Of a stretch of DNA of 52,398 bases, positions 1 through 52,398 are shown piece after piece. The position numbers and the translations under genes are program-made. The stretch spans positions 1 through 52,398 of the forward strand of contig NZ_JAHDIG010000030.1 in the NCBI RefSeq assembly GCF_020630935.1, given 5' to 3'. The DNA is from Bernardetia sp. (GTDB taxonomy: Bacteria; Bacteroidota; Bacteroidia; Cytophagales; Bernardetiaceae). The stretch's first letter is position 1; each line of letters begins with the position of its first letter. Under the pieces are notes generated by a model. It ran no database searches, was not told the origin of the DNA, and saw only the letters and a list, made by a program, of their open reading frames with translations.

Positions 1-803
1 AAACACAGATTTTTGAAAACTTGAGTAAAGCCTTTGGCGTGATGAAAGATGCCGTCGAAACGGGTCTAAAAGAAGAAATGATTTCTCGTTCTGGAATGAT
101 AAACAACGGAGCAAAGAAAGTCTATCGCTATCCTACGCCTGTTTTGTCGTTGGAGTTTCAGCACCTTATTGCTCGTGCGCTGGCTGCAAAAGAGGTCAAT
201 TCTTGTATGGGACGCATCGTGGCTGCTCCTACGGCTGGAGCTTCTGGTATCTTACCTGGAACGCTTTATACTTTGCAAGAAATTCATGGCATAGAAGAAC
301 AAAAAATCTTGGAAGGACTTTTAGTAGCTGCTGGAATTGCTCTAATTATTGAACAAAATGCTTCGCTCGCTGGTGCTGTGGGAGGTTGTCAAGCCGAAAC
401 GGGAAGTGCTGCTGCAATGGCTTCTGGTGCGATGGTCTATTGTTTGGGAGGAGATATAAACCAAGTTTTTGGAGCTGTGGCGATTACGATTCAGTGTATG
501 CTTGGACTGGTCTGCGACCCTGTGGCTGGCTTGGTAGAAGTACCTTGTGTGGTCAGAAACGCAAGTGCTGCTGCGATTGCATTCTCTTCGGCTCAAATTT
601 CGCTTGCTAATGTAAGTGCTGTTATTCCAGTAGATGAATGTGTGGCTGCAATGGGCGAAATAGGGCAAAGTATGGAAAGCAGATATAAAGAAACAGCTCT
701 AGGAGGTCTTGCAGCAACTGGGACAGGACAACAAATTTCGAAACGTGTCTTGATTCACGATATTGAAATGCTAGATGACGAAGACGAATCAATTACAAAT
801 TAA
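1..803 (+). CDS. sdaA: L-serine dehydratase, iron-sulfur type, alpha-domain C-terminal part (truncated by window edge)
   Basis: This is the 3' part of an iron-sulfur L-serine ammonia-lyase, which deaminates serine to pyruvate in the cytoplasm. The reading frame is open to the left edge, so the TTG at 21 is an internal codon and the true start lies outside the window. The family signature GRIVAAPTAGASGILPG is present. The cluster segment CMLGLVCDPVAGLVEVPC carries three cysteines (codons at 495, 513 and 546) of the kind that bind the [4Fe-4S] cluster. The last codons fall inside a 7-bp-periodic tract that continues into the leader of the next gene, which starts 15 bp downstream. Whether the beta domain is fused cannot be seen. 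Confidence 0.93.
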   Translation, partial: TQIFENLSKAFGVMKDAVETGLKEEMISRSGMINNGAKKVYRYPTPVLSLEFQHLIARALAAKEVNSCMGRIVAAPTAGASGILPGTLYTLQEIHGIEEQKILEGLLVAAGIALIIEQNASLAGAVGGCQAETGSAAAMASGAMVYCLGGDINQVFGAVAITIQCMLGLVCDPVAGLVEVPCVVRNASAAAIAFSSAQISLANVSAVIPVDECVAAMGEIGQSMESRYKETALGGLAATGTGQQISKRVLIHDIEMLDDEDESITN

Positions 804-812
804 ATAATTACG
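791..812 (+). repeat. Heptad-periodic tract across the serine dehydratase stop and the next leader
   Basis: Units AATTACA and AATTAAA follow each other, then a related 8-mer, ending 6 bp before the ATG at 819. The serine dehydratase stop codon (801-803) lies inside the tract. The same unit family occurs at 40820-40854 and, inverted, at 22634-22662. Confidence 0.5.
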
Positions 813-818
813 AATTGA

Positions 819-1388
819 ATGAAAAAAATATTTCACTTACCTTGTTTTTACCAACGACTTGTTTTCTCTTTTTTTATAATTTTTCTCTTTGCTTCTTTTA
901 TTCCAAAACACGCTATGCACCTTAGCATTACGGAAATGGATTTTAAAGAAAAAGGAGACATTACAGAAATTCAAATCTCTCATAAAATATTTGTAGATGA
1001 TTTGGAAAAAGCTCTTCGAAAAAATTATAAAACTGTTTTTGAAAAAGACAAACCCAATCTTTCTACCAAAACCCAACACAAGGAGGCCGAAAAGTATATG
1101 TATGAATACTTAAAAAAAGTCGTTGATTTAAAAATTAAAAATCAGAGAAAAGAAATAAATTATATCGGAGTAGAGTTTGAAGGCGATGTAGTTTGGGTGT
1201 ATGGAACAATACAAAAATCTAATTCGGAAGACAATGAAACTATTTCTATCAAAAATATGATTTTGATGGATGTATTTGATGACCAACGAAATATGCTCTA
1301 CCTTTATAAGAAAGGTGTAGAAAACAATGAGCAGAAAGAATTTCTAAATTTTACATTGGATAACCGAATTCAAACTATTAGTTTTTAA
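819..1388 (+). CDS. DUF6702 family protein
   Basis: This 189-residue protein starts with a hydrophobic segment (about residues 12-28) that looks like a signal peptide or N-terminal anchor. It then carries the pattern of the Bacteroidota DUF6702 family: MHLSITEMDF, followed by ITEIQISHKIFVDDLEKALR, an IGVEFEGD stretch and a C-terminal part with many basic and aromatic residues. The function of the family is unknown. The predicted location is periplasmic or membrane-attached. It follows the serine dehydratase gene by 15 bp on the same strand and may be co-transcribed with it, although the pair is not known to be functionally linked. Confidence 0.72.
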   Translation: MKKIFHLPCFYQRLVFSFFIIFLFASFIPKHAMHLSITEMDFKEKGDITEIQISHKIFVDDLEKALRKNYKTVFEKDKPNLSTKTQHKEAEKYMYEYLKKVVDLKIKNQRKEINYIGVEFEGDVVWVYGTIQKSNSEDNETISIKNMILMDVFDDQRNMLYLYKKGVENNEQKEFLNFTLDNRIQTISF

Positions 1389-1512
1389 GTTTTTTTAAAA
1401 AAATGACCGAAATCTAAACTTGAATTGGCTTTTTATACGATTTTGTGCTATATTTTGATTGTGAAAAAAACTTTACTACAACAGACTAACTACAAAACTG
1501 TTTATTTTTTTT

Positions 1513-2109
1513 ATGGAAGATAACAATTTACTTATCTCAGACACTACTGAAAAGTTTTCTGGAGAAGGCTATAATACAAATCCACAGGAAAGAACGGTAG
1601 CTCTTATAGATGACAAACAGTATATTGCCGAGCGTTTGGACTCTCAAATGAACTGGTACGACAGAAAAAGTAGTGAGAATAAAAAAAAATATAAACGTAT
1701 AAAAAGAGCAGAAGCTGTTATAGCAGCCCTAATTCCTGTTGTAATTACTTTTGGAGCATTTAAAATAGTACAAGAAAACGATTTAGGAGTATATCTACAA
1801 GTAGTGGCAGCTTTGGCAGGTGTGGCGTTGGTAATTATGAATAGTTTTTTAGAATTAGACGAACACTACAAACTTTGGAAAGAATATCGTGTTACTTGTG
1901 AGATGATGCGCCATGAACGTTATATGTACATGACACGTAGCGAACCTTACGATGAAGCTGATGCGTTTCCTCGCTTAGTTGAAAAAATAGAAGCAATTCT
2001 AAACTCTGAAACACAGCGTTGGAAACAAATTGACAAGAAAACAGACAAAAAACAAAAAAATCCTACCACAAAAGAAGACGAAGAAACAGAAAATAAAAAG
2101 CTTTCTTAA
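1513..2109 (+). CDS. DUF4231-like two-transmembrane protein (SLATT-type)
   Basis: This 198-residue protein has a soluble N-terminal part with the RLDSQMNWYDRKSSENKKKY segment, two transmembrane helices (about residues 66-83 and 92-111), a LWKEYR segment directly after the second helix, and a charged Lys/Glu-rich tail. This order matches DUF4231 and the wider SLATT class of two-TM proteins, which are often encoded beside nucleotide sensors and are proposed to be membrane-acting effectors in conflict systems. The gene downstream, 39 bp away, encodes a nucleoside deoxyribosyltransferase-like protein. Family assignment is by motif recognition; the effector role is inference. Confidence 0.7.
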   Translation: MEDNNLLISDTTEKFSGEGYNTNPQERTVALIDDKQYIAERLDSQMNWYDRKSSENKKKYKRIKRAEAVIAALIPVVITFGAFKIVQENDLGVYLQVVAALAGVALVIMNSFLELDEHYKLWKEYRVTCEMMRHERYMYMTRSEPYDEADAFPRLVEKIEAILNSETQRWKQIDKKTDKKQKNPTTKEDEETENKKLS

Positions 2110-2115
2110 AATCAA

Positions 2116-2143
2116 TTAGTAATTCATTTTTTTAAATTAGTAA
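2116..2143 (+). repeat. Heptad-periodic leader before the deoxyribosyltransferase-like gene
   Basis: Four consecutive 7-bp units, the first and last both TTAGTAA, end 5 bp before the ATG at 2149. The tract fills almost the whole gap after the DUF4231 gene. Confidence 0.55.
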
Positions 2144-2148
2144 TCAAA

Positions 2149-2574
2149 ATGCCAAAAGTATTTTTAGGGGGAACTGTAAATGGCTCAAAATGGAGGGATT
2201 ACGTAATGCCTCGCTTACACATAGATTATTTTGACCCTGTGGTAGAAGAATGGAACGACGAAGCCTATAAAAAAGAACTCTATGAAAGGGAACACTGCGA
2301 TTATTGTCTCTACGTCTTGACACCCAAGATGAAAGGAGTATATTCTATTGCCGAAGTAGTGGATGATTCTAATAAACGACCTAAGAAAACACTATTTTGT
2401 TTCTTGAAAAAAGATGGAGACAAAGAGTTTGATGCTGTTCAGTTGCGTTCTATGCAGGCTGTTACCAAAATGGTCGTAAATAATGGGGCAAAGCATTTTG
2501 ACACCTTAGATGAGCTGATTTCTTTTCTCAATACTGCCCCTAGAAAAATACGACATACTTCTCCTATTAAATAA
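2149..2574 (+). CDS. Nucleoside 2-deoxyribosyltransferase-like protein
   Basis: This 141-residue cytoplasmic protein resembles the nucleoside 2-deoxyribosyltransferase-like families. It shows FLGGTVNGSKWRDYVMPRL at residues 5-23, YFDPVVEEW at 27-35, and the helix GVYSIAEVVDD at 63-73 with a glutamate (E69) where the family's catalytic glutamate is expected. Known relatives cleave or transfer the N-glycosidic bond of deoxynucleosides, and related folds (TIR, SLOG) act as NAD or nucleotide-signal enzymes in immunity. Pairing with an upstream SLATT-like membrane protein suggests a sensor/effector unit, but a plain metabolic role is also possible. Confidence 0.75.
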   Translation: MPKVFLGGTVNGSKWRDYVMPRLHIDYFDPVVEEWNDEAYKKELYEREHCDYCLYVLTPKMKGVYSIAEVVDDSNKRPKKTLFCFLKKDGDKEFDAVQLRSMQAVTKMVVNNGAKHFDTLDELISFLNTAPRKIRHTSPIK

Positions 2575-2652
2575 ATTGTTTTTTGTTATTGAATATAAAT
2601 ATATTTATATTAGAATTTATTAATAAATTTACTCAAACTTAGAATAAAAAAA

Positions 2653-3132
2653 ATGAAAAATGACGATTTTTTAGATAAAGACTCTTTCTATTCAGAAGGA
2701 GGTTTTCAAGTAACCAATGCTGCTAAAAGTTTTTTGGCTACTTCAGCTTCTTGGGGGAAATTCTTGGCTATTATGGGTTTTATTGGTACAGCTCTGATGA
2801 TTTTGGGAGGTATAGCAATGATGTTTGTTGGGGCTATTAGCAATAGCTTTTCAACAGGTACAACCATGAATCCTTTTGGTGCATTCGGAGGAGTTGGGAT
2901 TGGACTATTATATCTATTTCTGGCAATTTTTTACTTTTTTCCTGCACTATATTTATATAATTTTTCTTCAAAGACCAAATCAGCTATACGAAACTCAGAT
3001 AGTTCAGAACTAGAACAAGCTTTCAAAAACTTGAAGTCAATGTTTTTATTCTTAGGAGTTACAACGATTGTATTTATAGCTCTCTATGTATTGGGTATTA
3101 TATTCGCAATGATAGCAGGAGCTTCTATGTAA
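2653..3132 (+). CDS. DUF5362 family membrane protein
   Basis: The 159-residue protein has three hydrophobic spans (about residues 36-62, 78-103 and 130-155). The second ends in a polar turn containing YNFSSKTKSAIRNSDSSELEQAFKNLK, which resembles the conserved loop of DUF5362 proteins found in Bacteroidota. Its function is unknown and its location is the inner membrane. It lies 78 bp after the preceding gene on the same strand, across an AT-rich spacer, and is followed by a clear hairpin terminator at 3160-3197. It is therefore the last gene of its transcript. It may or may not belong with the DUF4231/deoxyribosyltransferase-like pair. Confidence 0.65.
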   Translation: MKNDDFLDKDSFYSEGGFQVTNAAKSFLATSASWGKFLAIMGFIGTALMILGGIAMMFVGAISNSFSTGTTMNPFGAFGGVGIGLLYLFLAIFYFFPALYLYNFSSKTKSAIRNSDSSELEQAFKNLKSMFLFLGVTTIVFIALYVLGIIFAMIAGASM

Positions 3133-3159
3133 AGATATTTTTGATATTCATACAATAAT

Positions 3160-3197
3160 ACGTTTCTTGATTTTAAAAATTGGGAAACGTTTTTTTA
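3160..3197 (+). terminator. Rho-independent terminator after the DUF5362 gene
   Basis: Stem ACGTTTC / GAAACGT with an A/T-rich loop, followed by a run of seven T. It starts 28 bp after the stop codon. Confidence 0.75.
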
Positions 3198-3344
3198 TAA
3201 AATGTTGTTAGTGCTTGAGCTTGGAGAAGTTGAATGGATGATAAAAAAATGGCTTTGTTTTATATCAATTTTTAATAACTTTATATTTGACTTTTCCTAA
3301 ATCTAATTTCCTATTGATTTTATTCCTATCATAATTTTAAGAAA

Positions 3345-4229
3345 ATGAACGAACAAGATAAAGATTACGAAGATTATAAAAACGAGCAAGAGAAAGAGCC
3401 TAACGATTATTTAGAGGCAAACAGAAAGATGTGGAACTCGCTGACAGAAGCTCACCGAGACTCTAATTTTTATAATGTAGCGCAGTTTAAAAAAGATAGA
3501 AACTCCTTAAATTCTATCGAAATAAATGAGGTTGGAGATGTAAAAGGAAAATCACTTCTACATTTGCAATGTCATTTTGGAATGGATACGCTTTCTTGGG
3601 CAAATATGGGAGCTAAAGTTACAGGAATGGATATGTCGGATGCTTCTATTGAACTAGCAGGAGAACTTAGCCGAGAGATAGAAACACCTGCTAATTTTGT
3701 AGTTTCTGATGTATATTCACTCAGAGATAACTTAGAAGGAGAGTTTGATATTGTTTTCACCTCTTATGGTGCAATTGGTTGGTTGCCAGACCTCAATAAG
3801 TGGGCAGAAATAGTGGCAAGTTATATAAAAGAAGGTGGATTTTTCTATATGGTAGAATTTCATCCAGTAATTTATATGTATGAATGGGGAAATAATTTTG
3901 CCTTGCAGTATTCTTATTTCAACGAATCGTCTATTGTGGAGGAAGTAGAACAGTCTTATACAGGCGACAGACACAAACAAAAGCAAGTTTCTTATTCTTG
4001 GAATCACTCAGTAAGCGAAATTATAAATTCTCTGTTAGCGCAAGGCTTGCAATTAGAATTTTTCAATGAATATCCGTATAGTGTTTACAACTGCTTTCCA
4101 AATCTAAAAGAAGTAGAAAAAGGAAAGTTCCGTTTTAAGCCTCCTTATGATAAACTGCCTCATACTTTCTCATTAAAAGTTAGAAAACCATTTTCTAAGA
4201 AAAAAATCAGTGGAAGAATTGAGGTGTAA
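3345..4229 (+). CDS. Class I SAM-dependent methyltransferase
   Basis: This 294-residue cytoplasmic protein has a Rossmann-type methyltransferase core. Motif I is LLHLQCHFGMDTLSWA (residues 71-86), followed by the acidic residue of the second strand in GMDMS (D96) and a post-motif strand FDIVFTSYGAIGWLPDL. The N-terminal 25 residues are very acidic and probably disordered. The overall pattern (EANRKMWNSLTEAH, then HLQCHFGMDTLSWA) is a common Bacteroidota and Firmicutes family usually annotated only as methyltransferase; the substrate is unknown. It is a stand-alone gene with terminator-like structure upstream and a 352-bp spacer downstream. A TATATTTG element at 3282-3289 could be its -7 box, though the nearest upstream TTTG is 24 bp away. 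Confidence 0.85.
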   Translation: MNEQDKDYEDYKNEQEKEPNDYLEANRKMWNSLTEAHRDSNFYNVAQFKKDRNSLNSIEINEVGDVKGKSLLHLQCHFGMDTLSWANMGAKVTGMDMSDASIELAGELSREIETPANFVVSDVYSLRDNLEGEFDIVFTSYGAIGWLPDLNKWAEIVASYIKEGGFFYMVEFHPVIYMYEWGNNFALQYSYFNESSIVEEVEQSYTGDRHKQKQVSYSWNHSVSEIINSLLAQGLQLEFFNEYPYSVYNCFPNLKEVEKGKFRFKPPYDKLPHTFSLKVRKPFSKKKISGRIEV

Positions 4230-4581
4230 TAGTATTTTCTGCAAGTAATCATGTAGGTCAAATGACTTACCTTTGACTGTATAAGTATAGTTTTTTTAGA
4301 GGTTATGGCAATCTATTATCTCACAAAGAATTATGTGAAAAAGTATATCAAAAATTTGGAAAAATAAAATTGTTGTCCACGCAAATTAGGCAAATAATAA
4401 AAAATAGGTAACTTTGCTGCAAAGAACTACACATTTTTTATGAGTATTACAACCTTATTTAATAAAACAGTCTAACATTTTTTTGTATTTGTACGTTAGG
4501 CAAATCAAAATATATCCATCCTGTACTACTTTTTTTGTCTAGTATATATAGTATAATTTTAGAATAAGAATAGTCAAATTT
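4230..4581. other. Non-coding spacer upstream of topA
   Basis: No credible gene is visible on either strand. The stretch is AT-rich and contains one promoter candidate for topA at 4386-4416. No hairpin terminator is obvious after the methyltransferase gene. Confidence 0.6.
4386..4416 (+). promoter_or_regulatory. Candidate Bacteroidota promoter for topA
   Basis: TTAG, 19 bp, then TAACTTTG. The -7 box fits TAnnTTTG and the -33 box is one base off TTTG. It would give a leader of about 160 nt. Confidence 0.4.
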
Positions 4582-7044
4582 ATGTCAAAAAATCTCGTCA
4601 TAGTAGAATCTCCAGCCAAAGCAAAGACCATTGAAAATTATCTTGGAAAAGACTTTACCGTTACTTCTAGTTTCGGACATGTGCGTGATTTGCCAAAATC
4701 TAATGATGCTATCGATATTGAAAATAATTTCAATCCAACCTATGTCATTTCTAAAGATAAAGAAGATGTAATTCGTTCGCTTCGCAAACTTGCCAAAAAT
4801 GCAGAAACAGTTTGGCTCGCAACGGATGATGACCGAGAAGGAGAAGCTATTTCGTGGCATTTAAAGGAGGCTTTAGAGCTTGACAAAAAAGATACAAAGC
4901 GTATTATTTTTAGAGAAATTACAAAATCGGCTATTCTAAATGCTATTCAAAATCCAAGAACGATAGACGATGATTTGGTAAATGCTCAACAAGCTAGACG
5001 TATTTTGGACAGGTTAGTAGGTTTTGAACTTTCTCCAGTACTTTGGAAAAAAGTAAAATACGGGCTTTCGGCAGGACGTGTGCAGTCGGCTGCTGTGCGT
5101 GTGGTGGTAGAAAGAGAAAGAGAAATTGATGCCTTCAACGCCAATAGTTTTTATAAAATAGATGCTATTTTTGATGTAGAAAATGGAAAAAAGCTAAATG
5201 CAGAACTGGTTAAGCGTTTGAGTGAAAAAACATTGGCGCAGCAGTTTTTGGAAAACTGTGTGGCTGCTACTTTCAAAATTGAGGATTTAGAGAAAAAACC
5301 AGCCAAAAAATCACCAGCTCCTCCATTTACTACTTCAACCTTGCAACAAGAAGCCAGTAGAAAATTAGGTTTTTCGGTTTCACAAACAATGATGATAGCA
5401 CAAAGGCTCTATGAAGCAGGTCATATTTCATATATGCGTACCGATTCGGTTAATCTTTCAGTAGAGGCTCGCCAAAATGCAGAAAATGAAATTAAGGCTT
5501 CTTACGGAGCAGAGTATTCGAAAAATCGTGTGTACAAGACCAAATCAAACTCTGCACAAGAAGCACACGAAGCTATTCGTCCTACTAATTTTGCCAATCG
5601 TCAGCCTGTTTCAGATGGGCAGCAGCAACGACTGTATGAACTAATTTGGAAACGTGCTATTGCTTCTCAAATGTCGGATGCAAAGCTAGAGCGTACTATC
5701 GTTACGATAGGCATTACAAAAGAAGGAAAAAAAATACAAGAAACACTCAAAGCAACAGGCGAAATTATCAAGTTTGAAGGATTTTTAAAAGTATATTTAG
5801 AATCTAAAGACGATGAGGAAGATGAGGAAAACAGCGAAACAAAAGGTGTTTTGCCTCCTTTAAAAGTCGGACAAGAGCTAGATTTAGAGCAAATGACAGC
5901 CACAGAACGCTTTACTCGTCCAAAACCTCGTTATACAGAAGCCTCGTTAGTAAAAGAATTGGAAGAGAAAGGAATTGGTCGTCCTTCTACGTATGCTCCA
6001 ACTATTTCAACTATCCAAAAAAGAGAGTATGTTGTCAAAGAATCAAGAGATGGTGTTCAGAGGAAATATTCTGTCTTGACACTTAAAAGCGACAAAATAT
6101 CTGACAAAACAAAAACAGAAACAACTGGAGCAGAAAAAAATAAACTATTTCCTACCAATATGGGAATGGTAGTCAATGATTTTTTAGTGGGTAACTTTCC
6201 AAATATTGTTGACCTCACTTTTACAGCACAAGTAGAAGAGCAATTCGATAAAATTGCTGATGGAAATTTAGATTGGGAAAAAATGCTCAAATCTTTCTAT
6301 GGAGAGTTTCATCCTCAAGTAGAAAAGGTTGGAAAAGATGGAGAGTATGCCAGCACAGCAAGAGAACTAGGCAAAGACCCAAAAACAGGTAGAGTAATAC
6401 AGGCAAGAATGGGGCGTTATGGCGCACTCGTTGAAAAACTACCACTAGACCCAGATGACAAGGAACAAAAACCAGAATTTGCATCGCTTCTGAAAGGGCA
6501 ATATTTAGATAAAATTACGTTAGAAGATGCCTTAGAACTTTTCAAACTGCCTCGTGATGTAGGAATGTTTGAGAATAAAAAAGTGGTAGCTGCTATTGGG
6601 CGTTTTGGTCCTTATATTCGCCACGATGGAAAGTTTGTTTCTATACCAAAGGAAGAAGATCCACTTACCATAAATGAAGAACGAGCTATCGAACTCATCA
6701 AGGAAAAACGAGAAAAAGATGCTAAAAAAATCATTAAAGTTTTTCCAGAAAATGAAGAAGTTCGTGTCTTGAACGGACGTTGGGGACCTTATATCGCTGT
6801 GGGTAAGCAAAATGTAAAAATTCCGAAAGACTTAGATATTGAACCTAAAGATTTGACTTTAGAAAAGTGTTTGGAACTTGCTGAAGCTGCACCAGAGAAA
6901 AAAGGAGGTAGATATGTAAAGAAAACAGCGGCGAAGAAAGCTCCTGCTGCTAAAAAGGCAACAGCAAAGAAAACAACAGCTAAAAAAGCCACTACAACCA
7001 AAAAAACAACAACTAAGAAAGCTACAAAGAAAAAGTCAGATTGA
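4582..7044 (+). CDS. topA: DNA topoisomerase I (type IA)
   Basis: This 820-residue enzyme relaxes negatively supercoiled DNA by single-strand passage. The TOPRIM domain starts at the N-terminus with VIVESPAKAKT and contains the metal-binding DDDREGE (residues 82-88). SAGRVQSAAVR follows, and the active-site tyrosine lies in GHISYMRTDS (Y284). AHEAIRPT and GRPSTYAPTI belong to the topoisomerase core. The C-terminus has GRFGPYIRHDGKFVSIP and GRWGPYIAVGKQNVKIP, which are topoisomerase C-terminal repeats, instead of the cysteine zinc fingers of the E. coli enzyme. It ends in a Lys/Ala/Thr-rich tail of about 40 residues that probably binds DNA backbone. A family A element and then a terminator follow the gene. 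Confidence 0.98.
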   Translation: MSKNLVIVESPAKAKTIENYLGKDFTVTSSFGHVRDLPKSNDAIDIENNFNPTYVISKDKEDVIRSLRKLAKNAETVWLATDDDREGEAISWHLKEALELDKKDTKRIIFREITKSAILNAIQNPRTIDDDLVNAQQARRILDRLVGFELSPVLWKKVKYGLSAGRVQSAAVRVVVEREREIDAFNANSFYKIDAIFDVENGKKLNAELVKRLSEKTLAQQFLENCVAATFKIEDLEKKPAKKSPAPPFTTSTLQQEASRKLGFSVSQTMMIAQRLYEAGHISYMRTDSVNLSVEARQNAENEIKASYGAEYSKNRVYKTKSNSAQEAHEAIRPTNFANRQPVSDGQQQRLYELIWKRAIASQMSDAKLERTIVTIGITKEGKKIQETLKATGEIIKFEGFLKVYLESKDDEEDEENSETKGVLPPLKVGQELDLEQMTATERFTRPKPRYTEASLVKELEEKGIGRPSTYAPTISTIQKREYVVKESRDGVQRKYSVLTLKSDKISDKTKTETTGAEKNKLFPTNMGMVVNDFLVGNFPNIVDLTFTAQVEEQFDKIADGNLDWEKMLKSFYGEFHPQVEKVGKDGEYASTARELGKDPKTGRVIQARMGRYGALVEKLPLDPDDKEQKPEFASLLKGQYLDKITLEDALELFKLPRDVGMFENKKVVAAIGRFGPYIRHDGKFVSIPKEEDPLTINEERAIELIKEKREKDAKKIIKVFPENEEVRVLNGRWGPYIAVGKQNVKIPKDLDIEPKDLTLEKCLELAEAAPEKKGGRYVKKTAAKKAPAAKKATAKKTTAKKATTTKKTTTKKATKKKSD

Positions 7045-7071
7045 TACAGTAGATATAATATCTGATTTTTC

Positions 7072-7192
7072 TAGAGTACTGGACATGAGATAAAAAGTTG
7101 TTGGTGTCGCTACGCTAAAACACCAACAAACGGTGTTTTTTCTCTGTTCTGTGACTCACAGAACAGCAAATATATTGATGTCCAGTACTCTA
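7072..7192. mobile_element. Cloverleaf repeat family A, copy 1
   Basis: This 121-bp element is bounded by a perfect 15-bp terminal inverted repeat, TAGAGTACTGGACAT / ATGTCCAGTACTCTA. Inside are two hairpins: GTTGGTGT / ACACCAAC and CTGTTCTGTG / CACAGAACAG with a 3-nt loop. Copies 2 and 3 are at 10066-10188 and 45657-45779. It sits between the topA stop codon and its terminator. The ends start and finish with TA, compatible with a TA target, but no transposase is nearby. Confidence 0.9.
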
Positions 7193-7216
7193 TGATTTTT
7201 CTTATTAGAAATATTG

Positions 7217-7256
7217 AAACCACCTTCATCAAAAAGCGAATGAAAGGTGGTTTTTT
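7217..7256 (+). terminator. Rho-independent terminator for topA
   Basis: Stem AAACCACCTT / AAGGTGGTTT with a loop of about 16 nt and a T run. It lies beyond the family A element, so the element is transcribed as part of the topA 3' UTR. Confidence 0.75.
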
Positions 7257-7332
7257 AGATTATTTTTGTAAAAATAGAATTTTATAACTATTTTTTTGAA
7301 GTATTTTTATGTAAACCTATCTTTAAAATGAG

Positions 7333-7340
7333 TATCTTTG
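7333..7340 (+). promoter_or_regulatory. Candidate -7 promoter box
   Basis: TATCTTTG fits the TAnnTTTG box and lies 22 bp before the ATG at 7363. No good -33 TTTG is seen at the expected distance. Confidence 0.35.
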
Positions 7341-7362
7341 ATTAGAATAAATAACTCTAAGT

Positions 7363-7881
7363 ATGAAAAAAACAAAACAATTCTATTTTCTAGCAGCCAC
7401 CTTCATTATTTCAATGTGCTTTTCATTTGTGATAAAGAATAATTTTGATACAGTTATTCCCATAGACGAAAATCAGCTTATTGAGCTTACCAAAAAGGAG
7501 AGCGATTCTCTGCATATCATAAATTTTTGGGCTACTTGGTGCGCTCCTTGTGTGCGTGAATTACCTCATTTTAATGAAGCTAACAAAAAATACAATGACC
7601 AAATTTCTATGAATCTTGTCAGTATGGATTTTGACAACCAATTAGAGAAACGAGTTATTCCATTTTTTCAGCGAAAAAACTTTTCAGAGTATGCAATGGA
7701 TAAGTACTTGATTACGTCTATGAAATATGACGACTGGATGCCCAAAATAGATAAAAACTGGTCAGGCTCTATACCAGCCACGCTTTTTTACAACAAAACT
7801 AAAAATGTTTATCACTTCCATGAAGGCGATTTCAATGAAGAAGAACTCTTTCATACTATTGATTCGCTTTTGGCGTTGTGA
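7363..7881 (+). CDS. TlpA/ResA-like thiol-disulfide oxidoreductase
   Basis: This 172-residue protein has an N-terminal hydrophobic anchor or signal (residues 8-26), then a thioredoxin fold starting at HIINFWATWCAPC, with the redox pair C60 and C63 in the WCAPC motif. A second family feature is the cis-proline region SIPATLFY. The layout matches membrane-anchored TlpA/ResA proteins, which reduce disulfides in the periplasm, often for cytochrome c maturation; no cytochrome gene is near. Its partner gene downstream (start at 7944) is also thioredoxin-like, so the two probably form a small redox unit. Confidence 0.87.
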   Translation: MKKTKQFYFLAATFIISMCFSFVIKNNFDTVIPIDENQLIELTKKESDSLHIINFWATWCAPCVRELPHFNEANKKYNDQISMNLVSMDFDNQLEKRVIPFFQRKNFSEYAMDKYLITSMKYDDWMPKIDKNWSGSIPATLFYNKTKNVYHFHEGDFNEEELFHTIDSLLAL

Positions 7882-7943
7882 TAAGAAAAGTTTTAATTTC
7901 TATATTTCAAATTTTATTCAATTCTCAAATTTCTATTTTTATT

Positions 7944-8567
7944 ATGAATTATAACAAGTTTTTTACTTCTATTTCTGTGTTAGTAGCTATGTTGGTGGTT
8001 GTCTTATTTGCTGCTGCTACCGATGAAAATGGATACGCTGTTGGTGATGAGGCAACAGATTTCAATTTGAAAAATATTGATGGCAAAATGGTTTCACTAG
8101 CTAGTATGAAAGATGCTAAAGGCTATATTGTTACTTTTACGTGTAACCACTGTCCGTATGCAAAACTTTATGAAGACCGTCTAATAGAACTTCATAACCA
8201 GTTTGCAGAGCAGGGCTATCCAGTAGTGGCTATTAATCCAAATGTTTTGACACAAGAAGATGACACTTACGAAAAAATGATTGAGCGTGCTGCAGAGAAA
8301 GAGTTTCCTTTCGTATATCTTGCAGACGAAGACCAAAATATTACCAAAACGTATGGTGCTACAAAAACTCCACACGTTTACGTATTGAGCAAAAATGATG
8401 GTAAGCTAAAAGTAGAATACATTGGAGCTATCGACGACAATGCAAAAAGTGCAGAAGAAGCAGAAGAAATGTATGTAGAGAATGCTGTAAATGCTCTTTT
8501 GGCTGGTAAAAAAGTAAAAAAGAAAGAAGCCAAAGCAGTAGGCTGTTCTATCAAATGGAAAAAATAA
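7944..8567 (+). CDS. Secreted thioredoxin/AhpC-TSA-fold protein
   Basis: From the ATG at 7944 the protein has 207 residues; the longer reading from a GTG at 7878 would place 22 residues before a normal signal peptide, so 7944 is preferred. A signal peptide of about 27 residues ends near FAAATDENG. The redoxin domain starts YAVGDEATDFNLKNIDG and holds TFTCNHCPYAK with a CxxC pair (C67, C70). The cis-proline region reads KTPHVYVLS. The C-terminus is lysine-rich and ends CSIKWKK. Members of this family are annotated as thioredoxin-family or redoxin proteins of unknown substrate. It follows the TlpA-like gene closely and ends at a strong shared terminator. Confidence 0.85.
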   Translation: MNYNKFFTSISVLVAMLVVVLFAAATDENGYAVGDEATDFNLKNIDGKMVSLASMKDAKGYIVTFTCNHCPYAKLYEDRLIELHNQFAEQGYPVVAINPNVLTQEDDTYEKMIERAAEKEFPFVYLADEDQNITKTYGATKTPHVYVLSKNDGKLKVEYIGAIDDNAKSAEEAEEMYVENAVNALLAGKKVKKKEAKAVGCSIKWKK

Positions 8568-8588
8568 TTGCTTGATAGAAACGTAAAA

Positions 8589-8623
8589 AAAGCGACGTTC
8601 TACTGTAGAATGTCGCTTTTTTA
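8589..8623. terminator. Bidirectional terminator between convergent genes
   Basis: Stem AGCGAC-TTCTAC / GTAGAA-GTCGCT flanked by A and T runs. It serves the redoxin gene (+) and probably the repeat protein gene (-) ending at 8645. Confidence 0.8.
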
Positions 8624-8644
8624 TTTTATTAAGTAATTTTCAAT

Positions 8645-9895
8645 TTATCGTATCAAGACAATTTCATCGCTAATTACTTCTGATTCGTTTCCAGCATCGT
8701 CTTTAAACTTTATAAATACCGATTTTTTGCCATTTTCTCCTACCAAACGCCAATCACTGATAAGTTCTTCGTAAGGCAACCAACGACTACCTCTGAAATT
8801 TTCTGAATTTGAAATCATCATATATTTTGCATCTTCTGCTTTGATAACTAATTCAACAATTCCATCAATGTGTCTTGAGGTTTGGTCACCACCATTTATA
8901 ATGATGCTTATATTTGAAGGAGGCGTTGAATCTACATCTATACTTGCCGAGACTACTTCTGTTGTGTTTTTTGCATTATCTCTAAACTTGGCATATAGTG
9001 TTTTTTCTCCATCACCTTCTGAAAGTGTCCATTTCAAATACCTTTGCATCTGCTGCCATTCTGCTCCTTCAAAATTTTCGTTGTCTGCAACCATCATTTC
9101 AGTTGCTCCTCCTGCTGTTAGTGCGAGCTGTACTTCTGCTGATTGTTTTGTAGTTGCTGGTTCGCCTCCATTGATGGTTATAGATGGGCGCACAGGACCT
9201 TGCGTATCAAGAATTACCTTGTCTGAAACTACTTCTGAAATATTACCAGAACGGTCTCTAAATTTGGCAAACACCATCTTAACTCCATCTAATTTGTTTC
9301 CAAGTTGCCAATCTGCTATCTCTGGAGTAACAATTTGCCAACGCTGACGGTAAAATGAACGATGATTTGAAACCATTACATAATAACGCCTATCAGGTTC
9401 TTCAGCACTTACCAAAAGTTTTACAAGTTGTGTCGAATCTTTAATGGCTTCTCCTTCCACATCAATTTTGAGCTTTGGGTTTTTCGGAGCAGTCATATCC
9501 AAATGAATATTGGCTGTTACTATTGCCATCATGTTTGCTTTAGCATCTTTAAAACGAACATACACTTTTTGGTCGCCATCCTCTGGAATAAGTTTCCAAC
9601 CATAAACAGTTGGTTGATAAGGAATCCAATGTGCATCTATGAAATCTTGACGGTTGCTTATCTGCATCTGCGTAACATCATACGCTGCAATTTGAAGCGT
9701 AACGAAAGGTGTGCGTGTATAATGACTTCCTCTATTGATAGTAAGCCTGTTGGTAGAATCTTTTTTAAAGTTGAACTGCGCCCAAGAAGTGGTAGAAATG
9801 CAACATGAAAAGAATAAAAAAATAAGACTAATCAACAATTTTTGAGAACGTAAAAATATATGAGTAGAATAACACAATGAATTGCAATTTATCAT
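8645..9895 (-). CDS. Secreted protein with four tandem Ig-like repeats
   Basis: This 416-residue protein has a long N-terminus ending in a signal peptide (hydrophobic core about residues 18-35, cleavage near SWAQ). It then shows four repeats of about 90-95 residues. Each contains a M-x-(I/V)-S/A-(N/D)-x-x-x-F segment, a W-x-x-(Y/M) stretch, a W-x-L-x-x-x-G-x-K-x-(V/L)-(Y/F)-x-K-F-(K/R)-D core and a closing E-V-(V/I)-S element followed by D-(S/T)-x-x-P. The pattern is typical of beta-sandwich repeats in secreted or cell-surface proteins. No catalytic motif or type IX sorting domain is visible. The exact function is unknown. The gene is monocistronic; its 5' side is followed by a family A element. 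Confidence 0.7.
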   Translation of the reverse strand: MINCNSLCYSTHIFLRSQKLLISLIFLFFSCCISTTSWAQFNFKKDSTNRLTINRGSHYTRTPFVTLQIAAYDVTQMQISNRQDFIDAHWIPYQPTVYGWKLIPEDGDQKVYVRFKDAKANMMAIVTANIHLDMTAPKNPKLKIDVEGEAIKDSTQLVKLLVSAEEPDRRYYVMVSNHRSFYRQRWQIVTPEIADWQLGNKLDGVKMVFAKFRDRSGNISEVVSDKVILDTQGPVRPSITINGGEPATTKQSAEVQLALTAGGATEMMVADNENFEGAEWQQMQRYLKWTLSEGDGEKTLYAKFRDNAKNTTEVVSASIDVDSTPPSNISIIINGGDQTSRHIDGIVELVIKAEDAKYMMISNSENFRGSRWLPYEELISDWRLVGENGKKSVFIKFKDDAGNESEVISDEIVLIR

Positions 9896-10065
9896 CTTGA
9901 TTATGATTGAGTAATGATTTGTCCGTATGAAAAGCTATTTTTATAGGATAATTCTTAATGAAAATTACCTATCAATTTCCCTAAAAGTATGCCAAAATTA
10001 CTAAAAATAAAAGGAACAGAAGAAGAGTAAAAAAGAAACAAAGTAGGAAAAATAATATTTCTCTA

Positions 10066-10188
10066 TAGAGTATTGGATATGAGATAAAAAGTTGTTGGTG
10101 TCGCTACACTAAAACACCAACAAACGGCATTTTATCCCTGTTCTGTGACTCACAGAACAGCAAATATCTATTAATGTCCAGTACTCTA
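10066..10188. mobile_element. Cloverleaf repeat family A, copy 2
   Basis: 123 bp, same architecture as the copy at 7072-7192. The right end is intact (ATGTCCAGTACTCTA) and the left end carries two changes (TAGAGTATTGGATAT). Both internal hairpins are intact. The last three bases (10186-10188) are the TAG stop of the receptor gene read on the minus strand. Confidence 0.9.
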
Positions 10189-13026
10189 ATTATTTCTACC
10201 TCTAGTTCTGCCACTTCCTCTTTGTTGTTTTTCTAGTTCTATGGCTTTTGCTGTTTTGAAGTTACGAATCATATAGGTAAAACTTACCATGAAATAACGT
10301 TGTAAAACCTGTGTTTGTATATCTTCAATGTAGGTTTCTGTAACATTTCTAGCAATACTATTATTTTGTCCCAATAAATCAAATACATTTAACTTTATTT
10401 CAGCTCTTTCATTTTTCAAAAAACGTTTGCCTATTCCCATACTCCAAAGTAAAAAATCTTGATTGAAATTATCTGACAAACCATTATAACTCTGATAACT
10501 TATGTCATTTTGCCATAAAAATCCCTTTCCTAAAAAGAATAGGTTTCTAAATTCTAAATTATGTGTAATAAAGTTGTTGTCAGCTTGAGGTTGAATAGTG
10601 TTTTCTACAATATTGTATCCTAAGTTATAAGTAATTCCAAAATCTATTTTTTCATTGATATTGCTACTTAGTGTGATACCTTCTGTAACAACATAATTGT
10701 TTGCTATATTTTCCTCACCATTAATAAAAGTAGGTGTTCGGTTATATGAAAATTGATTATTAAAATTAAGATTAAATTTCCAAAAAGGAATGCCTATCAT
10801 AGCATTGATACGACTGGTAACGTATCCATCTATATTGACAGGACGAGTAAGCTGTACTCCTTCTGAGAGTAAAACTCCTTCTACTGTTAGCGAATCTTGT
10901 GTAGCTATCCAAGTAGAATTGGTAATATAGTCGTTGGTGTTTCGGATATAAGCAAAGGCAAAAAAATTGATACGTTTGTCAGGGTTATTATACGAATAAC
11001 GAGCAATATAACGGTTTTCTATCTGCTGTTTGAGGTCTTCATTTCCAGTAGAAAGCTGTAAAGGATTACTGTTATTAAGCACTTCTTGAAGTTGCGTAAT
11101 TTGAGGATTACGAGTAGAAGAACGATAAATTAAGCGCAAATTACTATTTTCAGAAATTTTGTACCTAATAACAACTCTAGGCAAGATATTTTGAAAATTT
11201 CTGTTGAAGTCTGTTTCATAAGGGAAAATTTGTCCTCCTTTCAAAGAAGCATTTTGGTAAGTAAAAGCAGTATTAATATTGAGCTTTTTGGTACGGTAAC
11301 TATACCCTGCGCTTGCTTGATGATATAAATAATTGCTTTCAAGAGTAGAAGAGAGCTGATTATTGAGCTGTCTTTCAGTTTGATTTTCTAAAAAGATATC
11401 AAAAGTTTCAGTTTCATTTTTCAACTGATTGTTAGAGTATTCATATTCTAATTGTAAACTAGATTTTTCAGAGAGAGGTTCTGTATATTCTAATTCAGTT
11501 GCCCAAAGAATATCATTTTGTTGGTTGAATGTTTCTTGTTGAAGAGTATCAGCACTTTTAAAGGTTTCTACATTGGCAAAAAGTGTGTTCTCTCCGTCTT
11601 GTATGTTGGCTTGTGTATTCAGTTTGGCAGAAATAGTGCGTCCACGTTTCTTAAAACGATGACGAAAAAGAACATCATTTTCAAAGTTGAGGGCAGAGGA
11701 ATTACTATTTAAATTGTTTGTGGTTTGGTTGAGTAAAAAATTATCTGTGGTGCTAGTTGTGGCATCAGTCAAGTTTTCACTCTTATAATTTTGAATATTC
11801 AGACGTGGTGTAAGTATGAGTTCATTGACCGAATCTATTTTGTATTCAAAACGAAGAGCAAAACGATGGTTCTGATTATTACTATTGCTGATTTGATTTT
11901 GTCGGTAAAACTGATTTTGAGTCGATGAATTATTATCTTCTTGAAGGAAAAAATCTCTAGTTAGGTTGGTAGAAGCATCGTTTTGACTCAAATTAAAAAA
12001 ATAACTTCCTGAAAGCTGTATTTTTTTGCCCCACTCGTCGCTATAATTAATACCTATACTATGGGTTTGAGTAATTCCATTTTGTCCACCTACTAAAAAA
12101 TTATTTACATCGCTTGGATTTCCTCTATTTCTTCTCCAACGTCTTGTATTGTTTTCTGAACCCACCACACCCAAAAGGTCTTGGGTAGAAAAATTTTGCT
12201 GACTTACATTATTTGTAATTCCGATAACAGAAATACGTTGTTTTCCATTAAAGAAATTAATATTTCCTCCTCCAATATAACGCTCATCTGTACCATAACC
12301 ACCATAAACTTTTCCAAACTGTCCGTTTCGGCTATCTTTTTTAGTAACAATATTTATCGTCTTGACCGTATTTCCATCGCTTACTCCTGAAAAACGTGCT
12401 TGGTCGCTTTCTTGGTCAAAGACTTGTACTTTTTCTATAATTTCGGCAGGTAAATTTTTGAGAGCTACACTGGCATCATTTCCAAAAAATTCTTTTCCAT
12501 CTACCAAAACTCGTCCAACTTGTTCGCCTTGTGCTTGAATTTGTCCGTTTTCCGTAGTAATGGTTGGCATTTTTTTGAGTAGTGTTTCTGCATCTGCATT
12601 TTTTTCGGTAGTAAAGGCAGAGGCATTATATTGTGTGGTATCACCTAATTGTTCAGAGACGACCTGCTGTCCTTCAATAGTTACGGCTAGAAGTGTACTA
12701 GCTTGTAAATATATAGGCTCTAGAACCGTATTGGGTTGAGAGATAATAATTTTTTGGGAATGGTTTTGATACCCTACAAAGCTAATTTGAAGAAAATATT
12801 CTTTTTGTGAAAGATTTTTAAAATAAAATTTGCCTTCCAAGTCGGTGGTAGCAAAAACGAATTTTGATGTATCGTTAGCAAAGCGCAAGACTACATTGGA
12901 AGCTATCAAAGGCTCGTTAGTCTCTTCTTCTAAAACTTTACCCTCAAGGTTATAAGTTTGCCCCATAACAGAGACACTCAATGTACACACAAATAAAAAC
13001 ACAAAAGCACAGAAAAAAGATTTCAT
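10186..13026 (-). CDS. TonB-dependent receptor-like outer-membrane beta-barrel protein
   Basis: From the ATG at 13026 the protein has 946 residues and begins with a clear signal peptide (KSFFCAFVFLFVCTLSVSVMGQ); the upstream in-frame TTG at 13044 would spoil it. A carboxypeptidase-regulatory-like domain follows (YNLEGKVLEEETNEPL to about residue 110). Next is a plug-like domain with VLVDGKEFFGNDASVALKN and IEKVQVFDQESDQARFSG, then a long Asn/Gln/Ser-rich beta barrel ending in an aromatic-rich strand. It resembles the Bacteroidota outer-membrane family that imports ligands or secretes surface components. No SusD partner is adjacent, so the substrate is open. The stop codon is supplied by the end of a family A repeat. 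Confidence 0.85.
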   Translation of the reverse strand: MKSFFCAFVFLFVCTLSVSVMGQTYNLEGKVLEEETNEPLIASNVVLRFANDTSKFVFATTDLEGKFYFKNLSQKEYFLQISFVGYQNHSQKIIISQPNTVLEPIYLQASTLLAVTIEGQQVVSEQLGDTTQYNASAFTTEKNADAETLLKKMPTITTENGQIQAQGEQVGRVLVDGKEFFGNDASVALKNLPAEIIEKVQVFDQESDQARFSGVSDGNTVKTINIVTKKDSRNGQFGKVYGGYGTDERYIGGGNINFFNGKQRISVIGITNNVSQQNFSTQDLLGVVGSENNTRRWRRNRGNPSDVNNFLVGGQNGITQTHSIGINYSDEWGKKIQLSGSYFFNLSQNDASTNLTRDFFLQEDNNSSTQNQFYRQNQISNSNNQNHRFALRFEYKIDSVNELILTPRLNIQNYKSENLTDATTSTTDNFLLNQTTNNLNSNSSALNFENDVLFRHRFKKRGRTISAKLNTQANIQDGENTLFANVETFKSADTLQQETFNQQNDILWATELEYTEPLSEKSSLQLEYEYSNNQLKNETETFDIFLENQTERQLNNQLSSTLESNYLYHQASAGYSYRTKKLNINTAFTYQNASLKGGQIFPYETDFNRNFQNILPRVVIRYKISENSNLRLIYRSSTRNPQITQLQEVLNNSNPLQLSTGNEDLKQQIENRYIARYSYNNPDKRINFFAFAYIRNTNDYITNSTWIATQDSLTVEGVLLSEGVQLTRPVNIDGYVTSRINAMIGIPFWKFNLNFNNQFSYNRTPTFINGEENIANNYVVTEGITLSSNINEKIDFGITYNLGYNIVENTIQPQADNNFITHNLEFRNLFFLGKGFLWQNDISYQSYNGLSDNFNQDFLLWSMGIGKRFLKNERAEIKLNVFDLLGQNNSIARNVTETYIEDIQTQVLQRYFMVSFTYMIRNFKTAKAIELEKQQRGSGRTRGRNN

Positions 13027-13044
13027 AAAAAAATAAGGTATCAA

Positions 13045-13239
13045 TGTAAAAAAATAATGCTTCTCTATGACACCAAATAATCTTAAAAGTTTAATCTAAA
13101 CCTTGTTTAAAAATGTTAATAATCAAGCATGTTTATGTAGGAAGTGTTATTCCACTGTTTTTGGTTAGTATAACCTCTAAATAACGTGAATTTGGGATTA
13201 ACAATAAGGTTTTTATTTGTTTAAAATAGATTAGATATA
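13045..13239. other. Non-coding spacer upstream of the receptor gene
   Basis: AT-rich, no credible open frame. I see no promoter matching the TAnnTTTG consensus on the minus strand for the receptor. Confidence 0.5.
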
Positions 13240-13410
13240 GAACTTGTTTAAGAATGGTTTTCTAGCGCAAGATTCCATCTTGTGCTTACCGTTTCGTCAG
13301 CATATGCTGACAAAAAAGTGCGTCCAAGCAGAATGCTTGAACGAGAAATAATAAATAAAATTTACTCTACACTTCATTCAAGCTACTTTTTTCCATTCTT
13401 AAACAACTTC
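13240..13410. mobile_element. Cloverleaf repeat family B, copy 1
   Basis: This 171-bp element has 18-bp terminal inverted repeats with one mismatch (left GAACTTGTTTAAGAATGG, right CCATTCTTAAACAACTTC). Three hairpins lie inside: GCGCAAGAT / ATCTTGTGC, the perfect palindrome GTCAGCATATGCTGAC, and CAAGCA / TGCTTG. Copy 2 is at 13580-13791 in the same orientation. Confidence 0.88.
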
Positions 13411-13528
13411 ATAGTTTTTAGTCTGCTCTAACGAGACTGAACTAACTTATATTAAGGTCAGACCGATAGGGCAGTACCGATATACAAAAAATACAAGCAA
13501 AGGAAGCTAACTCTTTATTTCTAAAAGC

Positions 13529-13567
13529 GTAAACTGAAAAATGCACAGAAGAAGCTGTGTAGTTTAC
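13529..13567. repeat. Stand-alone two-step hairpin between family B copies
   Basis: Outer stem GTAAACT / AGTTTAC and inner stem CACAG / CTGTG around a short loop. It lacks a T run, so it is not an obvious terminator. Confidence 0.5.
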
Positions 13568-13579
13568 AATTCTAGATTA

Positions 13580-13791
13580 GAAGTTGTTTTAAGAATGTCT
13601 TTCTAGCGCAAGATTCCATCTTGTGCTTACTGTTTTGTCAGCATATGCTGACGAACTGAAAGTCGGTGTAGCCAAAACATGCGTCCAAGCAGAATGCTTG
13701 AACGAGATAAAATGAGTAGAACCTACTCTATACTTAATTTAAGACTCTTTTTTCTATTAGCTTCTCTCGCTTTTAGGTCTTAAACAACTTC
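13580..13791. mobile_element. Cloverleaf repeat family B, copy 2
   Basis: 212 bp. The ends read GAAGTTGTTTTAAGA on the left and TCTTAAACAACTTC on the right. The first hairpin and the GTCAGCATATGCTGAC palindrome match copy 1. A segment of about 28 bp absent from copy 1 precedes the CAAGCA / TGCTTG hairpin. It lies 14 bp before the 3' end of cobS. Confidence 0.88.
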
Positions 13792-13805
13792 TTAATTAAT
13801 GTCTA

Positions 13806-14645
13806 TTACAAACTTCCCAAAAGTTTCAAAATACCAATAAAGTAAAGATAAATCACAACTTCCGAAATTTGCTGTGTTGCACCCAAACAGTCGCCTGTAT
13901 AACCTCCAATCCATTTTTTAAAATAATAGCCCAAATATAATTTCAAAGCAAACAAGGGAGCAATCACAAGTGCACCTACCGACCATGGCGAAAAGAGAAA
14001 AATAGGCAAGAATCCAAAAATAGCTCCTACAATAATTTCAGTAGCAGAAAGCTGCTTGGCAATCGGTTTGACTTTACTTTTTGCATCTTCACGAGCATAC
14101 TCATGTGTATAGACAAAAGTTAGCGCTGTAAAACGGCTTAGGCTATGCCCTATCAAAAAAATAATCCAAAAAGAATTGAGAGAACTAGCTTCCATAAACT
14201 CAAAAAGTGTAAGTAAGGCTGTGTATTTCAAAAGCAAAAGCATGGCAGTTCCAATCATTCCATACGCTCCAATCCTAGAATCTTTCATTATTTCTAAGAT
14301 TTTTCCTTTTTCCCATCCTCCTCCAAAACCGTCGCAAACATCAGCAAAACCATCCTCATGAAAAGCTCCTGTCAAGAGAATAGTAGCTATCATACTCAAA
14401 ATAATGGCTACATAATGCGAAAACAAAAACTCACTACCCAAAAATATAAGCGCACCAAAGCCTCCTACTATCCAGCCGATAAAGGGAAAATAAACAGAAG
14501 ATTTATTGAGTTGCTCATCGCTATATCCTACCCATCTGGGAACAGGAATACGAGTGTAGAACATCAAAGCTGTTAGGAAAAGACGTAACTGGTAGTGCAG
14601 TTGGGGTAAGATAGATTCAAATTTGGATAATGAGGGTTGCTTCAT
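13806..14645 (-). CDS. cobS: Adenosylcobinamide-GDP ribazoletransferase (cobalamin synthase)
   Basis: This 279-residue integral membrane enzyme joins adenosylcobinamide-GDP and alpha-ribazole in the last assembly stage of vitamin B12. The family signature is clear: FYTRIPVPRW at residues 29-38, YFPFIGWIVGG, the conserved HEDGFADVCDGFGGG at 96-110, and KDSRIGAYGMIG directly after it. Several hydrophobic segments cover most of the remaining length. Other cobalamin assembly genes (cobU, cobT, cobC) are not in the window, so the pathway is split or the partners lie elsewhere. No cobalamin riboswitch-like structure is recognisable in the 177-bp divergent spacer upstream. Confidence 0.95.
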   Translation of the reverse strand: MKQPSLSKFESILPQLHYQLRLFLTALMFYTRIPVPRWVGYSDEQLNKSSVYFPFIGWIVGGFGALIFLGSEFLFSHYVAIILSMIATILLTGAFHEDGFADVCDGFGGGWEKGKILEIMKDSRIGAYGMIGTAMLLLLKYTALLTLFEFMEASSLNSFWIIFLIGHSLSRFTALTFVYTHEYAREDAKSKVKPIAKQLSATEIIVGAIFGFLPIFLFSPWSVGALVIAPLFALKLYLGYYFKKWIGGYTGDCLGATQQISEVVIYLYFIGILKLLGSL

Positions 14646-14822
14646 AAAAGTAGGAGTATAGAAGTCGTATTCGATTCGACTATAAACGTAATATACTTTA
14701 TTTCTGTTTGCTGAGACAAAATTCTCTTAAAAAAATACGTTATAAGGGAACAAAATAAGTCATTTTTTACTAATTTTACTATCTTAAAATAAACTCAAAA
14801 TATCAAAGATTACACATTTTCA

Positions 14823-15872
14823 ATGCAAAGTATGGACTTCAAACTTACACCAGAGATAGAAGAAAAGATAAAATTATTGGCTGTCAAATACGACTCCATG
14901 GGACAAGATTTGATTTCCTACCTAGATGGTCTTTTGTATGCCAACTATCTTACTTACTGGGATTATATCCACTTAGATACGCTTTTGAGCCTTCAAGACC
15001 CAAAAACAGATTTTCCAGACGAAACGATTTTTATTACTTACCATCAAATCACAGAGCTTTATTTCAAACTCATTATGCATGAGCTAGACCAAGTAAGTTG
15101 GCTCAAAGATGCAAATGGAAAGGTGTTTTTAGAAAAAGTACGCCGAGTAAACCGTTATTTTAGACATTTGGTCAATTCTTTTGAAATAATGGTGGAGGGA
15201 ATGGATTATACAGAGTTTTTAAAATTTAGAATGTCGCTCTTACCAGCAAGTGGGTTTCAGTCGGCTCAATACAGAAAAATAGAAATTTTGTGTACCGATT
15301 TTCAGTATTTGGTAGAAGAAAGCCAAAGAGATTTATTTGATGAACACTCTCGTATTGAGGAAATGTTTGGTTATGCGTATTGGAAACGAGGAGCTATCGA
15401 AACAGAATCGGGAATGAAAACTCTTACATTGCGACAGTTTGAAAGAAAATATTCAGAAGACCTTTTAAAGCTAACCAAACGCTGCCGAACTCGCAATTTG
15501 TGGTTTATTTTTTCAAATCGTTTGCAGGACTCAAAACTTAAAGATAAAATCGTCCATGAACTCCGAACTTTGGATGCTCTTGTTAATATAGATTGGCGAC
15601 TTTCACACTTTCAAGCTGCAGTCCGTTATCTGAACAAAGATGTAGATGCTGTTTCTGCCACAGGTGGAACAAACTGGCAAAAATATCTTCCTCCTAGATT
15701 TCAGAGACAAGTTTTTTATCCATCGCTTTGGAGTGAAGAAGAGTTGGAAAACTGGGGGAAATCTTGGGTGATTCAGCACGTCGGTTCTCGTACTCGTGTA
15801 ACGCCTCCTTCTCCTTCATCTACTTTTCGTTCGGAAGGAAAGTCTAACCCTGCTAAAGAAGGGAATGGTTAG
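14823..15872 (+). CDS. kynA: Tryptophan 2,3-dioxygenase family protein
   Basis: This 349-residue haem enzyme family opens the indole ring of tryptophan to give N-formylkynurenine, the first kynurenine-pathway step. Family hallmarks are YANYLTYWDYIHLDTLLSLQ, ITYHQITELYFKLIMHEL with the distal histidine H74, FRMSLLPASGFQSAQYR with the substrate-binding arginine R136, and WRLSHFQAAVRYL with the proximal haem ligand H262. ATGGTNWQKYL (279-289) follows. It is longer than the best studied bacterial enzyme (about 280-300 residues), because of an N-terminal extension and a Ser/Pro-rich tail after residue 322. An ATG at 14835 is an alternative start. It is divergent from cobS, and no other kynurenine gene is nearby. 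Confidence 0.93.
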   Translation: MQSMDFKLTPEIEEKIKLLAVKYDSMGQDLISYLDGLLYANYLTYWDYIHLDTLLSLQDPKTDFPDETIFITYHQITELYFKLIMHELDQVSWLKDANGKVFLEKVRRVNRYFRHLVNSFEIMVEGMDYTEFLKFRMSLLPASGFQSAQYRKIEILCTDFQYLVEESQRDLFDEHSRIEEMFGYAYWKRGAIETESGMKTLTLRQFERKYSEDLLKLTKRCRTRNLWFIFSNRLQDSKLKDKIVHELRTLDALVNIDWRLSHFQAAVRYLNKDVDAVSATGGTNWQKYLPPRFQRQVFYPSLWSEEELENWGKSWVIQHVGSRTRVTPPSPSSTFRSEGKSNPAKEGNG

Positions 15873-15930
15873 ATATTGTTTTTTTAGAAAAAACTAAATC
15901 CAAAACTAGCAACCTAAAAAATATTTTTGT

Positions 15931-15938
15931 TACCTTTG
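15931..15938 (+). promoter_or_regulatory. Candidate -7 promoter box for the TPR protein gene
   Basis: TACCTTTG fits TAnnTTTG and is followed by CAGCC, but no TTTG lies at the usual upstream distance. It would give a leader of about 120 nt. Confidence 0.4.
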
Positions 15939-16065
15939 CAGCCTAAAATTTTGTTCAATAAAGAACAAATTTCACAACAAAAAAGAAATAACAAACAAAT
16001 TTTATTCTCAAAAATCTAAAAGGTTTTGAGAAGTTTAAGGTTTAACGTATAAATACAACATCAAA

Positions 16066-16848
16066 ATGGCAAAAACATCAGACAAAAAGACAATAAAAAC
16101 ACAAGCCAAAAAAGGAGAGGCAAGCGAAGTTCAAGAAATCAATCCAGATATTGAAGCTGGTGCAGAACAGTTCTACAAAACTGTTGAGGCTGACCGTTTG
16201 CAACAAAGCATTTTGGAAGTTAGTGAAAACAAAGGTCTTAGAAATGCTATTTTTGGTATTTTAGGATTGGTAGCCGTTGCAGTAGTAGGTCTTTTTGGTT
16301 ATCAGTGGTATGTAGAAAAACAAGAAGTAAAAGCACAAAAAGAGCTTTTCCCAGCACAGTTTTACTTTGAAAAAGATTCTTTGAATGCAGCTCTTAAAGG
16401 CGATGCTTCAACAACTTCTGGAGTTGAGAAAATTGCAGATGACTATTCTATAACAAAAGCAGGCGATTTGGCTGCTTTTTATGAAGGAGTTGCTTACTTG
16501 AAAGAAGGAAAGTTCAATGAAGCGATTGAAAGCCTCAAACAATTTAGCGCAGATGATTATTTGGTTCAAGCAAGAGCTTATTCTTTGATTGGTGATGCGT
16601 ATATGGAGCTTGAAAATGCAGATGAAGCAATTACGTATTACAAAAAAGCTGCTAATCATTATCCAAATGATGTTTTTACGCCAGAATATTTAATGAAATT
16701 AGCTTTAGCGTACGAAGTGAAAAATGATTTTGCTATGGCTGCACAGGCTTATGAAACTATCATAGAAAACCACAAAAAGTCAGATATGGTAAACAAAGCA
16801 AAACGTGCATTAGGACGTGCTGAAAGTATGAAAAAGAAAGCTGCTTAA
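16066..16848 (+). CDS. TPR-containing single-pass membrane protein
   Basis: The 260-residue protein has a charged Lys/Glu-rich N-terminus, one transmembrane helix (about residues 60-80), then a periplasmic domain with tetratricopeptide repeats. Clear repeats are AAFYEGVAYLKEGKFNEAIE, ARAYSLIGDAYMELENADEA and LMKLALAYEVKNDFAMAAQA, closing with a Lys-rich tail. The topology is like YfgM-type proteins, which work with the PpiD chaperone and the Sec translocon, but the N-terminus is longer and the relation is only structural. It is a single gene with a strong terminator that also serves tgt. Confidence 0.8.
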   Translation: MAKTSDKKTIKTQAKKGEASEVQEINPDIEAGAEQFYKTVEADRLQQSILEVSENKGLRNAIFGILGLVAVAVVGLFGYQWYVEKQEVKAQKELFPAQFYFEKDSLNAALKGDASTTSGVEKIADDYSITKAGDLAAFYEGVAYLKEGKFNEAIESLKQFSADDYLVQARAYSLIGDAYMELENADEAITYYKKAANHYPNDVFTPEYLMKLALAYEVKNDFAMAAQAYETIIENHKKSDMVNKAKRALGRAESMKKKAA

Positions 16849-16877
16849 GCTCTATTAAAACACGAGTTTAGAAAAAG

Positions 16878-16918
16878 TAAAAACCGTCTTTCAAAATTTT
16901 TTGAAAGACGGTTTTTTA
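16878..16918. terminator. Bidirectional terminator between the TPR gene and tgt
   Basis: A perfect stem AAAACCGTCTTTCAAA / TTTGAAAGACGGTTTT with a small A/T loop, ending in T on both strands. Confidence 0.88.
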
Positions 16919-16922
16919 TATT

Positions 16923-18053
16923 TTACAATCTCTGCATCAATATTTCCATTTGTTCTTTTTTCCAACTAGCAAAATCTCCAGCCAAAATGTGTTTTCTAGC
17001 TTCTCCAACCAAATATAGATAGAAGGCTAAATTATGTGTAGAGGCAATGTAAGCTCCCAAAATTTCATTGGCTCTGTTGAGGTGTCTTAGATAGGCTTTT
17101 GAAAATGTATTACTTACATAACAATCAAAACCATCATCCAAAACACTAAAATCTTTCTCCCATTTCTTGTTTTTTATATTGATGATTCCTTTTGTAGTAA
17201 AGAGCATTCCATTTCTTGCATTACGTGTAGGCATCACACAATCAAACATATCTACGCCAAGTCCTATTCCTTCTAAAATATTGGCTGGCGTTCCTACTCC
17301 CATCAAATAACGAGGTTTATCTTTCGGTAAAATATCACAAACAAGCTCTGTAAACTCATACATTTTCTCTGCTGGCTCGCCTACTGAAAGTCCTCCAATA
17401 GCGTTTCCTTCACGGTCTTGTTCGGCTACAAATTCAGCAGAAGCCCTACGCAAATCTCTGTACGTACTTCCCTGTACGATAGGAAAAAGTGTTTGGTCGT
17501 AGCCATATTTTCCTTCCGTAGAATCAAAACGATCGATACAGCGTTTGAGCCAACGATGCGTCATTTCCATTGATTTTTTTGCATAGTCATAATCAGAAGG
17601 ATAAGGAGGACACTCATCAAAAGCCATAATAATGTCAGCACCAATGCTGCGCTGAATGTCCATTACATATTCAGGTGTGAAATTTAGCTTTGAGCCATCT
17701 ATATGCGATTTAAAAACAACGCCTTCTTCTTTTATCTTACGCATCTGTCCCAAAGAATACACTTGATAGCCTCCACTATCTGTAAGAATGGGTCTGTCCC
17801 AGTTCATAAACTTGTGCAATCCTCCTGCTGCTTCCAATATTTCTGTATTCGGACGCAAATACAAATGATAGGTGTTTCCTAAAATAATCTGTGCTTTTAC
17901 CTGTTCTTTTAAGGCTTCTGGTGGTACACCTTTTACTGTTCCCAGTGTTCCGACAGGCATAAAAATAGGAGTCTGTATTTTTCCGTGTGCAGTGGTAATT
18001 GTGCCCGCTCTTGCAGAACTGTTTTGGTCAGTGGTGTGGAGTTCGAAGTTCAT
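16923..18053 (-). CDS. tgt: tRNA-guanine(34) transglycosylase (queuine/preQ1 tRNA-ribosyltransferase)
   Basis: This 376-residue enzyme swaps guanine 34 for preQ1 in Asp, Asn, His and Tyr tRNAs. Substrate-binding TDSGGYQVYSLG holds D92, FDECPP is at 145-150, and GVDMFDCVMPTRNARNG carries the catalytic aspartate and the tRNA-contacting arginine. The family's C-terminal zinc site (C-x-C-x2-C plus His) is not intact. Alignment by eye gives F309, C311, S314 and H340, so two of four ligands are gone while YLRHL and the STHN histidine remain. This may be a lineage feature of Bacteroidota. The leader upstream carries heptad repeats. Confidence 0.95.
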   Translation of the reverse strand: MNFELHTTDQNSSARAGTITTAHGKIQTPIFMPVGTLGTVKGVPPEALKEQVKAQIILGNTYHLYLRPNTEILEAAGGLHKFMNWDRPILTDSGGYQVYSLGQMRKIKEEGVVFKSHIDGSKLNFTPEYVMDIQRSIGADIIMAFDECPPYPSDYDYAKKSMEMTHRWLKRCIDRFDSTEGKYGYDQTLFPIVQGSTYRDLRRASAEFVAEQDREGNAIGGLSVGEPAEKMYEFTELVCDILPKDKPRYLMGVGTPANILEGIGLGVDMFDCVMPTRNARNGMLFTTKGIINIKNKKWEKDFSVLDDGFDCYVSNTFSKAYLRHLNRANEILGAYIASTHNLAFYLYLVGEARKHILAGDFASWKKEQMEILMQRL

Positions 18054-18098
18054 TTATTTTTAGTGATAAATTATTAACTATTAGTGATTAGTGAAATA
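18054..18098 (-). repeat. Heptad-periodic leader of tgt
   Basis: On the minus strand, units CACTAAT, CACTAAT and AGTTAAT are followed by two related units and end 5 bp before the tgt ATG. This fills the gap to the four-helix bundle gene. The units are the same family as the perfect array at 18514-18590, in the opposite orientation. Confidence 0.6.
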
Positions 18099-18455
18099 CT
18101 ATTTGATTTTTGACTTCATTGTTTTGATGCTACTTGTAATTATTTTTAAGAGTTCAGTTGCATCAAAATTTAAACTTTCAAATTCTTCATTTTTTATAAA
18201 GTCAGTTTCTTTCAAAAGCTCAAGCCAGTAAAGTGTCTCATTGATTTCTTTTTGTGAGATAGAAAGTTTATGTATAAAGTCTAGGTTACTTTGAGCAAAT
18301 TCGGCTTCTCTTACGTTAGCTCCTACTGATGTTCCACTTCTTAAAATTTGCTTAGACAAAACATATTCTTTTTGGCTAATAGTTAAGTATTTGTATAAAT
18401 TTACAATCCGAACAGCAAAATGAAAACTTTTTTTCTTTAAAACACCTTTACTCAT
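18099..18455 (-). CDS. Four-helix bundle protein (23S rRNA IVS-type family)
   Basis: The 118-residue protein shows the family pattern: SFHFAVRIVNLYKYLTISQKEY, then LSKQILRSGTSVGANVREAEFAQS, then FIHKLSISQKEINETLYWLELL. These helices form a pentameric four-helix bundle in known structures. The family was first seen inside intervening sequences of 23S rRNA genes, but stand-alone copies like this one are frequent in Bacteroidota. The biological role is unknown. No rRNA sequence is adjacent here. It lies 45 bp upstream of tgt on the same strand. Confidence 0.87.
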   Translation of the reverse strand: MSKGVLKKKSFHFAVRIVNLYKYLTISQKEYVLSKQILRSGTSVGANVREAEFAQSNLDFIHKLSISQKEINETLYWLELLKETDFIKNEEFESLNFDATELLKIITSSIKTMKSKIK

Positions 18456-18513
18456 ATTTTGTACTTTAGTTTTTTACAAAATTAAATAAAACAATCAATA
18501 CCTAAAAGAATTT

Positions 18514-18590
18514 ATCACTAATCACTAATCACTAATCACTAATCACTAATCACTAATCACTAATCACTAATCACTAATCACTAATCACTA
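18514..18590 (+). repeat. Perfect 11-unit heptamer array before the O-methyltransferase start
   Basis: The unit ATCACTA is repeated 11 times without a change over 77 bp, then ATC and the ATG at 18594 follow directly. The array is therefore the immediate 5' leader of the O-methyltransferase gene. Perfect identity of all units suggests recent expansion or ongoing slippage. Confidence 0.95.
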
Positions 18591-18593
18591 ATC

Positions 18594-19265
18594 ATGGACT
18601 TCCTCCCCCCAGAACTTTTGCCAGCATTAGAAAACTATGCACTCAACCATTCTCAAGACGAATTATCTGTTTTGAAAGAATTAGATCGACAAACTCACTT
18701 GAGAGCCAACAAACCTCGTATGCTTTCAGGACACTTGCAAGGAAATTTTTTGCAACTAATTTCTAGGCTTATGCAGCCTAAGCGTATTTTAGAAATTGGA
18801 ACTTATACAGGGTATTCAGCCATTTGTCTAGCACAAGGACTTGCAGAAGGTGGAACTTTACATACCATTGACAACAATCCAGAGCAAGAAGCCATTACAA
18901 GAGAGTTTATAGAAAAAGCAAATTTGAAAGACAAAGTAAAACTGTATTTAGGAAATGCTGCTGAAATTATACCTACTATTTTATCAGATAATGAAGAGTG
19001 GGATATGGTTTTTGTGGATGCAGATAAGGAAAATTATAGCTTGTATTACGATTTAGTTTTTGATAAGGTCAGAAAGGGAGGAATTATCATTGCCGATAAT
19101 GTGCTTTGGAGTGGAAAGGTTTTGAAAGAGCCTTCAGAGCTAAAGAAAAATGACAAAAGCACGAGAGCATTGTTAGAATACAATCAGAAAATTCATCAAG
19201 ACGAGCGAGTTTTTCATACACTTTTGCCTTTGCGTGATGGACTGATGATGGCAATAAAAGAATAG
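18594..19265 (+). CDS. Class I O-methyltransferase (catechol/caffeoyl-CoA type)
   Basis: This 223-residue protein belongs to the metal-dependent O-methyltransferase family. SAM-binding motif I is RILEIGTYTGYSAICLA (residues 64-80) and the second strand reads LHTIDNNPE. The metal-binding aspartate pair sits in WDMVFVDADKENY, with GGIIIADNVLWSGKV after it, and the C-terminus reads LPLRDGLMMAIK. Bacterial members methylate catechol-like small molecules, and the substrate here is open. The translation start is fixed by the heptamer array that ends 3 bp before the ATG. Changes in repeat number would alter the leader length but not the reading frame of the protein. Confidence 0.92.
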   Translation: MDFLPPELLPALENYALNHSQDELSVLKELDRQTHLRANKPRMLSGHLQGNFLQLISRLMQPKRILEIGTYTGYSAICLAQGLAEGGTLHTIDNNPEQEAITREFIEKANLKDKVKLYLGNAAEIIPTILSDNEEWDMVFVDADKENYSLYYDLVFDKVRKGGIIIADNVLWSGKVLKEPSELKKNDKSTRALLEYNQKIHQDERVFHTLLPLRDGLMMAIKE

Positions 19266-19345
19266 AGAAAGGCTAACATTTTATTGAAAGTACACGTACT
19301 AGGTAATACCAACTACTAAAACTTATCTATCACTAAATTCTCTTT

Positions 19346-20572
19346 ATGCCAACTAAACTTCCTACTCAGCCTAAGTGTCTGAATTGTAATTACGAAGTAA
19401 AACAAGAAAATAAATACTGCCCCAAATGTGGACAAGAAAATGCTAACAAACGCATTTCTATTGCAATGCTGTTGCAAGATGCTTTTGCAACAGCATTTAA
19501 TTTTGAATCAAGGGTATTTAAAACAATTCCATTGTTTTTATTCTACCCTGGGAAACTAACCAAACAGTTTTTAGAGGGAAAGCGAGTGTGTTATATGCAC
19601 CCTTTCAAAATTTATCTACTTTCTAGTATTCTTTTTTTCTTTGTAATTATTAAGCTCTTTACACCCAGTATTGAGAATGCTATTCGAAACTTAGACACGA
19701 AGGTTAATAGTACGAATATGGACATTACAATGAATGACTCTACTGTGGCTAGTAATGAGGACAACAGTACTGTTAAAAGTGTTCAAGAAGATTTTGAAGA
19801 GGGATGGAATATGCATGACAAGGAAAAAAATACCTCAAGTGATTCTATTTCTAAAGAGTTAGAACTTCAGATTGCTCAAAAACAAAAAGTTATTCAAGAT
19901 TCAATTTCTAAAATCATTGCAAATTTTAATAAAGGAAAATTAAAAAATCAAAATGTCAATGTTGATTCTTTAGAGAATTTGCTACAAGATAGTGCCATGC
20001 TCTCTAACGCAATTTTACTTGCTAGTAGAGAAACAAAAAAGAAACAAGGTGCATTACGTAGGTTCTTTAGGTTGATTAAAGACAGAAACATGACGCCAAA
20101 TGCTCTTTTAGATTCTTTAAATACCGAAAGTAAGAAGGAAATAAATATTCAGATTGCCGAACAGCTTTTAAAAATAGGAAGAAATGACCCTGCCATTTTC
20201 TTAGCTGATATAGTTAATAATATTGGTACACTAATGTTCTTTACACTTCCAATACTAGCTTTCTTTTTTGTGCCTTTTTATATCCGAAGAAATAAGTATT
20301 ATATAGACCATCTTATCTTTACTCTCCATTTACAAGCCTTTACATTTGTAATTCTGACGTTGGCAGCCATATTTTTTCATTGGAGTATTTATTTTATGGT
20401 TATAGTTTTATGTTTGATATTGATTATTTATGTTTGGATTGCTTTTAAAAGAGTCTATCAGCAAGGGTTTTTCAAAACTACCATCAAAGCCAGTATGATT
20501 TCGTTTTTGTATGCCCTAACGTTAGCTTTTATGCTTATCATAAACCTTTTATATTCATTTTTTATGTTCTAA
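19346..20572 (+). CDS. DUF3667 family membrane protein with zinc ribbon
   Basis: The 408-residue protein begins with a zinc ribbon (C11, C14, C25, C28 in CLNC and CPKC) followed by the DUF3667 pattern FNFESRVFKTIPLFLFYPGKLTKQFLEG and a first transmembrane helix near residue 90. A long charged middle part of about 170 residues, rich in Ser, Asn and Asp and probably flexible, separates it from a C-terminal block of three or four helices. The function is unknown; members are often beside genes for membrane or lipid metabolism. Its stop overlaps by 4 bp the 3' end of the convergent TPR gene on the other strand. Confidence 0.8.
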   Translation: MPTKLPTQPKCLNCNYEVKQENKYCPKCGQENANKRISIAMLLQDAFATAFNFESRVFKTIPLFLFYPGKLTKQFLEGKRVCYMHPFKIYLLSSILFFFVIIKLFTPSIENAIRNLDTKVNSTNMDITMNDSTVASNEDNSTVKSVQEDFEEGWNMHDKEKNTSSDSISKELELQIAQKQKVIQDSISKIIANFNKGKLKNQNVNVDSLENLLQDSAMLSNAILLASRETKKKQGALRRFFRLIKDRNMTPNALLDSLNTESKKEINIQIAEQLLKIGRNDPAIFLADIVNNIGTLMFFTLPILAFFFVPFYIRRNKYYIDHLIFTLHLQAFTFVILTLAAIFFHWSIYFMVIVLCLILIIYVWIAFKRVYQQGFFKTTIKASMISFLYALTLAFMLIINLLYSFFMF

Positions 20573-20934
20573 AATTCATCTTCAAACTCCATTAAAAAAA
20601 GCTCGTAAGCAGAACTTAATTCTTGAAGTGATTTTAGAGTTACTTTATCTGCTTCTTTATTTTCTAATTTGGCTTTCTCAATCTGTTCTTGACAAGTTTT
20701 TATGCCTTTTAAATAGGTTTGATTCGCCTTTTCATAGTTTTCTAAGTGCGTGTAAAGTTCAGCAGCGTGATAGTAAGTAGGAATATACTCTGAGTAATTT
20801 TGAAGTAAATTTTCAAAGTATTCTAAGGCTTTTTGAACGTCTGTTTTGAGATATTCGGTAGCAAGAGCATATAGTAAAAATGTGTCGTTGGGTTCTTTTT
20901 CTAAAAAGCTTAAAAGTTGTGTTAGTCTGTCCAT
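20569..20934 (-). CDS. Small tetratricopeptide repeat protein
   Basis: The 121-residue cytoplasmic protein contains three TPR-like helix pairs: FLLYALATEYLKTDVQKALEYFENLL, then PTYYHAAELYTHLENYEKANQTYLKGI, then a third with LQELSSAYELF. The third ends in acidic residues. It probably mediates protein-protein contacts; the partner is unknown. The gene is monocistronic, convergent with the DUF3667 gene (4-bp overlap of the 3' ends) and divergent from the deoxyribonucleotidase-like gene at 21009. Confidence 0.75.
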   Translation of the reverse strand: MDRLTQLLSFLEKEPNDTFLLYALATEYLKTDVQKALEYFENLLQNYSEYIPTYYHAAELYTHLENYEKANQTYLKGIKTCQEQIEKAKLENKEADKVTLKSLQELSSAYELFLMEFEDEF

Positions 20935-21008
20935 TCTGTATTATCAAGTATTATTTTTGTATCTTGAATTAAGAAATAAAGCTACACAAAATTTGAAAAA
21001 ATATAGCG

Positions 21009-21467
21009 ATGAAAAAAATTATCTATGTAGATATGGATGATGTTCTTTGTGATTATAAAGCAGCTTTTACAAAGGCAATTGAAAAAAATCCAGAGATTCA
21101 GTATCCACAAAGTCAATTTGATTTTTTTAGGAAACTAAAACCCATAACTGGCAGCATTGAAGCTATAGAATTTCTTAGGAAACAAGATATTTTTGAAGTT
21201 TATATTCTGACTGCTCCCTCACTATTCAACCCTATTAGTTATTTAGAAAAAAGACTTTGGATAGAAGACCATTTGGGATTCGAATTTGTGGAAAAACTTA
21301 TTATTTCTCCCAACAAAGGACTTTTGAAAGGAGATTATTTGATAGATGATATTACAGAAGGAAAAGGACAGGAAGGTTTTGAGGGAACATTACTACATTT
21401 TGGCAAAGAAAAATATCCAAACTGGAAAAGTATTATTCATTATTTTACTACAACATATTCTATTTGA
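21009..21467 (+). CDS. 5'(3')-deoxyribonucleotidase-like HAD phosphatase
   Basis: The 152-residue protein begins IIYVDMDDVLCDY, the NT5C-type HAD motif I with nucleophile D8 and acid/base D10. The ILTAPS strand corresponds to HAD motif II and the KGLLKGDYLIDDI segment supplies the motif III lysine and the motif IV aspartates. Members dephosphorylate dUMP/dTMP-type nucleotides and help balance deoxynucleotide pools, but the exact substrate here is inferred. The gene begins 74 bp from the divergent TPR gene and is followed by the small protein gene at 21510, 42 bp away. Confidence 0.87.
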   Translation: MKKIIYVDMDDVLCDYKAAFTKAIEKNPEIQYPQSQFDFFRKLKPITGSIEAIEFLRKQDIFEVYILTAPSLFNPISYLEKRLWIEDHLGFEFVEKLIISPNKGLLKGDYLIDDITEGKGQEGFEGTLLHFGKEKYPNWKSIIHYFTTTYSI

Positions 21468-21509
21468 GACGATTTAAGAACTTGAATAACATTTAATCAA
21501 TAATCAAAA

Positions 21510-21908
21510 ATGCAAAGAGAAAAAGATTATCTAAAGAAAAAAATAGACAAACTTGCCGTAGTGTTGGCAGAACTTTTAGCCAAGGTAACTAAAAATGAGG
21601 TTGCTTTTACAAAAGATGAATTTTCTAATGAATTTGACCAAATTTTGGAAGAACAAACTACCATAAACCTCCAAACGATTTTGGAAATGGGAGAAGAAAA
21701 TTTTTTAAAAAATCTACAAGAAAAAAATGAGTTTACGCCCAAGCAACTTCATGTCTTGACAGATGTATTGTATCAATATTACCTCAATTTTGGAAATGTA
21801 AATCATCTAAATAAGAAAATTGTTGCGCTCTACGAATCTTGCATTACAGAAGGAATTGCGCTTTCATTGGAGCAGTACAAACTCATAGAAAAATTAAAAG
21901 CTATGTAG
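21510..21908 (+). CDS. Conserved-looking hypothetical alpha-helical protein
   Basis: I do not recognise this 132-residue protein with confidence. It is helical throughout: a Lys-rich first helix, a stretch with DQILEEQTTINLQTILEM, and a C-terminal half (QLHVLTDVLYQYYLNFG, then KIVALYESCITEG) that resembles small TPR-like or DUF6483-like helical proteins of Bacteroidota. There is no signal peptide and no catalytic motif. The stop codon is directly followed by a short perfect hairpin and then the DUF1415 gene, so the run 21009-22518 probably forms one transcript. Confidence 0.6.
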   Translation: MQREKDYLKKKIDKLAVVLAELLAKVTKNEVAFTKDEFSNEFDQILEEQTTINLQTILEMGEENFLKNLQEKNEFTPKQLHVLTDVLYQYYLNFGNVNHLNKKIVALYESCITEGIALSLEQYKLIEKLKAM

Positions 21909-21926
21909 CACACTCTTCAGAGTGTG
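21909..21926. repeat. Short perfect hairpin in the intergenic gap
   Basis: CACACTCT / AGAGTGTG with a 2-nt loop, directly after a stop codon and 14 bp before the next ATG. There is no T run, so it is unlikely to be a full terminator. It could act on translation or mRNA stability. Confidence 0.6.
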
Positions 21927-21939
21927 AAAAAACAAAACT

Positions 21940-22518
21940 ATGGAAAACGCAAAATCAATAACACAAAAATGGCTAGAAGAATGGATTTTGAATCTCAATC
22001 TATGTCCCTTTGCCCATTCAGTTTATAAAAATAATCAAATTCGCTTTGAGGTAGAAGAAAGTAATGACTTTAAAAAGTGTGTAGAAAAGGCTGTAACTGA
22101 AATAGAATCATTACAAAAAAATGAATTTGAAAATGACATTGATACAACACTTCTTATTTTTCCACATAATTTTATCAATGTTGAGACAACAGAAGAAACC
22201 GAAGAAAATCAGTCATTCAACGACTTTTTGGATTTTGTAGCTCTTTTGGATTTGTATTTGGAACAAAATAATTTGGAAGGTGAGTTTCAACTGGTGGCTT
22301 TTCATCCTAATTATATTTTTGAAGGGGAAGAAAAAGACTCTAAAAGTCATTACACCAATCGTTCGCCATATCCAATGTTGCATATTTTGAAGGAAGAGAG
22401 CGTAACAAAAGCTATAGAAAGTTATGGAAATATAGACGCTATTCCTCAAAAGAACATAGAGAAATTAGAAAAAATGGATGAAAAAGATTTTGAGTGGTTG
22501 CAATCTTTCCAAAAATAG
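21940..22518 (+). CDS. DUF1415 domain-containing protein
   Basis: The 192-residue protein fits DUF1415: N-terminal WLEEWILNLNLCPFAH, a middle DTTLLIFPH and NDFLDFVALLDLYLE, then FQLVAFHPNYIFEG, NRSPYPMLHILKE and a C-terminal PQKNIEKLEKM. Conserved cysteine, histidines and the RSPYP motif suggest a metal or nucleotide site, but the family has no established function. It is cytoplasmic. It ends the transcript that starts with the deoxyribonucleotidase-like gene; the spacer after it holds a strong promoter for rodA. Confidence 0.85.
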   Translation: MENAKSITQKWLEEWILNLNLCPFAHSVYKNNQIRFEVEESNDFKKCVEKAVTEIESLQKNEFENDIDTTLLIFPHNFINVETTEETEENQSFNDFLDFVALLDLYLEQNNLEGEFQLVAFHPNYIFEGEEKDSKSHYTNRSPYPMLHILKEESVTKAIESYGNIDAIPQKNIEKLEKMDEKDFEWLQSFQK

Positions 22519-22541
22519 TTTAAACAAATCAAATACAGCAG

Positions 22542-22572
22542 TTTATTATTCTGTTCAAATTTTGTATCTTTG
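22542..22572 (+). promoter_or_regulatory. Bacteroidota-type promoter for rodA
   Basis: TTTA, 19 bp, TATCTTTG. The -7 box is a full match and the -33 box has three of four bases, with ideal spacing. Confidence 0.6.
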
Positions 22573-22633
22573 TAGTGCAATTTTATAGTGGAAAAGTTCA
22601 ATAATTTGATTTTTTAAAATATTGCTTTTCATT

Positions 22634-22662
22634 CGTAATTTTTAATTAATCAATTCGTAATT
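22634..22662 (+). repeat. Heptad-like leader of rodA
   Basis: CGTAATT, TTTAATT, an 8-bp unit, CGTAATT, ending 5 bp before the ATG. It is the same unit family as the secDF leader. Confidence 0.5.
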
Positions 22663-22667
22663 CAAAA

Positions 22668-24200
22668 ATGTACGGTTCTTCCTCTTCTCGTTCTCCTTTT
22701 GCTCAACTAGACTGGCTAACAATACTTTTATTTTTTGGTCTTTTGTCGTGGGGATGGATTAGTATTTATGCAGCCATTTATGATGCTGAAAAAACTTATA
22801 CCATCACTCAATTTTTGTTTAAAACGAATGCAGGAAAACAGATTGTTTGGATTGGACTAGCTACGCTTTTGGCTTTTGTCTTGACACTTTTAGATGTTCG
22901 GCTTTTTGCTTCGGTTTCCCCCTTTTTCTACATAGGAACGATGGCTCTGCTTGTAGGAGTTTTACTTTTTGGAAGAGAAGTCGCAGGCTCTAAGTCGTGG
23001 TTTGATTTTGGTGGTATTCGCTTCCAACCTGCCGAACTAGCCAAAGTAGGAACTGCTCTAATGATAGCCTTTTTCTTAGGAAATAAGCGTGTGAGTGCTG
23101 AAAAATGGAGATATATTGGTGTTTTGATGGTCATTATTGGTATTCCTGCCGTCTTGACAATTCTGCAAGGTGATACAGGCTCGGCAATGGTTTTTGCTAG
23201 TTTTTTTATCGTATTTTACCGTGAAGGACTTCCTTCTTTCATTATGGTGATTGGACTTTCAGCCATAATACTTTTGGTGGCAACGCTTGTTATGCTTTCC
23301 GATTTGTGGGGATTGATGCAAAGAATAATTGTTGCTGGAGGAACGATTTTATTAGTTATTCAACTTGTAGATTTTTTGAGAAGACGAACAGAAGACCGTC
23401 CAAAATGGTATGTTTTTGTGATAGAAGTAGGTTTAAATGTTGCTTTGCTTACCATGCCGTGGTGGCTTCCTGTACAAGAATATGAAGCAGAAAAAAATAC
23501 AGCTCTTATCAAATCTGAATCTTTCAAACAAAACTTAATGTGGTTAGGAGGAATTTTTGGAATTTGGCTCATTATAAAGGGAATTTTTTCACTTACAGTA
23601 GATAAAAAATACAAACCGATTTGGCTTACAGGCTTTATTGTAATGGCGACAGTAGCGATTGTGGGAGGACTAGACTTTTTTGTAAAAGATGTTTTGAAAG
23701 AATATCAGCGCAAAAGATTGGAGGTTTTGGTCGACCCAACACAAGGAAAACAAGATTTTGGTTGGCAAGTCTATAACTCAAAAAGTGCTATCAGTTCTGG
23801 AGGGCTTACTGGAAAAGGATTTTTAGAGGGAACTCATACAAAACTCAATTACGTTCCTGACCAAAGTACAGATTTTATTTATTGTACCATCGGTGAAGAA
23901 CAAGGCTGGGTCGGAAGTTTTGGTGTTTTGGTGTTGTTTGTTTTGTTATTCTTTAGGCTTATCCACGTAGCTGAACGGCAAAAATCTAAATTTTCTAGGG
24001 TGTATGCTTATGGTGTAGTTTCTATTTTATTTTATCATTTTGTCGTCAATATTGGAATGACTATCGGACTTTTTCCTGTAATTGGTATTCCGTTGCCATT
24101 TTTTAGTTATGGAGGTTCATCGCTTTGGGGCTTTACTTTGCTACTTTTTATTTTGGTAAAACTAGATATGCACCGTAAGACAGAAGTGAAGATAGACTAA
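22668..24200 (+). CDS. rodA: RodA-like SEDS peptidoglycan glycosyltransferase
   Basis: RodA polymerises lipid II into glycan strands during cell elongation. The protein is 510 residues, well above the 370 of E. coli. Family features are KSWFDFGGIRFQPAELAK, LQGDTGSAMVF, SGGLTGKGFLEGTHTKLNYVPDQSTDFIY and the C-terminal GIPLPFFSYGGSS. Between the LQGDTGSA helix pair and the YQRKRLEVLVDP loop there is an extra stretch of about 100 residues holding about three additional hydrophobic segments. No transpeptidase partner (PBP2) is adjacent. The gene lies behind its own promoter. Confidence 0.92.
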   Translation: MYGSSSSRSPFAQLDWLTILLFFGLLSWGWISIYAAIYDAEKTYTITQFLFKTNAGKQIVWIGLATLLAFVLTLLDVRLFASVSPFFYIGTMALLVGVLLFGREVAGSKSWFDFGGIRFQPAELAKVGTALMIAFFLGNKRVSAEKWRYIGVLMVIIGIPAVLTILQGDTGSAMVFASFFIVFYREGLPSFIMVIGLSAIILLVATLVMLSDLWGLMQRIIVAGGTILLVIQLVDFLRRRTEDRPKWYVFVIEVGLNVALLTMPWWLPVQEYEAEKNTALIKSESFKQNLMWLGGIFGIWLIIKGIFSLTVDKKYKPIWLTGFIVMATVAIVGGLDFFVKDVLKEYQRKRLEVLVDPTQGKQDFGWQVYNSKSAISSGGLTGKGFLEGTHTKLNYVPDQSTDFIYCTIGEEQGWVGSFGVLVLFVLLFFRLIHVAERQKSKFSRVYAYGVVSILFYHFVVNIGMTIGLFPVIGIPLPFFSYGGSSLWGFTLLLFILVKLDMHRKTEVKID

Positions 24201-24204
24201 TTTT

Positions 24205-24239
24205 CAGTTACCAGTAAACAGTTATCAGTTGCCAGTACA
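24205..24239 (+). repeat. Heptad tract CAGTTAY after rodA
   Basis: Five consecutive 7-bp units starting CAGTTAC, CAGTAAA. The third, fourth and fifth keep the CAGT core. It starts 4 bp after the rodA stop. The same unit family appears inverted at 40991-41025. Confidence 0.75.
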
Positions 24240-24273
24240 TAAAATTATTCGCCCAATATATAATCAGTTTAAA

Positions 24274-24768
24274 ATGGCAAATACTATTTCAAATGATAAT
24301 GTTAGAGAGAGGGACTATTTGAATATGAGTAATAGTTTAACAGGTATTTTTATAGATACACTTTGTCTTGCTGGCAGTGATATTGCAAAAGAAGAATATC
24401 AGAAAGATATAATGATTTGGTTTGCTCAAAGAGATTGGTCATTATTAGGTTTGGGTATTATAGGTTTTGATATAACAGAAATCATTTGGGATAAATCTTT
24501 ATTTCAGCACCAAAAAAAGTTTATCCTTAAGGTGATAGAAAGAGCTCTAGAAAAGGCAAATTGGAATCAGTTGAGTTATGAACCAAGAGAAGATTGGATA
24601 ATGAGTAGTTTAAAGACATTTAAGAGAATGATTGAAGAGTTCAATTTAGAGCATATTGAAAAGGAAGAAATATTTGAAATAATACCTTTTGGAAATAAAT
24701 ATCAAAAATGTGAAAAACATCAAATTTATCTTCACATTGAAGGCTGTGTAATTTGTAACAACGAGTAA
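24274..24768 (+). CDS. Hypothetical cytoplasmic protein with C-terminal zinc-ribbon-like motif
   Basis: From the ATG at 24274 the protein has 164 residues; the in-frame TTG at 24229 lies inside the heptad tract and is less likely. I do not recognise the family. It has no signal peptide or transmembrane helix. The middle is rich in Trp (IMIWFAQRDWSLLGLGIIGFDITEIIWD) and the C-terminus has C-x2-H and C-x2-C pairs (CEKH, CVIC) spaced as in a small zinc ribbon. It lies between rodA and a glycosyltransferase gene on the same strand. Confidence 0.6.
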   Translation: MANTISNDNVRERDYLNMSNSLTGIFIDTLCLAGSDIAKEEYQKDIMIWFAQRDWSLLGLGIIGFDITEIIWDKSLFQHQKKFILKVIERALEKANWNQLSYEPREDWIMSSLKTFKRMIEEFNLEHIEKEEIFEIIPFGNKYQKCEKHQIYLHIEGCVICNNE

Positions 24769-24794
24769 AAGCTAGATTAATGAATTATATCAAT

Positions 24795-24822
24795 TAATCA
24801 CTAAACATTAATCACTAAAAAA
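24795..24822 (+). repeat. Heptad leader before the TTG-initiated glycosyltransferase
   Basis: Four units: TAATCAC, TAAACAT, then TAATCAC again and an A-rich unit, ending 1 bp before the TTG start at 24824. Confidence 0.65.
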
Positions 24823-24823
24823 C

Positions 24824-25618
24824 TTGAAACTTACTATTATTACCGTTGTCCGAAATGCAAAAGACCTTTTTTTGCAAACTTTTGAGTCTGTCAAGAATCA
24901 GACGTATCAGAATATAGAATATGTTGTCATTGATGGAAATTCTACTGACGGAACAAAACAGCTCATCGAAGAAAACCAAGAACATATCACAACGTGGATA
25001 AGTGAGAAAGATAAAAGCCTGTATGATGCAATGAACAAAGGTTTGCAGAGAAGTACGGGCGATTTTGTTTGGTTTTTGCACGCTGGAGATACGATTCCTA
25101 ACTATGATACAGTAGAGAATGTAGTGAATGAAATAATTATAAATAAATCTGAAAATCAAAGCAAAGAAGTTTTTCAGAATTTAGATTTCATATATGGAGA
25201 AGTGAAAATTAAGCATTTGGATAATTCGTTTTCAAACTATCACAAAGAAGCTCCTACCGAAGAAAAACTAACAAAACGAGGCTACAAAAACTTTTTGGAA
25301 GGAATGGTAATTTGTCATCAAGGAATGTGGGTACGACGTGAAATTGCTCCTTTGTATGATTTAGAGTTTAGATTGGCTGGCGATATAGATTGGTCTATTC
25401 GTTTGTTTAAAGAAATAGAAAAGCGAAAAAAAAATAAACAGGAAATAAGAGTAAAGCGCACCGAAACTGTGGTTGTTCATTTTTTGGCTGGTGGAATTTC
25501 TACTTCACAGAAAAAAAATTCTCTCAAAGAACGCTTCAAAATCTTCCAAAAGCATATCGGTTTTATAGGGGCAATTTGGCAACACTTTGTTATTTTTGGA
25601 AAGCTGATTTTTAAATAA
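24824..25618 (+). CDS. Family 2 glycosyltransferase
   Basis: This 264-residue protein begins with the GT-A fold: KLTIITVVRNAKDLFLQTFESV, then YVVIDGNSTDGTKQ, then the DKSLYDAMNKGL segment and FLHAGD. These match inverting GT2 enzymes of the polysaccharide-synthesis type. The acceptor is unknown. It starts at a TTG codon with no upstream in-frame ATG. The leader ends in the heptads at 24795-24822. No other polysaccharide gene is adjacent. A hydrophobic C-terminal stretch (FIGAIWQHFVIFGKLIF) may attach it to the membrane. Confidence 0.9.
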   Translation: MKLTIITVVRNAKDLFLQTFESVKNQTYQNIEYVVIDGNSTDGTKQLIEENQEHITTWISEKDKSLYDAMNKGLQRSTGDFVWFLHAGDTIPNYDTVENVVNEIIINKSENQSKEVFQNLDFIYGEVKIKHLDNSFSNYHKEAPTEEKLTKRGYKNFLEGMVICHQGMWVRREIAPLYDLEFRLAGDIDWSIRLFKEIEKRKKNKQEIRVKRTETVVVHFLAGGISTSQKKNSLKERFKIFQKHIGFIGAIWQHFVIFGKLIFK

Positions 25619-25629
25619 ACTATTTGTCT

Positions 25630-26313
25630 ATGAGTTCTAATTCAAATAAAGTTTCTTCTTTTGTTGGGGTTATACTCCTATTTTTAGTCATTGCCTTTAC
25701 TATTTTCATAAACTTCTTTGCTAAAGAACCAGCCAAAGAAATAAAAACAGAGTCAGAAGTTATAGAAGAATATTTGGTTTTAGATTCTACAGTTTTAAGT
25801 CATCTTTGGAAGCTAGAAGGCTTACAAACTAAGTTTATAAATGTAAATCGTAATAAACAGAAGACACAAATACACATTAATAAAAATTTAGAAGTTATAA
25901 ATAGAGATAATACTACTTATAGTCAAAGAAATAATTTCACAAAACAACCAGTTGATGAAATACATAGTAACAACGATGAAGATAATAGTATCAACTACGG
26001 TATATTAAATTTTATAAATTCTCATAATAAAGGTCGAATAAATGGCTTTACCGATTTCAGAGTGGAATATTATAACCTTCAATCTGCTGATGCTATCAAA
26101 TTACGTAGAATAGGAAATACGATATTAGATTATCAAATAGATTCCATTATTACAGAATCTAAACTAGGAAACTTCACTCAAATCAAACTCAAAGATGGTA
26201 GAAGCGTTTTTCTAATGAAAAAAAATACTGAAATAAAGAATAGGTATTATAAACAAGTGGTGGAAAATGCAGAGTATTTAAATGATAGCACAAAAGTGAT
26301 TTATCTCTACTAA
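25630..26313 (+). CDS. Hypothetical single-pass membrane protein, paralog of the next gene
   Basis: The ATG at 25630 gives 227 residues; an in-frame TTG 6 bp earlier is less likely. One N-terminal helix (VGVILLFLVIAFTIFINF) is followed by a charged linker and a domain presumably outside the cytoplasm. Shared with the next protein are the LWKLE block, the LDYQI segment, GNFT-x-I-x-LKDGR-x-(V/I)-FL and a C-terminal LNDST. No known family is recognised. The pair forms a tandem duplication with a 13-bp gap. This copy has fewer conserved acidic residues in its linker. Confidence 0.65.
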   Translation: MSSNSNKVSSFVGVILLFLVIAFTIFINFFAKEPAKEIKTESEVIEEYLVLDSTVLSHLWKLEGLQTKFINVNRNKQKTQIHINKNLEVINRDNTTYSQRNNFTKQPVDEIHSNNDEDNSINYGILNFINSHNKGRINGFTDFRVEYYNLQSADAIKLRRIGNTILDYQIDSIITESKLGNFTQIKLKDGRSVFLMKKNTEIKNRYYKQVVENAEYLNDSTKVIYLY

Positions 26314-26326
26314 ACAAAAATTTAAT

Positions 26327-27046
26327 ATGAATTATTCATCAAAAGAAATTTCGTCTGCCGTTGGTGTTATCTTGCTGCTTTGCATCTTTATTTTTACTAT
26401 TTACATCAATTTTGATACTGGCGAAAAAATAGAGGAAGTAAAAGAAGTAGAAAGTATAGAAGAGGAAAAAACAAAAGAAATTGCAGTAGAGCCATTAAAA
26501 AGACCAAAAACGATTTCTACAAGCTCTTTTTCAGAATCAGAACTAGCCAGTTTATGGAAATTGGAGAATATCCACACAGATTCTATTGTGGTAAATCACA
26601 GCGAAGACAAAACCTATATGAAGCTGCATAGGGAATTAGGATTTACAAACCATAATCCTTTTAGAGATTCTGTGTTGGTGGAAATAATAGGAAAGGACAG
26701 AATGGAAGAGTTGTATAAAGATTTTTCACCTTCAAGATACACAATTTACAATGGCATTATATCTTTTCAGATGGCACACGCATCTTTTCAAGATTTTTCT
26801 ATAGAACACGCAGAAGTGGAAGACTTCAAACCAGCAATGAAAGAAATCGCTACCTTGATGATAGATTACCAAATTGAATCCCTTACGACTTCATCAGAAC
26901 TAGGGAATTTTACCAAAATAGTCTTGAAAGACGGAAGGGAAATTTTTTTGATAAAAAAAGATGCTGAAATAGTAGAGCAGTCTTACCAAGAAATCATAGA
27001 AAACGCTATTTTTCTAAACGATAGCACAAAAATAGTTTATCCATAA
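26327..27046 (+). CDS. Hypothetical single-pass membrane protein, paralog of the previous gene
   Basis: The 239-residue protein repeats the layout of its upstream neighbour: helix AVGVILLLCIFIFTIYINF, a Glu/Lys-rich linker, LWKLENIHTDSIVVNHS, then MIDYQIESL, LGNFTKIVLKDGREIFLIKK and LNDSTKIVY. The linker is longer and more acidic. Similarity to the neighbour runs along the entire length, so both came from one duplication and then diverged widely. The function is unknown. A YhcG-type nuclease gene follows after about 106 bp. Confidence 0.65.
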   Translation: MNYSSKEISSAVGVILLLCIFIFTIYINFDTGEKIEEVKEVESIEEEKTKEIAVEPLKRPKTISTSSFSESELASLWKLENIHTDSIVVNHSEDKTYMKLHRELGFTNHNPFRDSVLVEIIGKDRMEELYKDFSPSRYTIYNGIISFQMAHASFQDFSIEHAEVEDFKPAMKEIATLMIDYQIESLTTSSELGNFTKIVLKDGREIFLIKKDAEIVEQSYQEIIENAIFLNDSTKIVYP

Positions 27047-27152
27047 TTCAAATTGTCGTTTAGGCTTCTTGCCGTTTGTATAATTCTAATTATCCATTAA
27101 TTTAGATTTTGCTTTTATCCAAAAAACATCGTTCTTGATAGAGAAACAAAAA

Positions 27153-28133
27153 ATGACTTCTATGGATAAAGATTTTGAGAAAATAGTAGAGCTAATTACA
27201 CAATCTAAAAATAAAACCTATTCCATCATAAATAAGGCTTTGGTAGAACTCTACTGGAAAGTGGGAGAATTTATCTATCTCAAAACACAAAATACTGAGT
27301 GGGGAAAAGGAACAGTCAAAGAACTAGCCAATTATATTTCTGAAAAAGAACCTAAGTTGAGAGGTTTTACAGCAAGTAACTTATGGAGAATGAAGCAGTT
27401 TTATGAAGAATATTCTCAAAATGAAAAACTCGCACCACTGGTGCGAGAAATTAGCTGGACAAATAATCTACTCATTTTATCTAAAACAAAAACAGTAGAA
27501 GAGAAAGAGTTTTACCTCAAAAAATGTCTGCAAGAAAGATACAGTAAACGAGAACTAGCAAGGCAGATTGATAGTGCTTATTTTGAGAGAACAATGTTGA
27601 GCAACACGCAAAGTAGCATTACAGCAGAAGAGCTTTATCCACGCATAAAAGAAGTTTTTTTAGACAATTATGTAGTGGAATTTCTCAATCTGAAAGATGA
27701 TTTTTCTGAATATGACTTACAAAAATCTATATTAAAACATCTCAAAAAATTTGTATTGGAGTTTGGAAAAGATTTTTTACTCATCGATGAAGAATACAAA
27801 ATACAGGTAGGAAATCAAGATTTTTATATTGATTTACTGTTTTTTCATAGGGAATTGCGCTGTTTGGTGGCAATAGAACTTAAAATCACAGACTTCAAAC
27901 CAGAATATTTAGGTAAGATGAATTTTTATTTGGAAGCCTTAGATAGAGAAGTGAAAAAAGACCACGAAAATCCAAGTGTAGGAATTATTCTTTGCAAGAC
28001 TAAAGATAGCGAAGTAGTAGAATATGCGTTAAGTCGCAATCTTTCGCCTACCTTAGTTTCAGAATATGAAACCAAGCTATTAGATAAAAAGATATTACAA
28101 CAAAAACTCCATGAGCTTTTTGAGAATGAGTAA
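27153..28133 (+). CDS. YhcG-type PD-(D/E)XK nuclease domain protein (DUF1016)
   Basis: The ATG at 27153 gives 326 residues; a TTG at 27135 is an alternative. The N-terminal domain (YWKVGEFIYLKTQ, WGKGTVKELANYI, GFTASNLWRMKQFYEEY) is the family's DNA-binding-like part. The C-terminal nuclease domain shows FYIDLLFFHRELRCLVAIELK, with the D and the E-x-K catalytic residues, and then FKPEYLGKMNFYLEALD. The family is abundant near restriction-modification and other defence genes, although its role is not established. No other defence gene is next to it; the tandem paralogs lie upstream. Confidence 0.9.
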   Translation: MTSMDKDFEKIVELITQSKNKTYSIINKALVELYWKVGEFIYLKTQNTEWGKGTVKELANYISEKEPKLRGFTASNLWRMKQFYEEYSQNEKLAPLVREISWTNNLLILSKTKTVEEKEFYLKKCLQERYSKRELARQIDSAYFERTMLSNTQSSITAEELYPRIKEVFLDNYVVEFLNLKDDFSEYDLQKSILKHLKKFVLEFGKDFLLIDEEYKIQVGNQDFYIDLLFFHRELRCLVAIELKITDFKPEYLGKMNFYLEALDREVKKDHENPSVGIILCKTKDSEVVEYALSRNLSPTLVSEYETKLLDKKILQQKLHELFENE

Positions 28134-28185
28134 AAGAATCTAAAAAGGCTGTAATATAACCTTCGTTTACGGTTGAAAAATACAT

Positions 28186-28219
28186 TATCTTCGCTCGCTT
28201 TCAGGTCTTAAACAACTTC
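28186..28219. repeat. Family B right-end fragment
   Basis: About 34 bp match the right end of the copy at 13580-13791, including the terminal TCTTAAACAACTTC. The rest of the element and its left end are missing here, so it is a truncated remnant. Confidence 0.7.
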
Positions 28220-28246
28220 TTTATTTAGAATACTTATCACACAATA

Positions 28247-28290
28247 AAAAAAAATCAGATAATAAATAAATTCATTATCTGATTTTTTTA
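28247..28290. terminator. Bidirectional terminator between the YhcG gene and clpC
   Basis: Stem AAAAATCAGATAAT / ATTATCTGATTTTT with T runs on both strands. Confidence 0.85.
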
Positions 28291-28314
28291 TGAATCAATT
28301 TTAAAAAAAGCTAT

Positions 28315-30849
28315 TTATTCTTCTGTATTCTTAGCTTTTTGTTTCTTGATTTTGATAGTTAGCTCTGCTTCTCCTTCTTTATGGTCAGCAAGAAGTGTGT
28401 CGCCTTCCTGCACTTCTCCCTTCAAGAGCTCTTCGGCTACTGGGTCTTCCAAGTATTTCTGAATAGCTCTGTTGAGAGGTCTTGCTCCATATTGTTGGTC
28501 AAAACCTTTCTCTGATAAGAAATCTTTAGCTGACTCTGTTAGCTTAATCTCATATCCGAGAAGTTTGATTCTGTGGAAGAGTTTGTCTAAAGAAATATCA
28601 ATAATCTTATGAATATCTTCTCTTTCAAGCGAATTAAAGACAATCACATCATCCAAACGGTTCAAAAACTCTGGAGAAAATGCCTTTTTAAGAGCTTTTT
28701 GGATAGTGTTTTTCATTAGTTCTCCACTCATATCTTCTTTAGATTGTGTAGAAAAACCAACACCTGCACCAAAGTCTTTCAACTGACGAACTCCAATATT
28801 GGAAGTCATGATAATAATTGTATTTCTGAAATCTACTCTACGACCTAAGCCATCTGTAAGGATTCCATCATCCAATACTTGTAATAGAATATTGAAAACA
28901 TCTGGATGTGCTTTTTCAATCTCATCAAGCAAGATAACACTATAAGGCTTGCGACGTACTTTTTCTGTAAGCTGTCCACCTTCTTCATATCCAACATATC
29001 CCGGAGGCGCACCAACCAAGCGAGAGATAGAGAATTTCTCCATATACTCACTCATATCAATACGAACAAGCGCATCTGGACGGTCAAATAAATAAGTTGC
29101 CAAAACCTTTGCAAGCTCTGTCTTACCTACACCTGTCGGACCAAGGAAAACAAACGAACCAATCGGTTTATTTGGATCTTTTAAGCCTACACGAGTACGT
29201 TGAATTGCTTTTGTCAGTTTTACAACAGCTTGGTCTTGTCCGATAACCTTTCCTGTCAAGGCTTCTTTCATTCCCAAAATTTTCTGTCCTTCGCTCTGCG
29301 TAATACGTTTTACTGGAATTCCTGTCATCATCGCAATTACTTCTCCAATATTATCTTCTGTAACTGGATAAGTCATTTTGCGTGTTTCGTGTTCCCACTT
29401 GTATTTTGCACGCTCCAATTTTTCAATGAGGCGTTTTTCTTTGTCTCTAAGCTGTGCAGCCTCTTCATATTTTTGACTTTTCACAACTTGATTTTTTTCT
29501 ACTTTTACATCTTCAATGTCAGCTTCTAGCTTTGTAATTTCTTCTGGAACGTGAATGTTATTTATATGCACTCTTGCGCCAGCTTCATCCAAAACATCAA
29601 TCGCCTTATCTGGCAAGAAACGGTCTGTAATATAACGTTCTGAAAGTGTTACACAAGCCTTAATAGCTTCTTCATCATATTTTACGTGATGATGATTTTC
29701 GTATTTATCTTTTACATTTTCTAAAATCTGTATAGTTTCCTCTACATCAGTAGGTTCTACCATAACCATTTGGAAACGACGAGCCAATGCACCATCTTTC
29801 TCAATATACTGACGGTATTCGTCTAGTGTTGTTGCACCGATGCACTGTATTTCGCCACGAGCAAGTGCTGGCTTAAACATATTGGAAGCATCAAGAGAAC
29901 CCGATGCACCACCTGCGCCAACAATCGTGTGAAGCTCATCAATAAAGAGAATAATATCTCTATTTTTTTCAAGCTCACTCATCACAGCTTTCATACGTTC
30001 CTCAAACTGTCCACGATATTTCGTGCCAGCTACAAGAGAGGCAAGGTCTAGCGTAACAACACGCTTACCAAATAAAATACGAGAAACTTTGCGCTGAACG
30101 ATGCGAAGGGCTAATCCTTCTGCAATAGCTGTTTTACCTACCCCTGGTTCACCTATCAAGATAGGATTGTTTTTCTTACGACGAGAAAGGATTTGAGCTA
30201 CACGCTCAATTTCTTTTTCACGCCCAATGATAGGGTCTAGCTTGTCGTCTTCAGCGAGCTTAGTAAGGTCTCTACCAAAGTTATCTAATACAGGAGTTCG
30301 TGATTTTTCAGTTGATTTTCCTTGAGAAGAACCTCCTCCAGAGGATTCTCTTCCACCACCGAAAATACGTCCTTCATCATCATCTTCTTCTGCGGCAGAA
30401 GTGATGGGTTTGTCGTTGTGATATTGGAGCATTTCTTTTACTACTTCGTAGGTTATGTTGAATTTTTCTAAAATATGAGTAGCAATACTATCCTCATCTC
30501 TCAAAATAGATAAAAGCAAATGTTCTGTTCCGATTAAATCAGCTTTAAAAATTTTCGCTTCCAAATATGTGATTTTCAAGACTTTCTCAGCCTGACGAGT
30601 AAGGGGAATATTGGCAAGATTTCGAACGTTGTAAGTGGCTGTTCCTTGTGAATGGCGTTCGATTTCGGCTTTAAGTTCCTCAATCGTAACTCCTAATTTT
30701 TTTAAAATATTGATGGCACTTCCTTCTCCCTCTCGTATCATTCCCAAAAGAAGATGTTCTGTACCTATATAATCATGTCCAAGCCTTAAAGCCTCTTCTC
30801 TAGCTAGAGAAATAACTTCTTTGACTCTGTCTGAAAATTTGGCTTCCAT
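28315..30849 (-). CDS. clpC: ClpC-type AAA+ unfoldase
   Basis: This 844-residue Hsp100 protein unfolds substrates and feeds them to ClpP. It has two Clp N-terminal repeats (residues 1-145), a Gly/Ser-rich linker, AAA domain 1 with Walker [10 protein letters not shown] and Walker [10 protein letters not shown], and a UVR-type coiled-coil middle ([18 protein letters not shown]). AAA domain 2 has GPTGVGKTE and [15 protein letters not shown]. The C-terminus ends in a Lys-rich stretch. The UVR motif separates it from ClpA and ClpB. No ClpP gene is nearby. Confidence 0.97.
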
Positions 30850-31127
30850 AAGCAGGTTGTATATTGATTTTGTAAAAATGTATCTTCAATTACCGTAAAA
30901 AGTATTTTTTATGAGTAATTATTTTTTGAGTTCTGTTTTATAAATAAGCAAAAAATATCTGTTATTTACAAGTTTAGAACGGCGTTAAGTGATAAAATGT
31001 TTAGTTGTAAATCTTGATAAGAAAATTCAATAACAAAATTATATTTTTCAATAGAATTAAATGTATTGAATTTCTTCCCTTTCAAATGATTATAATCCTT
31101 TCTTTTTTTAGAGTATTAAATTAATAA

Positions 31128-31155
31128 TTTATCACTTATCATTAATCATTAAAAG
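31128..31155. repeat. Heptad tract at the 3' end of the WbqC gene
   Basis: Four 7-bp units (TTTATCA, CTTATCA and two related) run through the WbqC stop codon (31132-31134), so the last residues LLMINDK are encoded inside the repeat. Confidence 0.55.
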
Positions 31156-31794
31156 CGCATTTGTTCCCTCATTGAAGAGTAAATCCAAAATACTCAAGTT
31201 ATTTTCAAAAGTGGAATTTGTCAATTCTTGATTATCTTTTGGAGTATCACTATTTTCAAACTTATTGCCAAAGGTCTGATAGTAAGGCGTGTGTGAAAAA
31301 ATGGCAGCTTTTTTTGGGGAAATAGTATTTCGTTTGTCTAAAATTTCGTTATCATACTGTTTTTCAAAAGATTCTGCTTTTTGTATTGCAATAGATACTC
31401 TTAGAAGTTTCTGACAGATAGTCAGAAGTTTGTAATTAAATTCCCAAAGCAAAGCAGGTGGATTCTGATAAATAGGTTCTAAAAAATCGGCATAATGAAT
31501 AAAAAACGGACTTTTTCCATACGCAGATTTTATACTTTGCCAATGCTGCCTGTTCCAGTCAGTAGAATAATCTATTTTTACTTCTGTTATGGGAGTTCGC
31601 TGACTTCCCTTTTGAACAGGCACAGTGAGAGCTATTTTTCCATTTGCACCTAAAATATAGGTACGGTTTCGATAGCTTTGTTTGTTGTAGTTTTCGCTGG
31701 CTTCTAAAATAACTTCATCAGCCTCCAAGATAGTTTTCCAATAATCTAAACAAGGAAGATGATGAAGTTCTATGAGGATTTTTTTGTATAGCAT
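31132..31794 (-). CDS. WbqC family protein
   Basis: The 220-residue protein has the WbqC pattern: IELHHLPCLDYW near the N-terminus, NRTYILGANGKIALTVPVQKGS, then WNRQHWQSIKSAYGKSPFFIHYADFLEPIY. The family is often encoded in polysaccharide clusters, but its reaction is unknown. The C-terminal 60 residues are variable. The last seven residues are encoded by the heptad tract. It lies downstream of the prohibitin-like gene on the same strand, 105 bp away, and upstream of clpC. Confidence 0.87.
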   Translation of the reverse strand: MLYKKILIELHHLPCLDYWKTILEADEVILEASENYNKQSYRNRTYILGANGKIALTVPVQKGSQRTPITEVKIDYSTDWNRQHWQSIKSAYGKSPFFIHYADFLEPIYQNPPALLWEFNYKLLTICQKLLRVSIAIQKAESFEKQYDNEILDKRNTISPKKAAIFSHTPYYQTFGNKFENSDTPKDNQELTNSTFENNLSILDLLFNEGTNALLMINDK

Positions 31795-31899
31795 ACGCTT
31801 TAGCGTGTGTTTTTTACTGTTAGGTTTTAGTATTTTTTGGGATAATGAAATGGTGTTTACTTACAAAAATGAAGTTTTTGATGCGTTCACACACTACAT

Positions 31900-32724
31900 T
31901 TATTTGCTAGATTTCATAATATCAGCAATATCGACAAAAGTTTCGCCACCTCCAGAAATAACAGGTAGTTTGCCGTCCCACTTTTCAATGGCTTTTAATC
32001 TCAAAAGTTCATCATCTAAAGATTGAACTAATAATTTTTGTGCGTCGGCTTGTGCTTGCGCCCTAACTCTTTCTTGCTCGCCTTCTGTACGGATACGCTC
32101 CAAATCATTTTTGGCAGTAAGTGCTTTTTGTTCTGCAATTTGCTTGAGTTCGATGGCAGAGTTAAATTCTTTTGAGAAATTAAAATCTACAATAGAAAAG
32201 TCTGTAACAATGATATTATTTTGAGCCAGTCGTTTCTTTATATATTCATATACATCATCTTTTACCTGTGGACGTTTTGTAATGAGTTCTTCGGCTGTAT
32301 AGCGAGCAGCAGCCGACTTAATAGATTCTTGAATGACAGGTTCTATAATCGTTTTTTTATAGTTGAGTCCCAAATCTCTATAAATAATATTTGCTTTTTC
32401 TTTAGATAAAAAGAAGTTGAGAGCCACTTTCGAAGTAACAGGCTGCAAGTCTCTTGAAGAAGCTGAAGCATCGGCTTCCATTTTCTGAACACGCACATCA
32501 AGTTGAATAACGGTTGAAACAAATGGATTGACAGCGTGCATTCCCTCTGGGAGTAGAGTTTCTTGAACAGCTCCAAAGTTAGCTACTACTCCGACTTTTC
32601 CAGAATCAACTACAACAAATGTTCTGAATAAAAATACGACTGCAACAATGATGACTATAAAAGTACCTAACCCAATAAAAACTGTTTTTGGTGATACGGA
32701 AGATTTATTTCTTGAACTACTCAT
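31900..32724 (-). CDS. Prohibitin-like SPFH domain membrane protein
   Basis: This 274-residue protein has one N-terminal transmembrane helix (about residues 16-34), then the SPFH/band 7 domain: VDSGKVGVVANFGAVQETLLPEGMH, VRVQKMEADASASSRDLQPV, and an alpha-helical C-terminal part (LKQIAEQKALTAKNDLERIRTEGEQERVRAQAQADAQ) that forms a coiled coil. Prohibitins assemble into membrane rings that stabilise proteins or organise lipid domains. It is close in plan to mitochondrial prohibitin. It precedes the WbqC gene on the minus strand. The region upstream (32725-33371) is non-coding and holds a family C element. Confidence 0.9.
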   Translation of the reverse strand: MSSSRNKSSVSPKTVFIGLGTFIVIIVAVVFLFRTFVVVDSGKVGVVANFGAVQETLLPEGMHAVNPFVSTVIQLDVRVQKMEADASASSRDLQPVTSKVALNFFLSKEKANIIYRDLGLNYKKTIIEPVIQESIKSAAARYTAEELITKRPQVKDDVYEYIKKRLAQNNIIVTDFSIVDFNFSKEFNSAIELKQIAEQKALTAKNDLERIRTEGEQERVRAQAQADAQKLLVQSLDDELLRLKAIEKWDGKLPVISGGGETFVDIADIMKSSK

Positions 32725-32855
32725 AATATAACGTAAGATTTGTGAAGGTAAATTTTTTGAGAAATATACTAGAAATCTAACGAAAAATAAATGGTTTGGG
32801 TTAGTTTGTTTGCATTTCGTCCTCTCAAAATGGCTTTTGGTGTAAAGTATTAAAT

Positions 32856-32993
32856 GTTATCACGGTTAATTTTGTACACCAGTCTTCCAGACTGGTCTGT
32901 AAAATCCAAAACATAGGTTTTGGATTGAAATAAAGTCTTTTTAGTCTTTGTCGTCAGACTTCCAGTCTGACCTACGTAAATAACCGTGATAAC
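32856..32993. mobile_element. Cloverleaf repeat family C
   Basis: This 138-bp element is bounded by a perfect 13-bp terminal inverted repeat, GTTATCACGGTTA / TAACCGTGATAAC. Three perfect hairpins lie inside: CCAGTCT / AGACTGG, AATCCAAAAC / GTTTTGGATT, and GTCAGACT / AGTCTGAC. The first and last share a TCC loop. Its sequence is unrelated to families A and B but its plan is the same. No open frame is present. Confidence 0.88.
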
Positions 32994-33068
32994 CTTTATT
33001 AGATAAAGAAAATCAAAAAGTAGAATTTAGCCAAAGTTTATTCAATCACACACTATCATTTTACAATA

Positions 33069-33185
33069 ATGAAGCATCTAAAATATATTTTAGCTTTTCT
33101 AATAACTGTTTTTTCTTTACACTATGTGTTCTCACAAAACATAGAAAACAGAAAAAGAGCTTACTCAAAACAGGGTTTTAGATAG
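33069..33185 (+). pseudogene. Short signal-peptide-like ORF, possible gene remnant
   Basis: ATG followed by 38 codons: a typical signal peptide (KHLKYILAFLITVFSLHYVFSQ) and then 16 mostly basic and polar residues before a TAG. It could be the 5' end of a deleted secreted-protein gene or a real small exported peptide. There is no frame continuing after the stop, and the next 186 bp before the SpoIIE gene are non-coding. Confidence 0.5.
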
Positions 33186-33371
33186 GAAATAATATAGAAG
33201 TAGCGAAGATTTTACGTTTTAAAATAATTTATTCTAAAAAGTAAACGTTTTAACTAAAATTAAATAGGTAATTCGTTTCGTGCTAAAAATTTGTCCTACA
33301 AGTTTTTAATCTGTATTTTTAAAGCATAAATATCAATCCTACTATAAAAAACTAACTCTTATTCCCTTTTC

Positions 33372-35375
33372 GTGAAGTTTCTTTTTACCATAAAATCCAA
33401 GTTATTACTTTCTTTTTTGGTGTTTCTTTTTGCAACTATCACACTTGCAGCTATGCTGTTGTGGTATGATGCACAGATGCACCGTATTGAGAAACTCACT
33501 TCTACACTTTCTCAAATAGACTTGGATATTCGTCAAACCGACAAATTAGAGCGTGATTTTTTTAGCTCAGAAGCTCTCAATTTAGACTTTTATGAGACAG
33601 GCGATAGTTATTATGTACTTCAACACAGACAACTGACCACTAAACTTCGAAAAGATTTACTAGACCTCCGTACACATCCACTTATCCCTTCTGTTCAACT
33701 GCGCCACCGAATAGACACACTGCGTCGTTCGGTTATAAAATATGAAGTTACATTTGATGATTTGGTTACAAAAATATACCAAAGAGGATTTAAGAATCAA
33801 GGCTATGAAGGTAAAATGAGTGAGCATTTGGATTCACTACTTGAAACTCCTTTAGATAAATTATTACTTTACAAAATCAGACAAGCTGAACAGCGTTTTC
33901 TTCTTTACAAAGAGGAATCTCAAATAGAACAAGTAAATGCACTTCTGATAGAACTCAAAAGCCATATTGAAGACTTTACACAAAAAAACTATAGAAATAT
34001 TGCAGAGCGAACAGAAAAAAGAACACAGTGGAAAGACTGGGCAAACAAATATGAAACGCTTTGGCGAAGACTGGCAGGAACAGAAAGAAAAATTGGATAT
34101 AGAAGTCGTTTGGGGTTGAAGGGAAAACTCAATAAACTTTCCAACCAAATAGAAAGAGACATAGAAAGTATTAATAGAAAAGTACAAAAAGATAGTGAAG
34201 CTTTTAGAAAGCAAAGCCGAGAACGTCTAATTTGGGTAGTAAGTGCTAGTGTTTTGTTAAATCTAATTTTAGGATTATGGATGATACGAAAACTTGGAAC
34301 GCCTATAAAACAAATTTCAGAAACTATTCATAATGTTATTGAAAATGACTTTTCAGCAGAATGGAAGCCTATTCCCATACGTCATAAAGATGAAATTGGA
34401 AGACTTTCAAGAGATGTAAACTTACTTGTCAGCAGAATTTTGGAACGCACAGCCGAAGTTTTTAGTCAGAATGAGGAATTGCAGGCACAAAAAGCAGAAC
34501 TAGAACAACAAACTGAAGAAATTCTTGCTCAAAGAGATTTAGTAGAATCTCAAAACCAGTCTATATATGCTCAAAACGAATATTTAGAGGAACAACAGCA
34601 AAAAATTCAGCTTCAAAACAAAAATATTACAGCAAGTATCAATTATGCCAAGCGCATTCAGAATGCAATGCTCCCAAGCCAAAATCTTTTGGAAGAAATT
34701 CTACCTAAGTCTTTTGTGTATTTTAATCCTAGAGATATTGTAAGTGGTGATTTTTACTTTTTTGCAGAAAAAGATGACAAAATTGTCATTGCAGCCGTAG
34801 ATTGTACAGGACACGGAGTTCCAGGGGCATTTATGTCTGTTATTGGAAATGATTTGCTTACTCAAATTGTAGTATGGAGAGGCATCACAGAAAGTAACAT
34901 GATTCTTAATGAGCTTCATAATGGAATTGTTCAGACGCTAAAACAAGAAGAAACTGAAAACCGTGATGGTATGGATATGTCTCTTTGTGTTTTAGATAAA
35001 AACACGAATGAAATTCAGTTTTCGGGTGCAAAAAATTCTTTGCTTTATGTTATGCCGAACGGAAAAGTAAATCAAATTAAAGGTGACCGTTTGCATGTAG
35101 GAGGGGTTGCAAGACAAATAGAACGCAACTTCACAGCCCACACTCTAAAACTAGAGCAGGGAACTCGTTTTTATCTTCTTACTGACGGCTATTTAGACCA
35201 ATTTGGAGGAAAACATAGTAAAAAATATTCTGCTAGACGTTTTCAAATATTTATAGAAAAAATACAGAAACATCATATCTACGAACTCAAGCACGAAGTA
35301 GAACGCAATTTTATTGAATGGAAAGGTAGCGAAAAGCAGATTGATGATGTGCTTGTAATTGGTTTTGAAATTTAA
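33372..35375 (+). CDS. HAMP-type sensor with SpoIIE/PP2C-like phosphatase domain
   Basis: This 667-residue protein starts at GTG. It has transmembrane helices at about 8-30 and 285-305, with an extracytoplasmic helical sensor region between them. A HAMP-like segment follows (residues 306-365: LGTPIKQISETIHNV, DEIGRLSRDVNLLVSRI), then a coiled coil rich in Gln and Glu, then the SpoIIE phosphatase: FNPRDIVSGDFYFFAEK, DCTGHGVPGAFMSVIG and a C-terminal QIDDVLVIGF. SpoIIE-type enzymes dephosphorylate anti-sigma antagonists and related regulators. A second SpoIIE-type gene follows 138 bp downstream in the same orientation. Confidence 0.9.
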   Translation: MKFLFTIKSKLLLSFLVFLFATITLAAMLLWYDAQMHRIEKLTSTLSQIDLDIRQTDKLERDFFSSEALNLDFYETGDSYYVLQHRQLTTKLRKDLLDLRTHPLIPSVQLRHRIDTLRRSVIKYEVTFDDLVTKIYQRGFKNQGYEGKMSEHLDSLLETPLDKLLLYKIRQAEQRFLLYKEESQIEQVNALLIELKSHIEDFTQKNYRNIAERTEKRTQWKDWANKYETLWRRLAGTERKIGYRSRLGLKGKLNKLSNQIERDIESINRKVQKDSEAFRKQSRERLIWVVSASVLLNLILGLWMIRKLGTPIKQISETIHNVIENDFSAEWKPIPIRHKDEIGRLSRDVNLLVSRILERTAEVFSQNEELQAQKAELEQQTEEILAQRDLVESQNQSIYAQNEYLEEQQQKIQLQNKNITASINYAKRIQNAMLPSQNLLEEILPKSFVYFNPRDIVSGDFYFFAEKDDKIVIAAVDCTGHGVPGAFMSVIGNDLLTQIVVWRGITESNMILNELHNGIVQTLKQEETENRDGMDMSLCVLDKNTNEIQFSGAKNSLLYVMPNGKVNQIKGDRLHVGGVARQIERNFTAHTLKLEQGTRFYLLTDGYLDQFGGKHSKKYSARRFQIFIEKIQKHHIYELKHEVERNFIEWKGSEKQIDDVLVIGFEI

Positions 35376-35513
35376 TAGAATTCAAACTTATAATATTTTA
35401 TTCTTTTTATCATTTTACCAAAATGAATAAAAATTAAGTAACCTACTGAAAATACATTTTATTTTCTTACATTAGAAAACGTTTTGGTGGTATCAATTAT
35501 ACTTTACTTTCTG

Positions 35514-37565
35514 ATGATAATAAGAATATCCTTCCTTTTTCTACTTTTTTTTAGTTTAGTCTCTAATACCAAAGGACAACAATTAAAAATTTCATACTAT
35601 GTAGATGCTTCGCATCAAATGACAATAGAAAAGGTAAATCAAGTACAGTTTGAGGAAGCAAAAACTAATCAGCTCAACTTTGCCAATACAAATGATGCCA
35701 TTTGGATAAAGATACAACTACCACAAAATAATAAAAATACTCTTTTAGAAGTCGCCAACCCCTTACTTGATACACTTGATATTTATAGAAAAATAGAAGG
35801 AAAGTTTGAAAAAGAACGTTATGGTGTGTATCTCCCTTTCAGTAAAGGTGAATATGAAACTCGCACGTTTTTATTTGATGTAAATGATAGCGAAGTAATT
35901 TATCTAATGTGTAGTGGAAGATTTCCCCTAGAAATTCCAATCAATCTAACTAACCAAAAAGAGTTCAATAAAAACCAAACGGCTAGTAATTTTTTCTTTG
36001 GAGCATACTTTGGGATTTTGTTCGCCCTTTTTATGTATAATTTCTTTTTACTCTTTTCTGTCAGAGAGAAAGTTTATATTTATTATTTGGGTTATTTAGT
36101 ATTTGTGGGCTTATTTTATGCAATGCTTACAGGATATGCACAAGCATTTTTATTTCCTAATCAGACAAAATTCAATTCTTATTTAGTTACTATTTTATCT
36201 GTAGGAATGGTTTTTATCATAGAGTTTTGTTCCCAATATTTAAAAGTGAAAGAAAATAGTAAGAAAAATTATTGGGTATCTAAGTTCATAGTATTTTTAT
36301 GCTTGATTTTAGGTTTAGCTGATGTATTTTTAGATAATGTCGTTTTAATTGCTTTATCTCAAGTGTTGAGCTTAATTATTAGCCTGTACCTTATTTTACT
36401 AGGCATTTATCTACTTATTTTTAAGAAACAAAAACAAGCAAGAATCTACGTATTGGCTTGGACAGGATACTTAACAGGCATTTCATTACTTATTTTACAA
36501 ATCAATGGAGCAATACCTTCCAATTTTATTACTAAAAATGCCATTTTTATAGGTTCTGCTACTGAAGTTATTTTATTTTCTATTGCACTAGCTATGCGAA
36601 TAAATAAATACAGAAAAGAAAAAGCTATTGCTCAGAAAAACGAACTCAAACAGCTTAAATTAAATCAAGACCTAATAAAAAATCAAAAAGAAGAATTACA
36701 ACAAAAAGTGGAGGAGCGCACCATTGAGCTAAAAGATACTGTGGAAGAGCTAGAAACATCTTTGAGTATAATTACTACTCAAAACGATAAAATAACTCGC
36801 CTGCACGAGGGTGTAACGTCTAGTATTAACTATGCAAAGCGTATTCAGCAAGCACTTTTACCTTTTGAAAAACGTATGGCTGAATCAATGAAAAACCATT
36901 TTGTATTATATATGCCAAGAGATATTGTTTCAGGCGATTTTTATTGGTTTTCAGATTTGGGAGATAAGATAATTGCCATTCAATCAGATTGTACAGGACA
37001 CGGCGTTCCAGGAGCATTTATGTCTGTTATTGGTATTAATATATTAGAAGAAATAGTCAATATGAAAAAAATTACAGACCCAAGTCAGATTCTTACAGAA
37101 GTGGATAATTTAGTAAGATACTCTTTAAAACAATCAGAAAACCAAGGACAAGACGGAATGGATATGAGTATCGTTTGTCTGTATAAAAATGAGCGTAAAA
37201 TAGAACTTGCAGGAGCAATGAATTCTGTCTATTTGATTGAAAATGGAGAAATACAGAGAATAAAAGGTGACAAGTTTAGCATTGGAGGTTGGAGAAATCA
37301 AGGGAATAAAACTTTTACAACTCATACTATTTTTCCAAAAAACACAATATATATCTATCAAACCACAGATGGCTATCAAGACCAGTTTGGAGGAGTAAAA
37401 AACAAGAAATTTGGTTCAAAGCGTTTGACAAAAACTTTTTTAGAAATTCATCAACAACCTATGAAAAAACAAGAAGAGTTTTTAAGAACTACCATAACAA
37501 ACTGGATGGAAGAGGCTGAGGAAACACAGATAGATGATATTTCTATTTTTGGATTGGAATATTAG
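35514..37565 (+). CDS. 7TMR-DISM sensor with SpoIIE/PP2C-like phosphatase domain
   Basis: From the ATG at 35514 the protein has 683 residues and a clean signal peptide; the in-frame TTG at 35484 would precede it by ten residues. The periplasmic part resembles the 7TMR-DISM extracellular domain (IWIKIQLPQNNKNTLLEV, LDTLDIYR). Seven transmembrane helices follow (FFFGAYFGILFALFMYNFFLLFS onward), then a coiled coil (IKNQKEELQQKVEERTIELK) and the SpoIIE domain with PRDIVSGDFYWFSDLG, DCTGHGVPGAFMSVIG and QIDDISIFGLEY. The phosphatase halves of this and the preceding protein are clearly homologous; the sensors differ. A terminator follows. Confidence 0.9.
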   Translation: MIIRISFLFLLFFSLVSNTKGQQLKISYYVDASHQMTIEKVNQVQFEEAKTNQLNFANTNDAIWIKIQLPQNNKNTLLEVANPLLDTLDIYRKIEGKFEKERYGVYLPFSKGEYETRTFLFDVNDSEVIYLMCSGRFPLEIPINLTNQKEFNKNQTASNFFFGAYFGILFALFMYNFFLLFSVREKVYIYYLGYLVFVGLFYAMLTGYAQAFLFPNQTKFNSYLVTILSVGMVFIIEFCSQYLKVKENSKKNYWVSKFIVFLCLILGLADVFLDNVVLIALSQVLSLIISLYLILLGIYLLIFKKQKQARIYVLAWTGYLTGISLLILQINGAIPSNFITKNAIFIGSATEVILFSIALAMRINKYRKEKAIAQKNELKQLKLNQDLIKNQKEELQQKVEERTIELKDTVEELETSLSIITTQNDKITRLHEGVTSSINYAKRIQQALLPFEKRMAESMKNHFVLYMPRDIVSGDFYWFSDLGDKIIAIQSDCTGHGVPGAFMSVIGINILEEIVNMKKITDPSQILTEVDNLVRYSLKQSENQGQDGMDMSIVCLYKNERKIELAGAMNSVYLIENGEIQRIKGDKFSIGGWRNQGNKTFTTHTIFPKNTIYIYQTTDGYQDQFGGVKNKKFGSKRLTKTFLEIHQQPMKKQEEFLRTTITNWMEEAEETQIDDISIFGLEY

Positions 37566-37594
37566 AAATTCAAGATATTTCGTTGTAAATACAC

Positions 37595-37634
37595 AAAAAA
37601 TCCCTTTCTACAAAAAATTGTAAAAAGGGATTTT
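37595..37634. terminator. Bidirectional terminator between the SpoIIE gene and secDF
   Basis: Stem AAAATCCCTTT / AAAGGGATTTT with flanking A and T runs. Confidence 0.8.
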
Positions 37635-37657
37635 CTAACTATGAGAAATACAGTAGT

Positions 37658-37692
37658 TAATTAATCATTTATAATTAACAACTAATCATTAT
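37658..37692. repeat. Heptad tract at the 3' end of secDF
   Basis: Five units with TAATTAA occurring twice, ending exactly at the secDF stop codon (37693). Confidence 0.6.
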
Positions 37693-40600
37693 TTAGTATT
37701 TCTTCGGTTTTTTAGGCTTACGAAGAGGCTGTGCTTCTTGCTGTGGTTGAGGATTGTTAGCTTCCTCTTCCATTTCTTTTAAGTATTGAGCCATTTCCTC
37801 TTTGTCTGCATACTGTTGAGCATATTTTTCTTTTCTTTGTTCCATTGCCTTACGCTCATTTTCAATAGCATTTTTAGAATATAAGTCTAAAACTAAAGGA
37901 GTTGCAACAAAAACAGAAGAGTATGTACCCACAATTACACCGATAAGGAGAGCAAAAGAAAACCCTTTGAGAGCTTCTCCACCAAAAATAAACAATATCA
38001 AGACTACTAAAAGCGTCGTTACAGAAGTGATGAGCGTTCTACTAAGTGTTTGGTTTACAGCACCATTGATAGTTTCTTGTAGGCTTTCTTCTACTCTTTC
38101 ATTAAGAGCTTCACGAATACGGTCAAATACAACTACGGTATCATTGAGTGAGTAACCAATTACAGTCAAGATAGCTGCGATAAATACTTGGTCAATCTCT
38201 ACAGCAAACCCTAAAAGATAAGCAATTGCAAAGAATGAAATTACAATCAAACTATCATGTGTAAGGGCAGCCACAGCACCAGCACCGAAACGCCAGTTGC
38301 TAAAACGAACTGAAATATAACCAAACATCAAAATCAACGCTACAATAACAGCCGTACGAGCCGAATCTGCAATATCGTCTGCAATCGTTGCACCTACTTT
38401 TGATGTACTTACAACTTCTGGACTAAGAGCAGTGTATTTGTCTCCCAAACTAGCCATAATCTCACCTTGAATTTGCTCATCTGCATCAGTAGATTCTTCT
38501 TCCGAACGGTAACTTGTAGTAATTTTTACTTTGTCATCTCCATCATAGCTTTTTACTTCTACTGATGTATTGAGTTTTTGCTCAATGCTTGCTTCAATTT
38601 CAGAAGGAGTTACACTTTGAGAAAATGCTACTACATACGAGCGTCCACCTGTGAAATCTACACCCATATTTAATCCATTTACAAACAAAACAACTACACC
38701 AACAGCAATCACAACACCAGAAAGAACATAACCTATTTTACGCTTGCCCATAAAGTTAATGTTCGTATTTGCCAACATGCTCTTAGTAAATGGAGTAGAG
38801 AAAGACATATTGCTCTCATCTCCTTTACGGCTCATTAAGTAAATAATCAGACGACTGATATAAACAGCAGTAAAGAATGAACAAACAATACCAATCATTA
38901 GAGTTACTGCAAAACCTTTGATAGGACCAGCTCCCAAAACATAAAGTACAACCGAAGTGATAAGTGTTGTTACATTGGCATCAATGATAGTAATCAAAGC
39001 TCGTTGGAAACCATCTTCAATAGAAGCCATCAAACCTTTTCCTAGTGCGAGTTCTTCACGGATTCTTTCAAAGATAAGAACGTTGGCATCTACTGACATA
39101 CCGATTGTGAGTACGATACCTGCAATACCTGGAAGTGTAAGGGCAGCACCAAGCTGAGCCAAAAGACCAAAGATGAAGAAGATGTTAGCTACAAGAGCCA
39201 CGTTAGCCACAATACCAGCCTTAGCATAGTAGATAATCATAAACAAGACTACCAAGCCAAGTCCAACCAAGATAGAAATAATACCTTGAGATTGTGCAGC
39301 AGCACCCAAAGAAGGTCCTACAACAGCTTCTTCTACGATACGAGTTGGAGCAGGAAGTTTACCAGCTTTCAAAATGTTAGCTAAGTCTTTTGCTTCATCT
39401 ACTGTAAAACTACCAGAGATAGATGAGCGTCCACCACCAATTTCTTCATTTACATTAGGAGCAGAATACACATAGTCATCCAAAACAATAGCAATCTGAC
39501 GACCTACATTTTTTCCTGTTAGGTTTTTCCAAAGACGTGCGCCTTCTCCGTTCATTGCTAAAGAAACCTCAACTTGTCCGTTTGGATTGATGTCTTGACG
39601 AGCATCTGTTACAACTTCTCCTGTCATTGGAGCTTTTCCACCTACTGCTGTCTTGATAACGTGTAACGTGTAGAATGCTTTTCCGTCTGCTTCTACATCT
39701 GGTTTTACACTCCAGAAGAATTTCATATCTTTAGGAATAACAGATTTTACGTCTGGGTCATTCAATATCTGATTGATAGAAGCTGTATCTAATGCCTCAT
39801 ACGTGAGTGTAAAGTAGTTTTGACTGATTGGAACAAGTTTTTCGAAAAGAGGAGAAACTTGTTGATTTTGAGTAGTATCTGTATCAGCTAAAGAATCTTC
39901 AATTTTAGAAGAATCACCTTCATTTGCAGCTATATCAGTACTGTCATTTGTGTCCATTATCAAATCGTCTCCTGTGCTTGCTGTATTTGTAGTATCTTGA
40001 AGAGTCAAATCATCTGTATTTGGAGTCTCAACCTTCTCCATACGATTTTCTACCCAAAATGTATTGATTTGAGTAAGAACTTGTTGATATTCTTGTGGCT
40101 GATATACTTCCCAAAACTCTAATTTTGCAACACCTTGCAATAAATCACGTACACGTTCTGCATTATTCACACCTGGTAATTCTACTTGAATACGGCTTGT
40201 TCCTTCAATAAGCTGAACATTTGGTTGAGTTACTCCAAACTTATCTACACGAGTACGAATGATTTCGAAAGCTCTTTGAACCGAACCATCTACTTCTGAA
40301 CGGATAAAATCTTCTACTTCTTTATCTGAAGAACGGAAATTGATTTTTCCACTGTTTGCAGAAGTAGCAAAAACGTCTTTGAGTTTGCCTTCTCCAGCTT
40401 TCGCTTGGTAAGCATCAAAGAAAAGTTCTACATAACGGTCTTGGCTAGAAGCCTGTTGTTTGTTGGCTTCTGCAAGAGCTGCCAAAAAGTCTTCGTTTTG
40501 GCTATTGTTAGAAAGAGACTTCAAAATATCTACTGGAGAAACCTCAAGTGTTACGTGCATACCACCTTGAAGGTCAAGTCCTAAATTGAGTTCTTTTTCT

Positions 40601-40809
40601 TTTACTTCTTGATAAGTAAAATCAAAAATTGGATAAACAGGCTGTGACCACATAGAGTCTAAATACTGTTTTTTGAGTTGTTCATCACCTTGAGCATATT
40701 CGGCTGCCTCACTCTCTATATTGTTAGAAACAAGTGTAAAAGAGAGAGAAAACAAGCACAAAACAGCAAAAAGGATAGCAAGGAATATAATAAAACCTCT
40801 GTTTTGCAT
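37693..40809 (-). CDS. secDF: Fused SecDF protein translocase subunit
   Basis: This 1038-residue inner-membrane protein uses the proton gradient to drive late steps of Sec-dependent export. The SecD half shows the N-terminal helix, LGLDLQGGMHVTLEV, RAFEIIRTRVDKFGV and a long periplasmic loop containing an Asp/Thr-rich insert; GMSVDANVLIFERIREEL is the SecD signature. The SecF half starts near residue 670 with GLNMGVDFTGGRSYVV and contains IGYSLNDTVVVFDRIREAL. A Lys/Gln-rich tail ends in RKPKKPKKY. Fusion of the two subunits is normal in Bacteroidota. Confidence 0.97.
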   Translation of the reverse strand: MQNRGFIIFLAILFAVLCLFSLSFTLVSNNIESEAAEYAQGDEQLKKQYLDSMWSQPVYPIFDFTYQEVKEKELNLGLDLQGGMHVTLEVSPVDILKSLSNNSQNEDFLAALAEANKQQASSQDRYVELFFDAYQAKAGEGKLKDVFATSANSGKINFRSSDKEVEDFIRSEVDGSVQRAFEIIRTRVDKFGVTQPNVQLIEGTSRIQVELPGVNNAERVRDLLQGVAKLEFWEVYQPQEYQQVLTQINTFWVENRMEKVETPNTDDLTLQDTTNTASTGDDLIMDTNDSTDIAANEGDSSKIEDSLADTDTTQNQQVSPLFEKLVPISQNYFTLTYEALDTASINQILNDPDVKSVIPKDMKFFWSVKPDVEADGKAFYTLHVIKTAVGGKAPMTGEVVTDARQDINPNGQVEVSLAMNGEGARLWKNLTGKNVGRQIAIVLDDYVYSAPNVNEEIGGGRSSISGSFTVDEAKDLANILKAGKLPAPTRIVEEAVVGPSLGAAAQSQGIISILVGLGLVVLFMIIYYAKAGIVANVALVANIFFIFGLLAQLGAALTLPGIAGIVLTIGMSVDANVLIFERIREELALGKGLMASIEDGFQRALITIIDANVTTLITSVVLYVLGAGPIKGFAVTLMIGIVCSFFTAVYISRLIIYLMSRKGDESNMSFSTPFTKSMLANTNINFMGKRKIGYVLSGVVIAVGVVVLFVNGLNMGVDFTGGRSYVVAFSQSVTPSEIEASIEQKLNTSVEVKSYDGDDKVKITTSYRSEEESTDADEQIQGEIMASLGDKYTALSPEVVSTSKVGATIADDIADSARTAVIVALILMFGYISVRFSNWRFGAGAVAALTHDSLIVISFFAIAYLLGFAVEIDQVFIAAILTVIGYSLNDTVVVFDRIREALNERVEESLQETINGAVNQTLSRTLITSVTTLLVVLILFIFGGEALKGFSFALLIGVIVGTYSSVFVATPLVLDLYSKNAIENERKAMEQRKEKYAQQYADKEEMAQYLKEMEEEANNPQPQQEAQPLRKPKKPKKY

Positions 40810-40819
40810 GATTTTAATT

Positions 40820-40854
40820 AATTACGAATTACAAATTAAAAATTACGAATACAG
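40820..40854 (-). repeat. Heptad leader of secDF
   Basis: Five units in exact 7-bp phase; read on the plus strand they begin AATTACG, AATTACA, AATTAAA. On the coding strand the unit is CGTAATT. The tract ends 10 bp before the ATG. Confidence 0.75.
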
Positions 40855-40990
40855 TTGGCATAGCCAATTATAATGTTTCGAACATAATCAATAGGTAATT
40901 CAATGTTTGAAATTGAAATATATAAATGTGAAATAAAATTACGATAGGGATAAAACAGATACATAATGCACTTAAATGATTTAAAAGCAT

Positions 40991-41025
40991 TTAACTGATT
41001 ATTGGTAACTGTTTACTGACAACTG
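40991..41025 (-). repeat. Heptad tract CAGTTAY after the 41027 gene
   Basis: On the minus strand five units follow in 7-bp phase: CAGTTGT, CAGTAAA and three related units. It begins 1 bp after the stop codon of the upstream gene and is the counterpart of 24205-24239. Confidence 0.75.
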
Positions 41026-41026
41026 A

Positions 41027-41458
41027 CTATGGTGCATTTGGGGAAATAAAGCAGTTGAATAGTGTCTTGAAGAACCCTGAACTAGAAAAGTAGTAGGTTA
41101 CACTATTGAGTTTTTGAATAGAAAAAGAAGGAAATATAAACTCTATGCTTGGTGTCAGAATTATGTTATAGAATAATTCTGTAATTACAAATCCTTGCAG
41201 AAGTGCTTCTGAAGAAGTTGCTGATTTGAGTGTTAGTGGCTCTTTTTCTCGTTGCTCTTTGTTTTCATCAGATAGTTGTGTATCTGAATAGTTATCAGCC
41301 TCTGTATTTTCAAGTAAGCTAATGAAATTATTTCCTACTACATCTGTTTTTTCCTCTCCATTAGCAAAACGCATTGTTGTCGAAAAGACAACTAATAGGA
41401 GCATAAAATAGCCCATAAAGTGGTTGCGAGAAGATGTAAAAAAGTTTGTAGGCAACAT
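41027..41458 (-). CDS. Hypothetical secreted protein
   Basis: I do not recognise this 143-residue protein. Residues 13-33 form a hydrophobic segment (GYFMLLLVVFSTTMRFANG) that looks like a signal peptide or anchor. A charged, probably disordered middle follows (residues 34-80). The C-terminal part, with LFYNIILTPSIEFIFPSFSI and a run of aromatic residues, is hydrophobic. It sits behind a strong Bacteroidota promoter and may be transcribed with secDF. No conserved catalytic pattern is visible. Confidence 0.55.
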   Translation of the reverse strand: MLPTNFFTSSRNHFMGYFMLLLVVFSTTMRFANGEEKTDVVGNNFISLLENTEADNYSDTQLSDENKEQREKEPLTLKSATSSEALLQGFVITELFYNIILTPSIEFIFPSFSIQKLNSVTYYFSSSGFFKTLFNCFISPNAP

Positions 41459-41493
41459 TTTTATAATTGAATACAGATTTCTTGATTGGTCTG

Positions 41494-41524
41494 CAAAAGT
41501 AGTGTTTTTTACTTGGTATTACAA
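41494..41524 (-). promoter_or_regulatory. Bacteroidota-type promoter for the 41458 gene
   Basis: Read on the minus strand: TTG, 20 bp, TACTTTTG. The -7 box fits TAnnTTTG. Confidence 0.65.
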
Positions 41525-41544
41525 GATTATGAATAAAAATAGTT

Positions 41545-41588
41545 AAAATAAAAAAAAGTCTTTATTCATTTTTAGAATAAAGACTTTA
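41545..41588 (-). terminator. Terminator downstream of tRNA-Met
   Basis: Perfect 13-bp stem AAAGTCTTTATTC / GAATAAAGACTTT. On the minus strand the stem is followed by a T run. Confidence 0.88.
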
Positions 41589-41595
41589 ATTTTAG

Positions 41596-41669
<74 letters not shown>

Positions 41670-41721
41670 ATTTACTATTTATCTTATGAATAAGTGATTT
41701 TCTTTTCCCTTATTGCGAGTG

Positions 41722-41752
41722 CAAAGGTACGTGTTTTTTTTATTTTTCCAAA
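41722..41752 (-). promoter_or_regulatory. Bacteroidota-type promoter for tRNA-Met
   Basis: On the minus strand: TTTG, exactly 19 bp, TACCTTTG. Both boxes match the consensus and point into the tRNA gene. Confidence 0.85.
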
Positions 41753-41918
41753 TAATTTAAGAGAAAAAAACAGAAAAAGTGTCTCATTATTTTTGTTTGT
41801 TGTTGAAAGCTGTTGCAAATCAGCATTTTAACAAGCAATTATTTTTTTATCAAAACTTTGTTTTATGCTTTTTAGTTCGATAGCTTTCTAGTTTATTCAA
41901 TTAAACCTCATATAACTT

Positions 41919-42365
41919 ATGGAACTTAAAAAAGGTGATAAAGCACCAGAATTTACAGCTCACGACCAAAACGGACACGAAATAAAACTCTCTCAGCTCA
42001 AAGGAAAAAAAGTCATACTTTATTTCTATCCAAAAGACGATACTCCTGGTTGTACGGCACAGGCTTGCAACCTAAGAGATAATTATACTACACTCAAAGA
42101 AAAAGGATATGAAGTATTGGGAGTGAGTAAAGACGGTGCTGCTTCTCATAAAAAATTTGCTGAAAAATACGATTTACCATTTCCTTTATTGGTAGATGAA
42201 GACCATTCTATCAATGAAGCATATGGTGTTTGGAAAGAAAAAAATATGTTTGGTAAAAAATATATGGGTACACAGCGCACTACTTTTGTCATTGATGAAG
42301 AGGGAAAAATTGAGGACGTGATTAAAAAAGTCAAAACAAAAGAACACGCCGAACAAATTATGTAA
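41919..42365 (+). CDS. bcp: Bcp-type thiol peroxidase (PrxQ)
   Basis: This 148-residue peroxiredoxin reduces hydrogen and organic peroxides. YFYPKDDTPGCTAQAC carries the peroxidatic cysteine C45 and the resolving cysteine C50 five residues later, the alpha2-type arrangement of Bcp/PrxQ. The QRTTFVIDEEGKI strand near the C-terminus carries the conserved arginine. It is cytoplasmic. The gene is monocistronic; about 165 bp without a gene separate it from the tRNA-Met promoter, and a symmetrical hairpin terminator follows. Confidence 0.95.
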   Translation: MELKKGDKAPEFTAHDQNGHEIKLSQLKGKKVILYFYPKDDTPGCTAQACNLRDNYTTLKEKGYEVLGVSKDGAASHKKFAEKYDLPFPLLVDEDHSINEAYGVWKEKNMFGKKYMGTQRTTFVIDEEGKIEDVIKKVKTKEHAEQIM

Positions 42366-42376
42366 AATAAAACTAT

Positions 42377-42406
42377 AGAAGTTAGAGTTTAAAAGCTCTA
42401 ACTTCT
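42377..42406. terminator. Hairpin between bcp and the lipoprotein gene
   Basis: Perfect stem AGAAGTTAGAG / CTCTAACTTCT with an 8-nt loop; only a weak T run. Confidence 0.65.
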
Positions 42407-42429
42407 TTGTTAGGTTTATTTAGTTCTGT

Positions 42430-42966
42430 TTATTTGACTCTCCTCATTACAAATTCAGTAACATATTTTCCATACCACTCTGGTTTTTGCCCGTTTGGAT
42501 AGGTTTCATCGAAAAAAATAAGCCTCAACAAATCATCTTTTATAGTGTATCTGTAAAACTGTTTTCCTCCCTCAAATCCAGGTACTTTGGCTATACGTGC
42601 TGTGGTAATTACAGTTGAATCTGTCATGGTATAAGTTCCTCCATTGAAAACCACAGAGCTAAAACCAGCCATTTTTTCTTCATCTGTTGGCTTTGAAAGG
42701 TTTGCGAAAGGAGTTCTAGGTTTGTCTATAGGAGTCCACATAATAGAATAACGGTCTTTTTCGAAGATAAACAAACCGTATTGAGCCTTTGGAATAGAAT
42801 AAATGGTATCTTTAGTTTTCCAATGCACTTCTACCATTTCCCAAGAACCTAAAAGTGGAGGCTGTTTGTCTTGAGAGCCATAGTAGTTTTTAACAGTTGT
42901 TTTACAAGCTGAAAAACTAATTACAGAAAATATCGATAAGCCCAAAAGTAAAAGTTTGAATTTCAT
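42430..42966 (-). CDS. Lipocalin-like putative lipoprotein
   Basis: The start at 42966 gives 178 residues with a proper lipoprotein signal (KFKLLLLGLSIFSVISFSAC, cysteine 21); the longer frame from 43047 is not needed. After the lipobox the protein shows LLGSWEMVEVHW near the N-terminus, then YGLFIFEKDRYSIMW and YTMTDSTVITT. This beta-rich pattern is shared with lipocalin-like proteins of Bacteroidota. It is probably an outer-membrane or periplasmic lipoprotein. The gene is divergent from the MBL-fold gene at 43061. Confidence 0.75.
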   Translation of the reverse strand: MKFKLLLLGLSIFSVISFSACKTTVKNYYGSQDKQPPLLGSWEMVEVHWKTKDTIYSIPKAQYGLFIFEKDRYSIMWTPIDKPRTPFANLSKPTDEEKMAGFSSVVFNGGTYTMTDSTVITTARIAKVPGFEGGKQFYRYTIKDDLLRLIFFDETYPNGQKPEWYGKYVTEFVMRRVK

Positions 42967-43060
42967 AATAGAAGCATTTATTTTGTAAATTATTAATTCA
43001 AAACAAGATACCAATAAAGTGAGATGGTTAAAAATTAACATCTCCAATTTTTATATTTCT

Positions 43061-43705
43061 ATGATTTCTATACAGCAATTTACGTTCAATCCTTTCCAAG
43101 AAAATACTTTCATTTTATTCGACGAAACAAAAGAAGCCATTATCATTGACCCTGGGTGTTATACTCCACATGAAAAAGAAATTTTGAAATCTTTTATCAG
43201 CCAAAATGATTTGAAGGTTGTACGACTTATCAATACGCATTGTCATATAGACCACGTTTTGGGAAATAAATTTGTAAAAGACACTTACAATGTAAAGTTA
43301 GAAGCGCACCGAATTGAATCAGAACAACTCAACCAAGTTCCCTTGTATGCTCCATCTTATGGTTTTGGAGTGTATGAAGCCACTACGGTAGATGTTTTTA
43401 TAGATGAAAATACAGAAATAAAATTTGGTAATTCAACCTTAACAACTCTTTTCGTTCCTGGTCATTCTCCTGGACACTTAGCATTTTATTCGGCAGCACA
43501 AAAATTCTGTATCAATGGAGATGTTCTATTCTTTCAAAGCATTGGCAGAACAGATTTACCTGGTGGGAATATGGAAGTTTTGAGAGATACGATTCAAAAT
43601 GTAATGTATAAACTACCCGATGATACAAAAATTTATTGTGGACACGGAAATCCAACAAGCATTGGTTTTGAGAAAAAGAATAACCATTTTATCAGAGAAA
43701 TTTAA
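43061..43705 (+). CDS. Metallo-beta-lactamase-fold hydrolase (glyoxalase II-like)
   Basis: From the ATG at 43061 the protein has 214 residues; the ORF can be read from 43019, but the 43061 start gives the common N-terminus MISIQQFTFNPFQENTFIL. The metal site is THCHIDH, with further ligands in VPGHSPGH, INGDVLF and YCGHG. These features match hydrolases of the glyoxalase II or persulfide dioxygenase branches. The exact substrate is unclear. It is cytoplasmic. A 166-bp gap follows before the permease gene. Confidence 0.9.
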   Translation: MISIQQFTFNPFQENTFILFDETKEAIIIDPGCYTPHEKEILKSFISQNDLKVVRLINTHCHIDHVLGNKFVKDTYNVKLEAHRIESEQLNQVPLYAPSYGFGVYEATTVDVFIDENTEIKFGNSTLTTLFVPGHSPGHLAFYSAAQKFCINGDVLFFQSIGRTDLPGGNMEVLRDTIQNVMYKLPDDTKIYCGHGNPTSIGFEKKNNHFIREI

Positions 43706-43871
43706 AAAAAATAAACTGTTTTGGTCTAAGAACGTTTTAAAGCTGCCTTGACTAAGTTCTCTTAATTCTATTTCTTTAGATAAACTTCAGTTTTTGTATA
43801 TTTGAGGCTGAGTTATTCGTTTATTTAAAGACAGAAAATACATCCACATTTTTTCAACTAAGCTATCCTAT

Positions 43872-44600
43872 ATGAAAAGCATTGGTAAGTACATGATTTT
43901 TTTGAGTAGAACGGTAACAGATATGGAACCGTGGCACGTCTATATTCGCCTTTTTGTAGATGAATGTATGCGAATTGGTATCAGTTCGGTTTATATTGTT
44001 ACTATTATATCTACTTTTATTGGTGCTGTAACGGCTGTACAGACGGCTTATAACCTTGTGAGTCCACTCATTCCAAAATCTCTTATCGGTACGATTGTGC
44101 GTGATATGACAGTTTTGGAACTTGCCCCAACTATTACTGCCATTGTATTTGCTGGTAAGGTAGGTTCTAATATCGCTGGTGGTTTGGGAACAATGCGAAT
44201 CACAGAACAAATTGATGCGATTGAGGTAATGGGAATTAATGCTACTTCTTATCTTGTTTTTCCAAAAATTTTGGCTGGAATCGCTACTTATCCTTTGCTT
44301 GTAATTTTAGCAGCTTTTTTGGCGATTGGTGGTGGTTATTTAGCTGGAACGCTCACTGGACAGCTTACAGCAGTAGAGTATGTATATGGAATCCGTTTAG
44401 ATTTTGTAGAGTTTAATATTACCTTTATGCTTATCAAATCAGTTGTTTTTGCCTTTTTAGTTACTACTATTTCGGCTTACAAGGGTTTTTATACACGAGG
44501 AGGAGCATTAGAAGTAGGAGAGGCAAGTACAAAAGCCGTAACAACAAGTTGTATTGCTATTCTTTTGGCTGACTACCTACTTGCTCAAATGCTTATCTAA
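43872..44600 (+). CDS. mlaE: MlaE-type ABC transporter permease
   Basis: This 242-residue multi-span inner-membrane protein belongs to the MlaE/YrbE family, which moves phospholipid or other lipids between the membranes of diderm bacteria. The family pattern is clear: FIGAVTAVQTAYNL, MTVLELAPTITAIVFAGKVGSNIAGGLGTMRITEQIDAIEVMGINA, and a C-terminal CIAILLADYLLAQ. The ATPase (MlaF) and the MCE-domain protein expected beside it are not within this window; the next gene encodes an unrelated protein of unknown function. The partner genes may lie elsewhere in the genome. Confidence 0.92.
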   Translation: MKSIGKYMIFLSRTVTDMEPWHVYIRLFVDECMRIGISSVYIVTIISTFIGAVTAVQTAYNLVSPLIPKSLIGTIVRDMTVLELAPTITAIVFAGKVGSNIAGGLGTMRITEQIDAIEVMGINATSYLVFPKILAGIATYPLLVILAAFLAIGGGYLAGTLTGQLTAVEYVYGIRLDFVEFNITFMLIKSVVFAFLVTTISAYKGFYTRGGALEVGEASTKAVTTSCIAILLADYLLAQMLI

Positions 44601-44652
44601 TATTTATCAGTTAAAATTCTTCATTCATTGCTAACTCTTATCACTAAAAAAA

Positions 44653-45087
44653 TTGTCTGACCAAAACATAACACCTAAAAAATCTATTCGTCCAGAAATT
44701 CAAAATGTAGTTCTTTCAGAGACGATGACAGGAGAAGAGCGTTTTCAGAATGTTACCTTGCGTCCTATCTTGAAACTTCAAAACAAGATTTTACTCGCTA
44801 TTTTCAGAGATTACATTTCAGAAAAAGAAGCTAAGAAGACTAAAAATAATGAAAAACAACGAGGGTATTTTAGACTTTCAGCCACCAAACAAAGAGAGTT
44901 TATCGATACCGTTTTTCAAAAAGATATAAAATTTAAAAGTCAGTTGTTAGGAATGATAATCGGACATTTCGATTTGGAAGAGTATAACTTATATGCTCAA
45001 AATAAAACTGGAACAGACAGAAGAATTATAAACTTGTTGAAAGAACGTATTTTTACTGGTTTAGCAGAATTGCAACAAGACTCTTAA
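44653..45087 (+). CDS. Conserved Bacteroidota protein of unknown function (often mislabelled glyoxalase)
   Basis: The 144-residue protein starts at TTG with no in-frame ATG upstream. It has RPEIQNVVLSETMTGEERFQNVTLRPILKLQNKILLAIFRDYI near the N-terminus and QLLGMIIGHFDLEEYNLY with GTDRRIINLLKERI toward the end. These blocks are typical of a small helical protein found in many Bacteroidota and frequently annotated as glyoxalase without evidence. It has no signal peptide. It lies 52 bp after the MlaE gene, and may be co-transcribed with it. Confidence 0.7.
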   Translation: MSDQNITPKKSIRPEIQNVVLSETMTGEERFQNVTLRPILKLQNKILLAIFRDYISEKEAKKTKNNEKQRGYFRLSATKQREFIDTVFQKDIKFKSQLLGMIIGHFDLEEYNLYAQNKTGTDRRIINLLKERIFTGLAELQQDS

Positions 45088-45148
45088 ATGCCATTCTTGA
45101 ACTTTTTTTAAAGAAAAAGCAGCATCTCTTTCATTCAAATAAAATATT

Positions 45149-45649
45149 ATGAATTATCTAATTTACCAATCTGTTATATTTTTAGTTCTTAGTTTTATCT
45201 CGTTTAAGGGTTTTGCTCAAGACGAATCTAAAAATCCTTTAGTTTGTGTCAATGACAAAGAAAATGTAGTCTCTTCTGCAATGGAAGGGAAGTGGTTTTC
45301 TAAGCAAGAAGGTTATACTCTCATTTTTAAAAAAGATACAACTGTTTTAGAACAAATTCCCTCAAAGTATTATCCTTTTTTAGAAGACAAAACCATTTAT
45401 TCAGCAGGTTATATTACGATAAAGTCAGAAACAAAAGTTTATGCTGAAGATACGCCCTATTTTTTAACTGTTTTGAGTGGAAATCCTCATATAGTTTGGT
45501 TTAGAGAAAGAAATGGCGACCCATTAGGAGATGCAGAAAGTTTTAATGTTTTTATTGCTATTGGTGAAACTACTGCTGATGACCTTCTCTATATGGGAGG
45601 AGATTTCAATAACCAACCTTTTTTGCGTTTTACGAGAGTTAAAAAATAA
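45149..45649 (+). CDS. Hypothetical secreted protein
   Basis: The 166-residue protein begins with a signal peptide (hydrophobic core IYQSVIFLVLSFISFKGFAQ, cleavage after the Ala-Gln region). The mature part is rich in beta-forming and aromatic residues (GKWFSKQEGYTLIFKKDTT, YYPFLEDKTIYSAGYITI, and a final QPFLRFTRVKK). I do not recognise the family. It could be a small lipocalin-like or beta-sandwich protein of the periplasm. A family A repeat starts 8 bp after the stop codon. Confidence 0.6.
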   Translation: MNYLIYQSVIFLVLSFISFKGFAQDESKNPLVCVNDKENVVSSAMEGKWFSKQEGYTLIFKKDTTVLEQIPSKYYPFLEDKTIYSAGYITIKSETKVYAEDTPYFLTVLSGNPHIVWFRERNGDPLGDAESFNVFIAIGETTADDLLYMGGDFNNQPFLRFTRVKK

Positions 45650-45656
45650 TTATTAT

Positions 45657-45779
45657 TAGAGTACTAGACACAAGATAAAAAGTTGTTGGTGTCACTATGC
45701 TAAAATACCAACGAACGGTATTTTTCCCCTATTCTGTAACTCACAGAACAGCAACTATCTGTTCATGTCCAGTACTCTA
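45657..45779. mobile_element. Cloverleaf repeat family A, copy 3
   Basis: 123 bp. Right end ATGTCCAGTACTCTA intact, left end TAGAGTACTAGACAC with two changes. Each internal hairpin carries a single change, which costs a perfect pair or gives a G-U on one strand. It lies between the secreted protein gene and the binding-protein gene, which converge. Confidence 0.9.
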
Positions 45780-45784
45780 AATGA

Positions 45785-46966
45785 TTATTTCAAATTCTCA
45801 TAAAAATAAAGCTCTTTGTTTTTTATTAAATTAGGGTGTAAAATCTTGATAAAGTCTTCCAAAATTTTGTTTGGAAAAGCTACACCACTTTCAAAATAAT
45901 CGTTTCCACCACTTTTGAGTCTTCTTTTGTTGTGATTGAATACAGTTGTATTTTTGACTGATTTGAAAGAAACAAAACGTCTGTCTGCACTGATAAGCTG
46001 ATTCATATTTGTCCAGTCGCTGGCATGAAACCAATAATCGGCTTGTTCTGCCTTGTCATACACAGATTCTATAGCTAATGGCGAAGCTCCACTTCCTTCC
46101 AAATCTTCCCATAAATATATTGCACCTGCATCTTTGGCAAACTGCGCTACATAACTATCTCCATTGGGCATAAACCATGTTTCATTGTACCACGCATTAA
46201 AAAAAAGTGTGGGTTTGTTTTCCTTTTTGATGTTTGCTGTCAAGTTTTTGAGAGCGTCGTAATTTGATTTGACTTCACCAAAAATTTGACTGGCTTTTTC
46301 CTCTTCTTCAAACAAAACGCCAAAGAATTTTATCCATTCTGCTTGCGCTAGTGGCGAACTTTCCAAAGTTTCATTGCAAATCACGACTGGCAAACCAAGT
46401 TCTTTCATTTTTTGCTGTGTATCGCTTGTCCCTCCGTACAGACTAGCATCATACGTAAAAATAGCATCAGGTTCTAGACTAACCAACCCTTCGAAGTTTA
46501 CTCCAGAGCCATCATCATTTCCTACTTCTTTAATTTTTCCTGTTTCTAAATGTTGCCTAATTTTTTCGTTTGAAACATACTGTGAACCCACAAAACCCAC
46601 TACATTCTCTACATTTTCTAAAAGTGAAAAAAAAGTAGCATACTTGGTAGAGCGTGAAACAATACGTTTGAGAGGAGTTTGGAGAGCCAAATCATACTCT
46701 AAGTTGGTCTGTGGCTTTTCTCCTTTGTACAAAAGATAACGCTGTTGTAGATTCTTATTTTTGTCATAAACTTCCAATGTTTTAAAACCTCCATAATCGT
46801 AAGAAGCAAACTGACTGGCGTGAAGCAACTTTAAAGAATCAATAGGGTTTTCTAATGCTTCCTTTTCAATAGCTGACTCATCATTTTTTTCCTTGTCTGT
46901 CATTTTATCAGAGCCACAAGAAAAAAGAAACGAAACTAAAAATATAAGGCGAAAATAATTTTTCAT
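45785..46966 (-). CDS. ABC-type substrate-binding lipoprotein (siderophore/cobalamin class)
   Basis: This 393-residue lipoprotein has a signal with lipobox FLFSC (cysteine 17) and a TroA-like binding fold. Recognisable features are VENVVGFVGSQYVSNEKIRQ, KEVGNDDGSGVNFEGLVSLEPDAIFTYD, GLPVVICNETLESSPLAQAEWIKFFG, then FFNAWYNETWFMPNGDSY and KNTTVFNHNKRRLKSGGNDYFESGV. These match periplasmic binding proteins for ferric siderophores and cobalamin in Bacteroidota. The permease and ATPase genes do not follow within the window, and the ligand is not fixed by sequence alone. Confidence 0.87.
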   Translation of the reverse strand: MKNYFRLIFLVSFLFSCGSDKMTDKEKNDESAIEKEALENPIDSLKLLHASQFASYDYGGFKTLEVYDKNKNLQQRYLLYKGEKPQTNLEYDLALQTPLKRIVSRSTKYATFFSLLENVENVVGFVGSQYVSNEKIRQHLETGKIKEVGNDDGSGVNFEGLVSLEPDAIFTYDASLYGGTSDTQQKMKELGLPVVICNETLESSPLAQAEWIKFFGVLFEEEEKASQIFGEVKSNYDALKNLTANIKKENKPTLFFNAWYNETWFMPNGDSYVAQFAKDAGAIYLWEDLEGSGASPLAIESVYDKAEQADYWFHASDWTNMNQLISADRRFVSFKSVKNTTVFNHNKRRLKSGGNDYFESGVAFPNKILEDFIKILHPNLIKNKELYFYENLK

Positions 46967-47157
46967 TTTGAGAAAGTTTAAATTATTGGTAAAAATACCA
47001 ACAACGACAAAGTAGGTAAAACGGCTTGTCTTTGAACATTATGTTAGAATCAAAAACGAAATAACAGAATTTATCTATTGAATCATAAAATCAATTAGGC
47101 TTTTTCAAACTTTTTTTTGAATTTTGAATGTTTGTATAAAAAATATGGTTGTTTCAT

Positions 47158-47191
47158 TTATAACTAACCATTAATCACTAATCATTAGAAA
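47158..47191 (+). repeat. Heptad leader of trpS
   Basis: TTATAAC, TAACCAT, TAATCAC, then TAATCAT and a 6-bp unit end exactly at the ATG. Related to the 18514 array. Confidence 0.65.
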
Positions 47192-48163
47192 ATGTCTCGT
47201 ATTCTCACAGGTATTCAGTCTTCTGGTCGTCCACATTTAGGAAATTTATTGGGCGCAATTTTGCCAGCCATTGAGCTTTCTAAAAAAGCTGGTAACGATT
47301 CTTATTTTTTTATTGCTGACTTGCATTCTCTCACTACGGTAAAAGATGCCGAAACAAGAATCCAAAACACCAATGCTGTAGCTGCTGCGTGGTTGGCATT
47401 TGGCTTTGATATTGAAAAAAATACATTTTATCGTCAGTCAAGAATCCCAGAAGTAACCGAACTTGCGTGGCATTTATCGTGCTTTACGCCTTACCCGATG
47501 CTTGCCAATGCTCATTCCTTCAAGGACAAAGCTGATTCGCTTTCAGACGTGAATGCAGGACTTTTTACCTATCCTGTCTTGATGGCTGCTGATATTTTGC
47601 TCTATGATGCCGAGTTTGTACCTGTTGGAAAAGACCAAATTCAACATTTAGAAATTACTAGAGATATTGCTTCTGCTTTCAATCGCCAATACGGAGAAAT
47701 TTTTGTTATTCCAGAAGCAAAAGTAGATGAACAGATAATGACTATCCCTGGTACGGACGGACGCAAAATGAGTAAGTCGTACGGAAACACGATTGATATT
47801 TTCTTACCAGAGAAAAAGCTCAAAAAACAAGTTATGTCTATCGTAACGGATAGCACGCCACTAGAAGAGCCAAAAGACACCGAAACGTGTAATGTCTTTT
47901 CACTCTACAAACTTTTGGCTTCTGAGAGCGAACTCCAAACGATGAGACAAAATTATGAAGGTGGAAACTATGGCTACGGACACGCCAAAAAAGCTCTTTT
48001 AGAACTCATTTTGGATAAATACAAAGCTGAAAGAGAACGTTTTGACAAACTGATGGCAGATGACAAACATTTGGAAGAAAGCCTAAAAGTTGGTGAAGAA
48101 AAAGCACGAAAAGTAGCTTTTGAAGTCTTGCAGAAAGTTAGGAAGCAGTTGGGATTTGCATAG
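47192..48163 (+). CDS. trpS: Tryptophan--tRNA ligase
   Basis: This 323-residue class I enzyme charges tRNA-Trp. It starts SRILTGIQSSGRPHLGNLLGA with the HIGH-like PHLGN at residues 14-18, and then FFIADLHSLT. DILLYDAEFVPVGKDQIQHLEITRDIA is the tryptophan-binding helix. The KMSKS signature is intact in DGRKMSKSYGNTI. The length is that of bacterial TrpRS. The gene stands alone after its heptad leader. Confidence 0.97.
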   Translation: MSRILTGIQSSGRPHLGNLLGAILPAIELSKKAGNDSYFFIADLHSLTTVKDAETRIQNTNAVAAAWLAFGFDIEKNTFYRQSRIPEVTELAWHLSCFTPYPMLANAHSFKDKADSLSDVNAGLFTYPVLMAADILLYDAEFVPVGKDQIQHLEITRDIASAFNRQYGEIFVIPEAKVDEQIMTIPGTDGRKMSKSYGNTIDIFLPEKKLKKQVMSIVTDSTPLEEPKDTETCNVFSLYKLLASESELQTMRQNYEGGNYGYGHAKKALLELILDKYKAERERFDKLMADDKHLEESLKVGEEKARKVAFEVLQKVRKQLGFA

Positions 48164-48290
48164 TAAAATACAAATGAGATAATAGGAGCTTTCCTTTTTT
48201 TGTTAATCAGCCAGCAACAGAATTAGTGTTATGTTCGTCATAATACTAGTAAAGTTGGAAATTGATTTACATCTAAAAATAAATAGAACT

Positions 48291-48833
48291 ATGAAAAAGG
48301 AATTACTTTTTTTATTATTGTTGATAACATTTACTGCTTGTGATATGGCATCAGTTGATTTGGATAATCGAAACTATGTGTTTGACGGTAGGGGTGGTGT
48401 CAAGTGTAAAGTGAATGGCAAGCTCTTAAAACCTTCTCCAGTAATAAGCCCAGGAGCTAATTCTATATGGTTTGGTTTATCTTATCCTCAGTTTGATAGT
48501 ACAGACTATATGCACCTTTCTTTTTCAAATAGAGGTAAATCTCCAGATTTTATATATCAATCAGTCGGAATGGTAGTTACTGGTATTAGTAGAACATCTT
48601 CAATGGTTGGCAATATTTATAATCTCGGCAACGAACCAAATCAAGGGGAGTATACTAATAATATTCCTACCATTACTGATTATAAAACAAACAACATTCA
48701 TCAAGGTACATTAAAAATTTTATACCACGATATTGAAAATAATATAATGGGAGGTAAATTTGAATTTGATGCCGTTAATGAGGAGGGAAAAGTTGTTGAA
48801 ATAAGGGAAGGAGAGTTTGACCTAACATATTAA
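48291..48833 (+). CDS. Hypothetical lipoprotein
   Basis: The start at 48291 gives 180 residues with a lipoprotein signal (KKELLFLLLLITFTAC, cysteine 17); the earlier in-frame ATG at 48231 would add 20 residues before it. The mature part has a FDGRGGVKCKVNGKLLKP segment, then SIWFGLSYPQFDSTDYMHLSFSN, and a C-terminal GGKFEFDAVNEEGKVVEIREGEFDLTY. The last block resembles small beta-barrel lipoproteins of Bacteroidota that carry a C-terminal edge strand. Function unknown. Confidence 0.7.
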   Translation: MKKELLFLLLLITFTACDMASVDLDNRNYVFDGRGGVKCKVNGKLLKPSPVISPGANSIWFGLSYPQFDSTDYMHLSFSNRGKSPDFIYQSVGMVVTGISRTSSMVGNIYNLGNEPNQGEYTNNIPTITDYKTNNIHQGTLKILYHDIENNIMGGKFEFDAVNEEGKVVEIREGEFDLTY

Positions 48834-48845
48834 CAGCTATCGTAG

Positions 48846-48956
48846 TTTATGTTGTTCTTTTTTCTTGGCTATACTATTGCAATAATTGAACAACATAAAG
48901 TAATTTTTCTACCGTTGTTGGTCTTTCGTTTTGGCTTACCGTTACAGAGACCAACA
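48846..48956. repeat. Two neighbouring perfect hairpins
   Basis: First: TTTATGTTGTTC / GAACAACATAAA (12 bp, 48846-48857 with 48888-48899). Second: TGTTGGTCT / AGACCAACA (9 bp, 48916-48924 with 48948-48956). They precede the IS remnant and have no open frame. Confidence 0.65.
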
Positions 48957-48959
48957 TAT

Positions 48960-49248
48960 GCCTCGTCTTGAAATAGTGTTACAGTTTTAGAGATACATTT
49001 TAGTTAGATGTCTTTCGGTGCTCTGATTTTGCTTTTTTGTAGGTTCTAATTTTGATATTTTCTTATTACCATTGCACAAGATTCAATATCGTAGTTACGT
49101 TGAGCTTGAGTAACGGTAAAAATGCCCTCTTTTATCTCACAAATAATTTGAAGTTTGAGTTGCATTGTATAGTCTTTTTGTGTGCGTTTTACATACTTAC
49201 TTTTCATAAAATAAAAGGTTTTGTTGTAACACTATACTAGTACGAGAC
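48960..49248. mobile_element. IS3-family remnant bounded by inverted repeats
   Basis: ATAGTGTTACA at 48973-48983 is exactly inverted at 49225-49235, and the outer 13 bases on each side match at 8 positions. Between them lies a broken orfA-like frame on the minus strand. The whole piece is about 290 bp, far below an intact IS3 element (about 1.2-1.5 kb). Confidence 0.7.
49046..49207 (-). pseudogene. Truncated IS3-type OrfA transposase
   Basis: ATG at 49207 gives 53 codons starting KSKYVKRTQKDYTMQLKLQ, then EIKEGIFTVTQAQRNYDIES, a short stretch and RKYQN before a TAG. This matches the N-terminal helix-turn-helix part of OrfA in IS3-family elements common in Bacteroidota, where an intact protein continues with a W-x-x-K-Y block and a leucine zipper. 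One or two codons seem to be missing before RKYQN, and all later sequence including orfB is gone. Confidence 0.75.
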
Positions 49249-49254
49249 AACAAC

Positions 49255-49300
49255 TTAAAAAAAAGGGTTCAACTTTAAAAAGTCAAACCCTAATTTTTTT
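49255..49300 (-). terminator. Terminator downstream of pdhC
   Basis: Minus-strand hairpin AGGGTTTGACTTT / AAAGTTGAACCCT with one mismatch, followed by a T run. Confidence 0.75.
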
Positions 49301-49328
49301 TACCTAAAAAATTATAGAATCGTATGGA

Positions 49329-51011
49329 TTAAACTAACATCTTCAATGGGTTTTCCATATACTCTTTGAGAGTTTGTAAGAAAGCTGCACCTACTGCTCC
49401 ATCAACTACTCGGTGGTCGCAAGAAAGTGTCATTTTCATCACATTGCCAACTACAATCTCACCATTTTTAACAACAGGTTTTTGATTTATCGCACCTACT
49501 GCCAAAATACACGCATTCGGAGCATTGATAATTGCTGTAAATTCTTCTATTCCAAACATTCCTAAATTAGAAATAGTAAATGTACTTCCTTCCCAGTCTG
49601 AAGGTTGTAATTTTTTATCTTTTGCTTTACCTGCAAAATCTTTTACTTCCTTATTGATTTGGGAAAGCGTTTTCATTTCTGCAAATCGAACAACTGGAAC
49701 TAAAAGCCCTTCATCTACTGCTACTGCCACACCCATGTGGACGTTGTCGTAATAACGGATAGTCTCACCGTGCCAAGAAGCATTGATATTAGGATGTTTT
49801 TTGAGAGCTAATGCTGTTGATTTGATAACAATATCATTAAAAGAAATTTTGCTATCTGAAAGCTCATTGAGCATTTTGCGTGTTTCAATGGCTTTGTCCA
49901 TATCAACTGCAATGGTCAGATAAAAATGAGGAGCTTTGAATTTACTATCTGAAAGACTTCTGCCAATAGCTTTTCTCATTTGTGATACTTTCTCTTCTCG
50001 TACTCCTTCTTGTGCAAATGCTGGTGCAGATTTTTGTGGTGTGGTTTGTGCTTGGCTTGTTGGCTTGTCAGAAACTTGCTTGGTTGAAGAAGTCTCTTGT
50101 GGAGTAAAGTTTTCTATATCTTTTTTGATAATTCTTCCATTTTCCCCACTTCCTTCTATTTGGCTAATGTCGTATCCATTGTCTTCAGCCATTTTCTTTG
50201 CTAATGGAGAGATAAAAATACGTCCATCAGCATCAGAATTTGTGTTTTTAGGTTTTTCATCTCTATCGTAAGGCATAGAAGCCTCTTTTTGTGAACTTTC
50301 TTTTTCCTCTGTTTCTGTATTTTCACTTGTCGTACTACTACTTTCATTATCTAAAAGAGCTTGATAATCTGCTCCTTTTTCTCCAATTACAGCGATAGGC
50401 GCATCAATAGCAACGCTATCTCCTTCTTCTGCTGCCAAGTAGAGTACTTCTCCATCTTCATAAATATCAAAGTCCATAGTAGCTTTATCTGTTTCAACTT
50501 CTGCCACTACGTCGCCAGATTTTACCTTATCTCCCACTTTTACAAGCCAAGATGCCAAAACACCTTCTTCCATAGTGTCTGTCATCTTCCTCATGCGTAA
50601 GACAGTAGCTTTGATAGAAGAAGTATCGGTCTTCTTAGCTGATACTGTCTTTTTAGGCTCTTCTTTCTTAGGCTGTATTTCTTCTTTAGGTTGTTCTTCT
50701 TGCTCTTCCTCTTTTTTAGTTTCTTTTGCTCCCTCTGCTCCAAATTTGGCTTTTAGGTCTGAAATATCTTCTCCTTTTTTTCCTAAAATCATTACAGGGT
50801 CATTGACAGGAACTCCATCTCCTTCGTTTACACCAATATATAAAACTTCGCCTTCAACGAAACTTTCCCATTCCATTGTTGCTTTGTCAGTTTCAACTTC
50901 TGCCAAAAGGTCTCCTGATTTTACTTTATCTCCTTCTTTTACGAGTATGTTTGCCACAACACCTTCTTCCATAGTGTCGGTAAGGCGTGGCATAATAAGG
51001 ATTTCAGCCAT
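49329..51011 (-). CDS. pdhC: Pyruvate dehydrogenase E2 (dihydrolipoyl acetyltransferase) with two lipoyl domains
   Basis: This 560-residue core of the pyruvate dehydrogenase complex transfers acetyl groups to CoA. Two lipoyl domains are present: residues 1-79 (lipoyl-lysine K43 in VETDKATM) and about 134-212 (K176). Acidic and Lys-rich linkers separate them. An E1/E3-binding domain follows (ISPLAKKMAEDNGYDISQIEGSGENGRII), then the catalytic domain with GMFGIEEFTAIINAPNACILAVG and the active-site HRVVDG near the C-terminus. The E1 and E3 genes are not adjacent. A strong promoter is found upstream. Confidence 0.96.
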   Translation of the reverse strand: MAEILIMPRLTDTMEEGVVANILVKEGDKVKSGDLLAEVETDKATMEWESFVEGEVLYIGVNEGDGVPVNDPVMILGKKGEDISDLKAKFGAEGAKETKKEEEQEEQPKEEIQPKKEEPKKTVSAKKTDTSSIKATVLRMRKMTDTMEEGVLASWLVKVGDKVKSGDVVAEVETDKATMDFDIYEDGEVLYLAAEEGDSVAIDAPIAVIGEKGADYQALLDNESSSTTSENTETEEKESSQKEASMPYDRDEKPKNTNSDADGRIFISPLAKKMAEDNGYDISQIEGSGENGRIIKKDIENFTPQETSSTKQVSDKPTSQAQTTPQKSAPAFAQEGVREEKVSQMRKAIGRSLSDSKFKAPHFYLTIAVDMDKAIETRKMLNELSDSKISFNDIVIKSTALALKKHPNINASWHGETIRYYDNVHMGVAVAVDEGLLVPVVRFAEMKTLSQINKEVKDFAGKAKDKKLQPSDWEGSTFTISNLGMFGIEEFTAIINAPNACILAVGAINQKPVVKNGEIVVGNVMKMTLSCDHRVVDGAVGAAFLQTLKEYMENPLKMLV

Positions 51012-51135
51012 AAGAACGTATTATTTTATGTGGTTTGTTGCGTATTGTTGTTCAAATTCTTAATGGTACAGATTCTTTTTCTTTACATAGACATACTTCA
51101 GATAGCCTAAAAAGTAGAATCTGATACTTCTACTT

Positions 51136-51165
51136 CAAAGATAAGAATTTAATCTGTGAAGGCAA
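51136..51165 (-). promoter_or_regulatory. Bacteroidota-type promoter for pdhC
   Basis: On the minus strand: TTG, 19 bp, TATCTTTG, about 125 bp before the ATG of the E2 gene. Confidence 0.7.
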
Positions 51166-51362
51166 TTTTAGTATAAACTTATTCCTGTTTTTTTAAAGAA
51201 AAGTATATTCTTATCTCTAACTAATTCATCAAAAATTCGGTTATTCAAAAAACTAGATTTTTTTTGTAAAAAATACGAAAAGCTAACCTATTGAAAGTCA
51301 ATTATTTTATAATAAATAATGAAAAAATATCGAACTTTTTGAAAAAAAATTGAGTTAAAAGG

Positions 51363-51393
51363 TTGTATATTCAAAAAAAGCGTGCTACATTTG
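51363..51393 (+). promoter_or_regulatory. Bacteroidota-type promoter for tRNA-Ser
   Basis: TTG, 20 bp, TACATTTG, about 58 bp upstream of the mature tRNA 5' end. Confidence 0.75.
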
Positions 51394-51451
51394 TATCGTC
51401 TTAAGGGAAACGCAATAAAAAAACGCAAAACACTTTAAGATAGCATCGACT

Positions 51452-51536
51452 AGAGGAATGGCAGAGTGGTCGAATGCGCCGGTCTTGAAAACCGGTGTAC
51501 CGAGAGGTACCGGGGGTTCGAATCCCTCTTCCTCTG
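51452..51536 (+). tRNA. tRNA-Ser (anticodon UGA)
   Basis: An 85-nt class II tRNA: acceptor AGAGGAA / TTCCTCT, anticodon stem CCGGT / ACCGG around CTTGAAA, a long variable arm (GTACCGAGAGGTAC) and a T arm with GGTTCGAATCC. The long variable arm confirms serine. CCA is not encoded. Confidence 0.96.
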
Positions 51537-51546
51537 CAAAAGTACG

Positions 51547-51583
51547 AACCGTTTTTATCAGAAATGATAAAAACGGTTTTTTT
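51547..51583 (+). terminator. Terminator after tRNA-Ser
   Basis: Perfect stem AACCGTTTTTATCA / TGATAAAAACGGTT with a GAAA loop and T run. It may also end transcripts of the convergent PLP enzyme gene. Confidence 0.88.
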
Positions 51584-51595
51584 ATGCTCTGAAAC

Positions 51596-52398
51596 TTATG
51601 CTTTCACAAAAGAAAGAGCTTGTTCTAAATCACTCAATAAATCATCCACATTTTCACAGCCTATACTCAAACGAATGAGTGAATCTTTGATACCAATTTC
51701 TCGCCTCGTTTTGGCTGGAATACTAGCGTGTGTCATCATAGCAGGGTAGCAAGCTAGTGACTCAACACCACCTAAAGATTCTGCTAAAGCAAAAACCTTA
51801 ATGTTTTCAAAGAATGAACGTGCATTTTCTTGTGTGTCGTTTTTAAGAGAAAAAGACAACATCCCTCCAAACTGTTGCATCTGTTTTTTTGCAATTTCAT
51901 GTCCTTTATGAGATGTTAAAGACGGATAAAATACATCTTCTATTTTATCATGTTTTACTAAAAAATTAGCAATTTTTGCAGCATTTTTGCAGCTTGCATC
52001 TACTCTCAAATGAAGGGTTTTGATACCACGAAGTACCAAAAAGCAGTCAAAAGGAGATGGAACTGCTCCACAAGATTTCTGAATAAAATAAATCTTTTCA
52101 GCAAGAGTATCATCATTTAACATCAAAGCTCCCATTACTACATCAGAATGTCCTCCCAAATATTTTGTTGCTGAGTGCATAACAATATCTGCTCCTATAT
52201 CTATCGGATTTTGCAAATAAGGCGTGGCAAAAGTATTATCGACTACTGAAATCAATTTGTTTTCTCTTGCAATACTTACTGTTTTCTCTATGTCAATAAT
52301 TTGTAAGAGTGGGTTGGAAGGTGTTTCTATCCAAATCATTTTTGTATTTGAATTAACTGTATCTCTCAAAGCCTGTTCATCTTGCATATCTATAAAAT
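51596..52398 (-). CDS. Cystathionine gamma-synthase-family PLP enzyme, C-terminal part (truncated by window edge)
   Basis: The frame is open to the right edge, so the first 120 or so residues are outside the window; the ATG at 52387 is an internal methionine. The visible part has the PLP aspartate region [13 protein letters not shown], the Schiff-base lysine in [13 protein letters not shown], and C-terminal [17 protein letters not shown] with [21 protein letters not shown]. These belong to the Cys/Met metabolism family, which includes cystathionine gamma-synthase, cystathionine gamma-lyase and methionine gamma-lyase. The split between them cannot be made from this part. Confidence 0.93.

What the first reader, a model, noticed from the sequence alone, without database searches (positions are those of the whole stretch)
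7072..45779. Family A: three cloverleaf elements with 15-bp terminal inverted repeats
Copies at 7072-7192, 10066-10188 and 45657-45779 share TAGAGTACTGGACAT ends and two internal hairpins. The right end is identical in all three. Internal arms stay pairable, although copy 3 has one changed base per arm. Length is almost constant (121-123 bp). All three lie at gene 3' ends. This looks like a compact REP- or MITE-like family with TA-like ends and no transposase visible. I cannot name a described family that matches.
Basis: partly seen in the sequence, partly recalled or inferred. Interest (0 to 1): 0.75.

Follow-up and report, generated by a model that had tools for sequence, protein, structure and literature searches.

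The report
IS4-type miniature transposon with REP core
The three repeats are copies of a short, gene-less jumping DNA element of a Bernardetia bacterium that makes 9-base duplications where it lands, shares its ends with a known type of transposon (IS4 family), and carries inside it a hairpin repeat that also occurs on its own in related genomes.

Summary
Three copies lie at the stated places, and the genome holds dozens more. They are a MITE, but not a TA/IS630-type one: the ends are flanked by 9-bp direct repeats (exact in 31 of 56 end pairs in the window's genome and 20 of 30 in a relative; random pairing 0 and 1 of 200). TA is a constant part of the ends, not the duplication. Three relatives hold a 1,208-bp insertion sequence with nearly the same 15-bp ends (14 of 15 bases), 9-bp repeats at copies in two of them, and a DDE transposase with the IS4 YREK signature. 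It was not found in the window's genome or in the other element-rich genome, so the partner is lost, unassembled or elsewhere. The first internal hairpin is a repeat seen in all seven genomes of the genus and flanks a RAYT-like gene in two; the interior resembles a REP doublet capped by IS4-type ends. Covariation is weak. In one relative 13 of 15 right-end-only copies break right after the second hairpin; five of these carry long host duplications (24-83 bp), unexplained. A new variant of a known kind.

The parts
7063..7071 (.). left 9-bp target duplication of copy 1 (TGATTTTTC)
7072..7192 (+). copy 1 of the MITE, 121 bp: 15-bp TIRs (7072-7086, 7178-7192), hairpin 1 (REP) and hairpin 2
7193..7201 (.). 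right 9-bp target duplication of copy 1 (TGATTTTTC)
10066..10188 (+). copy 2 of the MITE, 123 bp; the first three bases of its right TIR on the minus strand (TAG) are the stop codon of the outer-membrane protein gene 10186-13044. Duplication degenerate (10054-10062 AATATTTCT versus 10189-10197 ATTATTTCT, read by eye)
45648..45656 (.). left 9-bp target duplication of copy 3 (AATTATTAT)
45657..45779 (+). copy 3 of the MITE, 123 bp, between two convergent genes
45780..45788 (.). right 9-bp target duplication of copy 3 (AATGATTAT, one mismatch)

Best explanation
The three copies belong to a non-autonomous DNA transposon (MITE) of Bernardetia. A DDE transposase of the IS4 type binds the 15-bp inverted ends, inserts the 121-123 bp element into AT-rich, mostly intergenic DNA and leaves a 9-bp direct repeat (commonest form A-N7-T). 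Shown: ends, copy number, 9-bp repeats, one restored empty site, and an IS4-type insertion sequence with nearly identical ends in three other genomes of the genus. Inferred: that this transposase or a close relative moved the element, since it was not found in either element-rich genome. The interior is inferred to be a REP doublet (hairpin 1, a linker, hairpin 2) that became capped by IS4-type ends; hairpin 1 also occurs alone and probably spreads with its own RAYT. No host function is needed to explain the family; local effects (a stop codon supplied to one gene) are incidental.
For: Copies: 42 matches in the own genome from 40 of 158 candidates scored, 36 of them spanning the element; 91+89 end matches with up to 2 mismatches against 19+18 for the control pattern. 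9-bp repeats exact in 31 of 56 and 20 of 30 pairs, at most one mismatch in 43 of 56 and 22 of 30; none exact at 10-12 bp or with shifted frames; random pairing exact in 0 and 1 of 200. Of 51 exact repeats 32 begin with A and 37 end with T. One G006 copy lies in the loop of a stand-alone hairpin-1 REP; taking out the element and one repeat gives back the consensus hairpin of other genomes. The site of copy 2 is empty in the two close relatives among 22 loci returned; that of copy 3 in 6 of 6 genus genomes, whose spacers are not syntenic on both sides. IS: 1,208 bp, ends TACAGTACTGGACAT, 9-bp repeats at L242 (G004) and L244 (G005), one ORF of 383 codons; Pfam DDE_Tnp_1 61.6 bits, cut-off 23; NCBIfam IS4_2 the best match, 127 bits; Y-x2-R-x3-E-x6-K read by eye in the ORF, the definition in PMC2266710. 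Hairpin 1: 24-42 matches in each of G001-G005, the listed ones at hairpin 1; hairpins on both sides of a RAYT-like gene in G000 and G003.
Against: The transposase was not found in G000 or G006 (0 matches at E 1e-5), the two genomes with many copies; five small G000 contigs read as N. Outside the 15-bp ends the MITE and the IS show no evident likeness (by eye), so it is not a simple internal deletion of that IS. Element ends read TAGAG, IS ends TACAG. NCBIfam's own IS4_2 cut-off (152 bits) is missed. Two of the four IS copies inspected (L240, L259, G001) lack matching repeats. The five G004 copies of the transposase gene carry an in-frame TAA.
Confidence: 0.87

Rival explanations
1. IS630/Tc1-type MITE with TA target duplication.
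For: All ends in the window begin with TA; one DDE_3 transposase exists in the genome.
Against: 9-bp repeats outside the TA; the DDE_3 contig carries no such end.
Confidence: 0.02
2. A REP/REPIN doublet moved as single-stranded DNA by a RAYT, the terminal repeats being decoration.
For: Hairpin 1 is a repeat of the whole genus; a RAYT-like gene is flanked by it in G000 and G003.
Against: 9-bp duplications and conserved 15-bp ends are not expected of Y1/HUH transposition (own knowledge of IS200/IS605). The stand-alone hairpins shown in relatives have no such ends beside them.
Confidence: 0.06
3. A conserved structured RNA or bidirectional terminator kept by selection at gene ends.
For: Strong folding. 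25 of 53 G000 copies have a gene 3' end within 60 bp, 11 of them 5-8 bp away. The covariation score of the alignment, 0.076, exceeds all 500 shuffles (mean 0.066) and the slid structures (0.016-0.045).
Against: No Rfam match at gathering score; 4 of 27 pairs with double changes against 2-7 in slid structures, 25 of 500 shuffles reach 4; 17 of 53 lie between divergent genes and 17 of 53 have a gene 5' end within 60 bp; sites are empty in relatives.
Confidence: 0.04

Closest known systems
IS4-family insertion sequences, subgroup IS4Sa (PMC2266710, passages with Table 1)
   Same: The 1,208-bp IS with these ends has DDE_Tnp_1, the YREK motif, a size within 1150-1750 bp and 9-bp repeats within 8-10 bp.
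   Different: Ends begin TA, not CA; NCBIfam IS4_2 score below cut-off; subgroup not tested by a tree. The MITE itself has no transposase.
Bacterial MITEs such as BrickBuilt of Porphyromonas gingivalis (PMC4596501, passages)
   Same: Short, non-coding, intergenic, TIRs like those of a full IS; a repeat lies inside.
   Different: BrickBuilt has IS5-type ends and a tandem minisatellite; here IS4-type ends and a REP doublet.
REPs and REPtrons with RAYT transposases (PMC3733652, passages; PMC2817692, search listing only)
   Same: Hairpin 1 is short, palindromic, in many copies, and flanks a RAYT-like gene in two genomes.
   Different: The GTAG tag of classical REPs was not looked for; the MITE has TIRs and 9-bp duplications.
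QMITE2 of Coxiella (review PMC10969869, passages)
   Same: A MITE/REP link: truncated copies without ends resemble REPs.
   Different: Here the stand-alone hairpin is found in all seven genomes of the genus, the full element by similarity in two, so the REP is probably the older part.
One-ended transposition of IS801 (PMC3189936, passages); IS1549 and IS1634 (titles in the reference list of PMC2266710 only)
   Same: IS801 gives right-end fragments; IS1549 and IS1634 are titled as making long direct repeats, as five one-ended copies of G006 have.
   Different: IS801 is IS91-type, not DDE; IS1549/IS1634 were not compared here. The fixed break after a hairpin was not described in the passages seen.

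Membership tests
MITE | short, many copies, too short for a transposase | tested here: met
   Commonest lengths 121-123 bp; 36 of 42 matches span the element
MITE | terminal inverted repeats | tested here: met
   15 bp
MITE | target-site duplication of fixed length | tested here: met
   9 bp exact in 31 of 56 and 20 of 30 pairs
MITE | ends shared with an autonomous IS | tested here: met
   14 of 15 bases, in relatives only
MITE | movement by that transposase | not testable with these tools
   needs an assay
IS4 family (the 1,208-bp IS) | DDE domain and YREK signature | tested here: met
   Pfam; YREK by eye, definition
IS4 family (the 1,208-bp IS) | direct repeats of about 10 bp | tested here: met
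   9 bp at L242 and L244; not at L240 and L259 (2 of 4 inspected)
IS4 family (the 1,208-bp IS) | NCBIfam curated cut-off | tested here: not met
   NF033591 127 bits against 152
IS630/Tc1 MITE | TA target duplication | tested here: not met
REP/REPIN (whole element) | no target duplication, no TIR, RAYT-linked | tested here: not met
   TIRs and 9-bp duplications
REP (hairpin 1 alone) | palindrome in many copies and next to a RAYT | tested here: met
   the RAYT-like protein scores 22.0 bits, just under Pfam's 23
REP (hairpin 1 alone) | GTAG or CGTC tag | not tested
   -
Structured RNA | compensatory changes in stems | tested here: inconclusive
   4 of 27 pairs; score above shuffles, double changes not above slid controls

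The most novel reading that the evidence does not exclude
In G006 this IS4-type system also produces one-ended insertions. DNA synthesis or cutting starts at the right end, usually stops right after hairpin 2 (GGGAAAA) at the foot of the next stem, and is joined back to nearby host DNA, leaving a half element between long, variable direct repeats (24-83 bp). REP hairpins inside a MITE would then set where transposition fails.
Probability: 0.3. Interest if true: 0.62.

Novelty: new variant of a known kind. Interest (0 to 1): 0.42.

Why it matters
It joins two mobile systems normally treated apart: a RAYT-linked REP hairpin inside an IS4-type MITE. It names the likely type of mobiliser and the host genus, so the family can be tested directly. 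The one-ended copies of the relative G006, most with one fixed internal break and some with long host duplications, could show what happens when the joining of a bacterial transposon's second end fails.

Tried and rejected
IS630: one DDE_3 hit, no such ends on its contig. Autonomous copy in the own genome: 15 small contigs with readable letters held no end at 2 mismatches or fewer, one match with 3; five more read N; protein search 0 in G000 and G006. A larger element sharing the left end (C103, C82, C28): looks like a different insertion next to hairpin 1. Covariation: weak. A-tract microhomology at the half-copy junctions: suggested, not upheld (0-2 matching bases in most). Assembly or in vitro artefact for the half copies could not be excluded without reads. 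Papers: Bernardetia with 'insertion sequence' 0 papers; MITE, REP, Bacteroidetes and RAYT together 1 paper; a search for two or more of IS4 family, MITE, 9-bp target site, Bacteroidetes listed 15 of 1,209, none on such an element by title and abstract start.

Rows dropped before counts: one search found 113 end pairs in the fetched stretches of G000 and G006, kept 91 (hairpin motif and at most 7 end mismatches), 86 after removing double pairings; some false pairs, two end pairs that are one-ended copies (L164, L227) and one related 74-bp element (L156) remain in these denominators. One search listed 67 distinct copies; 47 were aligned. One search listed only the first 100 of 180 end matches and searches scored 40 candidates a genome, so copy counts are lower bounds.

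Full report
Observation. The six ends are the only matches in the window at up to 3 mismatches. No tRNA or Rfam family at gathering score covers them.

Copy number. The own genome (G000, 4.75 Mb, 153 contigs) has dozens of copies: 42 matches from 40 of 158 candidates scored, 36 spanning positions 1 to 120 or 121, and 91 forward and 89 reverse end matches against 19 and 18 for the control pattern. Within the seven genomes of the genus only G000 and G006 give full-length matches among those listed; in G001-G005 the listed matches lie within positions 14-78, that is at hairpin 1. The genus is taken to be Bernardetia: L296 is a Bernardetia MAG, and the G005 copy of the IS coincides in coordinates with a plasmid of Bernardetia sp. 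ABR2-2B.

Target duplication. Outside TAGAG...CTCTA lie 9-bp direct repeats: 31 of 56 pairs exact in G000 and 20 of 30 in G006; at most one mismatch in 43 and 22. No pair is exact at 10-12 bp or with a shifted 9-mer; random pairing gives 0 and 1 of 200 exact. Window copy 1 is exact, copy 3 has one mismatch, copy 2 is degenerate. A G006 copy in the loop of a stand-alone hairpin-1 REP gives back the consensus hairpin when the element and one 9-bp repeat are removed.

Empty sites. Of 22 loci returned for the gene beside copy 2, the two close relatives (L296, 79%, and L297, 74%) have no element there; the other 20 were not inspected. Copy 3 is absent in 6 of 6 genus genomes; the neighbour is not syntenic, so that is absence, not a clean junction. 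For copy 1 the stretch of L296 and L297 upstream of the next gene did not show a topoisomerase end (by eye), so nothing can be said. Copy 2 supplies the TAG stop of the outer-membrane gene 10186-13044.

Likely mobiliser. A search for TANAGTACTGGACAT in 390 genomes of the order found 14 with a match: 151 of 161 matches are in six genomes of this genus; the eight others have one or two each, against 13 control-pattern matches in all genomes, so most of those may be chance. G001, G004 and G005 hold a 1,208-bp IS with TACAGTACTGGACAT ends and one ORF. Its protein matches DDE_Tnp_1 and best NCBIfam IS4_2, below that model's cut-off, and has the YREK spacing used to define IS4 (passages of PMC2266710). 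Without stops in G001 (2 copies) and G005 (1); the 5 copies in G004 are reported with a TAA; none in G000, G002, G003, G006. Distant relatives (about 32% identity) are common in G001, G004 and G005 and have other ends. That the IS moved the MITE is inferred from ends and duplication length.

The inside. Hairpin 1 is a genus-wide repeat, found alone in relatives without the ends; in 5 of the 12 loci shown (L084, L086, L087, L088, L090) a T-rich linker and a second, different hairpin lie beside it (by eye). In G000 C28 and G003 C10 hairpins of this type lie on both sides of a RAYT-like gene (84% identity; the downstream one of C28 has a mismatched arm; Pfam Y1_Tnp 22.0 bits against 23). So the MITE looks like a REP doublet capped by IS4-type ends. 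Other elements with the same or similar ends but other hairpins exist in G003, G004 and G006.

Structure and context. In 47 aligned copies 96.8% of cells pair (shuffles 96.4, 2 of 500 as high) and the covariation score, 0.076, exceeds all 500 shuffles (0.066) and the slid structures (0.016-0.045); but only 4 of 27 pairs have a double change, reached by 25 of 500 shuffles, and slid structures have 2-7. Related copies can exceed shuffles without selection, so this is weak. With ORFs of at least 100 codons as gene proxies, 1 of 86 copies overlaps an ORF; G000 has 26 tandem, 17 divergent and 10 convergent sites; a 3' end lies within 60 bp in 25 of 53 and a 5' end in 17 of 53 (G006: 13 and 10 of 29). 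The family is intergenic but not tied to 3' ends.

One-ended copies. In G006 15 copies, contig-end cases left out, carry only the right end. Thirteen break right after GGGAAAA (L164 at 5584 and L227 are missing from the list because of a false partner). Two, L326 and L327, break beyond hairpin 1 and share the same next 24 bases. None in G006 carries only the left end away from a contig end; G000 does have such left-end copies, with other breaks, so the pattern is not general. Five of the 13 show the host flank repeated beyond the break: 83 bp with one mismatch, 30-37, 76, 42 and 24 bp; in L164 the second repeat is followed by another copy. The other eight show no long repeat in the stretch searched (L228 a bare 9-mer). 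Several complete G006 copies have internal rearrangements at or near the same point. Real one-ended insertion, later rearrangement and artefact all remain possible.

Verdict. An IS4-type MITE family with a REP core: a new variant of a known kind, of moderate interest.

Noticed in passing
G006 loci L164, L194, L220, L222, L227-L235, L326, L327: 15 right-end-only element copies; 13 break right after GGGAAAA, five of these with the host flank repeated (24-83 bp); two break beyond hairpin 1 with the same next 24 bases.
   Followed up: partly
L222 and L326 (G006): The sequence after the half element in L222 (GAATAGCAAAATTATACAACTAAAAACT) is also the left flank of the copy in L326: an ectopic join or recombination between copies.
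   Followed up: no
G000 C103 end (L067), C82 start (L080), C28 start (L081): The same roughly 40-base sequence abuts hairpin 1 at the same place in three loci and contigs end there: perhaps another IS that targets this REP.
   Followed up: partly
L145:168-707 (G000 C28) and L092:1742-2323 (G003): RAYT-like genes, 84% identical, with hairpins of the hairpin-1 type on both sides (a REPtron).
   Followed up: yes
window 10186-10188: The TIR's TAG is the stop codon of the outer-membrane gene 10186-13044.
   Followed up: yes
L257, L247 (G232), L248, L258 (G103): About 100-bp stretches with the same or similar ends but another interior in a genus of a different family of the order.
   Followed up: no
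L240 and L259 (G001): Two IS copies 12 kb apart; a 9-bp flank of one recurs at the other (ATTCCCAAA), which suggests recombination between them.
   Followed up: no
L156:4849-4922 (G006): A 74-bp element with related ends and its own 9-bp duplication ATCAAAATT.
   Followed up: no
G000 elements: 11 of 53 copies lie 5-8 bp from a gene's stop codon.
   Followed up: no
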